From contig CADAZN010000024.1 of assembly GCA_902792435.1 (NCBI GenBank), positions 1-51,243 of the forward strand: 51,243 nt of DNA, written 5' to 3'. This document shows positions 1 to 51,243 of this stretch, one piece after another. The notes under the pieces are model-generated. The model was given only the letters and a program-made list of their open reading frames with translations. It ran no database searches and was not told where the DNA came from. The DNA comes from an uncultured Bacteroidales bacterium. GTDB taxonomy: Bacteria; Bacteroidota; Bacteroidia; Bacteroidales; Muribaculaceae. The position numbers were made by a program, and so were the translations under genes. How positions within the stretch are numbered: position 1 is the first letter of the stretch; each line of letters opens with the position of its first letter.

Positions 1-2766
1 CTGAAGCAGATGAACGAGGAGCTGGCTGAGACCAGAAAGCGATATCAGGAGCGTCTTGACGTGGAGAAGAGGCGCATCCAGGACCTTGTTTCTGTGGCGC
101 GTGATGACAAGGCATCGATGGAGCAGCGAAAGAAGGCCATCGACACCCTGAACAGAATCATCCCTAACTACTGCGCCAAACTTGACGCAGAGACAGGAAA
201 GTACCACGAGAACAAGAAGGCTCTTGACGACTATCTCGTGTCACTGGAGCGCAAGATACGTCTGGAGTCGAACCGTGCGGAATATGAGCGGCTGATCAAG
301 GAGGATGAGAGGCTGTCCCGTGAGATTGCGACAGCACAGGAGTATGACATAGCAAGGGTTCAGGGTGCAGTGGACACGCACAGCGGTAGTGGACGCTACG
401 AGATGAAGGAGGCTGTGGCGCACGCCTACGGCGCAAGCATGACCGCCAACGGCCAAATTACCGGAGTGCCTGACTCAAAGCAAGTCAAACAGCTGAAGGG
501 GCAGCGTGCAGCCGTGAGGGCACAGATTGACCGTCTGGTGAGATACGCCGGTAAGGAGAACCTTATCAGCACTGAGTCAACTTCCGTGACTGAGCCGGTG
601 ATTGTTGATCCGTCATACACTCCTGGAGGTGGAGGAAACGGTGGAAATGGTGGAAACGGAAGAAACCACAGCAGCCGCAGCCATAGCAGCCGAAGTCACA
701 GCGGCAGCAGCGGGTCTCAGAAAAAAGAGGACAAGTTCGCTGCCGAGAAGTCATGGCGTGAGCGTGAGGAGGCGCTGGCACGGATTGACTATGCCATCGG
801 CGAGGACAACTACGAGGAGCACACACAGCGTATGCTGAAAATCGAGGAGGAGTTCTACCGCAAGCAGCTCGCTCACACCGACCTTGAGGGCAACGAGCGT
901 GTAGTGATTGAGGCGCATCTGTATGAGACTCTGAAGAAGCAGATGGACGAGGCGAACAAGCAGTCCATCGAGGAGGAGAAGCGTGCCTACGCCATCCGCA
1001 AGGCAGAGCTTCAGCACTCGTACCTCGACAACAAGATCTCCACCGAGACATACAACGAGGAGATGACACGGATTGAGCTGGAGCATCTGAAGAACATACA
1101 GGACATCTACCGTGACCAGGCACTGGCTCCAATCACTGAGTGGCAGGAGACAAAGGACAAAGCTGAGCAGATGATGCTCGAGAACTACAACGGCAATGTG
1201 GACCTGTTCAACAGACCGATTATTGACGCATACGCGCTGACACAGGCTGGATGGTCGGGCAATCCCGAGAAGGAGGGCGAGGCTGTGGCCACTGTCTATT
1301 CCTCGCAGTACGGCATCAAGGACAGTGAGGGGAATGTGAGGGAGATACTGGTGACTCCAATCCTTCCTGACGGCTCGGTGCTGACAGAGAAAGAGCTGAA
1401 GGACTATGTGTATAACACTCTGCAAGGCGCGGAGGACATCCTCGCCGCCGATGACAAAGGTCTTGTGATATCTGTTGATGTGTCTGCCGACGGCAAGGCC
1501 GGAGAAGAGCTTCACCTACTGCAGGAGGCATACTACATGGCGAAGCCCGAGGTGGACAGTAAGGCGTGGAACGACTTCCTCAATGCCGAGGCTGCGTACC
1601 AGGACAGGCTGATACAGGAACAGCTGAAGAAACAGCACGAAGCGGAGGAGGAATTGCAGAAGCACCAGGCTGAGTTGAAGAAGATCAAGGACGAGTATTT
1701 CGGCAACAACGCCGTGGAGGACAAGCAGGAGTTCGACAAGGCGATGGCGCTGCTGGATGAGCAGTACAAGGCGGAACTGGAGATGGTCGGTGACAACGCC
1801 AAGGAGAAACTACGCATCGAGGAAGCATACGAGAAAGCAAAGCTAGCCCTGAAGAAGAAATACCACCAGCTCAACGAGGAGGACAATCTCAACTTCATGC
1901 AGAAGTTCAACAAGGACGCTCAGGAGTGGCTGGAGTCAGACGTGGGCAAGGCAGTCACCAAATCCATCGACGCTGTTTCATCGGGAATGTCCTCGCTGTT
2001 CTCGCAGCTGCGCTCGCTGATGCAGGCCGAGATGGAGATGGAGGTGGCCGCTGTAGAGAAGAAGTATGACCGTGAGATTGAGGCGGCACAGGGCAATGCA
2101 TACATGACAAAGCAGCTGGAGAAGAAGAAGCAGCAGGAGGTGAAGAAGATCAAGGACGAGGCGAACCGAAAGATGTACGCCATGGAGGTGATGCAGGCCC
2201 TGGCACAGACTGCCACGGCTGCCATCAACGCCTACTCATCGGCTGCAGCCATTCCTTTAGTGGGTTATATCATCGCTCCTGTAGCGGCAGCGATGGCACT
2301 GGCGGCTGGTATGGTGCAAGTGGCGGCAATCAAGAAGCAACAGCAGCAGTCGGCTTCGGAAGGATATGCAAAGGGTGGCTTCACAAAGCCTGGTGCCGTG
2401 GACGAGGTGGCTGGAGTGGTGCATGCCGGGGAATGGGTGGCTTCTCAGAAACTGCTTGCCTCGCCTGTGGCGCGTCCGCTGATAGAAGCGCTGGACTATG
2501 CGCAGCGTACCAATACCATTGGCTCGCTTCGTGGTTCGGATGTTTCTCGCTCGATAACGGCACCGACGGTGCTTGCCCAGACGCAACCGCAGGTGATAAT
2601 ACAGGAGAATGCGGAACTGCGTGAGACCATAAAGCAACTGAAGGAACGTCTTGACGAGCCGTTTGTCACAGTGAACACTGTCACTGGTGACTATGGCATA
2701 AAGCAAGCGCAGGACAATTATCAACGGTTAATGAATAATAAATCCCCAAAGAATAAGAGAAAATAA
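1..2766 (+). CDS. Phage tail tape-measure-like protein (5' end possibly outside window)
   Basis: This is a long, charged, coiled-coil protein of at least 918 residues. The frame is open from base 1, and the first ATG is at base 10, so the true start may lie upstream. Counting from that ATG, residues 1-110 and about 240-350 are predicted heptad-rich helices. Residues about 205-237 are a Gly/Asn then Ser/Arg/His low-complexity linker. Residues about 520-720 are Lys/Glu-rich coiled coil, and about 727-777 form an Ala-rich hydrophobic stretch. The segment with AKGGFTKPGAVDEVAGVVHA near 785-805 is typical of the C-terminal part of Bacteroides prophage tape measures. In that family the protein sets tail length and takes part in DNA entry. 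Assignment rests on composition, the C-terminal motif and the neighbouring phage genes. Confidence 0.75.
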   Translation: MKQMNEELAETRKRYQERLDVEKRRIQDLVSVARDDKASMEQRKKAIDTLNRIIPNYCAKLDAETGKYHENKKALDDYLVSLERKIRLESNRAEYERLIKEDERLSREIATAQEYDIARVQGAVDTHSGSGRYEMKEAVAHAYGASMTANGQITGVPDSKQVKQLKGQRAAVRAQIDRLVRYAGKENLISTESTSVTEPVIVDPSYTPGGGGNGGNGGNGRNHSSRSHSSRSHSGSSGSQKKEDKFAAEKSWREREEALARIDYAIGEDNYEEHTQRMLKIEEEFYRKQLAHTDLEGNERVVIEAHLYETLKKQMDEANKQSIEEEKRAYAIRKAELQHSYLDNKISTETYNEEMTRIELEHLKNIQDIYRDQALAPITEWQETKDKAEQMMLENYNGNVDLFNRPIIDAYALTQAGWSGNPEKEGEAVATVYSSQYGIKDSEGNVREILVTPILPDGSVLTEKELKDYVYNTLQGAEDILAADDKGLVISVDVSADGKAGEELHLLQEAYYMAKPEVDSKAWNDFLNAEAAYQDRLIQEQLKKQHEAEEELQKHQAELKKIKDEYFGNNAVEDKQEFDKAMALLDEQYKAELEMVGDNAKEKLRIEEAYEKAKLALKKKYHQLNEEDNLNFMQKFNKDAQEWLESDVGKAVTKSIDAVSSGMSSLFSQLRSLMQAEMEMEVAAVEKKYDREIEAAQGNAYMTKQLEKKKQQEVKKIKDEANRKMYAMEVMQALAQTATAAINAYSSAAAIPLVGYIIAPVAAAMALAAGMVQVAAIKKQQQQSASEGYAKGGFTKPGAVDEVAGVVHAGEWVASQKLLASPVARPLIEALDYAQRTNTIGSLRGSDVSRSITAPTVLAQTQPQVIIQENAELRETIKQLKERLDEPFVTVNTVTGDYGIKQAQDNYQRLMNNKSPKNKRK

Positions 2767-2777
2767 TTATTTTTATG

Positions 2778-2785
2778 TAATTTTG
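2778..2785 (+). promoter_or_regulatory. -7 box TAATTTTG for the cargo-like phage gene
   Basis: TAATTTTG matches the Bacteroidetes -7 consensus TAnnTTTG. It lies just after the stop of the tape-measure gene and about 19 bases before the ATG at 2804. No good -33 TTTG is visible at the expected spacing, so strength is uncertain. Confidence 0.4.
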
Positions 2786-2803
2786 CGCACAAATATGTTT
2801 GTT

Positions 2804-3238
2804 ATGAATAATTACAAAGCCTATTCCATATTTCGGTATATGGGTTTTTCAACACATAAAAAAGATTTTCTTTTTGAGGAACACTTCATTGGCTTTTGCC
2901 AAAAGAAAAAGTTTGATATGTTTAAAGGCGCATATCATGTGCACTTTGATTGGGACAGAGTCGAAGCAACTATTAATCATGCTTTATATTCAATAACCAC
3001 AATCGAAGAATTAAAAGGTTATATGCTTTATGTATATGCTAATAAAGAATGTAAGGAAATAATCAAACTTCACGAAAAATCACCTTTTCTTGAACTAATA
3101 AAATATTGTGATTCTCTTCTTGAACTTGATGAAGAACATATATTTCTCAAATCTGACAAATCTCTAGTCATAAGATATAGAGAATTTCTATTGTTTTATA
3201 GTAAAGCATTACATGATTTAGAGTTCAGGGATATTTGA
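2804..3238 (+). CDS. Hypothetical phage cargo (moron-like) protein, 144 aa
   Basis: I do not recognise a family. The product is soluble, rich in aromatic, Lys and Glu residues, and has no signal peptide or membrane segment. Codon use and base composition are strikingly AT-rich compared with the tail genes on both sides. The gene has its own -7 box upstream and a strong hairpin terminator downstream at 3265-3308, so it can be expressed independently of the late operon. That is the classic layout of a phage moron, a gene expressed from the resident prophage. I chose the ATG at 2804 because it leaves a short leader after the promoter box. An in-frame ATG at 2795 and a TTG at 2783 are alternatives, but both sit on or next to the promoter. 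Function unknown. Confidence 0.6.
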   Translation: MNNYKAYSIFRYMGFSTHKKDFLFEEHFIGFCQKKKFDMFKGAYHVHFDWDRVEATINHALYSITTIEELKGYMLYVYANKECKEIIKLHEKSPFLELIKYCDSLLELDEEHIFLKSDKSLVIRYREFLLFYSKALHDLEFRDI

Positions 3239-3264
3239 TTAAGACTCACGTCTTTTGAAAGCAT

Positions 3265-3308
3265 AAGTGATTGGTTTACATTTGCATTGTAAATCAATCG
3301 CTTTTTTT
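3265..3308 (+). terminator. Rho-independent terminator before the second tail gene
   Basis: Arms at 3265-3280 and 3288-3303 pair over 16 bases (two G-T wobbles) with a 7-base loop, followed by a T run up to the next ATG at 3309. It would end transcription of the cargo gene and partly insulate it from the following tail gene. Confidence 0.8.
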
Positions 3309-5198
3309 ATGATACTTACTATTAACGGACAACAGGTTGCGCTGAAGAAAGGAGCATCGATAGAATACGTCTCGGAGAACCGCATATTCACAGATGCTGA
3401 TGATTACAGCATGGAGATAGAACTGCCTCTGGCGGGATGCTCACAGAACCTGGCAGTCTTCGGTATGCTTACACGCAAGGACGTGGATGCTGAAACTATC
3501 TATTATGATGCTGTTCTACAGGACACGAACTTCTATAAGCGAGGAGCTGTGGTGATAACTGAAATCACCAACGAGTATGTGAAGGTGCAGTTTCTTGAGA
3601 AAAGATCTTATCAGAACTTCTTTCCTCGCTTCGACGAGAAGTACATCAATGAGCTTGACCTCGGGAATTGGCCGGACTACACGGCGCTTCCATGGGTGAA
3701 CAACTCTACTGGCGTAATGCAGAACTGCGTGAAGTGGAACAGCTCGCAGAACCGGTATGAATGGAAAACAGAAGGAGATAATGACGATGACTTGGACTAT
3801 TCAAAAGGCTTCTCATTCCAGCCGAACCTGCTGTGGCTGACAAAAAAGATATGTGACGCTCTGGGCTATACATACGACTTCTCGATGTGGGAGAACAGCA
3901 TATACAAGTACCTTATTGTCATGAACACCACTCCTTATGTGTGGTCATCAGGTAAATGGGCGACAGCACTTCCTCATTGGACAATCAACGAGTTCTTTAT
4001 GGAGCTGGAGAATCTGCTTCTCTATGAGTTTGACATTGACCACAAGAAGGGGCATATAAGCTGCTCAAGGACACAGGAGAACGTAGAGTCGGCAGGAAAT
4101 GTTCTTATTGAACAAGTGGTAGATGAGTTCTCAGTGGAGGTGGACACGGAAGATCAGGACGATTACAAGGCTATGCTTAACCGTGGATATGCGAAAGGTG
4201 GCCACCGCTTGGACAATTTCTATTCTTGCGAGTGGTACATACATCGACTCACAAAGCCTGACGGCAGTGTGAAGTGCACGGAATACGAGACTTTGGCGCA
4301 ACTGCTTGCCCATAGACTGAAGCAGGACTGCATAAGCGACAACACCGAGCCTCGAGGCAGCAACTTATATCCAGGCGGCAAATGGGGCTTGCACCATGCG
4401 CAGGACGTGGACACATACTTCGTGGTGGAAGTGGTGGAAAGGATTGAGTACCGCACGCAAGGTGGCAATGTATTCGAGACTTGGGGCAATGTGTGCCGAC
4501 TGGTACCGGTGAACCGTTTCGGAAATCTCATCCTTGACGAGGAGAACCGTGACAGCATTGATGAATTGCGAATTGTGCCGGTGTGCATAGATGCCACAGA
4601 TAGGGATAAAGGACCAATAACATTCCTGGAGTGTGGAGACTTCGGCAATGATGCTGACACTGGTCCAGCACACCACTCTCATAACCCAAACAATCCTTTC
4701 CTCTCTGACTATGCTGATATAGACGAGGTGATTCAATTCGGGGCTTGCCGCACTGTAGGCAATGGTGAGAGGGAGGCGAAGGATGAGATATTCAGTAACC
4801 TGAATGTGGCTTTCTGGGATGGGGCAACTGCAATGTTCCCTCCAAATCTGCCGCATCCGTGGATTGACTCTTATGACACAGATTACTCTTATGTGACACA
4901 GAACACTGACTCACCACAAGGTACACTGACAATAACCTGGCGAGCAATCTACGCAAACCATCCCTTCTCGCTACGAATCAACAACCAAGCATACGGACAA
5001 GGAGTGGAGCGCACCTCGTTCACTAACATCGACCGAAAGAAGAAGTATCAATTCTCCTTCCTCTCTAAAGAAATACCCAATGTACGCTCCACATTCTTCA
5101 TCGATGGAAAGAAATACTTATGTGTCAAGCTTACTGCCCAGTTCAATGAAGAAGGCATGTCAAATCTTCTGAAGGGAGAGTTTTATAAGGTAATATAA
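3309..5198 (+). CDS. Putative prophage tail or baseplate structural protein
   Basis: A 629-residue protein following the tape-measure gene, in the position where tail-tip or baseplate proteins are found. The N-terminus (MILTINGQQVALKKGASIEY) looks beta-rich and resembles structural proteins seen after tape measures in Bacteroides prophages. The body is Trp/Tyr/Asp-rich, has no membrane segment and ends FNEEGMSNLLKGEFYKVI. I chose the ATG at 3309 because the upstream in-frame ATG at 3267 lies inside the terminator hairpin. Codon use and GC match the tape-measure gene rather than the AT-rich gene between them. No catalytic motif is evident. Exact role in the tail is inferred from position. Confidence 0.6.
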   Translation: MILTINGQQVALKKGASIEYVSENRIFTDADDYSMEIELPLAGCSQNLAVFGMLTRKDVDAETIYYDAVLQDTNFYKRGAVVITEITNEYVKVQFLEKRSYQNFFPRFDEKYINELDLGNWPDYTALPWVNNSTGVMQNCVKWNSSQNRYEWKTEGDNDDDLDYSKGFSFQPNLLWLTKKICDALGYTYDFSMWENSIYKYLIVMNTTPYVWSSGKWATALPHWTINEFFMELENLLLYEFDIDHKKGHISCSRTQENVESAGNVLIEQVVDEFSVEVDTEDQDDYKAMLNRGYAKGGHRLDNFYSCEWYIHRLTKPDGSVKCTEYETLAQLLAHRLKQDCISDNTEPRGSNLYPGGKWGLHHAQDVDTYFVVEVVERIEYRTQGGNVFETWGNVCRLVPVNRFGNLILDEENRDSIDELRIVPVCIDATDRDKGPITFLECGDFGNDADTGPAHHSHNPNNPFLSDYADIDEVIQFGACRTVGNGEREAKDEIFSNLNVAFWDGATAMFPPNLPHPWIDSYDTDYSYVTQNTDSPQGTLTITWRAIYANHPFSLRINNQAYGQGVERTSFTNIDRKKKYQFSFLSKEIPNVRSTFFIDGKKYLCVKLTAQFNEEGMSNLLKGEFYKVI

Positions 5199-5232
5199 GG
5201 AACCCACTTATTATTAATAATTCCATCACTTT

Positions 5233-5259
5233 GAGACTGCAAAAATGTGGTCTCTTTTT
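5233..5259 (+). terminator. Terminator of the prophage late operon
   Basis: A 9-bp stem (5233-5241 with 5246-5254, two G-T pairs) closes an AAAA loop and is followed by TTTTT. It sits about 35 bases after the last tail gene stop. Confidence 0.75.
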
Positions 5260-5282
5260 GTTATGTTTTGAACTTGTCGCTT

Positions 5283-5440
5283 CACATACAACATCATTAT
5301 ATGCATCACAAAGAACATCGCTAATACCATCACCAATTCCACCACCTTAAATTAAAATAGAAGCACAGACAACATCACATGATGCGTCACATACAACATC
5401 GCACATCACATCACAAACTCCATCACTGATTCCATCACCT
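5283..5440. repeat. CATCA/TGATG-rich degenerate tandem repeat between converging genes
   Basis: The pentamer CATCA occurs about nine times in this stretch and just before it, mostly at spacings near 12 bases. Two longer blocks (about 5283-5346 and 5359-5440) are degenerate copies of each other. Read on the minus strand both give a peptide pattern of Asp every fourth residue with the shared string IGDGISD, and an in-frame TAA lies between the blocks. The region is flanked by two terminators, one facing each way. It holds no convincing gene. Confidence 0.6.
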
Positions 5441-5451
5441 ATTGTTGGCAA

Positions 5452-5488
5452 AAAAGACTGCACTTTTTTGATTTAAGTACAGCCTTTT
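5452..5488 (-). terminator. Terminator of the integrase gene
   Basis: Arms 5452-5465 and 5475-5488 pair over 14 bases with two G-T wobbles. Read on the minus strand, the hairpin ends in TTTTTT. It lies 17 bases after the integrase stop and is probably bidirectional. Confidence 0.75.
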
Positions 5489-5504
5489 CTGCATAGTTGA
5501 AAGT

Positions 5505-6740
5505 TTACTTCTTTTCGTATAGAACCCAATCAAGCACTTTACGATTTGCGTCATCCACTTTTTGCTGGTCAAAGTCTATATATATGTCTGTTACAGTGTT
5601 TCCACCATGCCCCAAAGCATGGGCTATGGTGTCACGCGGTATGTCCAGACTGGATGCTATTGTCGCCCATGAGTGACGTGCCCAATATGATGAGATATTT
5701 GGAAATAAGGGCTTTCGCTCTTTCTTTCCTCCCAATCCACTACGTTTCAATGGCCCGATGTTCTTCAAGGCATTGTTCATGTGCTTGGTGAAGTCATGAT
5801 AGTCATTATATCCATCCAGGATGTTAAGCAACCAGTTCTTGCCTCTGTATTTCTCGATGATTTCCATAGCTTCCTTCTCAACTTTAATGGAATATAAGCG
5901 TTTAGTCTTTGCCCGATGGTAGTTGATTCTGCCATTGGAAATCTCTTTAAGGTGACAGAGATCAATGCTGTTGATTCCTATAAGCATGAACATCAGCTTG
6001 AACATGTCTAGATACTTCTGTGCATACTTTTCGCAAGGATAATTGATTAGCATCCTCAAATCCTCAACTTTCAAATTGCGTTTTGCAATTGCCACTGGAC
6101 GAATCTTAAAACGTCTGAAAGGATAAACGGTTGTAATATCCTCATCAATAGCTTCATTGAAAACAGCACGGATGTTGCGGAAATGAATGTTTCTGGCATT
6201 TTGCGAAGGTGATGTCTCAGACAAGAATTTCTCAAACGAAGTAAGCCAATCTTTGGTTATGTCTTCGAACTTTAGTGTGGAAAGATGCTCACCCTCAAAG
6301 ATCTCCATCCGTGAATAAGTGTGCATATAGATTTTGCGGGTACTTGGTTGTTTGCTGTCAGCGTATTTCAAAAACCTTGTTGAGAAAAGATTCTTGTTCT
6401 CAGTGATTTCTTTTTCCTTTTTCGCCTTTTCAGGATGTATAAGCTGGTCAATATGCTTCTTGATGTCAACAGCTGTCATTGAAGCGATTTTCCCTTCACT
6501 AACTAGTGAGAGGATTCCATAATCAACCTTTTGCTTAACACCTGAGATGTATACATTAAGCTTCATCTGCTCTGGGTGATTAATCACCTTCAACTTTTTG
6601 CAATCCCACTGATGGGTAAAAATCTTTGAGTTGAGTGACACATAGACAGTCTTATGCCTATGGGCGATTGCAATTTTCAAAACACTGGGTTTGCCTGGTT
6701 TTGTTCTCCGGTCATCTAAAAAAATCCTGGTACTTGCCAT
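5505..6740 (-). CDS. Phage-type tyrosine recombinase (integrase)
   Basis: A 411-residue site-specific recombinase expected to insert and excise the prophage at the neighbouring tRNA-Val. It has an N-terminal arm-binding region (about 1-100), a SAM-like core-binding domain (about 110-215) and a C-terminal catalytic domain. Visible catalytic residues are Lys in the RAKTKRLYSIK segment (about 272-282), the His-x-x-Arg-like box YWARHSW (Arg near 353), His in LGHGG (near 376) and the Tyr nucleophile in TDIYIDFD (near 386). The usual first catalytic Arg (normally in an LRG-type motif) is replaced: the segment reads FMLIGINSIDL. As I recall, this replacement is common in one large Bacteroidetes integrase group. 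The gene is convergent with the tail operon, and its start is 224 bases from the tRNA 3' end. Confidence 0.93.
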   Translation of the reverse strand: MASTRIFLDDRRTKPGKPSVLKIAIAHRHKTVYVSLNSKIFTHQWDCKKLKVINHPEQMKLNVYISGVKQKVDYGILSLVSEGKIASMTAVDIKKHIDQLIHPEKAKKEKEITENKNLFSTRFLKYADSKQPSTRKIYMHTYSRMEIFEGEHLSTLKFEDITKDWLTSFEKFLSETSPSQNARNIHFRNIRAVFNEAIDEDITTVYPFRRFKIRPVAIAKRNLKVEDLRMLINYPCEKYAQKYLDMFKLMFMLIGINSIDLCHLKEISNGRINYHRAKTKRLYSIKVEKEAMEIIEKYRGKNWLLNILDGYNDYHDFTKHMNNALKNIGPLKRSGLGGKKERKPLFPNISSYWARHSWATIASSLDIPRDTIAHALGHGGNTVTDIYIDFDQQKVDDANRKVLDWVLYEKK

Positions 6741-6799
6741 AATAAAAATAGAGGCACTTGCGACTTTATCGCTGTTTTCATTTCAGATTGCATAGAAAA

Positions 6800-6822
6800 A
6801 TGAGCAATCAAATGAGCAATCA
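6800..6822. repeat. Tandem 11-bp direct repeats upstream of the integrase
   Basis: ATGAGCAATCA occurs at 6800-6810 and again at 6812-6822, a 12-base period. A partial inverted relative, GATTGCAT, lies at 6787-6794. Repeats of this size between an integrase gene and a tRNA end are plausible arm-type integrase or excisionase binding sites, or an operator for the integrase promoter. The function is inferred from position only. Confidence 0.45.
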
Positions 6823-6909
6823 TTTCACAAAAAAAGAATGAAAACATAGGAAAAAGAGTGCATAGTTGCCATTTTTTTTTAACGGCTCGCAAGGGTCATT
6901 TATAAGAGA

Positions 6910-6954
6910 AAATCGCTGATAGTCTTGAATTAATCAAATTACTATCAGCGATTT
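6910..6954 (-). terminator. Inverted repeat 3' of tRNA-Val (terminator or attachment-site arm)
   Basis: A perfect 14-bp inverted repeat (6910-6923 with 6941-6954) flanks a 17-base loop that is itself nearly palindromic. It starts 10 bases beyond the tRNA 3' end. On the minus strand it could end the tRNA transcript, but the following T run is short. Because it lies at the expected prophage boundary it may instead belong to the attachment region. Confidence 0.5.
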
Positions 6955-6963
6955 AATCTTGGG

Positions 6964-7038
6964 TGGGTGCTGACGGATTCGAACCGCCGACCCTCTGCTT
7001 GTAAGGCAGATGCTCTGAACCAGCTGAGCTAAGCACCC
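6964..7038 (-). tRNA. tRNA-Val (anticodon TAC)
   Basis: The minus strand folds as a full cloverleaf. The acceptor stem GGGTGCT/AGCACCC closes it, and the D stem is GCTC/GAGC. The anticodon stem TCTGC/GCAGA holds the loop CTTACAA, giving anticodon TAC (codon GTA). The T loop contains GTTCGAATC. The discriminator is A. The genome continues with CCC rather than CCA, so CCA would be added after transcription. The 3' end faces the integrase, making this gene the probable prophage attachment site. Its own promoter is at 7060-7090, so the promoter and 5' part lie outside the prophage. Confidence 0.95.
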
Positions 7039-7059
7039 GTGCTTTTTCGAAAAGCGATG

Positions 7060-7090
7060 CAAAATTACAACCGATTTTTGAACTGTGCAA
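7060..7090 (-). promoter_or_regulatory. Promoter of tRNA-Val
   Basis: On the minus strand TTG (7088-7090), a 20-base spacer and TAATTTTG (7060-7067) fit the Bacteroidetes promoter consensus closely. A small hairpin (7041-7055, GCTTTT pairing around TCGA) lies in the leader before the mature tRNA. Confidence 0.75.
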
Positions 7091-7107
7091 GTTTTTTGCG
7101 ATTTTTT

Positions 7108-7776
7108 TTACAGAGGTATGCCATTTTCAATTATCGGTATAATATCCATAGGCTTGTTGATGATCACGTTGGCGTGATATTCCTTCAGTTCTTTGACTGG
7201 TCGGAAGCCCCATGACACACCCACCGAGTCGATGCAAGCTCGCCTAGCAGTCTCCATGTCGATGCCTGAGTCGCCAACGAAAATCGTCTCCTGCTTTGTG
7301 ATGTGGGCCTTTGCCAGAATCATGAAGATGATAGATGGGTCGGGTTTTACAGGAATGTCCTCTTCTTGCCCTTGAATTGCGATCCAGTTGATGTCGGGGA
7401 AGAAATGGTTAATGATTTTGAGCGTTGCTTGCTGGTATTTGTTGCTTGCAACGGCTAGTTGAATTCCGTTATCTTGCAAGTGATGAAGCAGCTCTGGAAT
7501 GCCTTCGTAGGGTGCAGTGCGGTCGGTGTTGTGCTCGTTGTAGTATTGCTTGAAGTCTTTGAGCATAGTGCTTACCACGGTCTTGTCCTTTCTTGCGTCT
7601 TCGGGCAGAGAGCGTTCAATGAGTCGCTTCACGCCGTTGCCCACAAAGAATGGGTAGGAAGCCACGCTGTGGGTGTGGAATCCGTTTCGGTCGAGAGCAT
7701 AGTTTACAGCCTCTCCCAGGTCCTTGATAGTGTTGAGCAAGGTGCCGTCAAGGTCGAATATCGCTAGCTGTTTCAT
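7108..7776 (-). CDS. gph: Phosphoglycolate phosphatase-like HAD hydrolase
   Basis: A 222-residue cytoplasmic haloacid-dehalogenase phosphatase of normal length for the Gph/PGP family. Motif I is FDLDGTL with the nucleophile Asp8 and Asp10. Motif II is the SNK triplet near residue 110. Motif III is the Lys of VKPDPS near 142. Motif IV is GDSGIDMETA near 166-175. An alpha-helical cap lies between motifs I and II. The family removes phosphate from 2-phosphoglycolate or similar small sugar phosphates; substrate cannot be read from sequence. The gene lies 77 bases after tamL on the same strand, with a heptamer repeat directly before its ATG, and is probably cotranscribed with it. Confidence 0.85.
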   Translation of the reverse strand: MKQLAIFDLDGTLLNTIKDLGEAVNYALDRNGFHTHSVASYPFFVGNGVKRLIERSLPEDARKDKTVVSTMLKDFKQYYNEHNTDRTAPYEGIPELLHHLQDNGIQLAVASNKYQQATLKIINHFFPDINWIAIQGQEEDIPVKPDPSIIFMILAKAHITKQETIFVGDSGIDMETARRACIDSVGVSWGFRPVKELKEYHANVIINKPMDIIPIIENGIPL

Positions 7777-7781
7777 AAGAG

Positions 7782-7807
7782 TAGTCAGTTATCAGTTGTC
7801 AGTTATT
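7782..7807 (-). repeat. Heptamer tract (AACTGAT type) before gph
   Basis: On the minus strand the bases before the gph ATG read as degenerate AACTGAT units (AACTGAC, AACTGAT, AACTGAC). This is one of nine or more such tracts in the window, all in the same orientation relative to the downstream gene. Confidence 0.7.
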
Positions 7808-7853
7808 CTGGATTTTCTAGCATTTCGTTGAGAGCTTTCCACTCTTCATTAGG

Positions 7854-10190
7854 TTAGAATGGATAGCCGATTGAGAAGTGTAGTTCGGCATCACGCTTGA
7901 GCGAAGGGTGGACTAGTGGCCAGTGCTCTTGTCCCGATGCTGGGTTGTGGGCCTTCATACCCACATCGAAGCGCACTAGGAAGTAGGTAAAGTCCATGCG
8001 GAGTCCCAGTCCGTAGGATAGTGCCAGTTGCTCAAAGAACTTGCTAAACTTGAAAACACCACCTGGTTGGTTCTCATATTCCTTGATGGTCCACACGTTA
8101 CCACAGTCGATGAAGGCTCCCAGCTCGAGCACCCAGAAGAGCTTGCAGCGGTACTCAAGGTTAAGGTCGAGTCTGATGTCGCCGCACTGGTAAATGAAGC
8201 TGTTCTGCGCCTTCTTGCCGTCGAAGCTACCAGGACCGAGGGTGCGCACTCCCCATCCTCTCACGCTGTTGGCACCGCCCGAGTAGAAACGTTTCTCAAA
8301 TGGCAGCACTGTGCTGTTGCCATAGGGTACTGCGATGCCAAAGCCTGCGTGCATTGCCAGCGAACTGCGCTGGTTGATATAATGTGTGATGGCGAAGTCA
8401 CCGTCGAGTTTTACATACTGTGAATATCGGGTGCCAACTACCTTGTAGCTATCATCGTCTTCACGTTTTTGTCCAATCAGGTGAGAGATGCCATAGAGCA
8501 GGTTGCCCGCAGTCTCGGCCGAGGCTCTCACTGTGTAGATGTTGTCCTGGAACACAGTGGTGAGCGGGTTGGTAGCGCGTCGATTGGTCTTGTAGAAGGT
8601 GTAACCCATGCGCATGATAAGGTGGTTCTCGTAGGAGTAGCGCAGCAACGGGTTGGTGATGCTGTCCAGGAAGTTGATTTTGCTCTTGGGCAGGTACACA
8701 TAGCTCAGGTCGATGAGGTTGAACGTGTGGCGCATTTGGTTGTTGCGCTCGCTCCAGATGTATTTCCATCCACCACCAGCAATGATGCGGGTGTACTCAG
8801 GCCGTTCTTGATAGTTGAAGCTAGTCATGAACTCGGTAGAGGCTTGGATGCGGCGCTTGAAGCTGTCGCGCAGGAACGGCATTTTGAACTTGGGGAAGGT
8901 GATGCCCACGTCGCCCGAATACTCGCTGTAGTTGTCGTTGATGAGGCCGCTCAGGTCGCCCGACAAGCTCTCGTAGGAAGCCTTGAACTTGACGTTCAAA
9001 ATCTCGGAGCCCTTGAAGATGTTGCGGTGCTGGTAGTCGGCACCGATGCCAAATCCCAAGTCGCCCTCGCTGTTGGTTCCCTCGAGCGAGAAGGATATGG
9101 TTTGCGACTTGTCGCGATTGAGCAGGATGTAGGCATCGAGCAGCAAGTGTCCATCAACCTCTCCAACGGCTTTCATGTCGATGTTTATATACTTGATGAT
9201 GCCCAGACGGCCCAGTGCTTTGTAGGTGCGGTCCACATCGTTGGCGTTGTAGATGGTTCCGGGCCTGATGAAGCAGTTCTCGTCGAGAATAGCCTTGTCT
9301 ATATAGCGGTCTTCGCCATAGAGCACGGTGATGCCGTTATAGGATGTGGAGTCGCCATACACTCCGTTCTGCATGTTCACTGCATCGTAGCTGGTGACGA
9401 AAATCACGTCGCGCACATAGAATTGCCTGTGCGTGTCGATGTGTGGCATGTGGGGTAGGTCTTGCGTCTTGTCGCTCAGGGCCAATGTGAGATCCACGTC
9501 ATGAGAGCCTGCTGCCGTGTCGGCCACAAAGGTGATATAATTTTTATTGAAGGCGTAGTAGCCCTTGTTTCTAAGTCGTTGCACAATGAGTTCACGCTCG
9601 TCGTCAAGCTTTTTGTGGTCGAGGGCCGACTGACACTTAATGGGGAAGTCGGTGGTGTCGCCCAAAATTATCTCGCGCAAGCTGTCATTTGGAATATCGT
9701 AGGCTATCGACCTGATGAGGTAGGGCTTGTTGAGCGTGATGTTATATTCCACTTGCGCTTTTTTCTTCTCGGGTTTCAGAGTCACGTTACTTGTTACTGT
9801 GTTCTTGAGGTAACCCTTGTTGATGAGGGCGCGCTGGAGTTGGTTTTCGCTCGCTGTGGTGAGCGTGGAATCGTAGATTACAGGTGGGGTTCCCACTCGC
9901 CTGATCCACTTGTTGAACCAATTGCTGGAATCTTTACCTGAAATGTTGTAGATGGCGAGTTGCATCTTCAGTCCGCCCAGCACCTTGTGGTTCTCGGTCT
10001 GACGTAGGTAGTTGGTGAGCTCCTGTTTATTAAGATCTTTGGCGTTGTCCTTGTCAAGGATGTTGATTTTCACCTTGTCGAGAAGTAGCTGGCCATCGGG
10101 CACATGTTTGGTCGAAGCACACGAGCACAGCAATGTCACTGTTGTCAGCGTCATCGTAATGAGCAAGAGATGTGTGATTCTTTTTATCAT
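7854..10190 (-). CDS. tamL: TamL-type outer-membrane assembly protein (Omp85/BamA superfamily)
   Basis: A 778-residue Omp85-superfamily protein with a lipoprotein signal (TLLCSCAS, modified Cys22 or Cys24). This marks the Bacteroidetes TamL branch rather than ordinary TamA or BamA. Residues about 30-400 form the periplasmic part with POTRA-like repeats (for example the segment YLIRSIAYDI). The rest is a beta barrel ending SIGYPF with the terminal aromatic typical of barrels. The conserved loop-6 signature appears as SVRGWG near residue 642. The family helps insert or lipidate-anchor outer-membrane proteins, usually with TamB, which is not in this window. The gene has its own promoter box at 10217-10224 and leads into gph. 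Confident of family; the precise clients are unknown. Confidence 0.85.
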   Translation of the reverse strand: MIKRITHLLLITMTLTTVTLLCSCASTKHVPDGQLLLDKVKINILDKDNAKDLNKQELTNYLRQTENHKVLGGLKMQLAIYNISGKDSSNWFNKWIRRVGTPPVIYDSTLTTASENQLQRALINKGYLKNTVTSNVTLKPEKKKAQVEYNITLNKPYLIRSIAYDIPNDSLREIILGDTTDFPIKCQSALDHKKLDDERELIVQRLRNKGYYAFNKNYITFVADTAAGSHDVDLTLALSDKTQDLPHMPHIDTHRQFYVRDVIFVTSYDAVNMQNGVYGDSTSYNGITVLYGEDRYIDKAILDENCFIRPGTIYNANDVDRTYKALGRLGIIKYINIDMKAVGEVDGHLLLDAYILLNRDKSQTISFSLEGTNSEGDLGFGIGADYQHRNIFKGSEILNVKFKASYESLSGDLSGLINDNYSEYSGDVGITFPKFKMPFLRDSFKRRIQASTEFMTSFNYQERPEYTRIIAGGGWKYIWSERNNQMRHTFNLIDLSYVYLPKSKINFLDSITNPLLRYSYENHLIMRMGYTFYKTNRRATNPLTTVFQDNIYTVRASAETAGNLLYGISHLIGQKREDDDSYKVVGTRYSQYVKLDGDFAITHYINQRSSLAMHAGFGIAVPYGNSTVLPFEKRFYSGGANSVRGWGVRTLGPGSFDGKKAQNSFIYQCGDIRLDLNLEYRCKLFWVLELGAFIDCGNVWTIKEYENQPGGVFKFSKFFEQLALSYGLGLRMDFTYFLVRFDVGMKAHNPASGQEHWPLVHPSLKRDAELHFSIGYPF

Positions 10191-10216
10191 GTGCTTCTAG
10201 TGGTGCAAACAAAATG

Positions 10217-10224
10217 CAAAGTTA
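10217..10224 (-). promoter_or_regulatory. -7 box TAACTTTG upstream of tamL
   Basis: TAACTTTG on the minus strand matches TAnnTTTG, 27 bases before the tamL ATG. It is the end of the string ACTATTTACTAACTTTGC, nearly identical to the promoters at 14694 and 38807. The heptamer tract precedes it. Confidence 0.65.
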
Positions 10225-10230
10225 GTAAAT

Positions 10231-10265
10231 AGTTTTCAGTTATTGGTTATCAGTAGTCAGTTTTT
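10231..10265 (-). repeat. Heptamer tract (AACTGAT type) upstream of the tamL promoter
   Basis: On the minus strand degenerate units AACTGAC, TACTGAT, AACCAAT and AACTGAA run directly into the promoter string. The orientation is the same as at the other tracts. Confidence 0.7.
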
Positions 10266-10283
10266 GTTTGACAAAAGGTATAT

Positions 10284-10318
10284 AAAAAAAAGAAATCCCT
10301 GACTCAACGTCGGGGATT
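10284..10318 (-). terminator. Intrinsic terminator of the candidate small RNA
   Basis: Arms 10294-10302 and 10310-10318 pair over 9 bases (one G-T) around a 7-base loop. On the minus strand an uninterrupted run of eight T follows shortly after. Confidence 0.8.
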
Positions 10319-10388
10319 GCTTAACTAATTAACTTTCTAATACCATTAACATAAACCTTAAAACAATGAAAAGTATCGTCTCAAAACT
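10284..10388 (-). ncRNA. Candidate independent small RNA of about 105 nt
   Basis: No protein is encoded here, yet the minus strand carries an exact -7 box (TACCTTTG at 10393-10400) and, about 80 bases on, a strong intrinsic terminator at 10284-10318. The predicted transcript begins near 10388. Its middle part (AGGTTTATGTTAATGGTATT, then TAGAAAGTTAATTAGTTAAG) looks to me like a sequence repeatedly seen in Bacteroidales intergenic regions. That recollection is not checked. It is unlikely to be a leader, because the next gene on this strand (tamL) lies past the terminator with its own promoter. Confidence 0.5.
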
Positions 10389-10392
10389 GATG

Positions 10393-10400
10393 CAAAGGTA
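10393..10400 (-). promoter_or_regulatory. -7 box TACCTTTG of the candidate small RNA
   Basis: An exact TAnnTTTG match on the minus strand followed by CA, as at several other promoters in this window. The -33 element is not clear. Confidence 0.55.
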
Positions 10401-10558
10401 TAGCATTTTGTGTTATAAAACATAATTTTCAAGCAGAAATCGTCTTTATTTAACTTTGTTTAACAAAAATAGGTCGATTTTTCTTGTGAAATGGTAATTT
10501 TTTACCCTTAATGCTTGTTTTTTTAGAGGGGTGCAATAACCACTCAGCTATAAATAAT
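10401..10558. other. AT-rich intergenic stretch without a gene
   Basis: Between the small-RNA promoter and the DPP-IV terminator the sequence is AT-rich with T and A runs. I see no open frame of useful length, repeat or further promoter that I can support. Confidence 0.6.
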
Positions 10559-10590
10559 CTTCCCAACTCCCCCTCAAGGGAGTTGGGAAG
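10559..10590 (-). terminator. Hairpin terminator after the DPP-IV gene
   Basis: A perfect 13-bp stem (10559-10571 with 10578-10590) closes a 6-base loop, 21 bases beyond the DPP-IV stop. The T run after it on the minus strand is interrupted (ATTATTTAT), so it may be a weaker terminator or an mRNA 3'-end stabiliser. Confidence 0.65.
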
Positions 10591-10611
10591 TGGAAACTTG
10601 CAACCGAAGAC

Positions 10612-12774
10612 TTATTTCAGATAGTCGTCGAAGTAGCGGGTGATGCGCTCGTGCAGGTGCACGCTCTGGTGGCCACGCATGTTGTGGCCCTGTCCTGGAT
10701 ATACGAAGAAGTCGGGCTGTGTGTCGGCGCCGATGCAAGCTTTAAGGAACGAGTAGGCGTGCTGAGGCACAACTGTTGGATCGTTGAGACCGATGATGAT
10801 TTGCAGACGTCCCTTCAAGTTCTTGGCCTTGTGGATAAGGCTGGTTTCGGCATAGCCGTCGGGATTTGCCTGTGGGGTGTCCATGTAGCGCTCGCCGTAC
10901 ATTACCTCATACCATTTCCAATCAATCACTGGTCCGCCGGCCACACCCACCTTAAACACGTCGGGATAGTTGGTCATCAGGCTGATAGTCATGAAGCCAC
11001 CGAAGCTCCATCCATGCACTCCCAGACGATCCATGTCGACATAGGGCAGAGACTTGAGGAATTCAACACCCTTCATCTGGTCGCGCATCTCAACCTGTCC
11101 TAGGTGGCGGAAAGTGGCCTGCTCGAAATCGCGTCCGCGATTCTCGCTGCCGCGGTTGTCGAGGATAAACAACAGGTATCCCTTTTGCGCCATATAGGTC
11201 TCCCAGCTGCGGCTGCAGTAGTGCCAGCGTGCGTCAACGTTGTGGGCGTGAGGTCCACCGTATACATATACTACTGTAGGATATTTCTTGGTGGGATCAA
11301 AGTCAACAGGCATTACCATGCGGTAATAGAGGTCGGTGACGCCGTCGTCGGCCTTGATGGAGCCACACTTGTACTCAGGAACAGCATATCCCTCCCAAGG
11401 GTCGGGAGCGGTGTAGTAGCGCAGTGGCTTGCTGCCATCGTTTTTCACGATAGCGATGTTGCGAGGCACATCAGGCTCCTGATAGTAATCTACAAGCCAA
11501 GAGCCGTCACCACTCAGCACACCACTGTGCCAGCCCTTGCCACCCTCATCAACACGTGTGCGCTTACCGGTGGCTACATCCACACTATAGAGGTTGCGCT
11601 GGATGGGGCTGGCCTCGTTGCTGGCGATGATTACTGCCTTGCGAGTCTTGTCAAAGCCCATCAACTCCATTACCACCCAGTTGCCGCTGGTGAGCTGCTT
11701 AACAAGCGTGCCGTCGGCGTTAAACAGATACAGGTGGTTGTAGCCGTCCTTCTGGCTCTGCATGATGAACTTGCTATTGTCCCATGGAAGGAAAACGATG
11801 GGGTTTTGTGGCTCTACATATTTCTCGCTTGTCTCACGGTAAAGTTCAGCTACCTTGGCGCCAGTGCTAGAATTATAGCTCACCAGTCGGCAGTCGTTCT
11901 GGTCGCGGTTGATCTCAAACATGTAGATGAGCTTGTCGTCGGGACTCCAAGCGATGTTGGTGAAATAGCGGTCGGTGGGATCGCCAGTTTCGAGATATAT
12001 TATTCTGCCCGATGCCACATCGAGCACGCCCACTTGCACCTTGTGCGATGTGCGGCCTGCCATTGGGTACTTCTCGGGAGCTGGAGTGGCCTCGACATGA
12101 GTGGAATCGTAGATTTCGGGCACTGTGATGAGAGGATAGTCGGCCACCATGCTCTGGTCCATGCGATAGAAAGCGAGTTTCTCGCCGTTGTTGCTCCAGA
12201 AGGTGCCCTTCTCGATGCCAAATTCATTGCGATGCACAGCTTGAGCGTAGACGATGTCGCGCGAGCCGTCGTTGGTAATCTGCTTCGACTCTCCGCTGGC
12301 TGTTGTCACCCACAGGTTGTCATCCTTGACAAACGCCACGTTGCGGCTGCCTTTGTGCCAATCGCTGTTGGTCTCGTTCTTGTAGCTCTGACTCCACTCG
12401 GGGCAGTGCTTCTTCACGTCGACGAGCATGCGGTCCTCACCAGCATAGACCATCATCAGCGACATGTCGGGATAGGGGAATGAAGCGTAACTCAGCATTG
12501 GTGCTTTCTCGAGCCCGGCCCACTCTTTTACCTGCTCGGCAGTGAATGCGAGCGTTTCCTTGCCGGTCTTGGTGTCGACCTTCCAGCACGAGTCCCTCTC
12601 AATGTGCATGAGTTGATTGCCCATCCATGTCAGGGTTTTGTTTTTAGGCAACATTTTGTAATAGTTCTTGCCTCCAAAGTTCAAGTCCTCGAGCGTGAAC
12701 TCCTTTTGAGCACTAGCGGTAACTGACCATAGCAGCACCACAGCAGCGCAATAAATAAATCGTTTCATTATCAT
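10612..12774 (-). CDS. Dipeptidyl peptidase IV-type S9 serine peptidase (secreted)
   Basis: A 720-residue exported peptidase with a signal peptide (hydrophobic core VVLLWSVTASA, cleavage near AQKEF). Residues about 30-450 form the DPP-IV N-terminal beta-propeller, and 470-720 the alpha/beta hydrolase domain. The catalytic triad is visible: Ser in GWSFGGF near 589, Asp in GLNDPTVVP near 665 and His in GQGHNMRG near 699. The family removes X-Pro or X-Ala dipeptides from peptide N-termini in the periplasm or at the surface and feeds peptide nutrition. Length is normal for the family. The start could be the ATG at 12768 (MKRF) instead of 12774. It lies 101 bases downstream of the ABC exporter on the same strand. 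A degenerate heptamer tract lies in that gap. Confidence 0.92.
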   Translation of the reverse strand: MIMKRFIYCAAVVLLWSVTASAQKEFTLEDLNFGGKNYYKMLPKNKTLTWMGNQLMHIERDSCWKVDTKTGKETLAFTAEQVKEWAGLEKAPMLSYASFPYPDMSLMMVYAGEDRMLVDVKKHCPEWSQSYKNETNSDWHKGSRNVAFVKDDNLWVTTASGESKQITNDGSRDIVYAQAVHRNEFGIEKGTFWSNNGEKLAFYRMDQSMVADYPLITVPEIYDSTHVEATPAPEKYPMAGRTSHKVQVGVLDVASGRIIYLETGDPTDRYFTNIAWSPDDKLIYMFEINRDQNDCRLVSYNSSTGAKVAELYRETSEKYVEPQNPIVFLPWDNSKFIMQSQKDGYNHLYLFNADGTLVKQLTSGNWVVMELMGFDKTRKAVIIASNEASPIQRNLYSVDVATGKRTRVDEGGKGWHSGVLSGDGSWLVDYYQEPDVPRNIAIVKNDGSKPLRYYTAPDPWEGYAVPEYKCGSIKADDGVTDLYYRMVMPVDFDPTKKYPTVVYVYGGPHAHNVDARWHYCSRSWETYMAQKGYLLFILDNRGSENRGRDFEQATFRHLGQVEMRDQMKGVEFLKSLPYVDMDRLGVHGWSFGGFMTISLMTNYPDVFKVGVAGGPVIDWKWYEVMYGERYMDTPQANPDGYAETSLIHKAKNLKGRLQIIIGLNDPTVVPQHAYSFLKACIGADTQPDFFVYPGQGHNMRGHQSVHLHERITRYFDDYLK

Positions 12775-12784
12775 TTTAGTTTTT

Positions 12785-12815
12785 TGTTATTAGTTTCTTA
12801 GTTTTTAGTTCTAGA
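12785..12815 (-). repeat. Degenerate AACTAA-rich heptamer-like tract before DPP-IV
   Basis: On the minus strand the units read AACTAAA, AACTAAG, AACTAAT: a decayed relative of the AACTGAT tracts elsewhere, same orientation, just before the start codon. Confidence 0.45.
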
Positions 12816-12875
12816 AGTTCTAGACATTCAAGAAAATCTAGAGGGGCTAGCCTTGAGCACACTCATCTCTCACCA

Positions 12876-14669
12876 CTACTTTGGTTTATCAAAATCGCCA
12901 CTATCCTGAGTCTGGATGGTGTAAATTTCGCGGTAGATGTCGTTGTTTTTGAGCAGGTTTTCGTGGGTGTCGAAGCCTGTGATGCGACCGTTGTCCATCA
13001 CGATGATGCGGTTGGCATGCATCACGCTGTGTACACGTTGCGCTACAATCACCTTGGTCACCTCGGGCATATAGTCGCGCAGGGCACGACTGATGCGGGC
13101 GTCGGTGGCAGTGTCGCATGCGCTGGTCGAATCGTCGAGCACCAGCACCTTGGGGCTCTTGAGCAAGGCGCGGGCGATGCACAGGCGTTGCTTTTGTCCG
13201 CCCGACACGTTGGCTCCACCTTGTTCTATAATAGTGTCATATCCGTTTGGCATCTCCTCGATGAACTCGTCGGCACAAGCAAGCTTGCATGCGTGCTTGC
13301 ACTCCTCGAGCGTGGCATCGCTCTTTCCCCAGCGCAGGTTTTCGAGCACTGTGCCGCTGAAGAGAACGTTCTTTTGCAGTACCATCGACACGTTGTTGCG
13401 CAGCGTCTCAAGGTCGTAGTCGCGCACGTCCACTCCACCCACCTTGATAGAGCCGTTGCTCACGTCATACATGCGGCTGATTAGCATGGCTAGGGTCGAC
13501 TTACCGCAACCGGTACCGCCAATGATGCCAATAGTCTCACCACTATTGATGTGTAGATTTATGTCGTTGATGGCATAGTCGCATACGGCTGCTGCTCCTA
13601 CAACGCCCAAGAAGGCGATAGGTGGTGGAAGCTCACCGGTCTTATTATAGGTGAACTTCACGTTCTCAAAGTCGATACTGCCGTCGGCAACTGTCATGAC
13701 AGGATTCTCGGGATTCACGATGTCGGCTTTCTCATTGATGACCTCGGCCACACGTTTACCACTGGCGGCACTCATCGTGAGCTGCACAAAAATCATTGAG
13801 AGCATCATCAGTGCGCTAAGGATGGTCATCACATAGGTGAAGAGCGACGTGAGCTGGCCAGTGGTGAGGTCTCCACCCACAATGTGCTTGGCACCAAACC
13901 ACGATAGCGAGATAATGCAACCATAGACGACTATCATCATCACTGGATGGTTCAACGCCATCAGGCTCTCGGTTTTGACAAACAGGCTATATAATGCTCT
14001 TGCCGCCTTGCTGAACTTCTTGTTCTCATAGTCCTCACGCACAAAGGCTTTTACCACTCTAATCGCCGACACGTTCTCTTGTACCACATTGTTCAAGTCG
14101 TCATATTTCTTGAAAACTTGTTGGAACAACTTCACTGTGCGGCTGATGATGAGGTATAGCGCTGTTCCAAGGATCACGAGGGCGATAATGAAGATTGTGC
14201 TCATTTTTGTGTTAATGAACACGCACATAAAGATGGCAAACACCAAGTTGAGTGGTGCGCGTACCGACACCCTGAGAAGCATTTGGAAAGCATTCTGAAG
14301 GTTGTTGACGTCGGTAGTCATCCTAGTAACGAGGCCCGACGAGCTGAACTTGTCGATGTTGGAGAACGAGAAAGTTTGAATGTTGCGAAACATGGCCTCA
14401 CGCAGGTTGCGTGCGAAGCCCGACGAAGCAATTGCCGAAAAACGGCCAGCAAGAATGCCGAATAGCATGCTCATGGCTGCCAGCACCAGCATGATGGCTC
14501 CATATTTGTACACATTGCCTAGATGGCTCTTTGCTATGCCCTCGTCGATAATCCACGAAGTGACATAGGGAATTAGTACCCCCATCACCACCTCTAAGGC
14601 GATAAAGATAGGAGTCAATATCGACGCAGTCTTGAAACTGCCAATCTGCTTTATTAATGTCTTAAGCAA
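12876..14669 (-). CDS. Half-size ABC exporter (MsbA/MDR type) with degenerate ATPase site
   Basis: A 597-residue inner-membrane exporter half: six transmembrane helices (about 1-310) fused to a nucleotide-binding domain. Walker A is GGTGCGKST (near 382), the signature is VSGGQKQR (near 486) and Walker B is VLVLDDSTSACD (near 505). Two catalytic positions are altered. The glutamate after Walker B is Asp, and the H-loop His is Gln (VIVAQRVHS). This pattern is known from the weak subunit of heterodimeric exporters such as TM287/288 and BmrCD, so an active partner subunit is expected, but none is adjacent. The domain also carries an unusual in-frame insert of about 17 residues (LPPPIAFLGVVGAAAVC) between the A-loop region and Walker A. 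Substrate unknown; drugs or lipids are likely. Confidence 0.88.
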   Translation of the reverse strand: MLKTLIKQIGSFKTASILTPIFIALEVVMGVLIPYVTSWIIDEGIAKSHLGNVYKYGAIMLVLAAMSMLFGILAGRFSAIASSGFARNLREAMFRNIQTFSFSNIDKFSSSGLVTRMTTDVNNLQNAFQMLLRVSVRAPLNLVFAIFMCVFINTKMSTIFIIALVILGTALYLIISRTVKLFQQVFKKYDDLNNVVQENVSAIRVVKAFVREDYENKKFSKAARALYSLFVKTESLMALNHPVMMIVVYGCIISLSWFGAKHIVGGDLTTGQLTSLFTYVMTILSALMMLSMIFVQLTMSAASGKRVAEVINEKADIVNPENPVMTVADGSIDFENVKFTYNKTGELPPPIAFLGVVGAAAVCDYAINDINLHINSGETIGIIGGTGCGKSTLAMLISRMYDVSNGSIKVGGVDVRDYDLETLRNNVSMVLQKNVLFSGTVLENLRWGKSDATLEECKHACKLACADEFIEEMPNGYDTIIEQGGANVSGGQKQRLCIARALLKSPKVLVLDDSTSACDTATDARISRALRDYMPEVTKVIVAQRVHSVMHANRIIVMDNGRITGFDTHENLLKNNDIYREIYTIQTQDSGDFDKPK

Positions 14670-14693
14670 TGTACTCTAAATTTTAATTTGTCG

Positions 14694-14701
14694 CAAAGAT
14701 A
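14694..14701 (-). promoter_or_regulatory. -7 box TATCTTTG upstream of the ABC exporter
   Basis: TATCTTTG on the minus strand lies 24 bases before the ATG. It ends the string ACTATTTACTATCTTTGC, which is identical to the one at 38807 and differs by one base from the one at 10217. Confidence 0.65.
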
Positions 14702-14708
14702 GTAAATA

Positions 14709-14750
14709 GTTTTCAGTTTTCAGTAATCGGTAGTCAGTTTTTAGTTATCA
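14709..14750 (-). repeat. Heptamer tract (AACTGAA/AACTGAT type) upstream of the ABC exporter
   Basis: On the minus strand several degenerate units (AACTGAC, TACCGAT, TACTGAA, AACTGAA) run into the promoter string. It fills most of the gap to the lipoprotein stop at 14765. Confidence 0.7.
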
Positions 14751-14764
14751 ACATCTTTTGTTGG

Positions 14765-15142
14765 TTAGAAGTCGCAGCCGTCTTCCCAGCCTTCATCGTA
14801 GTCTTCGTTGTCGCCGTCGCTATCTCCGTAGTCGTCGGCGTGGTGCCCTGGATGTCCTGTGACGCGATCTTCTTCGGCGAGTGCGTCGGCTTCCATGAGT
14901 CCGTCTTCATAGTCATCGACTGTAGCCTGCTGGGGTGGGGTGTAGGGCCTAGGTTCTTGTATGCCTGATGAATCGGGTGCTGTAGTCGTGGTGTGATCGA
15001 GTGGAATTGTGGTGTGACTCGATGATGCCGATTCGTTGCCGCTGTCGCTGCCACCGCAACCTGTCATAATGAGAGCGATTAGACATGTCATGGCCCAAAA
15101 AGTAGTGTGTTTTACTGTATTAATTATAAAGTTTTTGGTCAT
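14765..15142 (-). CDS. Small acidic lipoprotein of unknown function
   Basis: A 125-residue predicted lipoprotein: signal segment FWAMTCLIALIMTGC with the lipobox Cys at 29. A Ser/Thr/Pro-rich spacer (about 30-70) follows. The C-terminal half is rich in Asp, Glu and Gly and ends YDEGWEDGCDF. The acidic part has no recognisable fold, though DEGWEDG-type strings occur in short Bacteroidales lipoproteins. Signal type predicts anchoring in the outer or inner membrane facing the periplasm. It sits upstream of the ABC exporter with its own -7 box at 15162-15169. The exporter has a separate promoter, so they may not be one unit. Confidence 0.7.
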   Translation of the reverse strand: MTKNFIINTVKHTTFWAMTCLIALIMTGCGGSDSGNESASSSHTTIPLDHTTTTAPDSSGIQEPRPYTPPQQATVDDYEDGLMEADALAEEDRVTGHPGHHADDYGDSDGDNEDYDEGWEDGCDF

Positions 15143-15161
15143 CGTGTGTGTGTTTAGATTG

Positions 15162-15169
15162 CAAAGATA
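15162..15169 (-). promoter_or_regulatory. -7 box TATCTTTG upstream of the acidic lipoprotein
   Basis: An exact TAnnTTTG match on the minus strand, 19 bases before the lipoprotein ATG and followed by GCA. Confidence 0.6.
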
Positions 15170-15293
15170 ATAAAAACAAGCGAGAATATGCTTTTAGGTT
15201 TTTGAGGGGATGTACAAATTTGTAGATTGTGTTAATTTTTGGCGTTTAAAGTCTTAAACAATTATAAATTTTCTACTATTATTTTGGGTTAAA

Positions 15294-15324
15294 TTTGTTT
15301 TTTTGAAAAAAAACACTATTTTTG
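15294..15324 (+). promoter_or_regulatory. Consensus promoter with no obvious gene
   Basis: TTTG (15294-15297), a 19-base spacer and TATTTTTG (15317-15324) are a full consensus match. The next recognisable gene starts 360 bases away and has its own promoter at 15611-15641. Downstream are only two tiny overlapping frames (ATG at 15341, 24 codons; ATG at 15412, 30 codons). Confidence 0.45.
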
Positions 15325-15610
15325 CAATATATTTAGTGATATGCTTTTAGGACGAAAAACGAAATATAAAAATCTTTTTTTATTGAAAATGCTTTTAATA
15401 ATACAAAAATTATGAAAATAAATCGGCCAGTTGCTGAAATTGGTCAACAGTTTTTCATATGTATCTTTTTCATTGTTAACAAACACAAAAGTATTGTAAG
15501 GTAAATAAGTTTTAGTATTTAAATTTTATGGTGAGGATGTCGTTGGATGTGAATCTAGCGGCATTTTTCTTTGTCCATTTTAGGTTGTAAATAAAAGAGT
15601 GTTTTTTAAG
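15325..15610. other. AT-rich intergenic region, no supported gene
   Basis: Apart from the orphan promoter and two tiny frames joined by an ATGA overlap, this stretch shows only AT-rich sequence. No terminator hairpin with a T run was found after the orphan promoter. Confidence 0.5.
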
Positions 15611-15641
15611 TTGTGAACTTGGGAATTATTGACTACCTTTG
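15611..15641 (+). promoter_or_regulatory. Promoter of the GT2/acyltransferase operon
   Basis: TTG (15611-15613), a 20-base spacer and TACCTTTG (15634-15641) followed by CA. It lies about 40 bases before the ATG at 15684 and could also feed the por genes downstream, as no terminator lies between. Confidence 0.7.
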
Positions 15642-15683
15642 CAGCGTTTTTTAGAAAATTGAATCATAGAGAAGAAATATTTC

Positions 15684-16868
15684 ATGGTATTTACTTTTGA
15701 AATACATTATATAATATGGTGCTTGCTGGCGGCGGCATTGGTGTTGTCGCTGGTGTGGGTGGTTTGGTATAACCGTCGTAGCATGAAGCTGTTGAAGTTC
15801 ATGAAATATGAGGAGCGCACCCGTCGTTATCTTTATCCCGAGGACTTGCCTTCGGTGTCGGTAATCGTGTTTGCCGACAATGACGAGAAGTGGCTCAACA
15901 AGTACCTTCCCACCATGATGCGCCAAAAATATCCTTCGCCATTTGAGGTGATAGTGGTCGATGATGCATCGTTCGACGGCACCAAAGACTTGGTGGGCGA
16001 CATGATGGTGTATTTCGACCATCTAAAAATAGTTTCGGTTCCCGACCAGACCCGCTCCCTGTCACGCAAGAAGCTTGCCGTGATGCTTGGTATCAAAGCC
16101 GCCCAGCACGAAGTGGTGCTGACCACCAACGCTAATTGCCAGATTCATAGCGACCGTTGGCTGATGGCTATGATGCGCAACTTTGGTCCTGGCGTAGATG
16201 TGGTGCTCGGTTATTCTTACTTTGATCACAGTGAGGACCGTGGCATTGGAAAATGTTACCGAGTGCTTGACGAGATGACGACTGCCATGCAGTGGATACT
16301 TAGCGCCGTCAAGGGCCAGCCTTACCGTGGCATCAGCGACAACCTCGCCTATCGCAAGGAGGTGTTCTACCGAAACAAGGGCTTCTCCAAGTCGCTAGAG
16401 ATGAAATGGGGCGATGATGACATCTTTGTCAGCGAGATAACCACTACCAAAAACACACGTGTGGAACTACTTCCTGCAAGCATGTCGACTGCCCACTTTG
16501 ACGATTTGCCACATGCTTTCAGCACCTTGAAGTCACGCCGTGATTTCACATCAAGACATGTGAAATATAAGTCGCAGTTCCGCGTGCAGGCCTGCATGTC
16601 GCTACTATATTACTTGCGTCTTGCTGCTCTGGTAGCGGCTGTTGCTTTGTGTTACACCAACCTGGCTGTGAGCCTGTGTGCATTCCTCATTTTCCTTATC
16701 ACATGGTTGCCCATGATGCTCACCACATTCAGGAACTGCTACTTGCTGCGCTTGCCGTTGCTGTTGTTCTCGGTTCCGCTATTCACCTTGATTCGTCCTG
16801 TTGTCAACACATACTACAAAATCAAGGGATTGTTTACCCGCAAAAACAATTACACGTCAATAATGTAA
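15684..16868 (+). CDS. Membrane-anchored family 2 glycosyltransferase
   Basis: A 394-residue protein with an N-terminal membrane helix (about 8-28), a cytoplasmic GT2 domain (about 55-300) and two or three C-terminal helices (about 310-375). GT2 features are SVIVFADNDE, the nucleotide-binding VVDDASFDGT near 95 and the acceptor-side WGDDDIF near 240. The position normally holding the metal-binding Asp-x-Asp reads TTNANC (near 152), so both Asp are Asn. It probably adds a sugar to a lipid-linked or envelope glycan, with the altered motif leaving activity open. The stop is one base before the start of the acyltransferase gene, so the two are cotranscribed. Confidence 0.8.
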   Translation: MVFTFEIHYIIWCLLAAALVLSLVWVVWYNRRSMKLLKFMKYEERTRRYLYPEDLPSVSVIVFADNDEKWLNKYLPTMMRQKYPSPFEVIVVDDASFDGTKDLVGDMMVYFDHLKIVSVPDQTRSLSRKKLAVMLGIKAAQHEVVLTTNANCQIHSDRWLMAMMRNFGPGVDVVLGYSYFDHSEDRGIGKCYRVLDEMTTAMQWILSAVKGQPYRGISDNLAYRKEVFYRNKGFSKSLEMKWGDDDIFVSEITTTKNTRVELLPASMSTAHFDDLPHAFSTLKSRRDFTSRHVKYKSQFRVQACMSLLYYLRLAALVAAVALCYTNLAVSLCAFLIFLITWLPMMLTTFRNCYLLRLPLLLFSVPLFTLIRPVVNTYYKIKGLFTRKNNYTSIM

Positions 16869-16869
16869 G

Positions 16870-17904
16870 ATGATTAAGACCCTCACCAGCTGGCGCGGCA
16901 TCTTTGCCTTGTGCATCGTGTGTTTCCACTTTGCGATGCATGAGTTTGACCAAATGACCTATGCCGGTGTCACGTTCTTTTTCATGCTTAGCGGCTTCTT
17001 GGTTACTTACAAGCATGAGACGCTGAATAGCGTCAAGAGTTTCTATAGTCGTCGCTTGTGGCGCATCTTCCCCCTTCACTGGCTGGTGCTCGTGGCAATG
17101 ATTTTGCTCGACCTTGCAGTTGTCCACCGGTTCCACTACGGCTGGGACTTGCCACTGCATGTCACGTTGCTCCAATCGTGGATTCCCTACAAATCAATAC
17201 ACTATAATTATAGCATCCACTCGTGGTTCTTGAGTTCGCTCATGTTTTGCGTGCTGGCCACTCCTTTGCTGCTCAAAGTCATTAAAAAGCTGCGTCTCAA
17301 GATGGTTTTAGTGCTGGCGCTTGTGGCTTGTGCGATAGTGATAGTGTTGAATACCGTGCCATTAGGCTTTGACACAAGCTATTGCTATGTGTGCCCTCTC
17401 ACTCGCTTGGTTGACTATGCATTAGGAATGGTGCTGGGTGTGGTTGTTAGAAAACTTCAGGCAGTGACCACTAGCCAATACTCGCTGGCTAAAGCGAGTT
17501 TCGTTGAGCTGTGCGTGCTGATGGCACTGACAAGTTGTGTCGCGATTCATGCCAGTGGTAATTTCATAGCTGTGAAGCTAGAAAATTCGCCACTATGGTG
17601 GATACCCGTAGCTGCAATCATCTTTGCATCGGCAATGCTCAACGGTCAAGAAGGCGTGGTGGGTAAAGTGTTGAAGTTGCGCCCACTGGTGTGGCTGGGT
17701 GAGATAAGTTTTGAGGTTTATTTGTTGCAGAAGTTGGTAAACAATGCCTTCTGTTACCTGGTGGCGCCATTATTTGGCCACTATGGCATCATGATTTATG
17801 ATTACAGTTTTGCCTGCACCCTGCCGCTACTCATCGTCACCGCTTGGGCTGTGAACCGATTGTTGTCCTTCACAATCGCAAAACGACTAGCCCCAAGACC
17901 ATAA
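16870..17904 (+). CDS. Acyltransferase 3 (OafA/YrhL type) membrane protein
   Basis: A 344-residue integral membrane protein with about ten hydrophobic helices, normal for the acyltransferase 3 family. The N-terminal SWRGIFALCIVCFHF carries the family Arg and the His thought to be catalytic, followed by the FFMLSGFLVTYKHE segment and the RRLWRIFPLHWL loop. The family O-acetylates or otherwise acylates surface polysaccharides at the inner membrane. Following the glycosyltransferase by one base, it suggests a two-enzyme step that decorates an envelope glycan. It is followed 71 bases later by porT. Confidence 0.85.
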   Translation: MIKTLTSWRGIFALCIVCFHFAMHEFDQMTYAGVTFFFMLSGFLVTYKHETLNSVKSFYSRRLWRIFPLHWLVLVAMILLDLAVVHRFHYGWDLPLHVTLLQSWIPYKSIHYNYSIHSWFLSSLMFCVLATPLLLKVIKKLRLKMVLVLALVACAIVIVLNTVPLGFDTSYCYVCPLTRLVDYALGMVLGVVVRKLQAVTTSQYSLAKASFVELCVLMALTSCVAIHASGNFIAVKLENSPLWWIPVAAIIFASAMLNGQEGVVGKVLKLRPLVWLGEISFEVYLLQKLVNNAFCYLVAPLFGHYGIMIYDYSFACTLPLLIVTAWAVNRLLSFTIAKRLAPRP

Positions 17905-17975
17905 TAATATATATTATTTATTCAAAAAGTGACATATTTGCAATAACAGCGGGAAAATTGCGTTATTAAGTTAAG

Positions 17976-18719
17976 ATGAATATTCTCAAATACCGACATA
18001 TTGCAATTTTAGCGCTACTATTAACGGTTGTTACTGCTGTGGCTCAAGACAATGACAAAATCTTGAATCGCCAGTATGCCGATATGAAACGAGTGCATTA
18101 TGGTTTCTCGGTGGGTGTTAATTTCCAGGACCTTAAGCTGACAAACAACGGCTACATTAGCGAGGACGGTCAGGCATGGTTTGCCGATGTGCCAAACCAT
18201 TCTCCGGGCTTCTGTGTTAATGTGCTTGCCGACTTGAGATTGTCGAACCACTTCAACCTGCGATTTTCGCCAGGTATGTACTTTGGTAACAAAGTGGTGA
18301 GATATTTCAATGCTAACGCTCCTGTCGACGCCTTGGAACCATCGATCAAGCAGCAACGTCAGAATGTGAAAGCTACTTATATTGTCGTACCTCTAGAACT
18401 CAAGTTCTCGGCTCGTCGCCACCATAACATCAGGCCATACTTCACTGGTGGTGTCATGGGACTCTATGACCTCAGCAAGGAGCGTCCAGAGCAGATGCGC
18501 CTTAAAGACTTTGACGTGATGCTTACTGTGGGCATGGGATGCGACTTCTACCTGCCTTTCTTCAAATTGTGTCCCGAGGTGAAATTCTGCTTTGGCTTGA
18601 AGAACCTTCTCGAGACCAACCGTCCTGATCTTCAGGACAATCCAGCAATGGAGGTGTTTACCAAGAGTCTAAGCAAGGTAAAAAACAGTATGGTAGTGCT
18701 TACATTCTATTTTGAATAA
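17976..18719 (+). CDS. porT: Type IX secretion system outer-membrane protein PorT
   Basis: A 247-residue protein with a signal peptide (ILALLLTVVTAVAQ) and an eight-stranded-barrel pattern of alternating strands. It matches PorT of Porphyromonas gingivalis (about 244 residues) in length, in the early YADMKRVHYGFSVGVNFQD segment and in the C-terminal FYFE ending. PorT is an outer-membrane component needed for T9SS secretion, with an undefined mechanical role. Here it directly heads the porPKLMN set, and the next start lies 13 bases after its stop. That linkage supports the assignment. Only a weak promoter-like CATATTTG is visible upstream (near 17934). Transcription may come from the promoter at 15611. 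Confidence 0.85.
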   Translation: MNILKYRHIAILALLLTVVTAVAQDNDKILNRQYADMKRVHYGFSVGVNFQDLKLTNNGYISEDGQAWFADVPNHSPGFCVNVLADLRLSNHFNLRFSPGMYFGNKVVRYFNANAPVDALEPSIKQQRQNVKATYIVVPLELKFSARRHHNIRPYFTGGVMGLYDLSKERPEQMRLKDFDVMLTVGMGCDFYLPFFKLCPEVKFCFGLKNLLETNRPDLQDNPAMEVFTKSLSKVKNSMVVLTFYFE

Positions 18720-18732
18720 AGAGAAAAAGATA

Positions 18733-19722
18733 ATGCAACTGCATAAATCATATATTAGAAAACTGGCTGTGGCGCTGTTGATGGCAGTGGCGTCATGGGG
18801 ATTTAAAGCATCGGCACAAATCGACGCCCAGCTCACTCAATATTGGGCTGTGCCGTCCTATTATAACCCATCGTCAATCGGTAATGTTGACTTCATCCAC
18901 ATCACTGCTGGCAGTAAGTTGCAGTGGATAGGCGTGAAGCATGCCCCAATGAACTTCCTAGCGATGGCCGACATGCCATTTAAGTTCCTTGGCAAGCGAT
19001 GGGGCACAGGTCTCTTGTTGCAACAGGAGAGCGTGGGTCTTTTCAGCACCCAGACTGTAGCGGCACAACTCGCATGGAAGAAAAAGATGCTTGGAGGAAC
19101 CTTGAGTGTGGGAGTTCAAGTGGGACTGCTCAATCAATCCTTCAAGGGCGATAGTGTGAGAGTGCCCGATACCGACCAAGCTCACACCAATGCCGACGAC
19201 GCTATCCCCAAGGGAGTTGTCAACGGCAGGGCACTTGATGTGGCCGCAGGCGTGTCGTTTGTCCACAAGTGGTTTTGGATAGCAGCCTCAACAACCCATG
19301 TGACCGCTCCAACCATCACTCTTAAGGCCGGAGAAAACGAGGAAGATTTGTACGAGTTTAACACTGGTCGCTTCTTTTATTTGATGGCTGGTAGCAATAT
19401 TCCTATAAAAAATACGTTATTTGAGATACAGCCTTCGGTTTTTGCCAAGACCGACACTAAATTCTGGCAAGCCGAGGCAACATTGCGTGTGCGGTACAAT
19501 AAGTTCCTTTCAGGAGGTTTTGCTTATCGTCACAAAGATGCTGTCAGCGCTATGTTTGGAGCCGAGTTCAAGAACTTTTTTGTGGGATATGCCTACGACT
19601 TCCCCATCTCATCGATGAACAAAGCGACGCATGGTAGCCATGAGCTGTTTTTAAATTATAACGTGAAACTCAACTTGGGTGAGGTTAACAAGAACAAGCA
19701 CAAGAGCATACGCATCATGTAG
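18733..19722 (+). CDS. porP: Type IX secretion system protein PorP (SprF family)
   Basis: A roughly 329-residue outer-membrane beta-barrel of the PorP/SprF family. It has a signal peptide (LAVALLMAVASWGFKASAQ) and the family N-terminal motif DAQLTQYWAVPSYYNPS. The C-terminal GGFAYRHKDAVSAMFG and YAYDFPIS strands are typical. In P. gingivalis PorP acts with the PorK-PorN ring and PorE at the outer membrane. I chose the ATG at 18733. A TTG at 18712 is in frame but overlaps the porT stop and would add seven charged residues before the signal peptide. The order porP-K-L-M-N is the canonical T9SS core order. Confidence 0.92.
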   Translation: MQLHKSYIRKLAVALLMAVASWGFKASAQIDAQLTQYWAVPSYYNPSSIGNVDFIHITAGSKLQWIGVKHAPMNFLAMADMPFKFLGKRWGTGLLLQQESVGLFSTQTVAAQLAWKKKMLGGTLSVGVQVGLLNQSFKGDSVRVPDTDQAHTNADDAIPKGVVNGRALDVAAGVSFVHKWFWIAASTTHVTAPTITLKAGENEEDLYEFNTGRFFYLMAGSNIPIKNTLFEIQPSVFAKTDTKFWQAEATLRVRYNKFLSGGFAYRHKDAVSAMFGAEFKNFFVGYAYDFPISSMNKATHGSHELFLNYNVKLNLGEVNKNKHKSIRIM

Positions 19723-19785
19723 CTTGGGCTGTAATTTTTTGAGAGAGACAACAAACTATCAAGACAAAATATATTCTAGAGTATA

Positions 19786-21231
19786 ATGAAAAAGTTATTG
19801 ATTATTGTTTTGGCGACTTTAGCTCTTGCATCTTGCAGTGGCATTCGCAAGTCTATCAATAGTGGTGGCGGCGAAGTTACTGGTGTGGGAGCAGTGACTT
19901 ATTCGGAACCCACTCCCTATGGAATGGTGCTCGTTGATTGCGGCTCGATGAAAGAGGGTCCATCTCAACGTGACTCCCTGTGGGGAATCGACTCTACAGC
20001 TCGTGGAGTGAGCGTCGACGCCTTCTGGATGGATGAGAATGAGGTCACCAACAGTAAGTACAAGCAGTTTGTCTATTGGGTGCGCGACTCAATTATCCGT
20101 GAGCGTCTTGCTGACCCTGCTTATGGTGGCAACGAAGAGTTTAAAATCGAGGAGGACAAGGATGGCAACCCCATCAAGCCTCACCTTAACTGGAGTAGAA
20201 ACATTCCTTGGAAAAACCCAAGTGAAGATGAGGAGCGCGCTATAGAGAGCGTTTATCGCATCAACCCAATTACTGGAAAGAAGGAATTGGATCCTCGTCA
20301 GATGAACTATCGTTACGAGATTTATAATCTCACCGAGGCAGCCAAGCGTCGCAATCGTTTCGACCCAACAACACGTGACTACAACACTGACCATGCCGTT
20401 CCAACCACTAATCCTATTATTAGCAAGGACACAGCATTTGTTGATGATGACGGACGCATCATTCGTCAAACTGTAACACGCCCACTGCAGAGCGAGTTTG
20501 ACTTTGTCAACACCTATATCGTGAACATCTTCCCCGATACCACTTGCTGGATTAACGACTTTGAAAACAGTTACAACGAGCCCTACGTGAGGTTGTATTT
20601 TGCCAATGGCAACTACAACAGCCACCCCGTAGTGGGCGTGAGCTGGGAGCAGGCTAATGCCTTCTGCCACTGGCGCACCGAGTTCCTGAAGAAGTCGCTG
20701 GGCAAGGAGGGTGTTTACATTGAGCCTTTCCGCTTGCCTACCGAGGCCGAGTGGGAGTTTGCTGCTCGTGCAGGAAAGAACGAGAACATCTATCCGTGGG
20801 ATGGGGCATTGCCGCTAACTGAAGATGAAGGGTGCTTCTATGCCAACTTTAAACCTAACGAAGGAAACTATGTGAGGGACGGAAGCATCATAACGTCCCC
20901 GGTGGGGACGTATGAGCCCAACGACAACGGCCTATTTGACATGGCGGGTAACGTGAGCGAGTGGACATCGACTAGCTATACCGAGAGTATCGACCAGATG
21001 ACCAACGACCTCAACCCCGAGTACCGTTACAACGTTGCCAAGGAAGACCCCTACAAGATGTCGCGCAAGATAGTGAGAGGCGGCTCTTGGAAAGATGTTG
21101 CCCACAACATCCGCAGCGATATTCGCATGTGGGAGTACCAGAACGAGCAACGTTCCTACATTGGCTTCCGTTGCGTGCGCTCAAAGGTGGGCTTCACCAA
21201 GTCGAAACGCAAGAATAACTGCTGCGATTGA
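19786..21231 (+). CDS. porK: Type IX secretion system lipoprotein PorK (GldK)
   Basis: A 481-residue lipoprotein (LALASCSG, Cys17) with a formylglycine-generating-enzyme-like (SUMF1) fold from about 60 to the end. Hallmarks are FWMDENEVTNSKYKQFVYW, RLPTEAEWEFAARAG, NGLFDMAGNVSEWT and RKIVRGGSWKD...YIGFRCV. In PorK/GldK this fold is structural rather than enzymatic: PorK and PorN form the large periplasmic ring under the outer membrane. An insertion of about 120 residues between the first SUMF1 motif and the main body is usual for the GldK family. The gene follows porP by 63 bases and is followed by porL. Confidence 0.95.
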   Translation: MKKLLIIVLATLALASCSGIRKSINSGGGEVTGVGAVTYSEPTPYGMVLVDCGSMKEGPSQRDSLWGIDSTARGVSVDAFWMDENEVTNSKYKQFVYWVRDSIIRERLADPAYGGNEEFKIEEDKDGNPIKPHLNWSRNIPWKNPSEDEERAIESVYRINPITGKKELDPRQMNYRYEIYNLTEAAKRRNRFDPTTRDYNTDHAVPTTNPIISKDTAFVDDDGRIIRQTVTRPLQSEFDFVNTYIVNIFPDTTCWINDFENSYNEPYVRLYFANGNYNSHPVVGVSWEQANAFCHWRTEFLKKSLGKEGVYIEPFRLPTEAEWEFAARAGKNENIYPWDGALPLTEDEGCFYANFKPNEGNYVRDGSIITSPVGTYEPNDNGLFDMAGNVSEWTSTSYTESIDQMTNDLNPEYRYNVAKEDPYKMSRKIVRGGSWKDVAHNIRSDIRMWEYQNEQRSYIGFRCVRSKVGFTKSKRKNNCCD

Positions 21232-21283
21232 CCTAGTGGCAACCATTTGTCAAGAAATCTAAACAACTTAACATAGCAACAAT

Positions 21284-22468
21284 ATGTCAACTGATATCAA
21301 TAAAAGAGCAAGGCTTCAGCGCAAGAGAAAAAGGCAGATGATAACCCAGCGCTTCTTCAACTTCGCCTACAGTATAGGTGCAGCTGTCGTTATCTGGGGT
21401 GCTCTGTTCAAGATTCTGCACTTACCTTGGGGTAACACACTGCTGACCATAGGTATGGGTACCGAGGTGCTCATGTTTATCATCACTGCTTTCGAGCGTC
21501 CCGAGAAAGAGTATCACTGGGAAGATGTGTTCCCAATTCTCGACACTGGCGATCCTGACGACCGTCCTCCAGTGCTCAATGGCCAGCCAGCCACTGTCAC
21601 CATCAATGGCGATTTGAGTGGTGAAAATGTGACCGACGAAACCGATACCGATGAAAGCGGTGTGCCACCAGTGCCCGGCAGTGACGAGCAAGTTGGCCGT
21701 CAGCAAACAGGTGGACAGAACATTACCATCAACACCCTTCCTGCTTCGATAGGAGGCGCAACCGTAGTTGCCAGCCCCGATGTGGCTGCCACTATTGCCG
21801 CTATGAGCTCGGAAGACGTGAAGGCTGTGATGGGCCTGCCACAAGGTGTGGAGCTTAACGAGCAAGAGACACAGTCGCTGAGCGATAGCATCGCCAAGAT
21901 GAACAACGCTAGCAACCAGCTCTCTCGCATGGCCGAGCTTACCGACGCCACTCAGCAGTATCTGAATCAAATGTCGGCAATCAGCGAGCAGATGCAGCGC
22001 TTGAGCGAGACCACAACTGCGTTGAACAATGTTCAGCAAACCTTGTTGTCGAGCTATGAGGCTATCACCAGCAACAGTGAGAATATCACCAACAACACCA
22101 CCGGCTACATTGAGCAGATGGAAGCGTTGAACCGCAACGTGGGTGGCTTGAACACAATCTATGAGATTCAGCTCAAGAGCATCTCGTCACAACTCGACAG
22201 CATCGACCGCGTGAACCGTGGCTTGAAGGATATTCGTGACATGTATGAGAAGTCGGCCGCCGAGAGTGCTCACTACTGCGATGAGACTGAGAAGATGGCC
22301 CGCTACATGAAGCAGCTCAACAATGTCTATGAGAAGATGATAAAAGCAATGACTGTTAACATGTATAACCCCATGGCTGGTAACATGATGGCAGGAATGG
22401 GCGACAGCAACTCTCAGCCCAGCGATAGCTACGACGACTATAATGCTGGAAGTGGCATCGACGAATAA
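21284..22468 (+). CDS. porL: Type IX secretion motor protein PorL (GldL)
   Basis: A 394-residue inner-membrane protein. It has a basic N-terminus (RLQRKRKRQ), then two membrane helices at about 27-45 and 52-70 joined by the family motif KILHLPWG. The second helix holds Glu61 in GTEVLMF, the position of the conserved charged residue proposed to couple proton flow in PorL. The long cytoplasmic tail has an acidic, low-complexity part (about 85-145) and a coiled coil (about 200-355). It is longer than the P. gingivalis protein (about 309 residues), mostly in this tail. PorL forms the pentameric stator-like motor with PorM that energises T9SS. Confidence 0.95.
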   Translation: MSTDINKRARLQRKRKRQMITQRFFNFAYSIGAAVVIWGALFKILHLPWGNTLLTIGMGTEVLMFIITAFERPEKEYHWEDVFPILDTGDPDDRPPVLNGQPATVTINGDLSGENVTDETDTDESGVPPVPGSDEQVGRQQTGGQNITINTLPASIGGATVVASPDVAATIAAMSSEDVKAVMGLPQGVELNEQETQSLSDSIAKMNNASNQLSRMAELTDATQQYLNQMSAISEQMQRLSETTTALNNVQQTLLSSYEAITSNSENITNNTTGYIEQMEALNRNVGGLNTIYEIQLKSISSQLDSIDRVNRGLKDIRDMYEKSAAESAHYCDETEKMARYMKQLNNVYEKMIKAMTVNMYNPMAGNMMAGMGDSNSQPSDSYDDYNAGSGIDE

Positions 22469-22506
22469 ATAAGAAACTTTAATCACTCAGATTATAATAT
22501 TAGGTA

Positions 22507-24114
22507 ATGGCAGCTGGAAGAAATCAGTCACTGGCGAAGATGTCGCCACGTCAGAAGATGATAAACCTTATGTATATCGTCTTGACGGCCATGCTAGCGC
22601 TTAACGTGTCGAACGATGTCCTCAACGGCTTCAGCCAGGTTGAGGAAGGCTTGACGCGCTCCAACAACACTATCACTTCTCGTAACATGCTCATGATGTC
22701 GAAGCTGCAGGAGTTTTACGACGAGCACCCTGAGGAGGGCGAGCAGCTTCTCAACTCGGGTAACGAGATTCGCGAAAGTGCCGACGACCTCTATTATTAC
22801 ATCGACAGTCTTAAACTGATGATTGTGAAGGATGCCGATGGACCTGAGGGACGTCTCGACAACATTAAAAATCGAGATAACCTTGATGCTCCTAACAATG
22901 TGATGCTCTCACCTGAGACACGCCGAGGAAAAGACTTGCGTCTGCGCATCACTAGCTACAAGGACTTCTTGCTTCGTTATATCGATGACCCTGACAAGCG
23001 CAGGAACATTGAGGCATCACTGTCGACAGAGCCTTACAAGCTTAAAGATGATATAAAGGGTAACAAGACGTGGGAGGAATCGCTATTTGAAAGCATGCCT
23101 ACGATTGCCGCCATCACGCTGCTCACTAAGTTACAGAACGATGTGAGATATGCCGAGGGTGAGGCCTTGCGCCACTTGCTTACCGAGGCTAAGATTGGCC
23201 CCGAGGAGCTGGAGGCTATAGAGACCGCCGACTTGAGCACTATCAAGGTGAACTGGATGAACGCTTTTGTGATTCCTCAGTCACGAGTGGTGATGAGAGG
23301 CTCAAGATATAAGGCACAGATTGTGCTTGCGTCTATCGACTCCACACAGCGCCCCGCGGTGTATGTTAACGGCTCAAGATTGAGTAGCCGCGACGGCACC
23401 TACGAGGTTGGTACCACCCAATCAGGGACTTTCAACTACTCGGGTTACATCGAGGTGGTGGGAAGAGACGGACATGTCTACAAGCGTGACTTCAAGTCGA
23501 GTTACACCGTTATTGATCCTGTGGCAACAGTTAGCGCCACAATGATGAACGTGTTCTACGCTGGTATCGACAACCCAGTTTCTATCTCGGTTCCAGGCAT
23601 TGGTGACGGAACAGTTAACGCCACAATGACCAACGGAACGCTCACTAAGAGTGGAAACGGATGGATTGCACGACCAGCACAAGTGGGCGTTGATTGTGTT
23701 GTATCGGTTTCGGTGGAGATTGACGGAGTGAGGACCAATGTGGGCTCTTCAACGTTCAAGGCTCGCAAACTTCCCGACCCAACGCCTTACATACCACTGG
23801 GACAGGATATACGTTACAAGGGGGGAAAACCTATTGCCAAGAGTACTCTGTTGAACGTGAACAAGTTGCATGCTGCCATCGACGATGGTCTGCTCGACAT
23901 CGAGTTCCAAGTCATAAGCTTCGAGACAATCAGCTTGGGCTCTATGGGTGAGGCCATTCCCGAGATTTCGGCTGGTAGCGCCTTCTCGGAGCGCCAGAAG
24001 AACAGCTTCAAGCGCATGCAGCGCGGCAAGCGCTTCTTCATCTCTCGCATCAAGGCTAAAGGTCCCGACGGAGTTACACGCGACATTTCTCCAATGGACG
24101 TTATAGTGAATTAG
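22507..24114 (+). CDS. porM: Type IX secretion motor protein PorM (GldM)
   Basis: A 535-residue protein with one N-terminal membrane helix in the motif SPRQKMINLMYIVLTAMLAL. The large periplasmic part corresponds to the D1-D4 domains of PorM/GldM: a helical first domain to about 225, then beta domains. The dimeric shaft crosses the periplasm from the PorL motor to the PorK/PorN ring. Length is close to the P. gingivalis protein (about 516). It follows porL by 38 bases and precedes porN by 39 bases, so the set is one operon. Confidence 0.95.
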   Translation: MAAGRNQSLAKMSPRQKMINLMYIVLTAMLALNVSNDVLNGFSQVEEGLTRSNNTITSRNMLMMSKLQEFYDEHPEEGEQLLNSGNEIRESADDLYYYIDSLKLMIVKDADGPEGRLDNIKNRDNLDAPNNVMLSPETRRGKDLRLRITSYKDFLLRYIDDPDKRRNIEASLSTEPYKLKDDIKGNKTWEESLFESMPTIAAITLLTKLQNDVRYAEGEALRHLLTEAKIGPEELEAIETADLSTIKVNWMNAFVIPQSRVVMRGSRYKAQIVLASIDSTQRPAVYVNGSRLSSRDGTYEVGTTQSGTFNYSGYIEVVGRDGHVYKRDFKSSYTVIDPVATVSATMMNVFYAGIDNPVSISVPGIGDGTVNATMTNGTLTKSGNGWIARPAQVGVDCVVSVSVEIDGVRTNVGSSTFKARKLPDPTPYIPLGQDIRYKGGKPIAKSTLLNVNKLHAAIDDGLLDIEFQVISFETISLGSMGEAIPEISAGSAFSERQKNSFKRMQRGKRFFISRIKAKGPDGVTRDISPMDVIVN

Positions 24115-24153
24115 TAAAACAGTTTTTGTCACATCACACATAAACTCATTATA

Positions 24154-25287
24154 ATGAAATATTTTAAAATAATAGTTTTGGGCATCATAGTAGCTTTTGC
24201 AACAGCAGGAGCAAGTGCTCAGGTTGTCAAGAAAGATGGTAAAGACACTCGCGACAAGAAGCAGGACAACACTGTGAAGGTGTCGGGAAGGCAGCAGGCA
24301 TTCTATGAGCAGAATGAGCCTAGCGAAGCCGACCTTCAGTGGAGCAAGACAGTGTATCGCGTCTTGGATCTCACAAAGGGAAAGAACGCAGCTCTTTACT
24401 ATCCCGATGAGCCAAACGAGGACGGCCAGAGCATGTTCTTCATCATTATGCGTCTGCTCGCTAACAACAAGATATCGGCCTATGAGTATCTTGACGGTCG
24501 TGAGATGTTTACCGATGAGTACAAGATTAAGGTTAATGAGATGCTCGACCGTTTCCATGTTCTTTATACCGAGGCTAAAGGCAGCTCCGAGAAGAATCCG
24601 CTCTACACAATTGACGACAGCGACATTCCCGGCAACGAGATTCTGAGCTATTACATTATCGAGAAGTGGTCGTTCGACACTCGTTCTAACAAGATGCGTT
24701 CTCGTGTCGATGCTTTGTGCCCTGTGCTTCATCGCATGGACGACTATGGAGGCGTGCTCAAGTTCCCAATGTTCTGGGTGAAACTCAATGACATCAGGCC
24801 TTACATTGCACAGCAGTTTGTGTTCACCGATGATGACAACAACCTCATGCGTTACAACCTCGATGACTTTTTCAAGCTGAAAATGTACACAGGCGATATC
24901 TACAAGGTTAAAAACCTCCAGAACAAGTCGCTCATGCAGCTCTTCCCCGACTCGGCAGCGCTGGCTCATGCGCGTGACTCAATTGAGGAGCGCTTGCATC
25001 GCTTTGACAAGAACTTGTGGGCGCCCTCGCGTCAGGAACTTCAGGCTCAGGTAGAGGCAAAACGTAAACTTGAAGCTGAGCAGAGGGGTGAAACCCTTGA
25101 GGAGGAAGGCGAAGCAGCTACCGAGGCTAAGGATGAGAACAAGAGCGTGAGAAAGAGCACTACCAAGCGTGGAAGCAGTAGTAAAAACGACGATAAGAAG
25201 AAGACTACTAAGAAGAAAACCTCTAAGCCCAAGGAGATTAAGAGCAATCAGGGTGTAGGTCGCTCGGTGCGTAACCGCAAGCGGTAA
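24154..25287 (+). CDS. porN: Type IX secretion ring protein PorN (GldN)
   Basis: A 377-residue secreted protein with a signal peptide (VLGIIVAFATAGASAQ). The GldN/PorN body covers about 45-300, with LSYYIIEKWSFDTRSNKM and GVLKFPMFWVKLNDIRPY as recognisable segments. PorN pairs with the lipoprotein PorK in the periplasmic ring and contacts PorM. The last 75 residues (about 300-377) are a charged tail, first Glu-rich then Lys/Ser/Thr-rich, ending RNRKR. Tails of this kind vary among PorN homologues. It is the last gene of the por set and is followed by a strong terminator at 25316-25358. Confidence 0.95.
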   Translation: MKYFKIIVLGIIVAFATAGASAQVVKKDGKDTRDKKQDNTVKVSGRQQAFYEQNEPSEADLQWSKTVYRVLDLTKGKNAALYYPDEPNEDGQSMFFIIMRLLANNKISAYEYLDGREMFTDEYKIKVNEMLDRFHVLYTEAKGSSEKNPLYTIDDSDIPGNEILSYYIIEKWSFDTRSNKMRSRVDALCPVLHRMDDYGGVLKFPMFWVKLNDIRPYIAQQFVFTDDDNNLMRYNLDDFFKLKMYTGDIYKVKNLQNKSLMQLFPDSAALAHARDSIEERLHRFDKNLWAPSRQELQAQVEAKRKLEAEQRGETLEEEGEAATEAKDENKSVRKSTTKRGSSSKNDDKKKTTKKKTSKPKEIKSNQGVGRSVRNRKR

Positions 25288-25315
25288 CCCCCTACATCAC
25301 ACTAACAATATTAGA

Positions 25316-25358
25316 AACACATCACTCTATATAATTTAGTGTGGTGTGTTTTTTTTTG
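25316..25358 (+). terminator. Terminator of the por operon
   Basis: Arms 25316-25328 and 25338-25350 pair over 12 of 13 positions around a 9-base loop, followed by about nine T. Confidence 0.85.
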
Positions 25359-25385
25359 TTGCAATCTTTTTTAATTGAAACGGCA

Positions 25386-25414
25386 TTGATTTTTAAATGT
25401 TTTGCTTATTTTTG
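25386..25414 (+). promoter_or_regulatory. Promoter of the leucine-rich-repeat protein
   Basis: TTG (25386-25388), an 18-base spacer and TATTTTTG (25407-25414) lie 35 bases before the ATG. Confidence 0.65.
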
Positions 25415-25449
25415 TGGAAAATATTATTCAAACCTAAAAGTGATACATT

Positions 25450-26802
25450 ATGAGAAGAATTATTGCTGCCACAATAATAGCGATTACTACACTTGTGACG
25501 ATGGCTCAGGTGCAGTTTAATCACAAGGGACTAAAGTACACAGTTCTCGATGACAGTACCGTGAAGGTGGGAAAAATAGACGATAAACACCAGCCCAAAG
25601 GCAAGCTTGTGATTCCCTCGCAAGTGGAGCATGATGGCGTTACCCGCACCGTCACTGCTCTTGATAGTTGGGCATTCTTTGGTTGTGAAGACGTGACCGA
25701 GGTTGAATTGCCTCCCACGTTGACCAAGATTGACATATGGGCGTTCTGTAACTGCAAGAAACTCAAGAATGTTGTCATTCCGCCAAGTGTGGTTGAAATT
25801 GGTTATAGTGCTTTTGAGAATTGCGAGAGTTTCACATCATTCAATTTTCCCAAGGGTATAAAAGTGGTGCCCGAACGCCTGTTGCAAGAGTGCTACGCCC
25901 TCACTCAGGTAAATCTGCCCGAAGGTGTTACTCGCATTGGCAATAGCGCTTTCAGCAGCTGCAGGGCATTAGAGAGCATCACACTGCCCGAGTCGGTCAA
26001 GGCCATCGGCAACTATTCATTGGCCTATTGTGACAACCTGAGAAATGTCATCTTGCCCCGGCAGCTTGAGAGCATTGGCAATGATGTGTTCTCTTGCTGT
26101 AAGTCTCTAACCAGCATCGTGCTTCCTGAGGGCTTGAAATCGATAGGTAGCAATGCGTTTAATAACTGCACTGCACTCGAAGATGTGACACTTCCCGCTA
26201 GCCTTACCGATCTTAACGGAAATCCATTTTCTTCATGTAGTGCTCTAAGAGAGTATAAAGTGGCTGAGGATAGCCAATACTTTACCATCAAAGACGGCAT
26301 CCTTTTCTCAAAAGACTTGACACAGCTCATTGCATGCCCAACAAGTAATAATATAGGCAACTACACTGTGCCTGCTACTGTAAAGAGCATTGCCTCCATG
26401 GCTTTTTATGATTGCAACTTGCTCACCGGCATCAAGATGACTGGTGTGGTCTTGATAGGAGAGAGCGCATTCAATGGATGTCGTAATCTTGCGACGGTGG
26501 ATCTTGGCTCGAAACTCGAGACACTGGGCAAAGGTGCCTTCTATAGCAACTCGAAGATAGAGAGTGTGGTGCTGCCCGATTCGTTCAAGCACATGGATAT
26601 GATCAACTTCGATTTTTGCAGCAACCTTAAGACAGTGAGCCTGAGCGAGGATTTAAGCAAGCGTGAAAGTGACTTTAATAATCTCTCTTTTAATTACAAT
26701 TCCCAAGACTTGCGTTTCATCATTCGCATGCCTGATGGCACAACCAAGACGTTGACACACGATGAAATCAACGACGTGAAGAAATACTTTATCGAGCGTT
26801 GA
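25450..26802 (+). CDS. BspA-type leucine-rich-repeat secreted protein
   Basis: A 450-residue protein with a signal peptide (IIAATIIAITTLVTMAQ) and about 13 LRR_5/BspA repeats from about 70 to 410. These are seen as recurring strings of the form TxIGxxAFxxCxxLxxVxLP (for example SVVEIGYSAFENCESF). The short C-terminus FIIRMPDGTTKTL is not a recognisable T9SS sorting domain. BspA-like proteins are exported, often surface-exposed, and in Tannerella and Prevotella relatives bind host matrix or act in adhesion. Here the role is not known. It stands alone between two terminators with its own promoter, so it is a single-gene unit. Confidence 0.85.
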   Translation: MRRIIAATIIAITTLVTMAQVQFNHKGLKYTVLDDSTVKVGKIDDKHQPKGKLVIPSQVEHDGVTRTVTALDSWAFFGCEDVTEVELPPTLTKIDIWAFCNCKKLKNVVIPPSVVEIGYSAFENCESFTSFNFPKGIKVVPERLLQECYALTQVNLPEGVTRIGNSAFSSCRALESITLPESVKAIGNYSLAYCDNLRNVILPRQLESIGNDVFSCCKSLTSIVLPEGLKSIGSNAFNNCTALEDVTLPASLTDLNGNPFSSCSALREYKVAEDSQYFTIKDGILFSKDLTQLIACPTSNNIGNYTVPATVKSIASMAFYDCNLLTGIKMTGVVLIGESAFNGCRNLATVDLGSKLETLGKGAFYSNSKIESVVLPDSFKHMDMINFDFCSNLKTVSLSEDLSKRESDFNNLSFNYNSQDLRFIIRMPDGTTKTLTHDEINDVKKYFIER

Positions 26803-26824
26803 TTGCACACACACGCAGATGGAC

Positions 26825-26868
26825 AAAAAAAAGAAACACTTGTTGCAATACAAATGTTTCTTTTTTTT
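26825..26868. terminator. Bidirectional terminator between the LRR gene and menA
   Basis: An A-run, an 18-base arm (26825-26842), an 8-base loop and the complementary arm with a T-run (26851-26868) give a hairpin flanked by T runs on both strands. It serves the two converging genes. Confidence 0.85.
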
Positions 26869-26885
26869 ATGTGTGGATTTTAAAA

Positions 26886-27779
26886 TCAAATGATGAAAGC
26901 AATGAGCATAAGGGTTGTGAAGATTAGCATGTTGCGTGCCGTTTCTCCAAGCAACGGGTTGAGGGCCGCTCCTGCGCGATGGTTGAGCTTGAACCAAGTG
27001 ATGGTGTGCATTACCAGATAAAGGGCTGGAATGATATATACCCACAAGGACAAGGTGCGCTCAAGGTAAATGAGAAGCCACAGTGGTGAGAGCATGGCGA
27101 TTGCCATGAAGCCGTTGAAAAGATAGGCAGCGGCCGATAGCCGGCGTCCGAAAATCACCACAGCAGTGCGCTTTCCCGCCTCGATGTCGTCTTCCATGTC
27201 GCGGTAGTTGTTAACCAGTAGCACGTTCACTCCCATGAAGCCTATGGTGATGCCGCCCAGCACTGCAAGAGCATCGATGCGACCAGCTATCACGTAGTAG
27301 CTGAAAATCACAGGAACCAAGCCATAGAAGATGAACACGGTTAATTCTCCCAGTCCGTGATAGGAAAGAGGGTAGGGGCCAGCGCTATAGGCAAGTGCAA
27401 AGATTGCAATGGCAACACCCACAGGAATCATCTGCCACCCTCCATAGGGTATGAGCCCGCATCCCACGAGGCATGCAGCGGCAAGAGTGATATAGGTCAC
27501 ATTGCGCAACGTTTTAGGCTTGATGTCGCCTTCGGTCACACCGCGCCGAGGCCCAACGCGTCCTTTCTTGTCGCTTCCCCGCAGGTAGTCGTAATATTCG
27601 TTGGCCAAGTTTGACACCACTTGTGCCATAATGGCGAAAATAATGCACAATATTGCCGGTATCCACTTGAAATGGTTTTGCCACACAGTGATGCCTATTG
27701 CCATGAGCACACCGCTCAGCGACACTGGCAATGTGCGGAGCCTAATTGCTTCTAGCCAAATCTTTGCCTGCTTGTTCAT
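26886..27779 (-). CDS. menA: 1,4-dihydroxy-2-naphthoate polyprenyltransferase MenA
   Basis: A 297-residue UbiA-superfamily membrane enzyme with eight or nine helices. The first Asp-rich prenyl-diphosphate site reads NLANEYYDYLRGSD (near 57-71) and the second NNYRDMEDDIEAGKRT (near 192-207). Both are the forms typical of MenA. It attaches the polyprenyl chain to dihydroxynaphthoate in menaquinone synthesis at the inner membrane. It is the last gene of the minus-strand unit that starts with porE. The gap before its ATG is entirely heptamer repeat. Confidence 0.92.
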   Translation of the reverse strand: MNKQAKIWLEAIRLRTLPVSLSGVLMAIGITVWQNHFKWIPAILCIIFAIMAQVVSNLANEYYDYLRGSDKKGRVGPRRGVTEGDIKPKTLRNVTYITLAAACLVGCGLIPYGGWQMIPVGVAIAIFALAYSAGPYPLSYHGLGELTVFIFYGLVPVIFSYYVIAGRIDALAVLGGITIGFMGVNVLLVNNYRDMEDDIEAGKRTAVVIFGRRLSAAAYLFNGFMAIAMLSPLWLLIYLERTLSLWVYIIPALYLVMHTITWFKLNHRAGAALNPLLGETARNMLIFTTLMLIAFII

Positions 27780-27784
27780 CCCTC

Positions 27785-27830
27785 TTGATAGTTATCAGTT
27801 ATCAGTTATCAGTAATCAGTTGTTACTTGT
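27785..27830 (-). repeat. Heptamer tract filling the gap between the SPOR gene stop and menA
   Basis: On the minus strand the sequence runs from directly after the TAA stop at 27831: one AAGTAAC unit, then four AACTGAT-like units, then a few bases before the menA ATG. The order AAGTAAC first, AACTGAT second is the same as at 40379 and 42921. Confidence 0.8.
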
Positions 27831-28328
27831 TTATATCTTTGTCAGTACCCATGCTCTGGGAACTAGGACTTTTATTTTCATGTATTTCTCGGGATTGTTA
27901 ACAAAGGTGGCTGCTGTGCTCAGGTCGTCATAGCTTTCGACCACAACACAATAAATTTTTTTGGCAGCGATGTAAACTACAAAGGAGCCATGACATTCCT
28001 TGCGCAGGCGGTCACGATAGCTCTTAGCATTAAACTCTTGCTTGAATTCAGCAACCACAACGTTATATTTCTTGATCAAGTCGCTCTTGTCGTCAACAAT
28101 GTTGAAATGGTTGTGCAGCAAGCGAATGCTGTCGCCATTAATAACATAATTTGACTTCATGCGGTTTTCTAAATCTTGTTGATAGAGCACTCCTTTCTCT
28201 CCAGTGCGGCTTGCTGCCACAGCCTTGTCATAACTTTCCTTGTAGTTGGCCTCGGTAGAGTGGCACGACCACAATGCAGCTGCTACTGCAAATATTAGAA
28301 TAATGTTATAGAAAATTTTCATATTCAT
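27831..28328 (-). CDS. SPOR-domain lipoprotein
   Basis: A 165-residue predicted lipoprotein (signal AVAAALWSC, Cys22). Residues about 83-160 look like a SPOR domain, the fold that binds denuded peptidoglycan glycan strands: YNVVVAEFKQEFNAKSYRDRL, then a second half with IYCVVVESYDDLSTAATF. SPOR proteins usually act in cell division or cell-wall remodelling. Start could be the ATG at 28328 or the second at 28322. It sits between yfcE (36 bases) and menA (51 bases of repeat) in one minus-strand run. Family call is from pattern, not alignment. Confidence 0.65.
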   Translation of the reverse strand: MNMKIFYNIILIFAVAAALWSCHSTEANYKESYDKAVAASRTGEKGVLYQQDLENRMKSNYVINGDSIRLLHNHFNIVDDKSDLIKKYNVVVAEFKQEFNAKSYRDRLRKECHGSFVVYIAAKKIYCVVVESYDDLSTAATFVNNPEKYMKIKVLVPRAWVLTKI

Positions 28329-28364
28329 CTTTTTCTGATTTCTGACGTTTGAGATATGTTTTTT

Positions 28365-28892
28365 TTATTCAACTATGCGTCCTTGAGGGTTGTCGCGGTC
28401 GTCGGCCAGCTCGATTACTTGGCAACCTGTGATATTGCCGCTGTCGAGAGTCAGGCGAACGAGGGTTCGAACCTTTTGCCACCCTTGTCGTCCAGCAGCT
28501 CCAGGGTTGATAGTTAGCACTCCCAGGCTGCGGTCGGGGATAACCTTTAGGATGTGGCTGTGCCCGCACACAAAGATTTTGGGCTGCACGAGGTCAAGTC
28601 GCGACTTGATGCCAGGGGCATAGCGTCCGGGATAGCCTCCAATGTGCGTTAGCATCACTTTCACTCCCTCGACGGTGAAAACTTCGGTCTCCTTGAAGCG
28701 ACGGCGCAAGTCCTGTCCGTCGGCATTGCCCCACACCGCTCGCACTTGAGGCCCTATTGCCTCTATCATATTGATGAGCGCTTCGTTGCCAATGTCGCCA
28801 GCGTGCCAAATCTCGTCGCAGTCGGCAAAATGCTCGGCATACCGGTCATCCCAATAGCAATGCGTGTCGCTTATGATTCCAATAGTTTTCAT
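28365..28892 (-). CDS. YfcE/MJ0936-family metallophosphoesterase
   Basis: A 175-residue cytoplasmic phosphodiesterase of usual family length. Metal ligands are visible in order: Asp-x-His in IISDTHCY (9-11), Asp in HAGDIGN (near 33), Asn in VWGNADG (near 57), His in LTHIGGY (near 82) and the closing GHSH (near 110). Relatives in Escherichia coli and Methanocaldococcus hydrolyse artificial phosphodiesters with Mn or Ni; the physiological substrate is not known. It is cotranscribed with ribE (46 bases upstream) and the SPOR lipoprotein. Confidence 0.88.
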   Translation of the reverse strand: MKTIGIISDTHCYWDDRYAEHFADCDEIWHAGDIGNEALINMIEAIGPQVRAVWGNADGQDLRRRFKETEVFTVEGVKVMLTHIGGYPGRYAPGIKSRLDLVQPKIFVCGHSHILKVIPDRSLGVLTINPGAAGRQGWQKVRTLVRLTLDSGNITGCQVIELADDRDNPQGRIVE

Positions 28893-28938
28893 AAGATGTA
28901 AAAGTTTTAAAATGTGCAGCCCAATTATGCATTGAGCA

Positions 28939-29544
28939 TTAATTAAACTCCATGAGGCGTGCGAGGTATTTGCCTATTATGTCAAACTCTAGGTTGACGA
29001 CAGTGCCTTCCACGATATTGTGGAAGTTGGTGAGCTCGTGGGTGTAGGGGATGATGGCCACCTCAAAGCTGTCGCGCTCGCTGTTGCACACCGTGAGGCT
29101 GGTGCCGTTGACAGTGATGCTGCCTTTTTCGACTGTTACATATCCCTTGCGCGCCATGGCAGGGTCGACCTCGTAGTGGAAAGTGTAGTACCAACTGCCG
29201 TCGGCCTCACGCACGCTAGTGCAGGTGGCGGTTTGGTCGACATGTCCTTGCACGATGTGCCCGTCAAGTCGTCCGTTCATGAGCATGCTGCGTTCCACGT
29301 TCACCTCGTCACCCACCTTGAGCAGGCCCAGATTGCTGCGGTCGAGCGTCTCTTGTATGGCAGTTACTGTGTAGGTGCCATCACCTGGCAGTTTCACCAC
29401 AGTGAGGCACACGCCGTTGTGCGACACGCTTTGGTCTATTTTCAATTCATGCACAAAACTGCATTTGAGCGTGATGTGCAGGTTGCCTTCTTCTCTCTCG
29501 AGTGCCACCACGCGGGCAGCTTCTTCTACTATTCCTGAGAACAT
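28939..29544 (-). CDS. ribE: Riboflavin synthase
   Basis: A 201-residue enzyme made of two tandem lumazine-binding barrels (about 1-87 and 97-185), each with the family pattern. The start MFSGIVEE, the string SVSHNGVCLTVV in the first half and GSITVNGTSLTVC in the second are diagnostic. It converts two 6,7-dimethyl-8-ribityllumazine molecules to riboflavin and a pyrimidine. The C-terminus (KYLARLM) is the trimer-forming helix. No FMN riboswitch is visible in the 94 bases before it. The gene follows porE on the same strand, so its expression may depend on the porE promoter. Confidence 0.95.
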   Translation of the reverse strand: MFSGIVEEAARVVALEREEGNLHITLKCSFVHELKIDQSVSHNGVCLTVVKLPGDGTYTVTAIQETLDRSNLGLLKVGDEVNVERSMLMNGRLDGHIVQGHVDQTATCTSVREADGSWYYTFHYEVDPAMARKGYVTVEKGSITVNGTSLTVCNSERDSFEVAIIPYTHELTNFHNIVEGTVVNLEFDIIGKYLARLMEFN

Positions 29545-29638
29545 TTTTCTTAAGCGTTAAGTGATAAATTCTAATGTGAGGACTAGGCCTGCCTCGTCGT
29601 GCGATTCACTACCTTCGTTCCTCGTTACACGAGAAAAA

Positions 29639-32008
29639 CTATCTCTTGCGTGTTGCACTGGGATCGCTAGACTTCCTGGTTGCGCCAGTTCCTGCGCCAT
29701 TACCAGTGCCAGTGCCGCTTCCGCTGGGTCGTCCTCCAGTGCCGGGTCTAGTGCTTCCACCCAGTACGCCACCGTCAAGTTTAGGTCTCTCTTTTCCGTC
29801 CTGCCCACTATACTTGCCTTCGGGATCCTTTTCCCTTCCTTCGGCAATAGCTTTCTCCCTCTCTTTTTCGGCCTCCATCTTCTTCATAGTGGCGGCTTCT
29901 TCCTTCATCTTGGTTATTTCCTCAGGAGTCTTGCCTTCTAGGTCTTTCTCACTGAGTCCTAATTCAGATAGAGCTGTCTTGGTGGAGTCATTCTCTTCTT
30001 CACCAGGTTGTATCATCGAGCTATCGAACGTGCGATAGTAGTTGGTGGTGAGCACTTGGAACTCGGTGCGGCGGTTTATTTGGTCGGCTGCCGCAAGGTC
30101 TTCCTTAGATAGTGCCATGACAAACGGCTCGTTGAGCGTGTCGCCCTCGTTAAACTGCGGATATAGACGTGCGATGCGCTTAGTCACGATCTTTGGCCTT
30201 GTCTTTCCGTAGCCATGATATTGCAGGCGTGCACTGTCGACTCCGTTCTCGATGAGATAGTCAACTACACTCTTGGCGCGTGCTTCACTGAGCTTGTTGT
30301 TATATTCGTCACTTCCCACACGGTCGGTGTGCGAGCCCATCTCGATTGTGATGTAGGGGTTGTCGTTGAGCACCTGGACCATTGAGTCGAGAGCTTGTTT
30401 CGACTCAGGGCGAAGTGTTGCCTTGTTGTAGTCGTAGAAGATGTTCTCGATAACCTGTGGCTTGGTCATTGCGGCGAGGATGAAGTCGACGCCATACTCG
30501 GCATCCTCCTCCTCCATGTCGCTGGTGAATTGCTGCTTGCCATTGAGATAGCCGTTGGCACCGGCAAGCATCACATAGCTGATTCCACGCTGCAGGTCAA
30601 AACGGAACGAGCCGTCGGGCTTGGCAACGGCCTTCTGGTTGCTACCATCGTTACCCACGATGCGGATTAAAGCATTTGGCACAGGCTCCTCGTCCTTGTC
30701 GAGCACATAGCCCGAAATCCAGATTTTCAAGTCGGGTTTCTCAAAGCTGAAGATGTGGTCATAGCCACGTGCATCCTTGCGGTTGCTTGAGAAATATCCT
30801 CTCTCGCCTTCACTCTCAAAGGTGATGCCAAAATCGTCACCACTGGAATTCATGGGCGAACCCATGTTCTCGACAAACCAGCGCCCCGAAGGCTGCAGGC
30901 GCGCGCGGAAGAGGTCAAGGCCTCCAAGTCCGGCGTGGCCATTGCTCGAGAAATAGAGTGTGCTGTCGTCGCGCACATAAGGGAATCGCTCGTCGCCAGG
31001 TGTGTTGATTTGCTCACCCAGGTTCTCGAGAGTACCGTGCCCGTCGCTAATCATCACTCGCCACAAGTCTTTGCCACCCTGTCCTCCTGGCATATCGCTT
31101 GAGAAGTATAGCCACTTGCCGTCGGCACTTACAGCGGGGTCATCGTAGGCCGAAAGTGTGTCGGCTGTGATTTCAAATTTTGAGGCGCCACTCCATTTAG
31201 CTTCGCTACGGCTGGCTTTATAGATTTCAACACTTGTTCCCGAGTCGGTTTTTCTCAATGCTTTGGCAAAGTACATCGTTTGTCCGTCGGGTGTGAATGC
31301 TGTGATTCCCTCGTCAAACTCGGTGTTCAAGTCTCCTTCCACGGGTTCGGGGTTGCTCCACTTGCCCTTGTCGTCCTTCTTTGAGAAGAACACGTCGCAG
31401 TTTTTGGCTCCTGTAATCTCACTCTTAGCAGTGCCAGTTGCTTTCTCACGCGACGAAGTAAAATACAAAACATCGTTCTTGCTGTCGAGGAACATAGGGC
31501 AGAAGTCGGCACGCCTTGAGTTGAAAATGCGTGCGTTCTTGACGATGTAGCGCGAACCTTGCTCACGCCACTTGGGCGACTGCTGGCAACCGCGAATGCC
31601 TTCCTTGGCAAGTTTGTTGTTGGGAGCAGTGTCGAGGTATGCTTTATAGTTGCGCTCGGCAAGGGTGTATTGTCCTTCCATCTGCTGAGCTTGTGCAAGG
31701 TAGAATGGGATAAGGCTGTCTTCCCACTCATAGCGCTGTGCGTTTTGATAGGAGGCGGCAGCGCGAGCGCTCTGGTTCAAGTGCCTGTAACACTCGCCAA
31801 GCATAAACGCCACCTCGCCACGCTGATATCGGTCTTCCTTGCGGCGTAGTTTGTTGTAGATTTTTCGGTAGGTCTCGGCAGCAGCATAATATTCTCCGCG
31901 CTCATATTTCTCGTCGGCATCCTTCATCTTGGCAGTCTTGCACGAGGTAAACTGTACTGTAGTCGCCAGCATAATAGCCGATAATATTATGTAAAATATC
32001 TTCTTCAT
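29639..32008 (-). CDS. porE: Type IX secretion peptidoglycan-anchor lipoprotein PorE
   Basis: A 789-residue lipoprotein (VQFTSC, Cys23) with the exact PorE domain order. A TPR-like helical part (about 30-145) comes first. Next is a beta-propeller of PD40/WD40 type with repeated DGKWLYFSSD-like blades (about 155-440), then a carboxypeptidase-regulatory-like beta-sandwich (about 450-530). Last is an OmpA peptidoglycan-binding domain with SHTDRVGSDEYNNKLSEAR (near 559-577). In P. gingivalis PorE ties the T9SS ring and PorP to the cell wall. Here a long extra tail follows the OmpA domain (about 660-789): charged coiled coil, then a Gly/Thr/Arg-rich end. It lies 4.4 kb from porN on the opposite strand and heads the ribE-yfcE-menA run. 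No clear promoter box was found. Confidence 0.9.
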   Translation of the reverse strand: MKKIFYIILSAIMLATTVQFTSCKTAKMKDADEKYERGEYYAAAETYRKIYNKLRRKEDRYQRGEVAFMLGECYRHLNQSARAAASYQNAQRYEWEDSLIPFYLAQAQQMEGQYTLAERNYKAYLDTAPNNKLAKEGIRGCQQSPKWREQGSRYIVKNARIFNSRRADFCPMFLDSKNDVLYFTSSREKATGTAKSEITGAKNCDVFFSKKDDKGKWSNPEPVEGDLNTEFDEGITAFTPDGQTMYFAKALRKTDSGTSVEIYKASRSEAKWSGASKFEITADTLSAYDDPAVSADGKWLYFSSDMPGGQGGKDLWRVMISDGHGTLENLGEQINTPGDERFPYVRDDSTLYFSSNGHAGLGGLDLFRARLQPSGRWFVENMGSPMNSSGDDFGITFESEGERGYFSSNRKDARGYDHIFSFEKPDLKIWISGYVLDKDEEPVPNALIRIVGNDGSNQKAVAKPDGSFRFDLQRGISYVMLAGANGYLNGKQQFTSDMEEEDAEYGVDFILAAMTKPQVIENIFYDYNKATLRPESKQALDSMVQVLNDNPYITIEMGSHTDRVGSDEYNNKLSEARAKSVVDYLIENGVDSARLQYHGYGKTRPKIVTKRIARLYPQFNEGDTLNEPFVMALSKEDLAAADQINRRTEFQVLTTNYYRTFDSSMIQPGEEENDSTKTALSELGLSEKDLEGKTPEEITKMKEEAATMKKMEAEKEREKAIAEGREKDPEGKYSGQDGKERPKLDGGVLGGSTRPGTGGRPSGSGTGTGNGAGTGATRKSSDPSATRKR

Positions 32009-32153
32009 AGTTATAATAAAACTATAATTAAAACGAAATAGAACCTTGCTTTATTGCGCGCGAACAATTTAGAGTATTAATTTATCGTTATTAATTAAAC
32101 CGAATAAGGATTTTAGTGTCAAAACTCGAAAGAATCTAAATACTTTTATCAAT

Positions 32154-32852
32154 ATGGCAAATTTAAAAAGAATGATTTTATTGCTGGCAATAATTTTGCC
32201 GGCTATTTGTTTTGCGCAACCCGAGGTGTGCAAAGTGTCTTATACAGGCAAGCAGCCAACAATCAAGGACTTTGCTAGAGCCTATTGCTCGCAGTTTGAC
32301 CAAGGCAGCTTTGAGCGTCAAGCGCTTGCCGCATTTAGTAAAGGAACTTACCAAGCAAGGGTAATGGGTGGTTGTGATTGTTGTGTTGTAGACTCCAAGA
32401 ACGGTTATGTGAGATTTACCGCGCTCAAATATGGCACAGATGGAACCATTAACCAAGAGACACTTGAAATGTGCTACTGGAACTGCGACAATAAGAACGA
32501 GAAACTAGTGGCAGTCAACAACATTGACTCATCTATGGGCTTTTACGAGAGCATACTTTACTTCTATCGTTATAACGTGAAGACCAAGAAGATGAAGCTG
32601 ATTGAGGCACCATTTGACCGCGAGCCCAATGCTATTGACCTGGTAGACCAAGACAAAGCCGACAAAGCAACTATCGACCTGGTGCTTAACTCAATCAACG
32701 AGGATGCTAACAAGTTTCAGCCTAGTTTCAGCCTGCCACGAGAGGGCAAGGATATCATCTATCGCATGGCCGATCCAACTGCCATTCCTGAGGCCTTACA
32801 GCGTGAAGGCAAACTTGTGTGGAACGGTAACGGTTTCTCACCTGAGGACTAA
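32154..32852 (+). CDS. Secreted protein of unknown function
   Basis: A 232-residue protein with a signal peptide (ILLLAIILPAICFAQ). I do not recognise the family. A cysteine pair in GGCDCCVVD (near 75-79), plus CYWNC (near 105-109), suggests disulfides or metal binding. No membrane segment or C-terminal sorting signal is seen. It is divergent from porE (145 bases between starts) and followed by a bidirectional terminator, so it forms its own unit. The -7 candidate TACTTTTA near 32142 is one base off the consensus. Confidence 0.75.
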   Translation: MANLKRMILLLAIILPAICFAQPEVCKVSYTGKQPTIKDFARAYCSQFDQGSFERQALAAFSKGTYQARVMGGCDCCVVDSKNGYVRFTALKYGTDGTINQETLEMCYWNCDNKNEKLVAVNNIDSSMGFYESILYFYRYNVKTKKMKLIEAPFDREPNAIDLVDQDKADKATIDLVLNSINEDANKFQPSFSLPREGKDIIYRMADPTAIPEALQREGKLVWNGNGFSPED

Positions 32853-32868
32853 GGTAGTTGTAGCACAA

Positions 32869-32904
32869 AACACAAAAAAGCGCCCGCAGGCGCTTTTTTG
32901 TGTT
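32869..32904. terminator. Bidirectional terminator between the secreted protein and cotH
   Basis: A perfect 16-bp stem (32869-32884 with 32889-32904) with a CGCA loop. The stem itself holds an A run and a T run, so it works on both strands. Confidence 0.9.
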
Positions 32905-32922
32905 TATGCATTATGCATTTTG

Positions 32923-34524
32923 CTAGTTGCCTAGCATTATGTTGTAGATAACTGTAATGTCGACAGTGGTGATGAATCCGTCGCCATCCACGTCGCTAGT
33001 GTCGATATAGGTCTCGTCGCCATTGAGCAGATAGTTGTAGATGCAAGTGATGTCGATAGTAGTTACCTCGCCGTCACCATTCACGTCACCAACGATTACA
33101 GCATTTGGATCGAAGCCGAGCTGCTGATCCATCCATGTCAAGCGGTCGTGAATCCAGCTCTTGAGGTGACTCACCTCGTCATTAAAGTTTTGAGATATGT
33201 ACTGGTTGGGCCACACATACTGTCCCCAGCGAGGCCATGCCTGACTATTGCGGTCCATCGCACCCTGTGAGGTGAGCTGAGTTGCCATCGAGTCGATGGT
33301 AGCATAGATGCGGTCCTCGCGCATGTTGGCGCGGCGGCACTGCGCCCAGCGGTTCTTGAGCAAGTTCTGGTAATATGGGTCTTTGTTGAGCTTATACCAC
33401 CAGAAAGGCACAAGCTGGGTGTCACCCTGCCAATTCAAAAGGTCGTTGTTCTGATATACCCATGTGTTGGTGTACCAACCATTATAGTAGTCACTGTTGC
33501 CGAAAGCAATATTGAAATCCCAGAGCACCATCTTGAATCGTGAGTCTATGCTGTCGTTCCATTTGAAAATCTTGGAACTGAGGCGGTAACCATCCACATT
33601 GTGAGAGATTTCTTGAGCAATTTGGAAATCAACAAACGACATCACGTCCATATACTTGCGGTATCCAGTCTCGGGGTCGGTGTAGTTTGACGAAGCAAGA
33701 GCGTCCTCCATCAGGTCGACTTGATGGGTGATATAATTATATTGAGCATCGGTTAAGTCCTCATATTCTGGCTCTTTGAACTGGTAGTTGATGTAGCGGT
33801 TGCTAATCCACTGGCCGTTCTTTGTCATAGGGTGATACTTCGAGGTGTAGGTAGGCTCGTCGGTTCGGTCAACTTCGAGCAGGTAGCCTCCAGTAAGTTC
33901 GTCACCTTCCTCGCCTGGGTCGTCAAGGTTGAGGCGTTGCTTGCCCTTGGTGGGAAGCTCACTCATGATGTAGATGCCGTAGTAAATGCCATCGAGGAAA
34001 AGTTCGCAGTATTTTCCATGTGGAGTGTAGAACATCCAGGGGCGCTCTAATTCAAAGATAAGCAAGTCGCGCATCATACTCTTGTCACTATAAGGTGCGA
34101 GCAGAGCCCAGTTGTTGTCCTTGCCCATGCCCAGGATTTTAACCTTCTGCTTGGTGCCCCCTTCCTCGAGAGGAGCGTTGAGCGGTCGGAAAGAGTAGGG
34201 TTTCTTGTCGCTGGCAGTGAACGATGAGTTGCCACGATATTTAAGTGCGACATATCCTTGATAATCAATAGTCTGACCAGGGTGTGCCACGGTGTCGGCA
34301 TAGTTGAGGTTGCCGTCACCATTGTGGATAATCTTCATGCGTGCTGTGATGCGCTCTTCACGGTCGATAGTAGCACCATCCACCTCCATCCACACGATGG
34401 GGAGGTTGGTTTGAGTGAGCTGCACATTCTCGTTGTCGGGTGGATAGTTGGGATTCCATCCCCATTGTGCATTAACCGATGTCATAGCCATCAGCGTCAT
34501 TGCTAAAAGTAGAAGTCGTTTCAT
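32923..34524 (-). CDS. CotH-kinase-fold secreted protein with C-terminal dockerin-like repeats
   Basis: A 533-residue exported protein with a signal peptide (LLLLAMTLMAMTSVNA). Residues about 40-460 match the CotH protein-kinase-like family: VALKYRGNSS near 95, LFLDGIYYGIYIMSE near 170, and the metal-site-like VLWDFNIAFGNSD near 335. The last 55 residues hold two 12-residue calcium-loop repeats, GDVNGDGEVTTIDIT and SDVDGDGFITTVDIT, each followed by a short helix: a type I dockerin-like module. CotH relatives phosphorylate secreted proteins in Bacillus spores; the substrate here is not known. It is the last gene of the rpoN-PAP2-ispG run (30 bases after ispG) and ends at a strong terminator. 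Confidence 0.88.
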   Translation of the reverse strand: MKRLLLLAMTLMAMTSVNAQWGWNPNYPPDNENVQLTQTNLPIVWMEVDGATIDREERITARMKIIHNGDGNLNYADTVAHPGQTIDYQGYVALKYRGNSSFTASDKKPYSFRPLNAPLEEGGTKQKVKILGMGKDNNWALLAPYSDKSMMRDLLIFELERPWMFYTPHGKYCELFLDGIYYGIYIMSELPTKGKQRLNLDDPGEEGDELTGGYLLEVDRTDEPTYTSKYHPMTKNGQWISNRYINYQFKEPEYEDLTDAQYNYITHQVDLMEDALASSNYTDPETGYRKYMDVMSFVDFQIAQEISHNVDGYRLSSKIFKWNDSIDSRFKMVLWDFNIAFGNSDYYNGWYTNTWVYQNNDLLNWQGDTQLVPFWWYKLNKDPYYQNLLKNRWAQCRRANMREDRIYATIDSMATQLTSQGAMDRNSQAWPRWGQYVWPNQYISQNFNDEVSHLKSWIHDRLTWMDQQLGFDPNAVIVGDVNGDGEVTTIDITCIYNYLLNGDETYIDTSDVDGDGFITTVDITVIYNIMLGN

Positions 34525-34554
34525 GTTGATTTTAATTATTGGTTAATATTATTG

Positions 34555-36375
34555 TTATTTATCAATCCAGTCACCGTTTTCTTTAATCAAGGCGATGAGG
34601 CGAGGTATTGCCTCGTCTTCGGGGATGTTTTTCTCGATGCATTCCTTGCCCTTGTAGAGGCTTATTTTCCCTACAGCAGCCCCCACGTATCCATAGTCGG
34701 CATCGGCCATCTCGCCAGGCCCGTTCACGACACATCCCATGACTCCAATCTTGAGGTGGGTAAGGTGCTCGGTTGCCTGTTGCACGCGGTGCACAGTGGT
34801 TTGGAGGTCAAACATTGTGCGTCCGCAACTGGGGCAAGAAATGAACTCAGTCTTTGTGGTGCGTAGTCGTGCCGCTTGAAGAATGGCAAAGGCATAGCCC
34901 ACTACATCGTTGTGATTATCATAGTTTGGGGTTTCAAGCCACACGCCGTCACCCATGCCATTGAGCAACACTGCGCCCAAGTCGGCTCCAGCTTTCACCT
35001 GCAGCCACTCGTTGTCGTTGTCGAGGTAGGCATTGTGCAAAATCAGGGGGCAGTTGATGCCGGCATCAATAAGAGCGTGGATTAACGCTTGTTGGCATCC
35101 CGAGATATTGATGTTGTCGGGGTCGATAATAAGTGCCACGTTGTCGCAGTCCTTAAGGAAGAGAAGTTGCTCGATGGGTGTGCTTGCCGGAACATCGAGC
35201 CACTTGAGTGGTGCTTGTATGCTGTCGTCCCAGTTCTTGAGCGAGAATAGGGGATAGGTGTTAGTCTCGTTGCAGTTGTAAATCTCGGCAGGCACAATAA
35301 ACTGGTCGTCGCCATTGAGAACTCCGTCAGGACTGAAGAAGAAATCGGGACGGCGGTTGCCAGTGATGTCTTTAGGATTGCACGACGCGATGACGATAGG
35401 TTTCTTGCCGCCCACCAAATTTGCAATGCTTGCACCCACACGTCGCTTGGGCATGAGAGGGTCATAACCATTGCTGTAGTGACCCTCGATGGGTGGATGA
35501 TTCTCACGGCTGGCGATATAGTCAACGAGTTTGTTGGCTACTGGCACCTCGAGCTCAGGGTCTTCACTGAGCGAAACACGAATTGTGTCGCCCAATCCCT
35601 GACTCATCAGAGCTCCGATGCCCACGGCACTCTTGATGCGTCCGTCTTCACCAAAACCGGCTTCGGTGACTCCCAAATGAAGAGGAAAGTGCATGTCCTC
35701 GGCGTCCATAGCGGCAACCAATCGGCGCACTGCTTCGACCATAACCACAACGTTTGAGGCTTTCATCGAGATGACTACATCCATAAACTGTTGCTCAACA
35801 AACACGCGCAGATATTCCATCACACTCTCAACCATGCCTGGAGCGGTGTTGCCATAGCGACTCATGATGCGGTCGCTCAGTGAGCCGTGGTTCACCCCAA
35901 GTCGCACAGCTGTGCCATGCTTGCGGCACAGGTCAATGAAAGGTACAAGCGAGTCGTGTATGCGCTGCAGCTCGGCTTGATACTCCTCGTCGGTGTAGCT
36001 CAAGCTCTTGAACTGGCGTGCTGGATCAACAAAGTTGCCTGGATTGATGCGCACCTTGTCGGTGACTTGCGCTGCAGCGAGTGCTGCCCGTGGGTTGAAA
36101 TGGATGTCGGCAACTAATGGCACCTCGCATCCTTGCTTGCGCAACTCGGTGCGTATGCGTCCCAGGTTTTCGGCCTCTTTAACGCCTTGCGTGGTGAGTC
36201 GCACGTAGTGGGCTCCAGCCTCAGCGATGCGCAGGCATTGCTTCACGCTTGCGTCTATATCGTTGGTCGACGTGTTGGTCATCGACTGCACCCTTATGGG
36301 GTAGTCGCTGCCCAGTGGCGTGTTGCCAATGTTGACAGTGACAGTCTTGCGTCGTTGATAGTTGAGAAAATTCAT
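34555..36375 (-). CDS. ispG: 4-hydroxy-3-methylbut-2-en-1-yl diphosphate synthase (large form)
   Basis: A 606-residue iron-sulfur enzyme of the MEP isoprenoid pathway, converting MEcPP to HMBPP in the cytoplasm. The N-terminal TIM barrel begins with RRKTVTVNIGNTPLGSDYPI and includes VRVQSMTNTSTND. The 4Fe-4S domain carries SCPSCGRTMFD (near 510) and the third ligand in GVMGCVVNGPGEMADADYG (near 552). The long middle insertion (about 270-490) identifies the large IspG of Bacteroidetes, Chlamydiae and plants, as opposed to the roughly 370-residue form. It lies 31 bases after the PAP2-like gene. Confidence 0.96.
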   Translation of the reverse strand: MNFLNYQRRKTVTVNIGNTPLGSDYPIRVQSMTNTSTNDIDASVKQCLRIAEAGAHYVRLTTQGVKEAENLGRIRTELRKQGCEVPLVADIHFNPRAALAAAQVTDKVRINPGNFVDPARQFKSLSYTDEEYQAELQRIHDSLVPFIDLCRKHGTAVRLGVNHGSLSDRIMSRYGNTAPGMVESVMEYLRVFVEQQFMDVVISMKASNVVVMVEAVRRLVAAMDAEDMHFPLHLGVTEAGFGEDGRIKSAVGIGALMSQGLGDTIRVSLSEDPELEVPVANKLVDYIASRENHPPIEGHYSNGYDPLMPKRRVGASIANLVGGKKPIVIASCNPKDITGNRRPDFFFSPDGVLNGDDQFIVPAEIYNCNETNTYPLFSLKNWDDSIQAPLKWLDVPASTPIEQLLFLKDCDNVALIIDPDNINISGCQQALIHALIDAGINCPLILHNAYLDNDNEWLQVKAGADLGAVLLNGMGDGVWLETPNYDNHNDVVGYAFAILQAARLRTTKTEFISCPSCGRTMFDLQTTVHRVQQATEHLTHLKIGVMGCVVNGPGEMADADYGYVGAAVGKISLYKGKECIEKNIPEDEAIPRLIALIKENGDWIDK

Positions 36376-36406
36376 GATTCTTGTTTTTTCTAGAAATTAT
36401 CACCTC

Positions 36407-37117
36407 TTATCCAAAAAGGCGCATCATCACTGAAACGCACACCAGACCGTTGCAGAATCCTGCCAACACTTGCGACAGGTTGTGGCGCTTGAGCAAGATG
36501 CGAGCAGAGCCCAAAGCCCCACTCAATCCAATGACTACGAAGATGAAAAACAACATCCACACTGGGCTTATAACTTCCAAGTCCATTGCGTTGAGTTGCC
36601 ACAGCAGGGCCAGCAAGCCGCCCATGCCTGCCATGTGGGCACTAATTTTCCACTTGATATTGACAATCGTGGAGATAAGGCACGCCAATGCTCCACCTGC
36701 GGCAAACATTACCAACCACTGTGGCTCGTGGGTGTAGGACATATACCACACGGCTCCCAGATAGAAAATGGTACCAGTGATATAGGGTATGAGTCGGTCT
36801 TTGCGTTTGATTAATCGCTTGTCTTTTATGACCTTGAAGTTGTGGAGTACGGCAATGGTTACCATGGGGAGAACGCATGTGATGCCAAAGATGATGAGCA
36901 GCAGGTTGATGCGTGTGCCCATGTTGTCAAGCACCTTAGGCGATATGCTCAAAGCCAAGAAAACACCGTAGCTAGGGGTGAGCAACGGACTTAGCACGGT
37001 TGAAATGAACCGTGCTGACTCATCGAGAAATCTTATTCTTGCCAGTCGTGTAGCCATCAGGGGGGTGGAGGGTGATTTATAAATGTTGAGTAGTAAGTTG
37101 TAGCATGTTGCAATCAC
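36407..37117 (-). CDS. PAP2-like membrane phosphatase family protein
   Basis: A membrane protein with about six helices. C-terminal motifs resemble the PAP2 phosphatase signature: KWKISAHMAGMGG (Ser-x-His) and GSARILLKRHNLSQVLAGF (Arg and His). The family dephosphorylates lipid phosphates such as undecaprenyl diphosphate. Substrate unknown here. The longest frame starts with a GTG at 37117 that overlaps the rpoN stop (GTGA). The ATG at 37057 (MATRLARIRF) is a likely alternative that trims 20 residues. Tight coupling to rpoN puts it in the same operon. Confidence 0.75.
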   Translation of the reverse strand: MIATCYNLLLNIYKSPSTPLMATRLARIRFLDESARFISTVLSPLLTPSYGVFLALSISPKVLDNMGTRINLLLIIFGITCVLPMVTIAVLHNFKVIKDKRLIKRKDRLIPYITGTIFYLGAVWYMSYTHEPQWLVMFAAGGALACLISTIVNIKWKISAHMAGMGGLLALLWQLNAMDLEVISPVWMLFFIFVVIGLSGALGSARILLKRHNLSQVLAGFCNGLVCVSVMMRLFG

Positions 37118-38634
37118 AAGGTTTTGCGTTGACGAGCCACAGGAATTTTCAAGCTCTCTCGGTATTTCGCCACAGTGCGTCGCTTTATATCATATCCTTG
37201 TTGCTGCAGGGCCTCACATAGCTTGTCGTCACTCAGGGGTTTGGTCTTGTCCTCGTTTTCAACCATCTCTTTGATTATGTCTTTGATAGCCGTTGACGAA
37301 GCTTCGTTATCATTTAATTTCTTAACAAAGAAGTACTTCACAGGAAAGATTCCCCAGTTGGTGTCGACATACTTGTTTTGCTGGGCTCTCGAGATAGTCG
37401 AGGTGTCATAACCTGTCTCCTCGGCGATGTCTTTGAGCACCAGTGGCTTGAGGGCGTGAGTATCGCCTGTGATGAAGAACTCCTGCTGTCGCAGCATGAT
37501 GGCCCTCATGATTTTGTAGAGCTTCTCCTGGCGCATCTTCAGTAGCATGATGAAATTAGAGGCGTTCTCATATTGGCGCTTGATAGTCACGTCCTCATCG
37601 CTCTCCTTGATGTTCTTGCCTTTGCGTTTTGCGATGCGTTGATATTCAATTTCGTAGCTTTCCGAAATCTGCAACTCGGGGATGTCGTTTACCACGGTGA
37701 GTTGCAGCTTGTTGTCGTCGGTGGTGATAATGAAGTTTGGGGTGATGTGTGTGGCATTGGCCATGCGATTGCCGCTGTTGAACATGTTGCCGGGGCGAGG
37801 GTTAGTGCGCTTGATGATTCGGTTGGCCTCTTCAAATGCCTTCTCATCAATGTTGAGAGCGTTGAGAATCTTATCATAGTGGTGGCGCTCGTAGGCATCG
37901 AAATACTTGTCAACGATAGTGTGGGCAAGTTGCGCCGCCTCGATGTTCACACCTTTCATGTCCTCAATTTGCAGCAGGATACACTCGCGTGTGTTGGTAG
38001 CTCCAATGCCAGCTGGCTCCAAGTCTTGTATAACATCAAGAACCTCTTGCACCTCTTGTGGGGAGACAAACTCGTTCTCGAGAGAGATGATGTCACCGCA
38101 TATCGATGTGATGGGGCGTCGCATGAGTCCGTCATCGTCAATCTCGCCTATTATATATTCGGCAATTAGCAGCTGGCGATCGGTGAGGTCGCGCTCGCGC
38201 ACTTGGTTCATGAGAATCTCATACATCGACGCCTCGTTAACAACAGGCGGACGGTAGACGTCGGTCTCTGCGCGTTTCCTGCGTGACGGTGCTATTAATG
38301 CGAAGCCGTCATCGCAGGAATCGTTCCCTGTGTCGTCATCGTTTTGTGTGTAAGGAGAGTCAAACGGGTCGTCGTTGCCCTCGCCAACCTCGGGAGTAGT
38401 GTCGCTCGACGAGTCGTCGCCGTCGTCAACATTGTCACCGTAGTCGTCTTGACTGTCGCTGGCTTCCTCCAATGCTGGATTGTCGACGAGCTCAGCCTCG
38501 ATGCGCTCTCTGATGCCGTCGTCGTTCATCGCTATTAGCTCACCAAGCAGCATCTGGTTAAGCGTGGCGCGCTGAGTTTGGATTTGCTCCTGACTTAGCT
38601 TTTGTATCTGTTGGAAACTGTCATTTTCGCTCAT
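37114..38634 (-). CDS. rpoN: RNA polymerase sigma-54 factor
   Basis: A 506-residue sigma-54. Region I is the Gln/Leu-rich activator-interacting stretch (about 8-50). Region II is strongly acidic (about 60-112). The core-binding and helix-turn-helix domains follow, and the RpoN box that reads the -24 element is RRTVAKYRE near residue 490. It directs transcription from -24/-12 promoters with enhancer-binding ATPases, none of which is in the window. Length is usual. Own promoter at 38661-38691. It heads the PAP2-ispG-cotH run. Confidence 0.96.
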   Translation of the reverse strand: MSENDSFQQIQKLSQEQIQTQRATLNQMLLGELIAMNDDGIRERIEAELVDNPALEEASDSQDDYGDNVDDGDDSSSDTTPEVGEGNDDPFDSPYTQNDDDTGNDSCDDGFALIAPSRRKRAETDVYRPPVVNEASMYEILMNQVRERDLTDRQLLIAEYIIGEIDDDGLMRRPITSICGDIISLENEFVSPQEVQEVLDVIQDLEPAGIGATNTRECILLQIEDMKGVNIEAAQLAHTIVDKYFDAYERHHYDKILNALNIDEKAFEEANRIIKRTNPRPGNMFNSGNRMANATHITPNFIITTDDNKLQLTVVNDIPELQISESYEIEYQRIAKRKGKNIKESDEDVTIKRQYENASNFIMLLKMRQEKLYKIMRAIMLRQQEFFITGDTHALKPLVLKDIAEETGYDTSTISRAQQNKYVDTNWGIFPVKYFFVKKLNDNEASSTAIKDIIKEMVENEDKTKPLSDDKLCEALQQQGYDIKRRTVAKYRESLKIPVARQRKTL

Positions 38635-38660
38635 ATCACACTAGTGTTGTATTGTAATTA

Positions 38661-38691
38661 CAAAGGTAATGCTTAATTTTGTTTTAGACAA
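38661..38691 (-). promoter_or_regulatory. Promoter of the rpoN operon
   Basis: On the minus strand TTG (38689-38691), a 20-base spacer and TACCTTTG (38661-38668), 27 bases before the rpoN ATG. Confidence 0.75.
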
Positions 38692-38768
38692 CATCCAGCC
38701 TGATTTTTTCTCACTTTAGCTATTGAGAGCACATGAAGTTTGTTTTATTTGCCTCACTGATGTGAAAA

Positions 38769-38800
38769 AACTGATAACTGATAACTGAAAAGTAAAAACT
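38769..38800 (+). repeat. Heptamer tract (AACTGAT type) upstream of the DUF4199 promoter
   Basis: Clean units AACTGAT, AACTGAT, AACTGAA run into the promoter string at 38807. Same orientation relative to the downstream gene as all other tracts. Confidence 0.8.
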
Positions 38801-38806
38801 ATTTAC

Positions 38807-38814
38807 TATCTTTG
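38807..38814 (+). promoter_or_regulatory. -7 box TATCTTTG upstream of the DUF4199 gene
   Basis: It ends ACTATTTACTATCTTTGC, the same string as upstream of the ABC exporter at 14694. The ATG follows at 38853. Confidence 0.65.
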
Positions 38815-38852
38815 CAGTTTGTAAGCATGGCAACAGAGCTGTGTGAGAGATT

Positions 38853-39386
38853 ATGGAAGGACAGAAAAACGTGTTTATAAAGAGTGCCGAGCTGGGTGTG
38901 CCATTTGGTGCGCTGTTGCTGCTGGCGTCGGTAGCGATGATATTTGCCGACAAGGTGCAGCCACTATCGTTTGTGACACTCTTGGTGGCCATTATCGCTC
39001 CCATGGTGCTTTACTGCTTCCAGCGCCGCCGCTTCGTTGAAAGCAATGGCTTTGCGCCCTTCAGCGAGTTGTGGACACTAGGCATTTTCACTACAATAGG
39101 CGGAGCGATGATATGCGGCCTGGCAACCTATGGGGTTATTACCTATCTAAGGCCCGACTATGTGTATGAGCAGGCCCAAACTGTTGTCGATGTCTACAAG
39201 CAGGTACCCAGTGGCGATGCCAAGGAACTGGCCGATGTGCTGGAAAAGGCTATAAAGAGCAACTTGCTGCCATCGCCGTTCGACTTTTGCGTTCAGATGT
39301 TCTGGCTCACTTCAAGCTTGGGCTGTGTGGGAGGTGCCATCACAGCATTGATAGCGGGAAAAATTCCATTGAAAAGTAACAAGTAA
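38853..39386 (+). CDS. DUF4199 membrane protein
   Basis: A 177-residue inner-membrane protein with four predicted helices (about 12-32, 40-57, 70-92 and 145-168). It matches the DUF4199 layout of Bacteroidetes, which commonly precedes a family 2 glycosyltransferase as it does here. No function is established. The last codons and stop (Lys-Ser-Asn-Lys-stop) are written by the AAGTAAC repeat that fills the gap to the next gene, so the repeat has reached into the coding end. Confidence 0.8.
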   Translation: MEGQKNVFIKSAELGVPFGALLLLASVAMIFADKVQPLSFVTLLVAIIAPMVLYCFQRRRFVESNGFAPFSELWTLGIFTTIGGAMICGLATYGVITYLRPDYVYEQAQTVVDVYKQVPSGDAKELADVLEKAIKSNLLPSPFDFCVQMFWLTSSLGCVGGAITALIAGKIPLKSNK

Positions 39387-39426
39387 GAAGTAATAAGTAA
39401 CAAGTGAGAAATAATAAATAACAAGA
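39374..39426 (+). repeat. Heptamer tract (AAGTAAC type) between DUF4199 and GT2 genes
   Basis: Units AAGTAAC, AAGTAAG, AAGTAAT, AAGTAAC, AAGTGAG and variants run from inside the last codons of the DUF4199 gene to two bases before the ATG of the glycosyltransferase. Confidence 0.85.
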
Positions 39427-39427
39427 T

Positions 39428-40381
39428 ATGGACATTTCGGTTGTAGTACCACTTTATAATGAGGCCGAGTCGCTGCCCGAGTTGGCGGCGTGGATAGAGC
39501 GGGTGATGAATGAGAATAACTTCACCTACGAGGTGCTCATGATTAACGACGGCAGCACCGACGACTCGTGGAACGTCATTAAAGAGCTTAGCGAGAAAAA
39601 TCCCTGCATCAAGGGTGTGTGTTTCCGTCGCAACTATGGCAAGTCGCCTGCATTGTACACTGGTTTCGAACGCGTGCAAGGCGACGTGGTAATTACCATG
39701 GATGCCGACCTTCAGGACTCTCCCGATGAGATTCCTGAGCTCTATCGCATGATTATGGAGGATAAATATGACTTGGTTAGCGGCTGGAAACAGAAACGCT
39801 ATGATCCATTGTCGAAGACACTTCCCACCAAGCTCTTCAACGCCACTGCGCGCATGGTGAGCGGCATCAAGAATCTGCACGACTTTAATTGTGGTCTCAA
39901 GGCCTATCGTCGTGACGTGGTGAAGCACATCGAAGTGTATGGTGACATGCATCGCTACATCCCTTATTTGGCTAAGAATGCTGGTTTCGATAAAATAGGC
40001 GAGAAGGTGGTGCACCATCAGGCACGCAAGTATGGCAAGTCGAAATTTGGTCTTGACCGCTTTGTGAACGGCTATCTCGACCTGATGACCCTGTGGTTCC
40101 AGTCGAAATTTGGCGTAAAGCCTATGCATTTCTTTGGTTTGTTGGGCAGCTTGATGTTCTTCATCGGTCTTATAGCTGTGATTGCCGTGGGGGCTATCAA
40201 ACTCTATAACATGTATGCTGGCAACCACTATATTCTTGTAACCGACTCACCCTACTTCTATCTCGCGCTCACATGCATGATTCTGGGCACTCAGCTGTTC
40301 CTCACGGGATTCCTGGGCGAACTCATCGCGCGCAACTCGGCAGGACGCAATCACTATGAGATAGAGGAGGAGATAAAGTAA
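39428..40381 (+). CDS. GtrB/DPM-like family 2 glycosyltransferase
   Basis: A 317-residue enzyme: GT2 domain (about 1-225) with the start MDISVVVPLYNEAESL, nucleotide-binding NDGSTDDSW near 40 and metal-binding MDADLQDSPDE near 95. Two C-terminal membrane helices follow (about 230-260 and 275-300). This is the layout of polyprenyl-phosphate sugar transferases such as GtrB and ArnC, which put a sugar on undecaprenyl phosphate at the cytoplasmic face of the inner membrane. Sugar unknown. Its stop TAA begins the next heptamer tract. Confidence 0.9.
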   Translation: MDISVVVPLYNEAESLPELAAWIERVMNENNFTYEVLMINDGSTDDSWNVIKELSEKNPCIKGVCFRRNYGKSPALYTGFERVQGDVVITMDADLQDSPDEIPELYRMIMEDKYDLVSGWKQKRYDPLSKTLPTKLFNATARMVSGIKNLHDFNCGLKAYRRDVVKHIEVYGDMHRYIPYLAKNAGFDKIGEKVVHHQARKYGKSKFGLDRFVNGYLDLMTLWFQSKFGVKPMHFFGLLGSLMFFIGLIAVIAVGAIKLYNMYAGNHYILVTDSPYFYLALTCMILGTQLFLTGFLGELIARNSAGRNHYEIEEEIK

Positions 40382-40476
40382 TAAGTAACAAGTAACAAGT
40401 TGGCAAGTAACAAGTTTGCAAGTAGCAAGTAGGGAACTAAGAACTGAAAACTGACTACTGAAAACTGATAACTAAT
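40379..40476 (+). repeat. 98-bp heptamer tract filling the whole GT2-DUF6452 gap
   Basis: From the GT2 stop codon to the next ATG the sequence is repeat: AAGTAAC-type units (some expanded with TTGGC or TTTGC) in the first half, then AACTGAA/AACTGAT-type units in the second. It has the same order as at 27785 and 42921. Confidence 0.88.
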
Positions 40477-40950
40477 ATGAGATTGGGAAGAAAATATGGA
40501 GCGTTGGTGGCTGCGGTGATTCTTGCTGCAACAATGTTGTCGTGCAATAACGACAACTGCAAAGGCAATAGCAATGGCATACCACTGGCAGCTTTCTTTG
40601 ATGATGACAAGCAAGTCTCTATTACTAATCTCACTGTTTACGGCATTGGAGCCCCTAACGATAGCGCTATCATACGTAAGACCGCAGCTAGCCAGGTCTA
40701 TCTGCCTTTGCGCATCACAGTGCCTACGTGCAGCTATGTGTTTGATTATAACGATGACGGAATGCTCAACGACACCATCACTCTCAACTATGACGTGATT
40801 CCTTATTTTGAGTCGGTAGAGTGTGGGTCGATGTATAATTTCATTATTACTTCATGGGAATACACCCAAAATGCCATCGACTCGGTGGCTATACCTAATC
40901 CCCTGATAACCAATAGCGATGTAGTAACCATCAAGATTTATATGCAATGA
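40477..40950 (+). CDS. DUF6452-family lipoprotein
   Basis: A 157-residue predicted lipoprotein (VILAATMLSC, Cys23). The body is a beta-rich domain, and the spacing of its cysteines in CSYVF and ESVECGS resembles the DUF6452 family, which in Bacteroidales is regularly paired with a DUF6048 gene. Here the pair overlaps by ATGA (40947-40950), so the two are translationally coupled. No role is established; membrane-anchored partner of the following barrel-like protein is an inference. Confidence 0.75.
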   Translation: MRLGRKYGALVAAVILAATMLSCNNDNCKGNSNGIPLAAFFDDDKQVSITNLTVYGIGAPNDSAIIRKTAASQVYLPLRITVPTCSYVFDYNDDGMLNDTITLNYDVIPYFESVECGSMYNFIITSWEYTQNAIDSVAIPNPLITNSDVVTIKIYMQ

Positions 40951-41849
40951 GACGCAAGATTTTTATAATAGGTGTGGCATGCTTGATGGTTGTTCTTGCT
41001 TCAATGACAGTCAACGCACAAGATCAGCAGCGAAAGGTGACTCCGGTGAAGCCTAAAACTAACAAGGTGCTGACTCCACCCAAGGGCACCGATGAGAAGA
41101 TAATACAGCAGTATCTCACTGGCGACACAGCTCAGGCACGTGCACAGGAGCGCAAAGACTCGTTGGCCAAAATTTATCCTCACTATCCTAAGCTCACCGA
41201 GTTCTCACTGGGTCTGGGCTTTGGCGACGCCCTGATGATGGCGTTTGGACAAAAGTATGCCTCATTTGACCTCAGTGCCACGCTTAACATGTGGAACCGT
41301 TTCCAATCCGTGCTGGTGGTGGGATTAGGGCGCGCCAAGAATATGCCCGATGATATGAATTTCACTTATGTGGGCAAACTCTCACCATTTTTCAAAATAG
41401 GTGCGAACTATAATTTCTTATACAAGAACGAGCCTCAATATCAGCTATATGCAGGCGTAAGACTAGGTTACTCCACTTTCAAGTATGATGTGGACGATGT
41501 GAGTGTGAGCAATCCCTATTGGGGCGAACTTGAGACCTATTACTTGCGTGGATTGAGCTCCAATGCGCTTTGGGGCGAGTTCCTTGCTGGACTTAAGGTG
41601 GGCCTTTTCAGCAATTTCTCCTTGGGATGGGAAGTGAAATTCCATGGCATTTTCAAGGAGAAGAAGAGCGATAGTGGCAAGCCTTGGTTTATCCCTGGCT
41701 ACGGAACGCGTAACGGCAATTGGGCATTTGGCATTTCGCTTTACTACACCATCCCCCTGAGCCGTGACCGTTGGCCCGTGAAGGAAGACAAGAAAAGAGG
41801 CAATAAAAAGACGACCAACAATCCGCCGGTCGTCCCTCCTGTCAAGTAA
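40947..41849 (+). CDS. DUF6048-family outer-membrane protein
   Basis: A 300-residue protein with a signal peptide (CLMVVLASMTVNAQ) and a Lys/Pro/Thr-rich linker (about 28-55). A beta-barrel-like body with alternating strands (about 85-275) and a basic, Pro-rich tail ending NNPPVVPPVK follow. The layout matches DUF6048, usually encoded next to DUF6452. It probably forms a small outer-membrane barrel. Start overlaps the preceding stop by ATGA. No terminator with a T run is evident in the 31 bases before the convergent gene. Confidence 0.75.
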   Translation: MRRKIFIIGVACLMVVLASMTVNAQDQQRKVTPVKPKTNKVLTPPKGTDEKIIQQYLTGDTAQARAQERKDSLAKIYPHYPKLTEFSLGLGFGDALMMAFGQKYASFDLSATLNMWNRFQSVLVVGLGRAKNMPDDMNFTYVGKLSPFFKIGANYNFLYKNEPQYQLYAGVRLGYSTFKYDVDDVSVSNPYWGELETYYLRGLSSNALWGEFLAGLKVGLFSNFSLGWEVKFHGIFKEKKSDSGKPWFIPGYGTRNGNWAFGISLYYTIPLSRDRWPVKEDKKRGNKKTTNNPPVVPPVK

Positions 41850-41880
41850 ATCCTAATCGAGGATTATATCTTATTTTTAA

Positions 41881-42843
41881 TCAATATTCGTGCAGGCTTG
41901 CAAGAGCTTGCTCATATTCTAGTACCAGTCGTTGCATCACAGTGTCGACTGGCTCAATGTCATTGCCTTTGAGCAGCGAGGCTACTTGGCCTATCTCCAG
42001 CTCACCGTTCTCGACATCGCCATCAAAGATACCAGCCTTGGTTTTTCCTATGCCTATAATGTCGAGCAGCTCCTCGCCACTGGCACCACGATTCTCGGCC
42101 TCCTCGATGGCGTCGTAGAAACCGCCTTTCACCAGTCGGGTGGGCGAGAGCTTGCGCAACAGCAGTTTTGTGTCACCCTCGTTAAGGTCGAGACAGCGAC
42201 GCTTGAAGGCCTCGTGGGCACCACTCTCTTGGGTGAGGGCAAATAATGTGCCTATCTGCACACCCTCGGCTCCCAGCACTTTTGTAGCAAGAATTGCCTC
42301 GCCACTGGCAATGCCACCCGCAGCAATCAGCGGCAACTTTGTGGCTTTGCGGGCTGCTGGTATCAAGCACATTGTCGTAGTCTCTTCTTTGCCATTGTGT
42401 CCTCCAGCCTCAAAACCCTCGGCAACCACAGCGTCAACTCCAGCCTCCTCGCATTTGCGGGCAGAAGTGGATGATGCCACCACATGGGCGACCTTGATGC
42501 CGCGCTCGTGTAGCCAAGCAGTCCACTTCTTAGGGCTGCCAGCGCTGGTGAACACTACAGGCACATGCTCCTCGGCAATAACATCCATGATTTCGGCTAC
42601 ATTGGGCTTCATCAGTGGCACATTTACGCCAAATGGCTTTTGCTCGTCATCAACATAGGTGGCCTCACGGCACTGAGTGATGTGCTCCCTGAGCACCTCA
42701 GGCGTCATCGAGCCTGCACCTATCAGGCCTAGGCCGCCAGCGTTGCTCACTGCCGCCGCTAGTTTCCAACCACTGCACCACACCATGCCGCCAGCAATGA
42801 TGGGATATTCAATTCCAAAGAGTTTGGTAATTCTACTTTTCAT
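41881..42843 (-). CDS. Nitronate monooxygenase / FabK-like flavoprotein
   Basis: A 320-residue FMN TIM-barrel protein of the 2-nitropropane dioxygenase superfamily. Diagnostic strings are YPIIAGGMVW (start of barrel), VSNAGGLGLIGAG, the substrate-side AEGFEAGGHNG near 140-150, LIAAGGIASGEA and GAEGVQIGTLFAL. The EAGGH motif is shared by FabK-type enoyl-ACP reductases and nitronate monooxygenases, and sequence alone does not decide between oxidising nitronates and the last step of fatty-acid elongation. It has a full consensus promoter at 42875-42906. A stand-alone transcription unit is likely. Confidence 0.82.
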   Translation of the reverse strand: MKSRITKLFGIEYPIIAGGMVWCSGWKLAAAVSNAGGLGLIGAGSMTPEVLREHITQCREATYVDDEQKPFGVNVPLMKPNVAEIMDVIAEEHVPVVFTSAGSPKKWTAWLHERGIKVAHVVASSTSARKCEEAGVDAVVAEGFEAGGHNGKEETTTMCLIPAARKATKLPLIAAGGIASGEAILATKVLGAEGVQIGTLFALTQESGAHEAFKRRCLDLNEGDTKLLLRKLSPTRLVKGGFYDAIEEAENRGASGEELLDIIGIGKTKAGIFDGDVENGELEIGQVASLLKGNDIEPVDTVMQRLVLEYEQALASLHEY

Positions 42844-42874
42844 GTTTTCAGTGTTATAGTTTTTATTCCGACTT

Positions 42875-42906
42875 CAAAGATACATTCTTTTTTTGAGAAT
42901 CTCAAA
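42875..42906 (-). promoter_or_regulatory. Promoter of the FabK/NMO-like gene
   Basis: On the minus strand TTTG (42903-42906), a 20-base spacer and TATCTTTG (42875-42882): an exact consensus match. An inverted repeat TTGAGA-TCTCAA overlaps the -33 side and could bind a regulator. Confidence 0.8.
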
Positions 42907-42920
42907 AACGCGACACATTT

Positions 42921-43013
42921 ATTAGTTTTCAGTTTTCAGTTTTCAGTTATCAGTTATCAGTTATCAGTTGTTACTTGTTACTTCCCACTTGTTACTTCCT
43001 ACTTCCTACTTAT
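42921..43013 (-). repeat. Heptamer tract starting at the M15 peptidase stop codon
   Basis: On the minus strand the tract starts with the stop TAA of the M15 gene: AAGTAGG/AAGTAAC units, then clean AACTGAT and AACTGAA units, ending about 15 bases before the -33 box of the next gene. The same order as at 40379. Confidence 0.88.
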
Positions 43014-43780
43014 TTCGTGCCTCTGTATTCAAAGTGCTGGAAATCTTTGCATGATTTCCAGTCGCCTCCCCATGAAAATCCGTGACTTGTGAAGAGCTTG
43101 TAGGCAAGGTCGTTGTGGTCAATTTTGTAGTTGAATTCAGCGCTTCGGTCGGCATATTTTGTCGCTGTAGAAGGCTGAAGGTCAACGATATTGTTGCCTC
43201 TTATTCTATAGTAGGGATTGTAGAGAGGGTTAAGGTCGATGGCGAGCCCAAGCGCGTGCTTTGACAAGGTGCGCGTGCCTTTCACTGGGCGGTAGCAATA
43301 GCACGAGGTGTTGTTGGCCTGCATTTGTGCCTCATCATCGTTGGAGTAGGCACTGGCTGGCTTTATGCTTTGAATGGGATATCGTGCCTCATAAAGCTTC
43401 TTGAAAATATCGCATAGGGTGTTGGCGATAATTTTGTTGCTAATCATCTCGCCCGAGTGAGTTTTGTTGTCAATGTCCCAATGGAGCACCTTGACAAGAC
43501 GCAAATAGTTACGGTTAATTTGACCTTTGCTCTCGGCTTTTATCTGTTCCCACAGCTCGTCGCCGATGGGCTCAACCACAAAGCAATTGTCAGTGACAGG
43601 TTTTTTCACCTGCTTGTTGCTGGCCGTGGAATCGGCTTTGTGCTGCTTAATCGCCGGGGTGTCGATGTTTGGCTTCTGGCTGGTGTCGCTGCCTTTCTTC
43701 TCGGCGGTGCATGAGCACAGTAATGCTGAAGCCGTGACTACTATTAATATTAATAATGTGTATCGTCTCATCCATGGCAA
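43010..43780 (-). CDS. M15-family D-Ala-D-Ala carboxypeptidase-like lipoprotein
   Basis: A 256-residue lipoprotein (SALLCSC, Cys22 or Cys24) with a charged linker (about 28-65) and an M15 VanY-like zinc peptidase domain. Zinc-site motifs are SKHALGLAIDLNP (His and Asp, near 173-186) and the closing KDFQHFEY (His near 250). M15 enzymes trim peptidoglycan stem peptides in the periplasm. The ATG at 43771 (MRRYT) is an alternative start. The repeat tract starts with its stop codon. The two divergent starts at 43780 and 43931 are 150 bases apart. Confidence 0.88.
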   Translation of the reverse strand: MPWMRRYTLLILIVVTASALLCSCTAEKKGSDTSQKPNIDTPAIKQHKADSTASNKQVKKPVTDNCFVVEPIGDELWEQIKAESKGQINRNYLRLVKVLHWDIDNKTHSGEMISNKIIANTLCDIFKKLYEARYPIQSIKPASAYSNDDEAQMQANNTSCYCYRPVKGTRTLSKHALGLAIDLNPLYNPYYRIRGNNIVDLQPSTATKYADRSAEFNYKIDHNDLAYKLFTSHGFSWGGDWKSCKDFQHFEYRGTK

Positions 43781-43891
43781 AATTATAGAAAAAGGATGAA
43801 TTTGTTCCTCCTCTTGTTCTTTTTTGATTAAAAAAATTGGCTTTTAACTTAGTTTGATTTATGTGGGCAATAATTTAGCCCAATGACGGCC

Positions 43892-43923
43892 TAAATTTGC
43901 AGTGTAAAATAAAAACAGGAGGA
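43892..43923 (+). promoter_or_regulatory. -7 box and strong Shine-Dalgarno of the 97-aa gene
   Basis: TAAATTTG (43892-43899) fits the -7 consensus. AGGAGGA (43917-43923) lies seven bases before the ATG at 43931, a textbook Shine-Dalgarno sequence and spacing. I saw nothing as strong before any other gene in this window. Confidence 0.7.
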
Positions 43924-43930
43924 CATTATT

Positions 43931-44224
43931 ATGAATTACACATCAACATCACTCTCGGTTAATGACCAGATTTTTGCCACTCTCGAAGTAGGTGGCAAGA
44001 TCATGGCTACTGTGAATAAATCGAATTTCTCGAATATCAACGATATCGTGCGTTTTATCTATTCGATTGCTGGGCGTTTCATGGGGCTTGCTCGCTTGAG
44101 CATCCGCAACAAAACGCAGGGGTGGACTATGAATATGGCACTGGCTTCAAGGCAGAATCAACCCTTAGCTGCCAACCATGTAGCACTGCCTAGTCAGTAC
44201 CGTCAGGCTTCACTCTTTGCTTAA
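43931..44224 (+). CDS. Small conserved-looking protein of unknown function, 97 aa
   Basis: The product begins MNYTSTSLSVNDQIFATLEV. The N-terminal 60 residues look like a compact beta-beta-helix unit (SVNDQIFATLEV, KIMATVN, then INDIVRFIYSIAG). It continues with LARLSIRNKTQGWTMNMAL and a flexible tail. No signal peptide, membrane segment or known motif is present. I do not recognise a named family. It is a stand-alone unit: its own -7 box, a very strong Shine-Dalgarno and a hairpin terminator at 44303. Those features suggest high expression. Phage or regulatory origin cannot be judged. Confidence 0.75.
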   Translation: MNYTSTSLSVNDQIFATLEVGGKIMATVNKSNFSNINDIVRFIYSIAGRFMGLARLSIRNKTQGWTMNMALASRQNQPLAANHVALPSQYRQASLFA

Positions 44225-44302
44225 AAACGAATCACCTTATCTAAATCTAATACACTGAAAACACTAGTTTCGACATTTTTCGTTTTTATTTGTTTGACTT
44301 CA

Positions 44303-44345
44303 GAGGGAGGAATCTGCCATGAGAATGGCGGATTCCTTCTTTATT
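44303..44345 (+). terminator. Terminator hairpin after the 97-aa gene
   Basis: A 13-bp core stem (44308-44320 with 44325-44337, one G-T) around a GAGA loop, extendable by several pairs to about 44303-44342. The T run is short. It overlaps the stop of the converging gene. Confidence 0.7.
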
Positions 44346-45432
44346 TGTGGGTGATAGTTGAGACGATGTACTCGGAGCGTGTGCCGATGCGGTATTTGCC
44401 GCCCCAGATGCCGATGCCCGATGTGACGTAGTAGCGTGTGTCGCCCTTTTGGCAGAATCCCCATGCATTTTCATACATGCGATGCACCAGCAGGCTTATG
44501 GGCCACACTTGTCCCTCATGGGTGTGTCCGCTTAGTTGGAAGTCGACGCCAGCCTTTTGAGCCTCTTCGAGTTTGTAGGGCTGATGATCGAGCAGAATGA
44601 TGAACTTGGATGTGTCAACGTTCTCAAGAAGATGCTTGAGAGGCTTGCGCTTGCGGCTGAAGCGGTCATCCCTGCCCACTATCACGAGGTCGCCCACTGT
44701 GATAGTGGAGTCGCGCAGCAGTGTGATGCCGGCGCGCTTGTAGAAGTCGAGCGACTTGTCGATGCCGGAGATATACTCATGGTTGCCAAAGCACGCCACC
44801 ACAGGGGCATTGAGCTGGTGGAAGTCGGCAGCCATGTCCTCCTCGAGCAGCGGCCGCACATATCCGTCGATAATGTCGCCTGCCACGAGAATCAGGTCGG
44901 GTTTCTCATCGTTTATCATCTTCACCCAGCGCTGCCACTCGGCCTTGCGGTTGTTGTATCCCAGGTGCAGATCGCTTAGCATCACCACTCGCATGGGTTT
45001 TGAAACCTCTTTGGAAGTGTCGAGCTGCAAAGGCTCGCGCACCTTGTTGTGGTAGTGTATGTTGCCGTAGATGAGCAGCCCTGCAATAAGTGCAGTGATG
45101 GCTCCTGCCGTCCATGCGTTGTTGTGGAGCAACTCTTTAGGCACCAAATGCACGAGTCTCCCCAGGTCGAGGAGGATAAAGGCGATGAGCAGATACAGGA
45201 ACACGATGAGCCATGATGTGCTCACGTCATAGGTCGCCGAAGCCAGCCACAGCGGCATTCGGTCAAACACTCCCATGATTCCTGTAATCATCAACACCAC
45301 AGCTGCCACCATGATGGCCACCACAGTCCACTTTGCCCACACGGGTATTGGCAGCAGGTGATAGACATGCCACAGCACATACACATTGGCGGCAATCACC
45401 ATTGCCATTATAACGATAAAACCTATCTTCAT
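44341..45432 (-). CDS. Membrane-anchored metallophosphoesterase (YkuE-like)
   Basis: A 363-residue protein with four N-terminal membrane helices (to about 125) and a calcineurin-like phosphoesterase domain. Metal-binding motifs in order: LSDLHLGYN (near 154), AGDIIDGY (near 190), CFGNHEY (near 218) and SGHTHEGQVWP (near 298). Relatives include YkuE and YaeI, some of which act on UDP-diacylglucosamine or other phospholipid substrates. Substrate unknown here. It has a -7 box at 45461-45468 and is divergent from the nitroreductase gene. Confidence 0.88.
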   Translation of the reverse strand: MKIGFIVIMAMVIAANVYVLWHVYHLLPIPVWAKWTVVAIMVAAVVLMITGIMGVFDRMPLWLASATYDVSTSWLIVFLYLLIAFILLDLGRLVHLVPKELLHNNAWTAGAITALIAGLLIYGNIHYHNKVREPLQLDTSKEVSKPMRVVMLSDLHLGYNNRKAEWQRWVKMINDEKPDLILVAGDIIDGYVRPLLEEDMAADFHQLNAPVVACFGNHEYISGIDKSLDFYKRAGITLLRDSTITVGDLVIVGRDDRFSRKRKPLKHLLENVDTSKFIILLDHQPYKLEEAQKAGVDFQLSGHTHEGQVWPISLLVHRMYENAWGFCQKGDTRYYVTSGIGIWGGKYRIGTRSEYIVSTITHK

Positions 45433-45460
45433 AAATGAATAAAAATTCTTTTTTGTGACA

Positions 45461-45468
45461 CAAAATTA
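45461..45468 (-). promoter_or_regulatory. -7 box TAATTTTG upstream of the metallophosphoesterase
   Basis: An exact TAnnTTTG match on the minus strand, 28 bases before the ATG. A TTG lies upstream at a wide 23-base spacing. Confidence 0.55.
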
Positions 45469-45521
45469 ATGTTTTTAATTTTTATTTACGTCAACAAAAT
45501 AGTTTTTTCAATATATTTTAT

Positions 45522-45529
45522 TATTTTTG
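45522..45529 (+). promoter_or_regulatory. -7 box TATTTTTG upstream of the nitroreductase
   Basis: An exact TAnnTTTG match 22 bases before the ATG at 45552. The -33 side is only a T run. Confidence 0.55.
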
Positions 45530-45551
45530 TCAAAAATTTTTTTCAATAGAT

Positions 45552-46154
45552 ATGACAAAGTTACATTTATTACTATTAGGGATAATTTCGCTTATGGCAA
45601 GTTTTTCAATAAATGCTGAGGTGCTACCTGAACCACAAACCACAGGCGGAAAGCCGCTTATGCAGGTAATGAACGAGCGTAAGTCTAGCCGTGATTATCA
45701 AGAGAATCAGACGGTTACTAAGCAGGATCTGAGCAATATGCTTTGGGCGGCGTGGGGAATCACTCACGACGGCAAGCGCACAATAGCAACTGCAATGAAC
45801 AGGCAGGAGCTTGTGCTCTATGTTGTCACTCCCACCGAGGTTAGCCGATATAACCCCGAGGCCAACACTCTCACAGTGGTCAACACCGGCGACTTTCGCA
45901 AGTATAGCACAATGCAGGACTTTGCAGCGATAGCTCCAATCAACATTGTTTTGGTTGTTGACACCAGCAAGCAGAGCAAGCCAGAGTTTCAAGGCTACAC
46001 CGCTGGAGCAGCATCACAAAACATTTATCTCTATTGCGCACAAGCGGGCCTCAAGAGCGTGGTGAGAGCCGGATTTGATGTCGAGAATCTGCCACAAGTG
46101 TTGAAGCTCTCGAGCAATGAGCGCATAATGTTTGTCCAAACAGTGGGCAAATGA
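45552..46154 (+). CDS. Exported nitroreductase-family protein
   Basis: A 200-residue nitroreductase-like flavoprotein with a clear signal peptide (LLLLGIISLMASFSINAE), so it acts outside the cytoplasm. This is unusual for the family but seen in Bacteroidales. Family strings are the early RKSSRDYQ (FMN-binding Arg/Ser), LSNMLWAAWGITH and the C-terminal GAASQNIYLYCAQAGL. The reducing partner and substrate are unknown. Its stop overlaps the start of the DUF5715 gene by ATGA, so the two are translationally coupled. Confidence 0.82.
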   Translation: MTKLHLLLLGIISLMASFSINAEVLPEPQTTGGKPLMQVMNERKSSRDYQENQTVTKQDLSNMLWAAWGITHDGKRTIATAMNRQELVLYVVTPTEVSRYNPEANTLTVVNTGDFRKYSTMQDFAAIAPINIVLVVDTSKQSKPEFQGYTAGAASQNIYLYCAQAGLKSVVRAGFDVENLPQVLKLSSNERIMFVQTVGK

Positions 46155-46939
46155 AAAACACAGCCTCAATAACCATGAATTCAAGGATATTCCTTTATGC
46201 TACGGCGCTATTAATCGCTGTGGCGGCTGTAACTATGTCTTCTTGTAAGGAAGAGAAGCATTACCATGACTACTTTGACAAAAGTCAGCTGAAATATGTT
46301 GCCAAGCTTGGCAATAAGCCAAAGCTTGAAGACAAGCATTTGCAGGGCGATACCACTTGGAAGGACCAACAAGGACTGCACCGCATTGCCACAACTCCAT
46401 TGCCAGGCAATTATGATGAACTATTTGTTGATCTTAACAATGTTCAGTTGCCCAATGCTACCAAAAACGGCATTGAGCCCATCGATAATCTTCACGATGC
46501 TTATCGCTTGAGGCAGCCGTTGGTGAAAATAGCATCTTGCGAGGCCTACTTCCTGGACTCGCTCACTCACTCCATGCCCTACCTTGTGCCTAAGGCTGCA
46601 TTGCTGCTCGAGGAGATAGGATGTGCCTTTGCCGACTCAGTTAGGGCCCGAGGCGGCAGCCCTTACCAGATTGTGGTGACCAGCTGCACACGCTCACAAT
46701 ACACAGTTGGCAAGCTGTTGAAGGTTAACGGCAATGCCTCGGCCAGGTCATGTCACATGTATGGCACCACTTTCGACCTCAGTTGGGTGAGGTTTGTTCC
46801 TTATGAGAACGACTACCTCATCAATGCCGAGGACCTCAAGAATGTGCTTGGGCATGTGCTTCTTGATTTCAAGAGCAAGAATCGCTGCAACGTGCTCTAT
46901 GAGAGCGGGCAGTGTTGCTTCCACATTACAGTAATCTAA
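46151..46939 (+). CDS. DUF5715-family lipoprotein, M15-peptidase-like
   Basis: A 262-residue predicted lipoprotein (AVTMSSC lipobox) resembling DUF5715. The second half holds a zinc-peptidase-like site: SCHMYGTTFDLSW (His and Asp seven residues apart, near 202-212) and the terminal CCFHITV (His near 258). Both positions match the M15-type His-x6-Asp and C-terminal His. A D-Ala-D-Ala or similar peptidoglycan peptidase is likely but not shown. The first ATG (46151) overlaps the preceding stop; a second in-frame ATG is at 46178. Confidence 0.75.
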   Translation: MKNTASITMNSRIFLYATALLIAVAAVTMSSCKEEKHYHDYFDKSQLKYVAKLGNKPKLEDKHLQGDTTWKDQQGLHRIATTPLPGNYDELFVDLNNVQLPNATKNGIEPIDNLHDAYRLRQPLVKIASCEAYFLDSLTHSMPYLVPKAALLLEEIGCAFADSVRARGGSPYQIVVTSCTRSQYTVGKLLKVNGNASARSCHMYGTTFDLSWVRFVPYENDYLINAEDLKNVLGHVLLDFKSKNRCNVLYESGQCCFHITVI

Positions 46940-46982
46940 TTAGATAAACCATATATAATATAAACCACTCATAACAATTAAA

Positions 46983-47720
46983 ATGACCGAACAAACAGCT
47001 ATTGCCAACTATCTGAAGTATACTGGCAAGAAATCGTTCAACTTCACAACAGCACTTATCGACATGGACGGAGTGCTATTCGACTCAATGAAGAATCACA
47101 CCCGCGCTTGGGTGAAACTTATGAAAAAGAACGGAATCAAGTGCACGCGAGATGAGTTCTATATGTATGAGGGAATGACAGGACGCGACATCATCAAGAT
47201 GAAGTTCAAGAATGGTGCAGGAAAGAATGTCACCGACGATGAAGCGCAGGCGCTCTACAAAGTCAAGACGCGTTATTTCACCGAGCTGGGCGACGTGGAA
47301 GTTATAGAAGGCACCTTAGGAGTGCTCAAAGCATTGAAAGAGGCAGGCATCAAGTGTGTGCTGGTGACTGGTTCGGGCACACAAGCCATGCTTGACCGAA
47401 TCGACACAGAGTACCCCGAAATCTTCGACGAGCAACGTGTCACTGCCGCCGATGTCAAGCGCGGAAAGCCTAATCCTGAACCTTATCTCAAGGCAATGGC
47501 CAAGGTGAACGTTCAGCCCAACGAGTGCATCGTGCTCGAGAATGCGCCACTTGGCGTTCAGGCCGGGCACACAGCAGGCTGCTTCACCATTGGAGTCACC
47601 ACGGGTCCTATTCCCGAGAAAGACATGTATAAAGCGGGGGCCGATATCGTCTATAAGGACATGGCCACACTGCTCGAGGCTATCCCTGCTCTTCAAGAAG
47701 CTTTCAAACCTCAACAATGA
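46983..47720 (+). CDS. HAD-superfamily phosphatase (beta-phosphoglucomutase-like)
   Basis: A 245-residue cytoplasmic HAD hydrolase. Motif I is LIDMDGVLFDSM (nucleophile Asp near 27, acid/base Asp near 29), motif II is VLVTGSG (near 125), motif III the Lys of KRGKPNPEPY and motif IV CIVLENAPLG (Glu instead of the common Asp pair). An alpha cap follows motif I. Subgroup is the beta-phosphoglucomutase/phosphatase type that acts on sugar phosphates; substrate undetermined. Its last codons overlap the aroB start (ATGA at 47717-47720), so the two genes are coupled. Confidence 0.85.
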   Translation: MTEQTAIANYLKYTGKKSFNFTTALIDMDGVLFDSMKNHTRAWVKLMKKNGIKCTRDEFYMYEGMTGRDIIKMKFKNGAGKNVTDDEAQALYKVKTRYFTELGDVEVIEGTLGVLKALKEAGIKCVLVTGSGTQAMLDRIDTEYPEIFDEQRVTAADVKRGKPNPEPYLKAMAKVNVQPNECIVLENAPLGVQAGHTAGCFTIGVTTGPIPEKDMYKAGADIVYKDMATLLEAIPALQEAFKPQQ

Positions 47721-48763
47721 AAAATGTGCTCTATAGCAATGAAGTAAACACCACTCTCAAAACTTTTATTGAGGGTGGTGATTACAATTTAGTGATGGTG
47801 CTTGTCGACAACAACACGCGCCAGCTTGTGCTGCCACACATCGCTTGCTTGAGCAATGCCCATGTCATTGAGATGCCGTCGGGCGACGAGGGCAAGAACA
47901 TCGACTCGCTCATGAGTGTGTGGAGGCAAATGGAGCATTGTGGCGCTACGCGCAGGTCGTTGCTTGTAAACCTGGGTGGGGGAGTGGTTACCGACCTTGG
48001 TGGACTTGCCGCTGCCACATTCAAGCGAGGGATTCACTTTGTGAATGTTCCCACTACACTGCTTGCGGCTGTCGACGCATCGGTGGGAGGCAAGACTGGC
48101 ATCAACTTCATGGGGTTGAAGAACGAGATAGGAGTCTTTGCTCATCCACAGCAGGTGATTGTTAGTACTTGCTTTTTCAACACGTTGCCGCAACAAGAAA
48201 TAAAGTCGGGATTTGCCGAGGTGCTCAAGCACGCCATGCTCAGCAGCCATGAAGAGATGATGACTCTCCTTGAGATGGATATCAATAGTGTTGACTGGCG
48301 GCTTTTCCTCGACAAGTTGCAAGCATCGGTTGAGGTGAAATTGAAAATTGTGGATGAAGATCCTACCGAACAAGGACTGCGCAAATCCCTTAACCTGGGG
48401 CACACGGTGGGGCATGCCTTTGAAAGCATGGCACTTGCCAAGGGCAAGCCAGTGCCGCATGGATATGCCGTGGCTTGGGGGCTGGTGGTTGAGACTGTGC
48501 TTTCGCACATGAAGCTACATTTCCCCAGTGATGACCTTTATTCGCTGGCCAGGTTTGTTGTCGATTGCTATGGGCCATTCCACTTCACTTGCGACGACTA
48601 TGATGAATTGATTTCTCTTATGCGACACGACAAGAAAAGCACTAACCATGAAATTAACTGCTCACTACTTAAAAAATGCGGTGATGTCGTCATTAATTAT
48701 AATATCGATTTAAACGACATAAAGGCTGCATTTGACATATACCGTGATTTGATGGGTGTTTAA
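47717..48763 (+). CDS. aroB: 3-dehydroquinate synthase
   Basis: A 348-residue NAD- and metal-dependent enzyme, the second step of the shikimate pathway (DAHP to 3-dehydroquinate). Hallmarks are SGDEGKN, NLGGGVVTDLGGLAAATFKR, the phosphate-binding VPTTLLAAVDASVGGKTGIN and LNLGHTVGHAFE (metal-binding His), and PHGYAVAWG. Length is normal. Translation is coupled to the HAD gene through the ATGA overlap. No clear terminator follows in the AT-rich gap before the adhesin promoter. Confidence 0.96.
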   Translation: MKNVLYSNEVNTTLKTFIEGGDYNLVMVLVDNNTRQLVLPHIACLSNAHVIEMPSGDEGKNIDSLMSVWRQMEHCGATRRSLLVNLGGGVVTDLGGLAAATFKRGIHFVNVPTTLLAAVDASVGGKTGINFMGLKNEIGVFAHPQQVIVSTCFFNTLPQQEIKSGFAEVLKHAMLSSHEEMMTLLEMDINSVDWRLFLDKLQASVEVKLKIVDEDPTEQGLRKSLNLGHTVGHAFESMALAKGKPVPHGYAVAWGLVVETVLSHMKLHFPSDDLYSLARFVVDCYGPFHFTCDDYDELISLMRHDKKSTNHEINCSLLKKCGDVVINYNIDLNDIKAAFDIYRDLMGV

Positions 48764-48826
48764 CCATTTTTAATAATAAGAATAAATAATTTTTTAAAGA
48801 AAAAATGAAATAATTTGTGATAAAAT

Positions 48827-48857
48827 TTTGATGTTTCATTTTAATTTCTTATCTTTG
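48827..48857 (+). promoter_or_regulatory. Promoter of the large adhesin
   Basis: TTTG (48827-48830), a 19-base spacer and TATCTTTG (48850-48857): an exact consensus match. The ATG is at 48976, giving an AT-rich leader of about 110 bases, the longest in the window for a protein gene. Confidence 0.8.
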
Positions 48858-48975
48858 TGGCATAATATAAATAGGTAGTATATTACTTTTGTTTTGGCTT
48901 TTTTAAGTAAAATTCTATAAAATAAGCAAATAGAGAGTTTATTTTCTTTTATTATTAACCAAAACCGTTTTATTT

Positions 48976-51243
48976 ATGAAAAAATTATTCTACTCATTGG
49001 TTTTGTGTGTAATCGCAGCTTTGCCAGCTTTTGCACAGGAGACAGTGACAGTGTATGACGGTGGCGCAACTAATGCTTACGTTCCCGTTTACGGTTTCTA
49101 TGCCGATGCATTCAACAAGTGCGAGTACATCATGCCCGCTGATGACTTGAGCGAGTTGACTGGTTCGACCATCACTAAGATGGTTTGGTACTTGGCTTCT
49201 CCAGCTGAGGCAGTTTGGGGTGGCAACTTCCAGGTTTACCTGAAAGAGGTTGACGCCAATGCATGCGGTGATGCATTCATGGGCACTGATGGTGCAACCC
49301 TTGTATTTGAGGGTCCACTTGATGGCACAGGCGAGACAATCGAGATTGAGTTTGCCAACGACTTCGCTTATGAAGGTGGCAACCTACTCGTTTGCGTTTA
49401 TCAGGTAGAGAAGGGCACTTACAAGAGTGCTACCTTTGCTGGTGCCGATGCTCCTAACGCTGCTTTGAGCAACTACAGCTACACTTCACTCGAGGCTATC
49501 ACAACTGCTAACGTTCGCAACTTCTTGCCAAAGACTACATTTGAGTTCGTTCCTAGCAGTGGCGTAGTTTACTACAAGCCAAAGAACTTGCAAGTAACTG
49601 AGATTGGCACTAACAATGCTACTGTAGCTTGGGAGGCTGGTAGCAACGAGACCTCTTGGGCTGTAGAGTACAAGAAGGCTACCGAAGAGGAGTGGACAGC
49701 TGCTGGTACTGTTAACGAGATGAACATCACTCTCGATGCTCTCGAGAACGGTACTCAGTATAACGTTCGCGTTAAGTCTATCTATGCCGATGGCGAGAGT
49801 GGCTGGACAGTTGGCACATTCGCTACTTTGGCTTGCGAGGAGAGCGACATGGGCGAGGTTGAGTATGTACTCACCGACTCTTATGGCGATGGTTGGAACA
49901 ACAACCACCTCCAGATCTTCCTCCATGGCACTAACGTGATGATTGCTGACCTCTTCATCCCAGGTGGTGTTAACGGCACTCCAAACGACAACTACCTTGA
50001 GGGCGTTGTTAACTTGTGCTACGGTGTTGAGTATGACCTGGTATGGGTAGCTGGTAGCTATGCTTATGAGACAGGCTTCACTCTGACTGGTCCTGCCGGA
50101 GAAGAGATTTACGTATTCCAAGGCACTGGTTCAAGTGGCCCAACTCCAACTCCTGGTGTCCTGACTACCTTCACAATCCAACAAGTTACTTGCCCACGTC
50201 CAACTGGCGTAGTTGTTGAGAACATCACTTACAACAGCGCAGTTGTAAGCTGGATTCCTGGCGCTGAGGAGCAAGACCTGTTTGAGGTAATCTATGCTAA
50301 GGGTGATGTTGCTGCCGATGCAATCGACATGACTCCAATCCAGACTAACGATCCATTCGTAACTCTGACCGACCTTGAGGAGAATTCTCACTACAGCGTA
50401 TACGTTCGCGCTAACTGTGGTGCAGAGGATGGTGCAAGTATCTGGACTAAGGTTGTTACCTTCGACACTCCATTACGCTTCCCACTTCCCGAGAATCTCT
50501 ATGTTAACGAAATCACCATGAATAGCGCTGTTGCTAACTGGACTGGCGATGCCCCAGCTTACAACTTCCGCTATCGTCCAAAGACCGGTCTTGACGAGAG
50601 CTTCGAGTATGGCGACGGTGAACTTCCTACTGGATGGATTCCTGCTGGCCTTACCAACCTAGACGCTGATGGCGACGGCAACGCATGGCAGGTTCTTAAG
50701 ATTACCGACTGGAACATGGGTGGCACTCCACTTACCGCTGCAGCAGGTGACTACTGCATCGTATCTGAGTCTCGCTTAATCTCTGACGGTAACGTCTACG
50801 TAACTGGCGACAACTGGCTCATCAGCTCTAAGACTGCGCTGGATGGAACTCTTGAGGTTTCGGCTGCCGACCTTGGTGCTGACTATGCTGAGAGCTTCAG
50901 CGTAATGGTTTCTACAACTGGAAACAATCCTGAGGACTTCGTTGCACTTGAGACAGTGAATACTCCTGGTGCTTTGAACACATGGCAGAAGTATGAGTTT
51001 GACCTGAGCGCATTTGAGGGACAGGAAGGCTATGTAGCCATCCGTCACCAGTCAAATGGCAGCACTGGTTACATCCTCTTGATCGACGAGTTCAAGATTG
51101 TTTCTGAGACAGCCGGCGAGGAGTGGATTTATGTAAACAACACTACTTCTCCTGTAACTATGGAAGGCCTTGCTGCTGGTACTACCTATGAGTGCCAAGT
51201 ACAGGGTGCTTACGAGGATGGCAACTCACTGTGGACCGACCTC
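48976..51243 (+). CDS. Large secreted fibronectin III / cleaved-adhesin protein (3' end outside window)
   Basis: The frame is open from the ATG to the window edge (756 codons). It begins with a signal peptide (LVLCVIAALPAFAQ), then an N-terminal beta domain (about 22-190). A fibronectin III domain (about 196-280) and a segment with LTDSYGDGWNN (about 290-395) follow, then a second FnIII (about 407-495). A third FnIII starts near 502 and is interrupted at about 541-712 by a cleaved-adhesin-type beta domain (YGDGELPTGW, GDNWLISSK, VAIRHQSN, ILLIDEFKI). It resumes near 713. Cleaved-adhesin domains occur in gingipain and hemagglutinin proteins of T9SS-bearing bacteria, so surface export by T9SS is likely, but the C-terminal sorting domain lies beyond the edge. 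Own promoter at 48827. Confidence 0.85.
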   Translation, partial: MKKLFYSLVLCVIAALPAFAQETVTVYDGGATNAYVPVYGFYADAFNKCEYIMPADDLSELTGSTITKMVWYLASPAEAVWGGNFQVYLKEVDANACGDAFMGTDGATLVFEGPLDGTGETIEIEFANDFAYEGGNLLVCVYQVEKGTYKSATFAGADAPNAALSNYSYTSLEAITTANVRNFLPKTTFEFVPSSGVVYYKPKNLQVTEIGTNNATVAWEAGSNETSWAVEYKKATEEEWTAAGTVNEMNITLDALENGTQYNVRVKSIYADGESGWTVGTFATLACEESDMGEVEYVLTDSYGDGWNNNHLQIFLHGTNVMIADLFIPGGVNGTPNDNYLEGVVNLCYGVEYDLVWVAGSYAYETGFTLTGPAGEEIYVFQGTGSSGPTPTPGVLTTFTIQQVTCPRPTGVVVENITYNSAVVSWIPGAEEQDLFEVIYAKGDVAADAIDMTPIQTNDPFVTLTDLEENSHYSVYVRANCGAEDGASIWTKVVTFDTPLRFPLPENLYVNEITMNSAVANWTGDAPAYNFRYRPKTGLDESFEYGDGELPTGWIPAGLTNLDADGDGNAWQVLKITDWNMGGTPLTAAAGDYCIVSESRLISDGNVYVTGDNWLISSKTALDGTLEVSAADLGADYAESFSVMVSTTGNNPEDFVALETVNTPGALNTWQKYEFDLSAFEGQEGYVAIRHQSNGSTGYILLIDEFKIVSETAGEEWIYVNNTTSPVTMEGLAAGTTYECQVQGAYEDGNSLWTDL

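What the first reader, a model, noticed from the sequence alone, without database searches (positions are those of the whole stretch)
7782..43013. Heptamer tracts that place stop codons in all three frames, only on the sense strand
At least nine intergenic gaps (7782, 10231, 12785, 14709, 27785, 38769, 39374, 40379, 42921) hold tandem or degenerate heptamers AACTGAT/AACTGAA or AAGTAAC. All are oriented so that these units read in the direction of the downstream gene. Three units in a row put TGA or TAA into every reading frame. The reverse complements (ATCAGTT and GTTACTT repeats) contain no stop codon in any frame. The strict orientation is therefore what selection for an all-frame translation stop between co-directional genes would give. 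Analogous heptamer repeats (STRR) are known in filamentous cyanobacteria, but I know of no such description for this group.
Basis: partly seen in the sequence, partly recalled or inferred. Interest (0 to 1): 0.75.

Follow-up and report, generated by a model that had tools for sequence, protein, structure and literature searches.

The report
Heptamer repeat tracts between genes
Runs of seven-letter DNA repeats in the gaps between genes of a rumen bacterium are real and mostly face the next gene, but they look like a known kind of fast-changing intergenic repeat rather than built-in stop signals, and one kind of them is fixed in step with gene promoters.

Summary
Eight gaps are co-directional; 38769 is divergent. 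In 1.18 Mb of the same Muribaculaceae MAG, period 7 stands far above chance between genes (74 arrays, 0.2 simulated; 3 in coding DNA). Orientation is a bias, not a rule: 48 sense, 18 antisense gaps. Tracts are as common in convergent as in co-directional gaps there (15/114, 81/603). In a second species orientation follows the A-rich strand before the START codon (26:2), not the stop (12:15); the own genome alone does not show this contrast. Selection for an all-frame stop is not supported. At two operon junctions tracts differ or are missing between close species, and the variable base of AACTGAN alternates with a 14-nt step, as tandem duplication would give. TAACTGA repeats, their three-frame stops and Bacteroidetes cases are already published (PMC4679880). 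Apparently new: a subset is phase-locked to Bacteroidales promoters. AACT-N3-AACT-N6-TAHHTTTGC occurs 636 times in 68 of 101 genus genomes, against 4 hits with an N9 spacer.

The parts
7785..7806 (-). AACTGAN array about 9 nt before the start of the 7108-7776 gene (HAD hydrolase)
10231..10266 (-). Degenerate AACTGAN array upstream of a phased promoter-like site of the Omp85-type gene 7854-10190
10216..10241 (-). Heptad promoter motif AACT-N3-AACT-N6-TAACTTTGC
12774..12812 (-). Degenerate AACTAAN tract before the 10612-12774 gene; stops in 3 frames on both strands
14704..14750 (-). AACTGAN/AACTAAN tract upstream of the ABC transporter gene 12876-14669
14693..14718 (-). Heptad promoter motif AACT-N3-AACT-N6-TATCTTTGC
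27790..27821 (-). AACTGAT array between two co-directional genes, about 10 nt from the start of the UbiA-family gene 26886-27779
38766..38800 (+). AACTGAT array in a DIVERGENT gap, in phase with the promoter-like box of the DUF4199 gene; 10 of 17 close species have AACT at -17 and -10 of this box
38807..38815 (+). -7 promoter box TATCTTTGC of the DUF4199 gene
39374..39425 (+). AAGTAAN array that fills the gap and supplies the stop codon (39384-39386) of the DUF4199 gene
40376..40475 (+). AAGTAAN then AACTGAN arrays that fill the gap between the glycosyltransferase and DUF6452 genes and supply the stop at 40379-40381; short or filled with other units in relatives
42919..43011 (-). AAGTAGG/AAGTAAC then AACTGAN arrays after the peptidase gene 43010-43780 (whose stop lies in the array); not seen in the 170 nt upstream of the NMO gene in 16 relatives
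42875..42882 (-). -7 promoter box TATCTTTG of the NMO-family gene, with an ordinary TTTG at -24; the array lies 45 nt and more upstream

Best explanation
The tracts are labile intergenic heptamer arrays of the kind known as STRR or TAACTGA repeats. Shown here: period 7 is far above neighbouring periods; many unrelated units occur; at one gene junction one species has an AAGTAAC array, another AAGTAGG, others AAGTGTT, and most have none; the variable seventh base of AACTGAN alternates with a two-unit step. Inferred: arrays are born from short seeds and grow by 7- and 14-nt tandem duplication (slippage or unequal exchange), surviving between genes because they would break coding frames. Orientation comes mainly from what is tolerated or favoured in front of the downstream gene: an A-rich, weakly pairing leader before the start codon in a phylum without Shine-Dalgarno sites (best shown in G074). 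A distinct AACT-type subset belongs to a promoter architecture in which AACT motifs 7 nt apart lie in fixed phase with the TAHHTTTG box. Such promoters may have seeded the commonest unit, AACTGAN. The three-frame stops are a by-product of units containing TGA or TAA.
For: Period spectrum. Presence, absence and unit change at the same junction among near relatives. Alternation of the variable base of AACTGAN: lag 2, 36 of 72 same against 23.6 expected; lag 1, 32 of 118 against 37.3; in G074 lag 1, 35/77 against 44.1, lag 2, 38/56 against 30.4, lag 4, 23/31 against 14.2. Start-side orientation in G074, 26:2 against 12:15, Fisher p = 1e-4; pooled with own 68:12 against 48:30, p = 0.001. Convergent gaps equal co-directional gaps in the own genome, divergent gaps fewer (15/114, 81/603, 8/119). 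Promoter phase: 14 of 17 promoter-like sites with an AACT pair have it in one of seven phases (p = 6.5e-10); 636 hits with the N6 spacer against 4 with N9 in the same 101 genomes. Adenines upstream of the start are positive determinants in a Bacteroidetes species (PMC6847099, passages).
Against: In the window's own genome the start/stop contrast is not significant (p = 0.26). Arrays end close to start codons only slightly more than random placement gives (19 against 13.6, p = 0.03) and equally close to stops; in G074 not at all (12 against 11.2). The two-unit step is weak for AAGTAAN (lag 2, 37/73 against 31.7, p = 0.08) and absent for AACTAAN in both species; in other genomes of the order identical neighbouring units look common. 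The duplication mechanism is inferred from pattern alone; no strains were compared. C1, 338 kb of the same MAG, has tracts in only 5 of 248 gaps, which the model does not explain. In AACTGAN and AAGTAAN the variation is concentrated at the seventh base while five of the other six positions are at or above 0.87, which plain slippage plus drift does not predict.
Confidence: 0.6

Rival explanations
1. Selected all-frame translation stops: arrays are kept in sense orientation so that a ribosome in any frame terminates before the next gene.
For: Sense bias 48:18 and 17:5 gaps; all nine window tracts stop all frames in sense; frames close sooner in gaps with tracts, 29 against 58 nt; in the own genome stop-rich sense is favoured also near stops, 26:10; in G074 co-directional gaps lead over convergent ones, p = 0.08.
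Against: Equal frequency in convergent gaps in the own genome; near upstream stops the stop-rich bias is 8:6 in G074; reverse arrays shortly after stop codons in G074; bias persists before start codons in units with equal stops on both strands (11:0 in G074; 14:2 pooled); a divergent and promoter-upstream cases in the window; absent in most relatives at the junctions compared.
Confidence: 0.12
2. Binding sites for a sequence-specific RNA- or DNA-binding protein that reads AACTGA every seven bases, for instance a translational regulator at the start codon, as MacGregor proposed for Beggiatoaceae.
For: Six positions better kept and one free in AACTGAN; arrays reach start codons in many gaps; sense orientation.
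Against: Unit sequence differs between species at one junction and between gaps of one genome; most orthologous junctions compared have no array; close approach to start codons barely exceeds random placement.
Confidence: 0.15
3. Spread of a mobile promoter-plus-repeat cassette, so that phase with the promoter is shared ancestry rather than function.
For: Similar spacers AACTTTTTnn and AACTATTTnn at many promoters; arrays beside an interspersed element of about 100 nt.
Against: Sequence downstream of the -7 box and further upstream differs between the promoters printed; the DUF4199 promoter has AACT at -17 and -10 in 10 of 17 close species while the unit sequence changes.
Confidence: 0.2

Closest known systems
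TAACTGA direct repeats of Beggiatoaceae, Cyanobacteria and Bacteroidetes (MacGregor 2015, PMC4679880; abstract, passages and two named sections read)
   Same: Same heptamer (AACTGAT is a rotation of TAACTGA), intergenic, in its main genome mostly forward toward the next start codon, in some genomes mixed with other heptamers, stops in three frames noted, five Bacteroidetes listed.
   Different: Different family and genus here; a wide set of unit families; unit change between species at one junction; two-unit alternation; phase with the TAHHTTTG promoter box. The paper favours a binding protein and horizontal transfer.
Heptameric SSRs over-represented in bacterial intergenic DNA (Xanthomonas and Nostoc; PMC4692102, passages read; it cites a 2007 survey and a slippage hypothesis)
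   Same: Period 7, mostly in intergenic DNA, with length and sequence variation between close relatives.
   Different: Units there are G-rich and quadruplex-forming; here they are A-rich. That paper found the repeats at relatively conserved positions; at the junctions compared here most relatives have none.
Short tandemly repeated repetitive (STRR) heptamers of filamentous cyanobacteria
   Same: Tandem heptamers.
   Different: Other units and phylum; no link to a Bacteroidales promoter known to me.
Bacteroidales primary promoter, -33 TTTG and -7 TAnnTTTG (PMC6847099, passages read)
   Same: The -7 box TAHHTTTG is present.
   Different: AACT motifs at 7-nt steps occupy the upstream region; none of 13 phased promoters has TTTG starting at -26 to -21, against 98 of all 386 promoter-like sites.

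Membership tests
TAACTGA / STRR-type intergenic heptamer repeats | Tandem direct repeats with period 7 | tested here: met
   74 arrays against 0.2 simulated; neighbouring periods 5, 6 and 8 give 0, 3 and 4, period 9 gives 21
TAACTGA / STRR-type intergenic heptamer repeats | Intergenic, nearly absent from genes | tested here: met
   3 exact arrays in 1.02 Mb coding; 7 of 143 tracts inside called genes
TAACTGA / STRR-type intergenic heptamer repeats | Unit TAACTGA | tested here: met
   AACTGAT family is the largest, 43 of 136 intergenic tracts; AAGTAAN and others are different units
TAACTGA / STRR-type intergenic heptamer repeats | Ends within a few nt of a start codon more than chance | tested here: inconclusive
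   own 19 of 61 against 13.6 expected, p = 0.03; G074 12 of 35 against 11.2
Contingency (phase-variable) simple sequence repeat | Copy number varies within a species | not testable with these tools
   one genome per species held
Selected all-frame translation stop | Stop-rich strand favoured just after upstream stop codons more than elsewhere | tested here: not met
   nearer the stop: G074 8:6, own 26:10; nearer the start 14:3 and 36:11; no contrast in either (p = 0.23 and 0.80). Own does show bias near stops, G074 does not
Bacteroidales primary promoter | -7 box TAnnTTTG | tested here: met
   (by sequence only; no start sites were measured)
Bacteroidales primary promoter | -33 box TTTG at the usual distance | tested here: not met
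   13 phased promoters have no TTTG starting at -26 to -21; 98 of all 386 promoter-like sites do. The 14th site, 42882, has TTTG at -24 and no AACT nearer than -45

The most novel reading that the evidence does not exclude
This genus uses a heptad promoter: RNA polymerase or an unknown factor reads AACT motifs at -10, -17, -24 and so on from the TAHHTTTG box, at housekeeping genes such as three aminoacyl-tRNA synthetases and PNPase. The element is itself a tandem heptamer, so it keeps spawning AACTGAN arrays by 7/14-nt duplication, which then spread through gene gaps and supply ready-made leaders and promoters.
Probability: 0.25. Interest if true: 0.72.

Novelty: new variant of a known kind. 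Interest (0 to 1): 0.5.

Why it matters
Heptamer arrays recur in distant phyla without an agreed cause. This genus offers 101 held species with array loads from 0 to 179 exact AACTGAW pairs, empty and filled sites at the same junction, and a measurable two-unit growth step, so birth, growth and orientation can be tested. The promoter phase (636 hits against 4) points to an apparently undescribed upstream element in Bacteroidales transcription, where the -33 box was found to be much less evident in the one species whose paper I read in part (PMC6847099).

Tried and rejected
Template model (six templated bases plus one untemplated base per unit): suggested by independence of neighbouring variable bases; rejected when lag-2 and lag-4 identity proved high for AACTGAN.

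Replication-strand orientation: rejected, 45 agree and 42 disagree with local GC skew.

C1 and C2 as a validation set: they carry few tracts (7 of 316 gaps; sense 3, antisense 1; C1 alone 5 of 248 gaps, one of them a 197-nt ACTTGTT array), so they could not test orientation. Contamination was considered because C1 has 42.4% GC (the tract column of that call covered only the first 20 kb of C1 and C2 and is not used). The C1 PGK (named by eye) has the same three nearest genomes among 41 sampled as the window's glycosyltransferase (G083, G086, G031) and the MAG is listed at 0.64% contamination, so I treat it as the same organism. The low density there stays unexplained; four relative stretches around the same gene had no tract, one had two.

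Family loci L061-L140 gave too few tracts for orientation (6 sense, 4 antisense). Close approach to the start codon as a general rule: weak.

The order-level search for the AACTGA triple (25 of 393 genomes) shows sporadic presence across families, with identical neighbouring units common in the listed matches, unlike the window's genome.
Full report
What was checked. Every one reads toward the downstream gene and has stops in all three frames on that strand. Eight gaps are co-directional and one, 38635-38852 with the array at 38766-38800, is divergent. The reverse strands of the real, degenerate tracts are not free of stops (0 to 3 frames).

Is it more than chance? The window comes from a Muribaculaceae MAG (named relatives; 2,958,346 bases in 56 contigs). 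From 1,178,936 bases of it, with genes called by my own script (930 genes, 85% coding; starts extended), 836 gaps were taken. Exact period-7 arrays with at least 11 matching steps number 74 against 0.2 in simulations; periods 5, 6 and 8 give 0, 3 and 4, period 9 gives 21. Only 3 occur in coding DNA. With a looser detector 97 gaps have period-7 tracts, against 3 to 22 for periods 5, 6 and 8 to 11. Of 143 tracts 7 lie inside called genes. The units are many: AACTGAN, AAGTAAN, AATGCAN, AAACGAT, AACTATG, AATCNCT, AACTCAN. The contigs were picked because they had AACTGAW pairs, so the density is an overestimate; 438 kb of C1 and C2 have tracts in only 7 of 316 gaps.

Orientation. By gap, co-directional tracts are stop-rich in sense in 48 and in antisense in 18, with 15 ties (p = 3e-4); by tract 63 to 21 with 23 ties. 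GC skew does not explain it (45:42). AACTGA-type tracts are 35:7, AAGTAA 13:3, AACTCA 7:0, AATGCA 8:3, AAACGA 7:3, TGAACT 4:4, AATC-type 4:6. So the bias is real, uneven between families, and not strict. Outside this sample it could hardly be tested: C1 plus C2 gave 3:1 and 80 family loci 6:4.

Test of the stop hypothesis. A second genus member, G074 (398 kb), has 61 period-7 arrays in gaps against at most 8 at the periods from 4 to 24 that are not multiples of 7. There tracts occur in 46 of 183 co-directional, 4 of 36 convergent and 4 of 31 divergent gaps, so co-directional gaps do lead in that species (p = 0.08 against convergent). Its tracts nearer the start codon are A-rich in sense 26:2, those nearer the stop 12:15 (Fisher p = 1e-4). 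Within 20 nt of the start the ratio is 26:1, and beyond 60 nt it is 4:11. Tracts with equal stops on both strands show the same near the start, 11:0 in G074, 3:2 in own. The stop-rich contrast between start and stop side is not significant in either genome (p = 0.23 and 0.80). In the window's own genome A-rich sense is 42:10 near starts and 36:15 near stops, p = 0.26. The evidence for a start-side rule therefore rests on G074 and on the pooled table (68:12 against 48:30, p = 0.001). That follows from the unit sequence and does not by itself show selection.

Origin and turnover. Junctions were read by eye, with gene starts approximate. At 40382-40476 the window has a 95-nt gap of AAGTAAN then AACTGAN. 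Of the 17 nearest species, L061 has an AAGTAGG array there, L064 AAGTGTT plus AACTGAC, L076 AAGTGTT, L063 a short TTGGTTC-like run, 12 have 4 to 42 nt without a clear heptamer tract, and in L077 the genes overlap. At 39387-39427 one of the 17, L067, shows an AACTAAA-like tract; the others do not, though some of the more distant loci (for example L081, L094, L136) have heptamer runs of other units. The array at 42919-43011 is not seen in the 170 nt upstream of the NMO gene in the 16 relatives printed, 15 of which have a TANNTTTG box there. The variable seventh base of AACTGAN (T .41, A .31, C .17, G .10) alternates: neighbours are the same less often, and next-neighbours more often, than in shuffled arrays, in both species; the signal is weak for AAGTAAN and absent for AACTAAN. 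I read it as the mark of a 14-nt duplication step. Passages of PMC4692102 say that heptameric SSRs were found over-represented in many bacterial genomes in 2007 and that polymerase slippage was proposed.

Promoter phase. Among promoter-like TAHHTTTG sites in the own sample, 17 of 386 have an AACT pair 7 nt apart within 70 nt upstream, and 14 of those 17 are in one phase, with AACT at -10, -17, -24 and so on. One of the 14, at 42882, has its AACT motifs only at -45 and beyond and an ordinary TTTG at -24, so it is probably chance; the other 13 have no TTTG starting at -26 to -21, against 98 of all 386 sites. The window holds three clear cases: 10224, 14701 and 38807. At the DUF4199 promoter 10 of 17 near species have AACT at -17 and -10 while the rest of the unit changes; L072 has only the one at -10, L061, L065, L066 and L074 have the box without it, and L067 and L077 show no box (sequences). 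Across 101 whole genomes of the genus, AACT-N3-AACT-N6-TAHHTTTGC gives 636 hits in 68 genomes, N9 in place of N6 gives 4 hits in 4 genomes, and the backward N6 pattern gives none. In 41 genomes, 219 of 374 hits with any spacer from 0 to 20 have N6; hits with 13 and 20 are partly the same arrays. In 294 other genomes of the order, 25 have 1 to 3 hits, 35 in all, against 8 for the backward pattern. Counts of the promoter and of AACTGAW pairs correlate over the 101 genomes (Spearman 0.66), without correction for shared ancestry. The own sample's downstream genes include MetRS, ValRS, ArgRS, PNPase, a RecF/SMC-type ATPase, three peptidases, a TonB receptor, an ABC transporter and an Omp85 protein (Pfam; list; PNPase named from its domains). 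The 17 nearest species' loci show the phase too (47 against 2 to 8 per other phase), but DUF4199 orthologues weigh heavily there. No phase signal is seen in C1 plus C2 or in the more distant family loci, and it is weak in the G074 sample. All this is sequence pattern; no transcription start was measured.

Known or new. MacGregor 2015 (PMC4679880; abstract, passages, Bacteroidetes and summary sections read) already describes the repeat, its forward orientation before start codons, its three-frame stops and Bacteroidetes examples. Ten paper searches were made. By the titles and starts of abstracts listed, none concerned a heptad or AACT-phased promoter in Bacteroidales; several lists were capped (30 of 2,236, 10 of 2,327, 12 of 108, 8 of 11). 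One search held no paper with 4 of its 5 terms, none for Muribaculaceae with tandem repeats and intergenic, and the 17 papers with TAnnTTTG were seen only as listings, apart from passages of PMC6847099. Most subscription papers are not in the library, so novelty of the promoter is provisional.

Verdict. Observation partly confirmed. The all-frame-stop reading is a true property of the units but not supported as their reason. The tracts are best read as labile heptamer arrays oriented by the needs of the downstream gene, with one family tied to a promoter element that appears undescribed.

Noticed in passing
G000 C7 29304-29523, C15 24765-24962, C10 45760-45915, C32 2397-2946: An interspersed element of about 100 nt (GACAATTAAGGACAATAT ... 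GACTCGGACTTTTT, either strand) sits beside or between heptamer arrays in several gaps.
   Followed up: no
G074 sample, e.g. L202:12169-12178, L203:5518-5527, L206:5605-5614, L210:14260-14269: In G074 a GGCATCCGC/GCGGATGCC core often lies between a T-rich array after the stop codon and a complementary A-rich array before the next start: 8 of 12 gaps with two or more tracts are inverted pairs, against 4 of 25 in the own sample. The core is at 13 gap places of 20 in G074 and in no gap of the own sample.
   Followed up: partly
G000 contig C1 (338 kb sampled): A long stretch of the same MAG with core genes, 42.4% GC, tracts in only 5 of 248 gaps (one of them 197 nt long at 319516-319712) and, together with C2, no phased promoters.
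   Followed up: partly
own sample, intergenic: Period 9 is a second, smaller peak of intergenic tandem arrays: 21 against 0.0 simulated.
   Followed up: no
L079, junction before the glycosyltransferase gene: A more distant relative has a run that looks like an octamer repeat (GAATGCTC-like) at the same junction.
   Followed up: no
   Followed up: no
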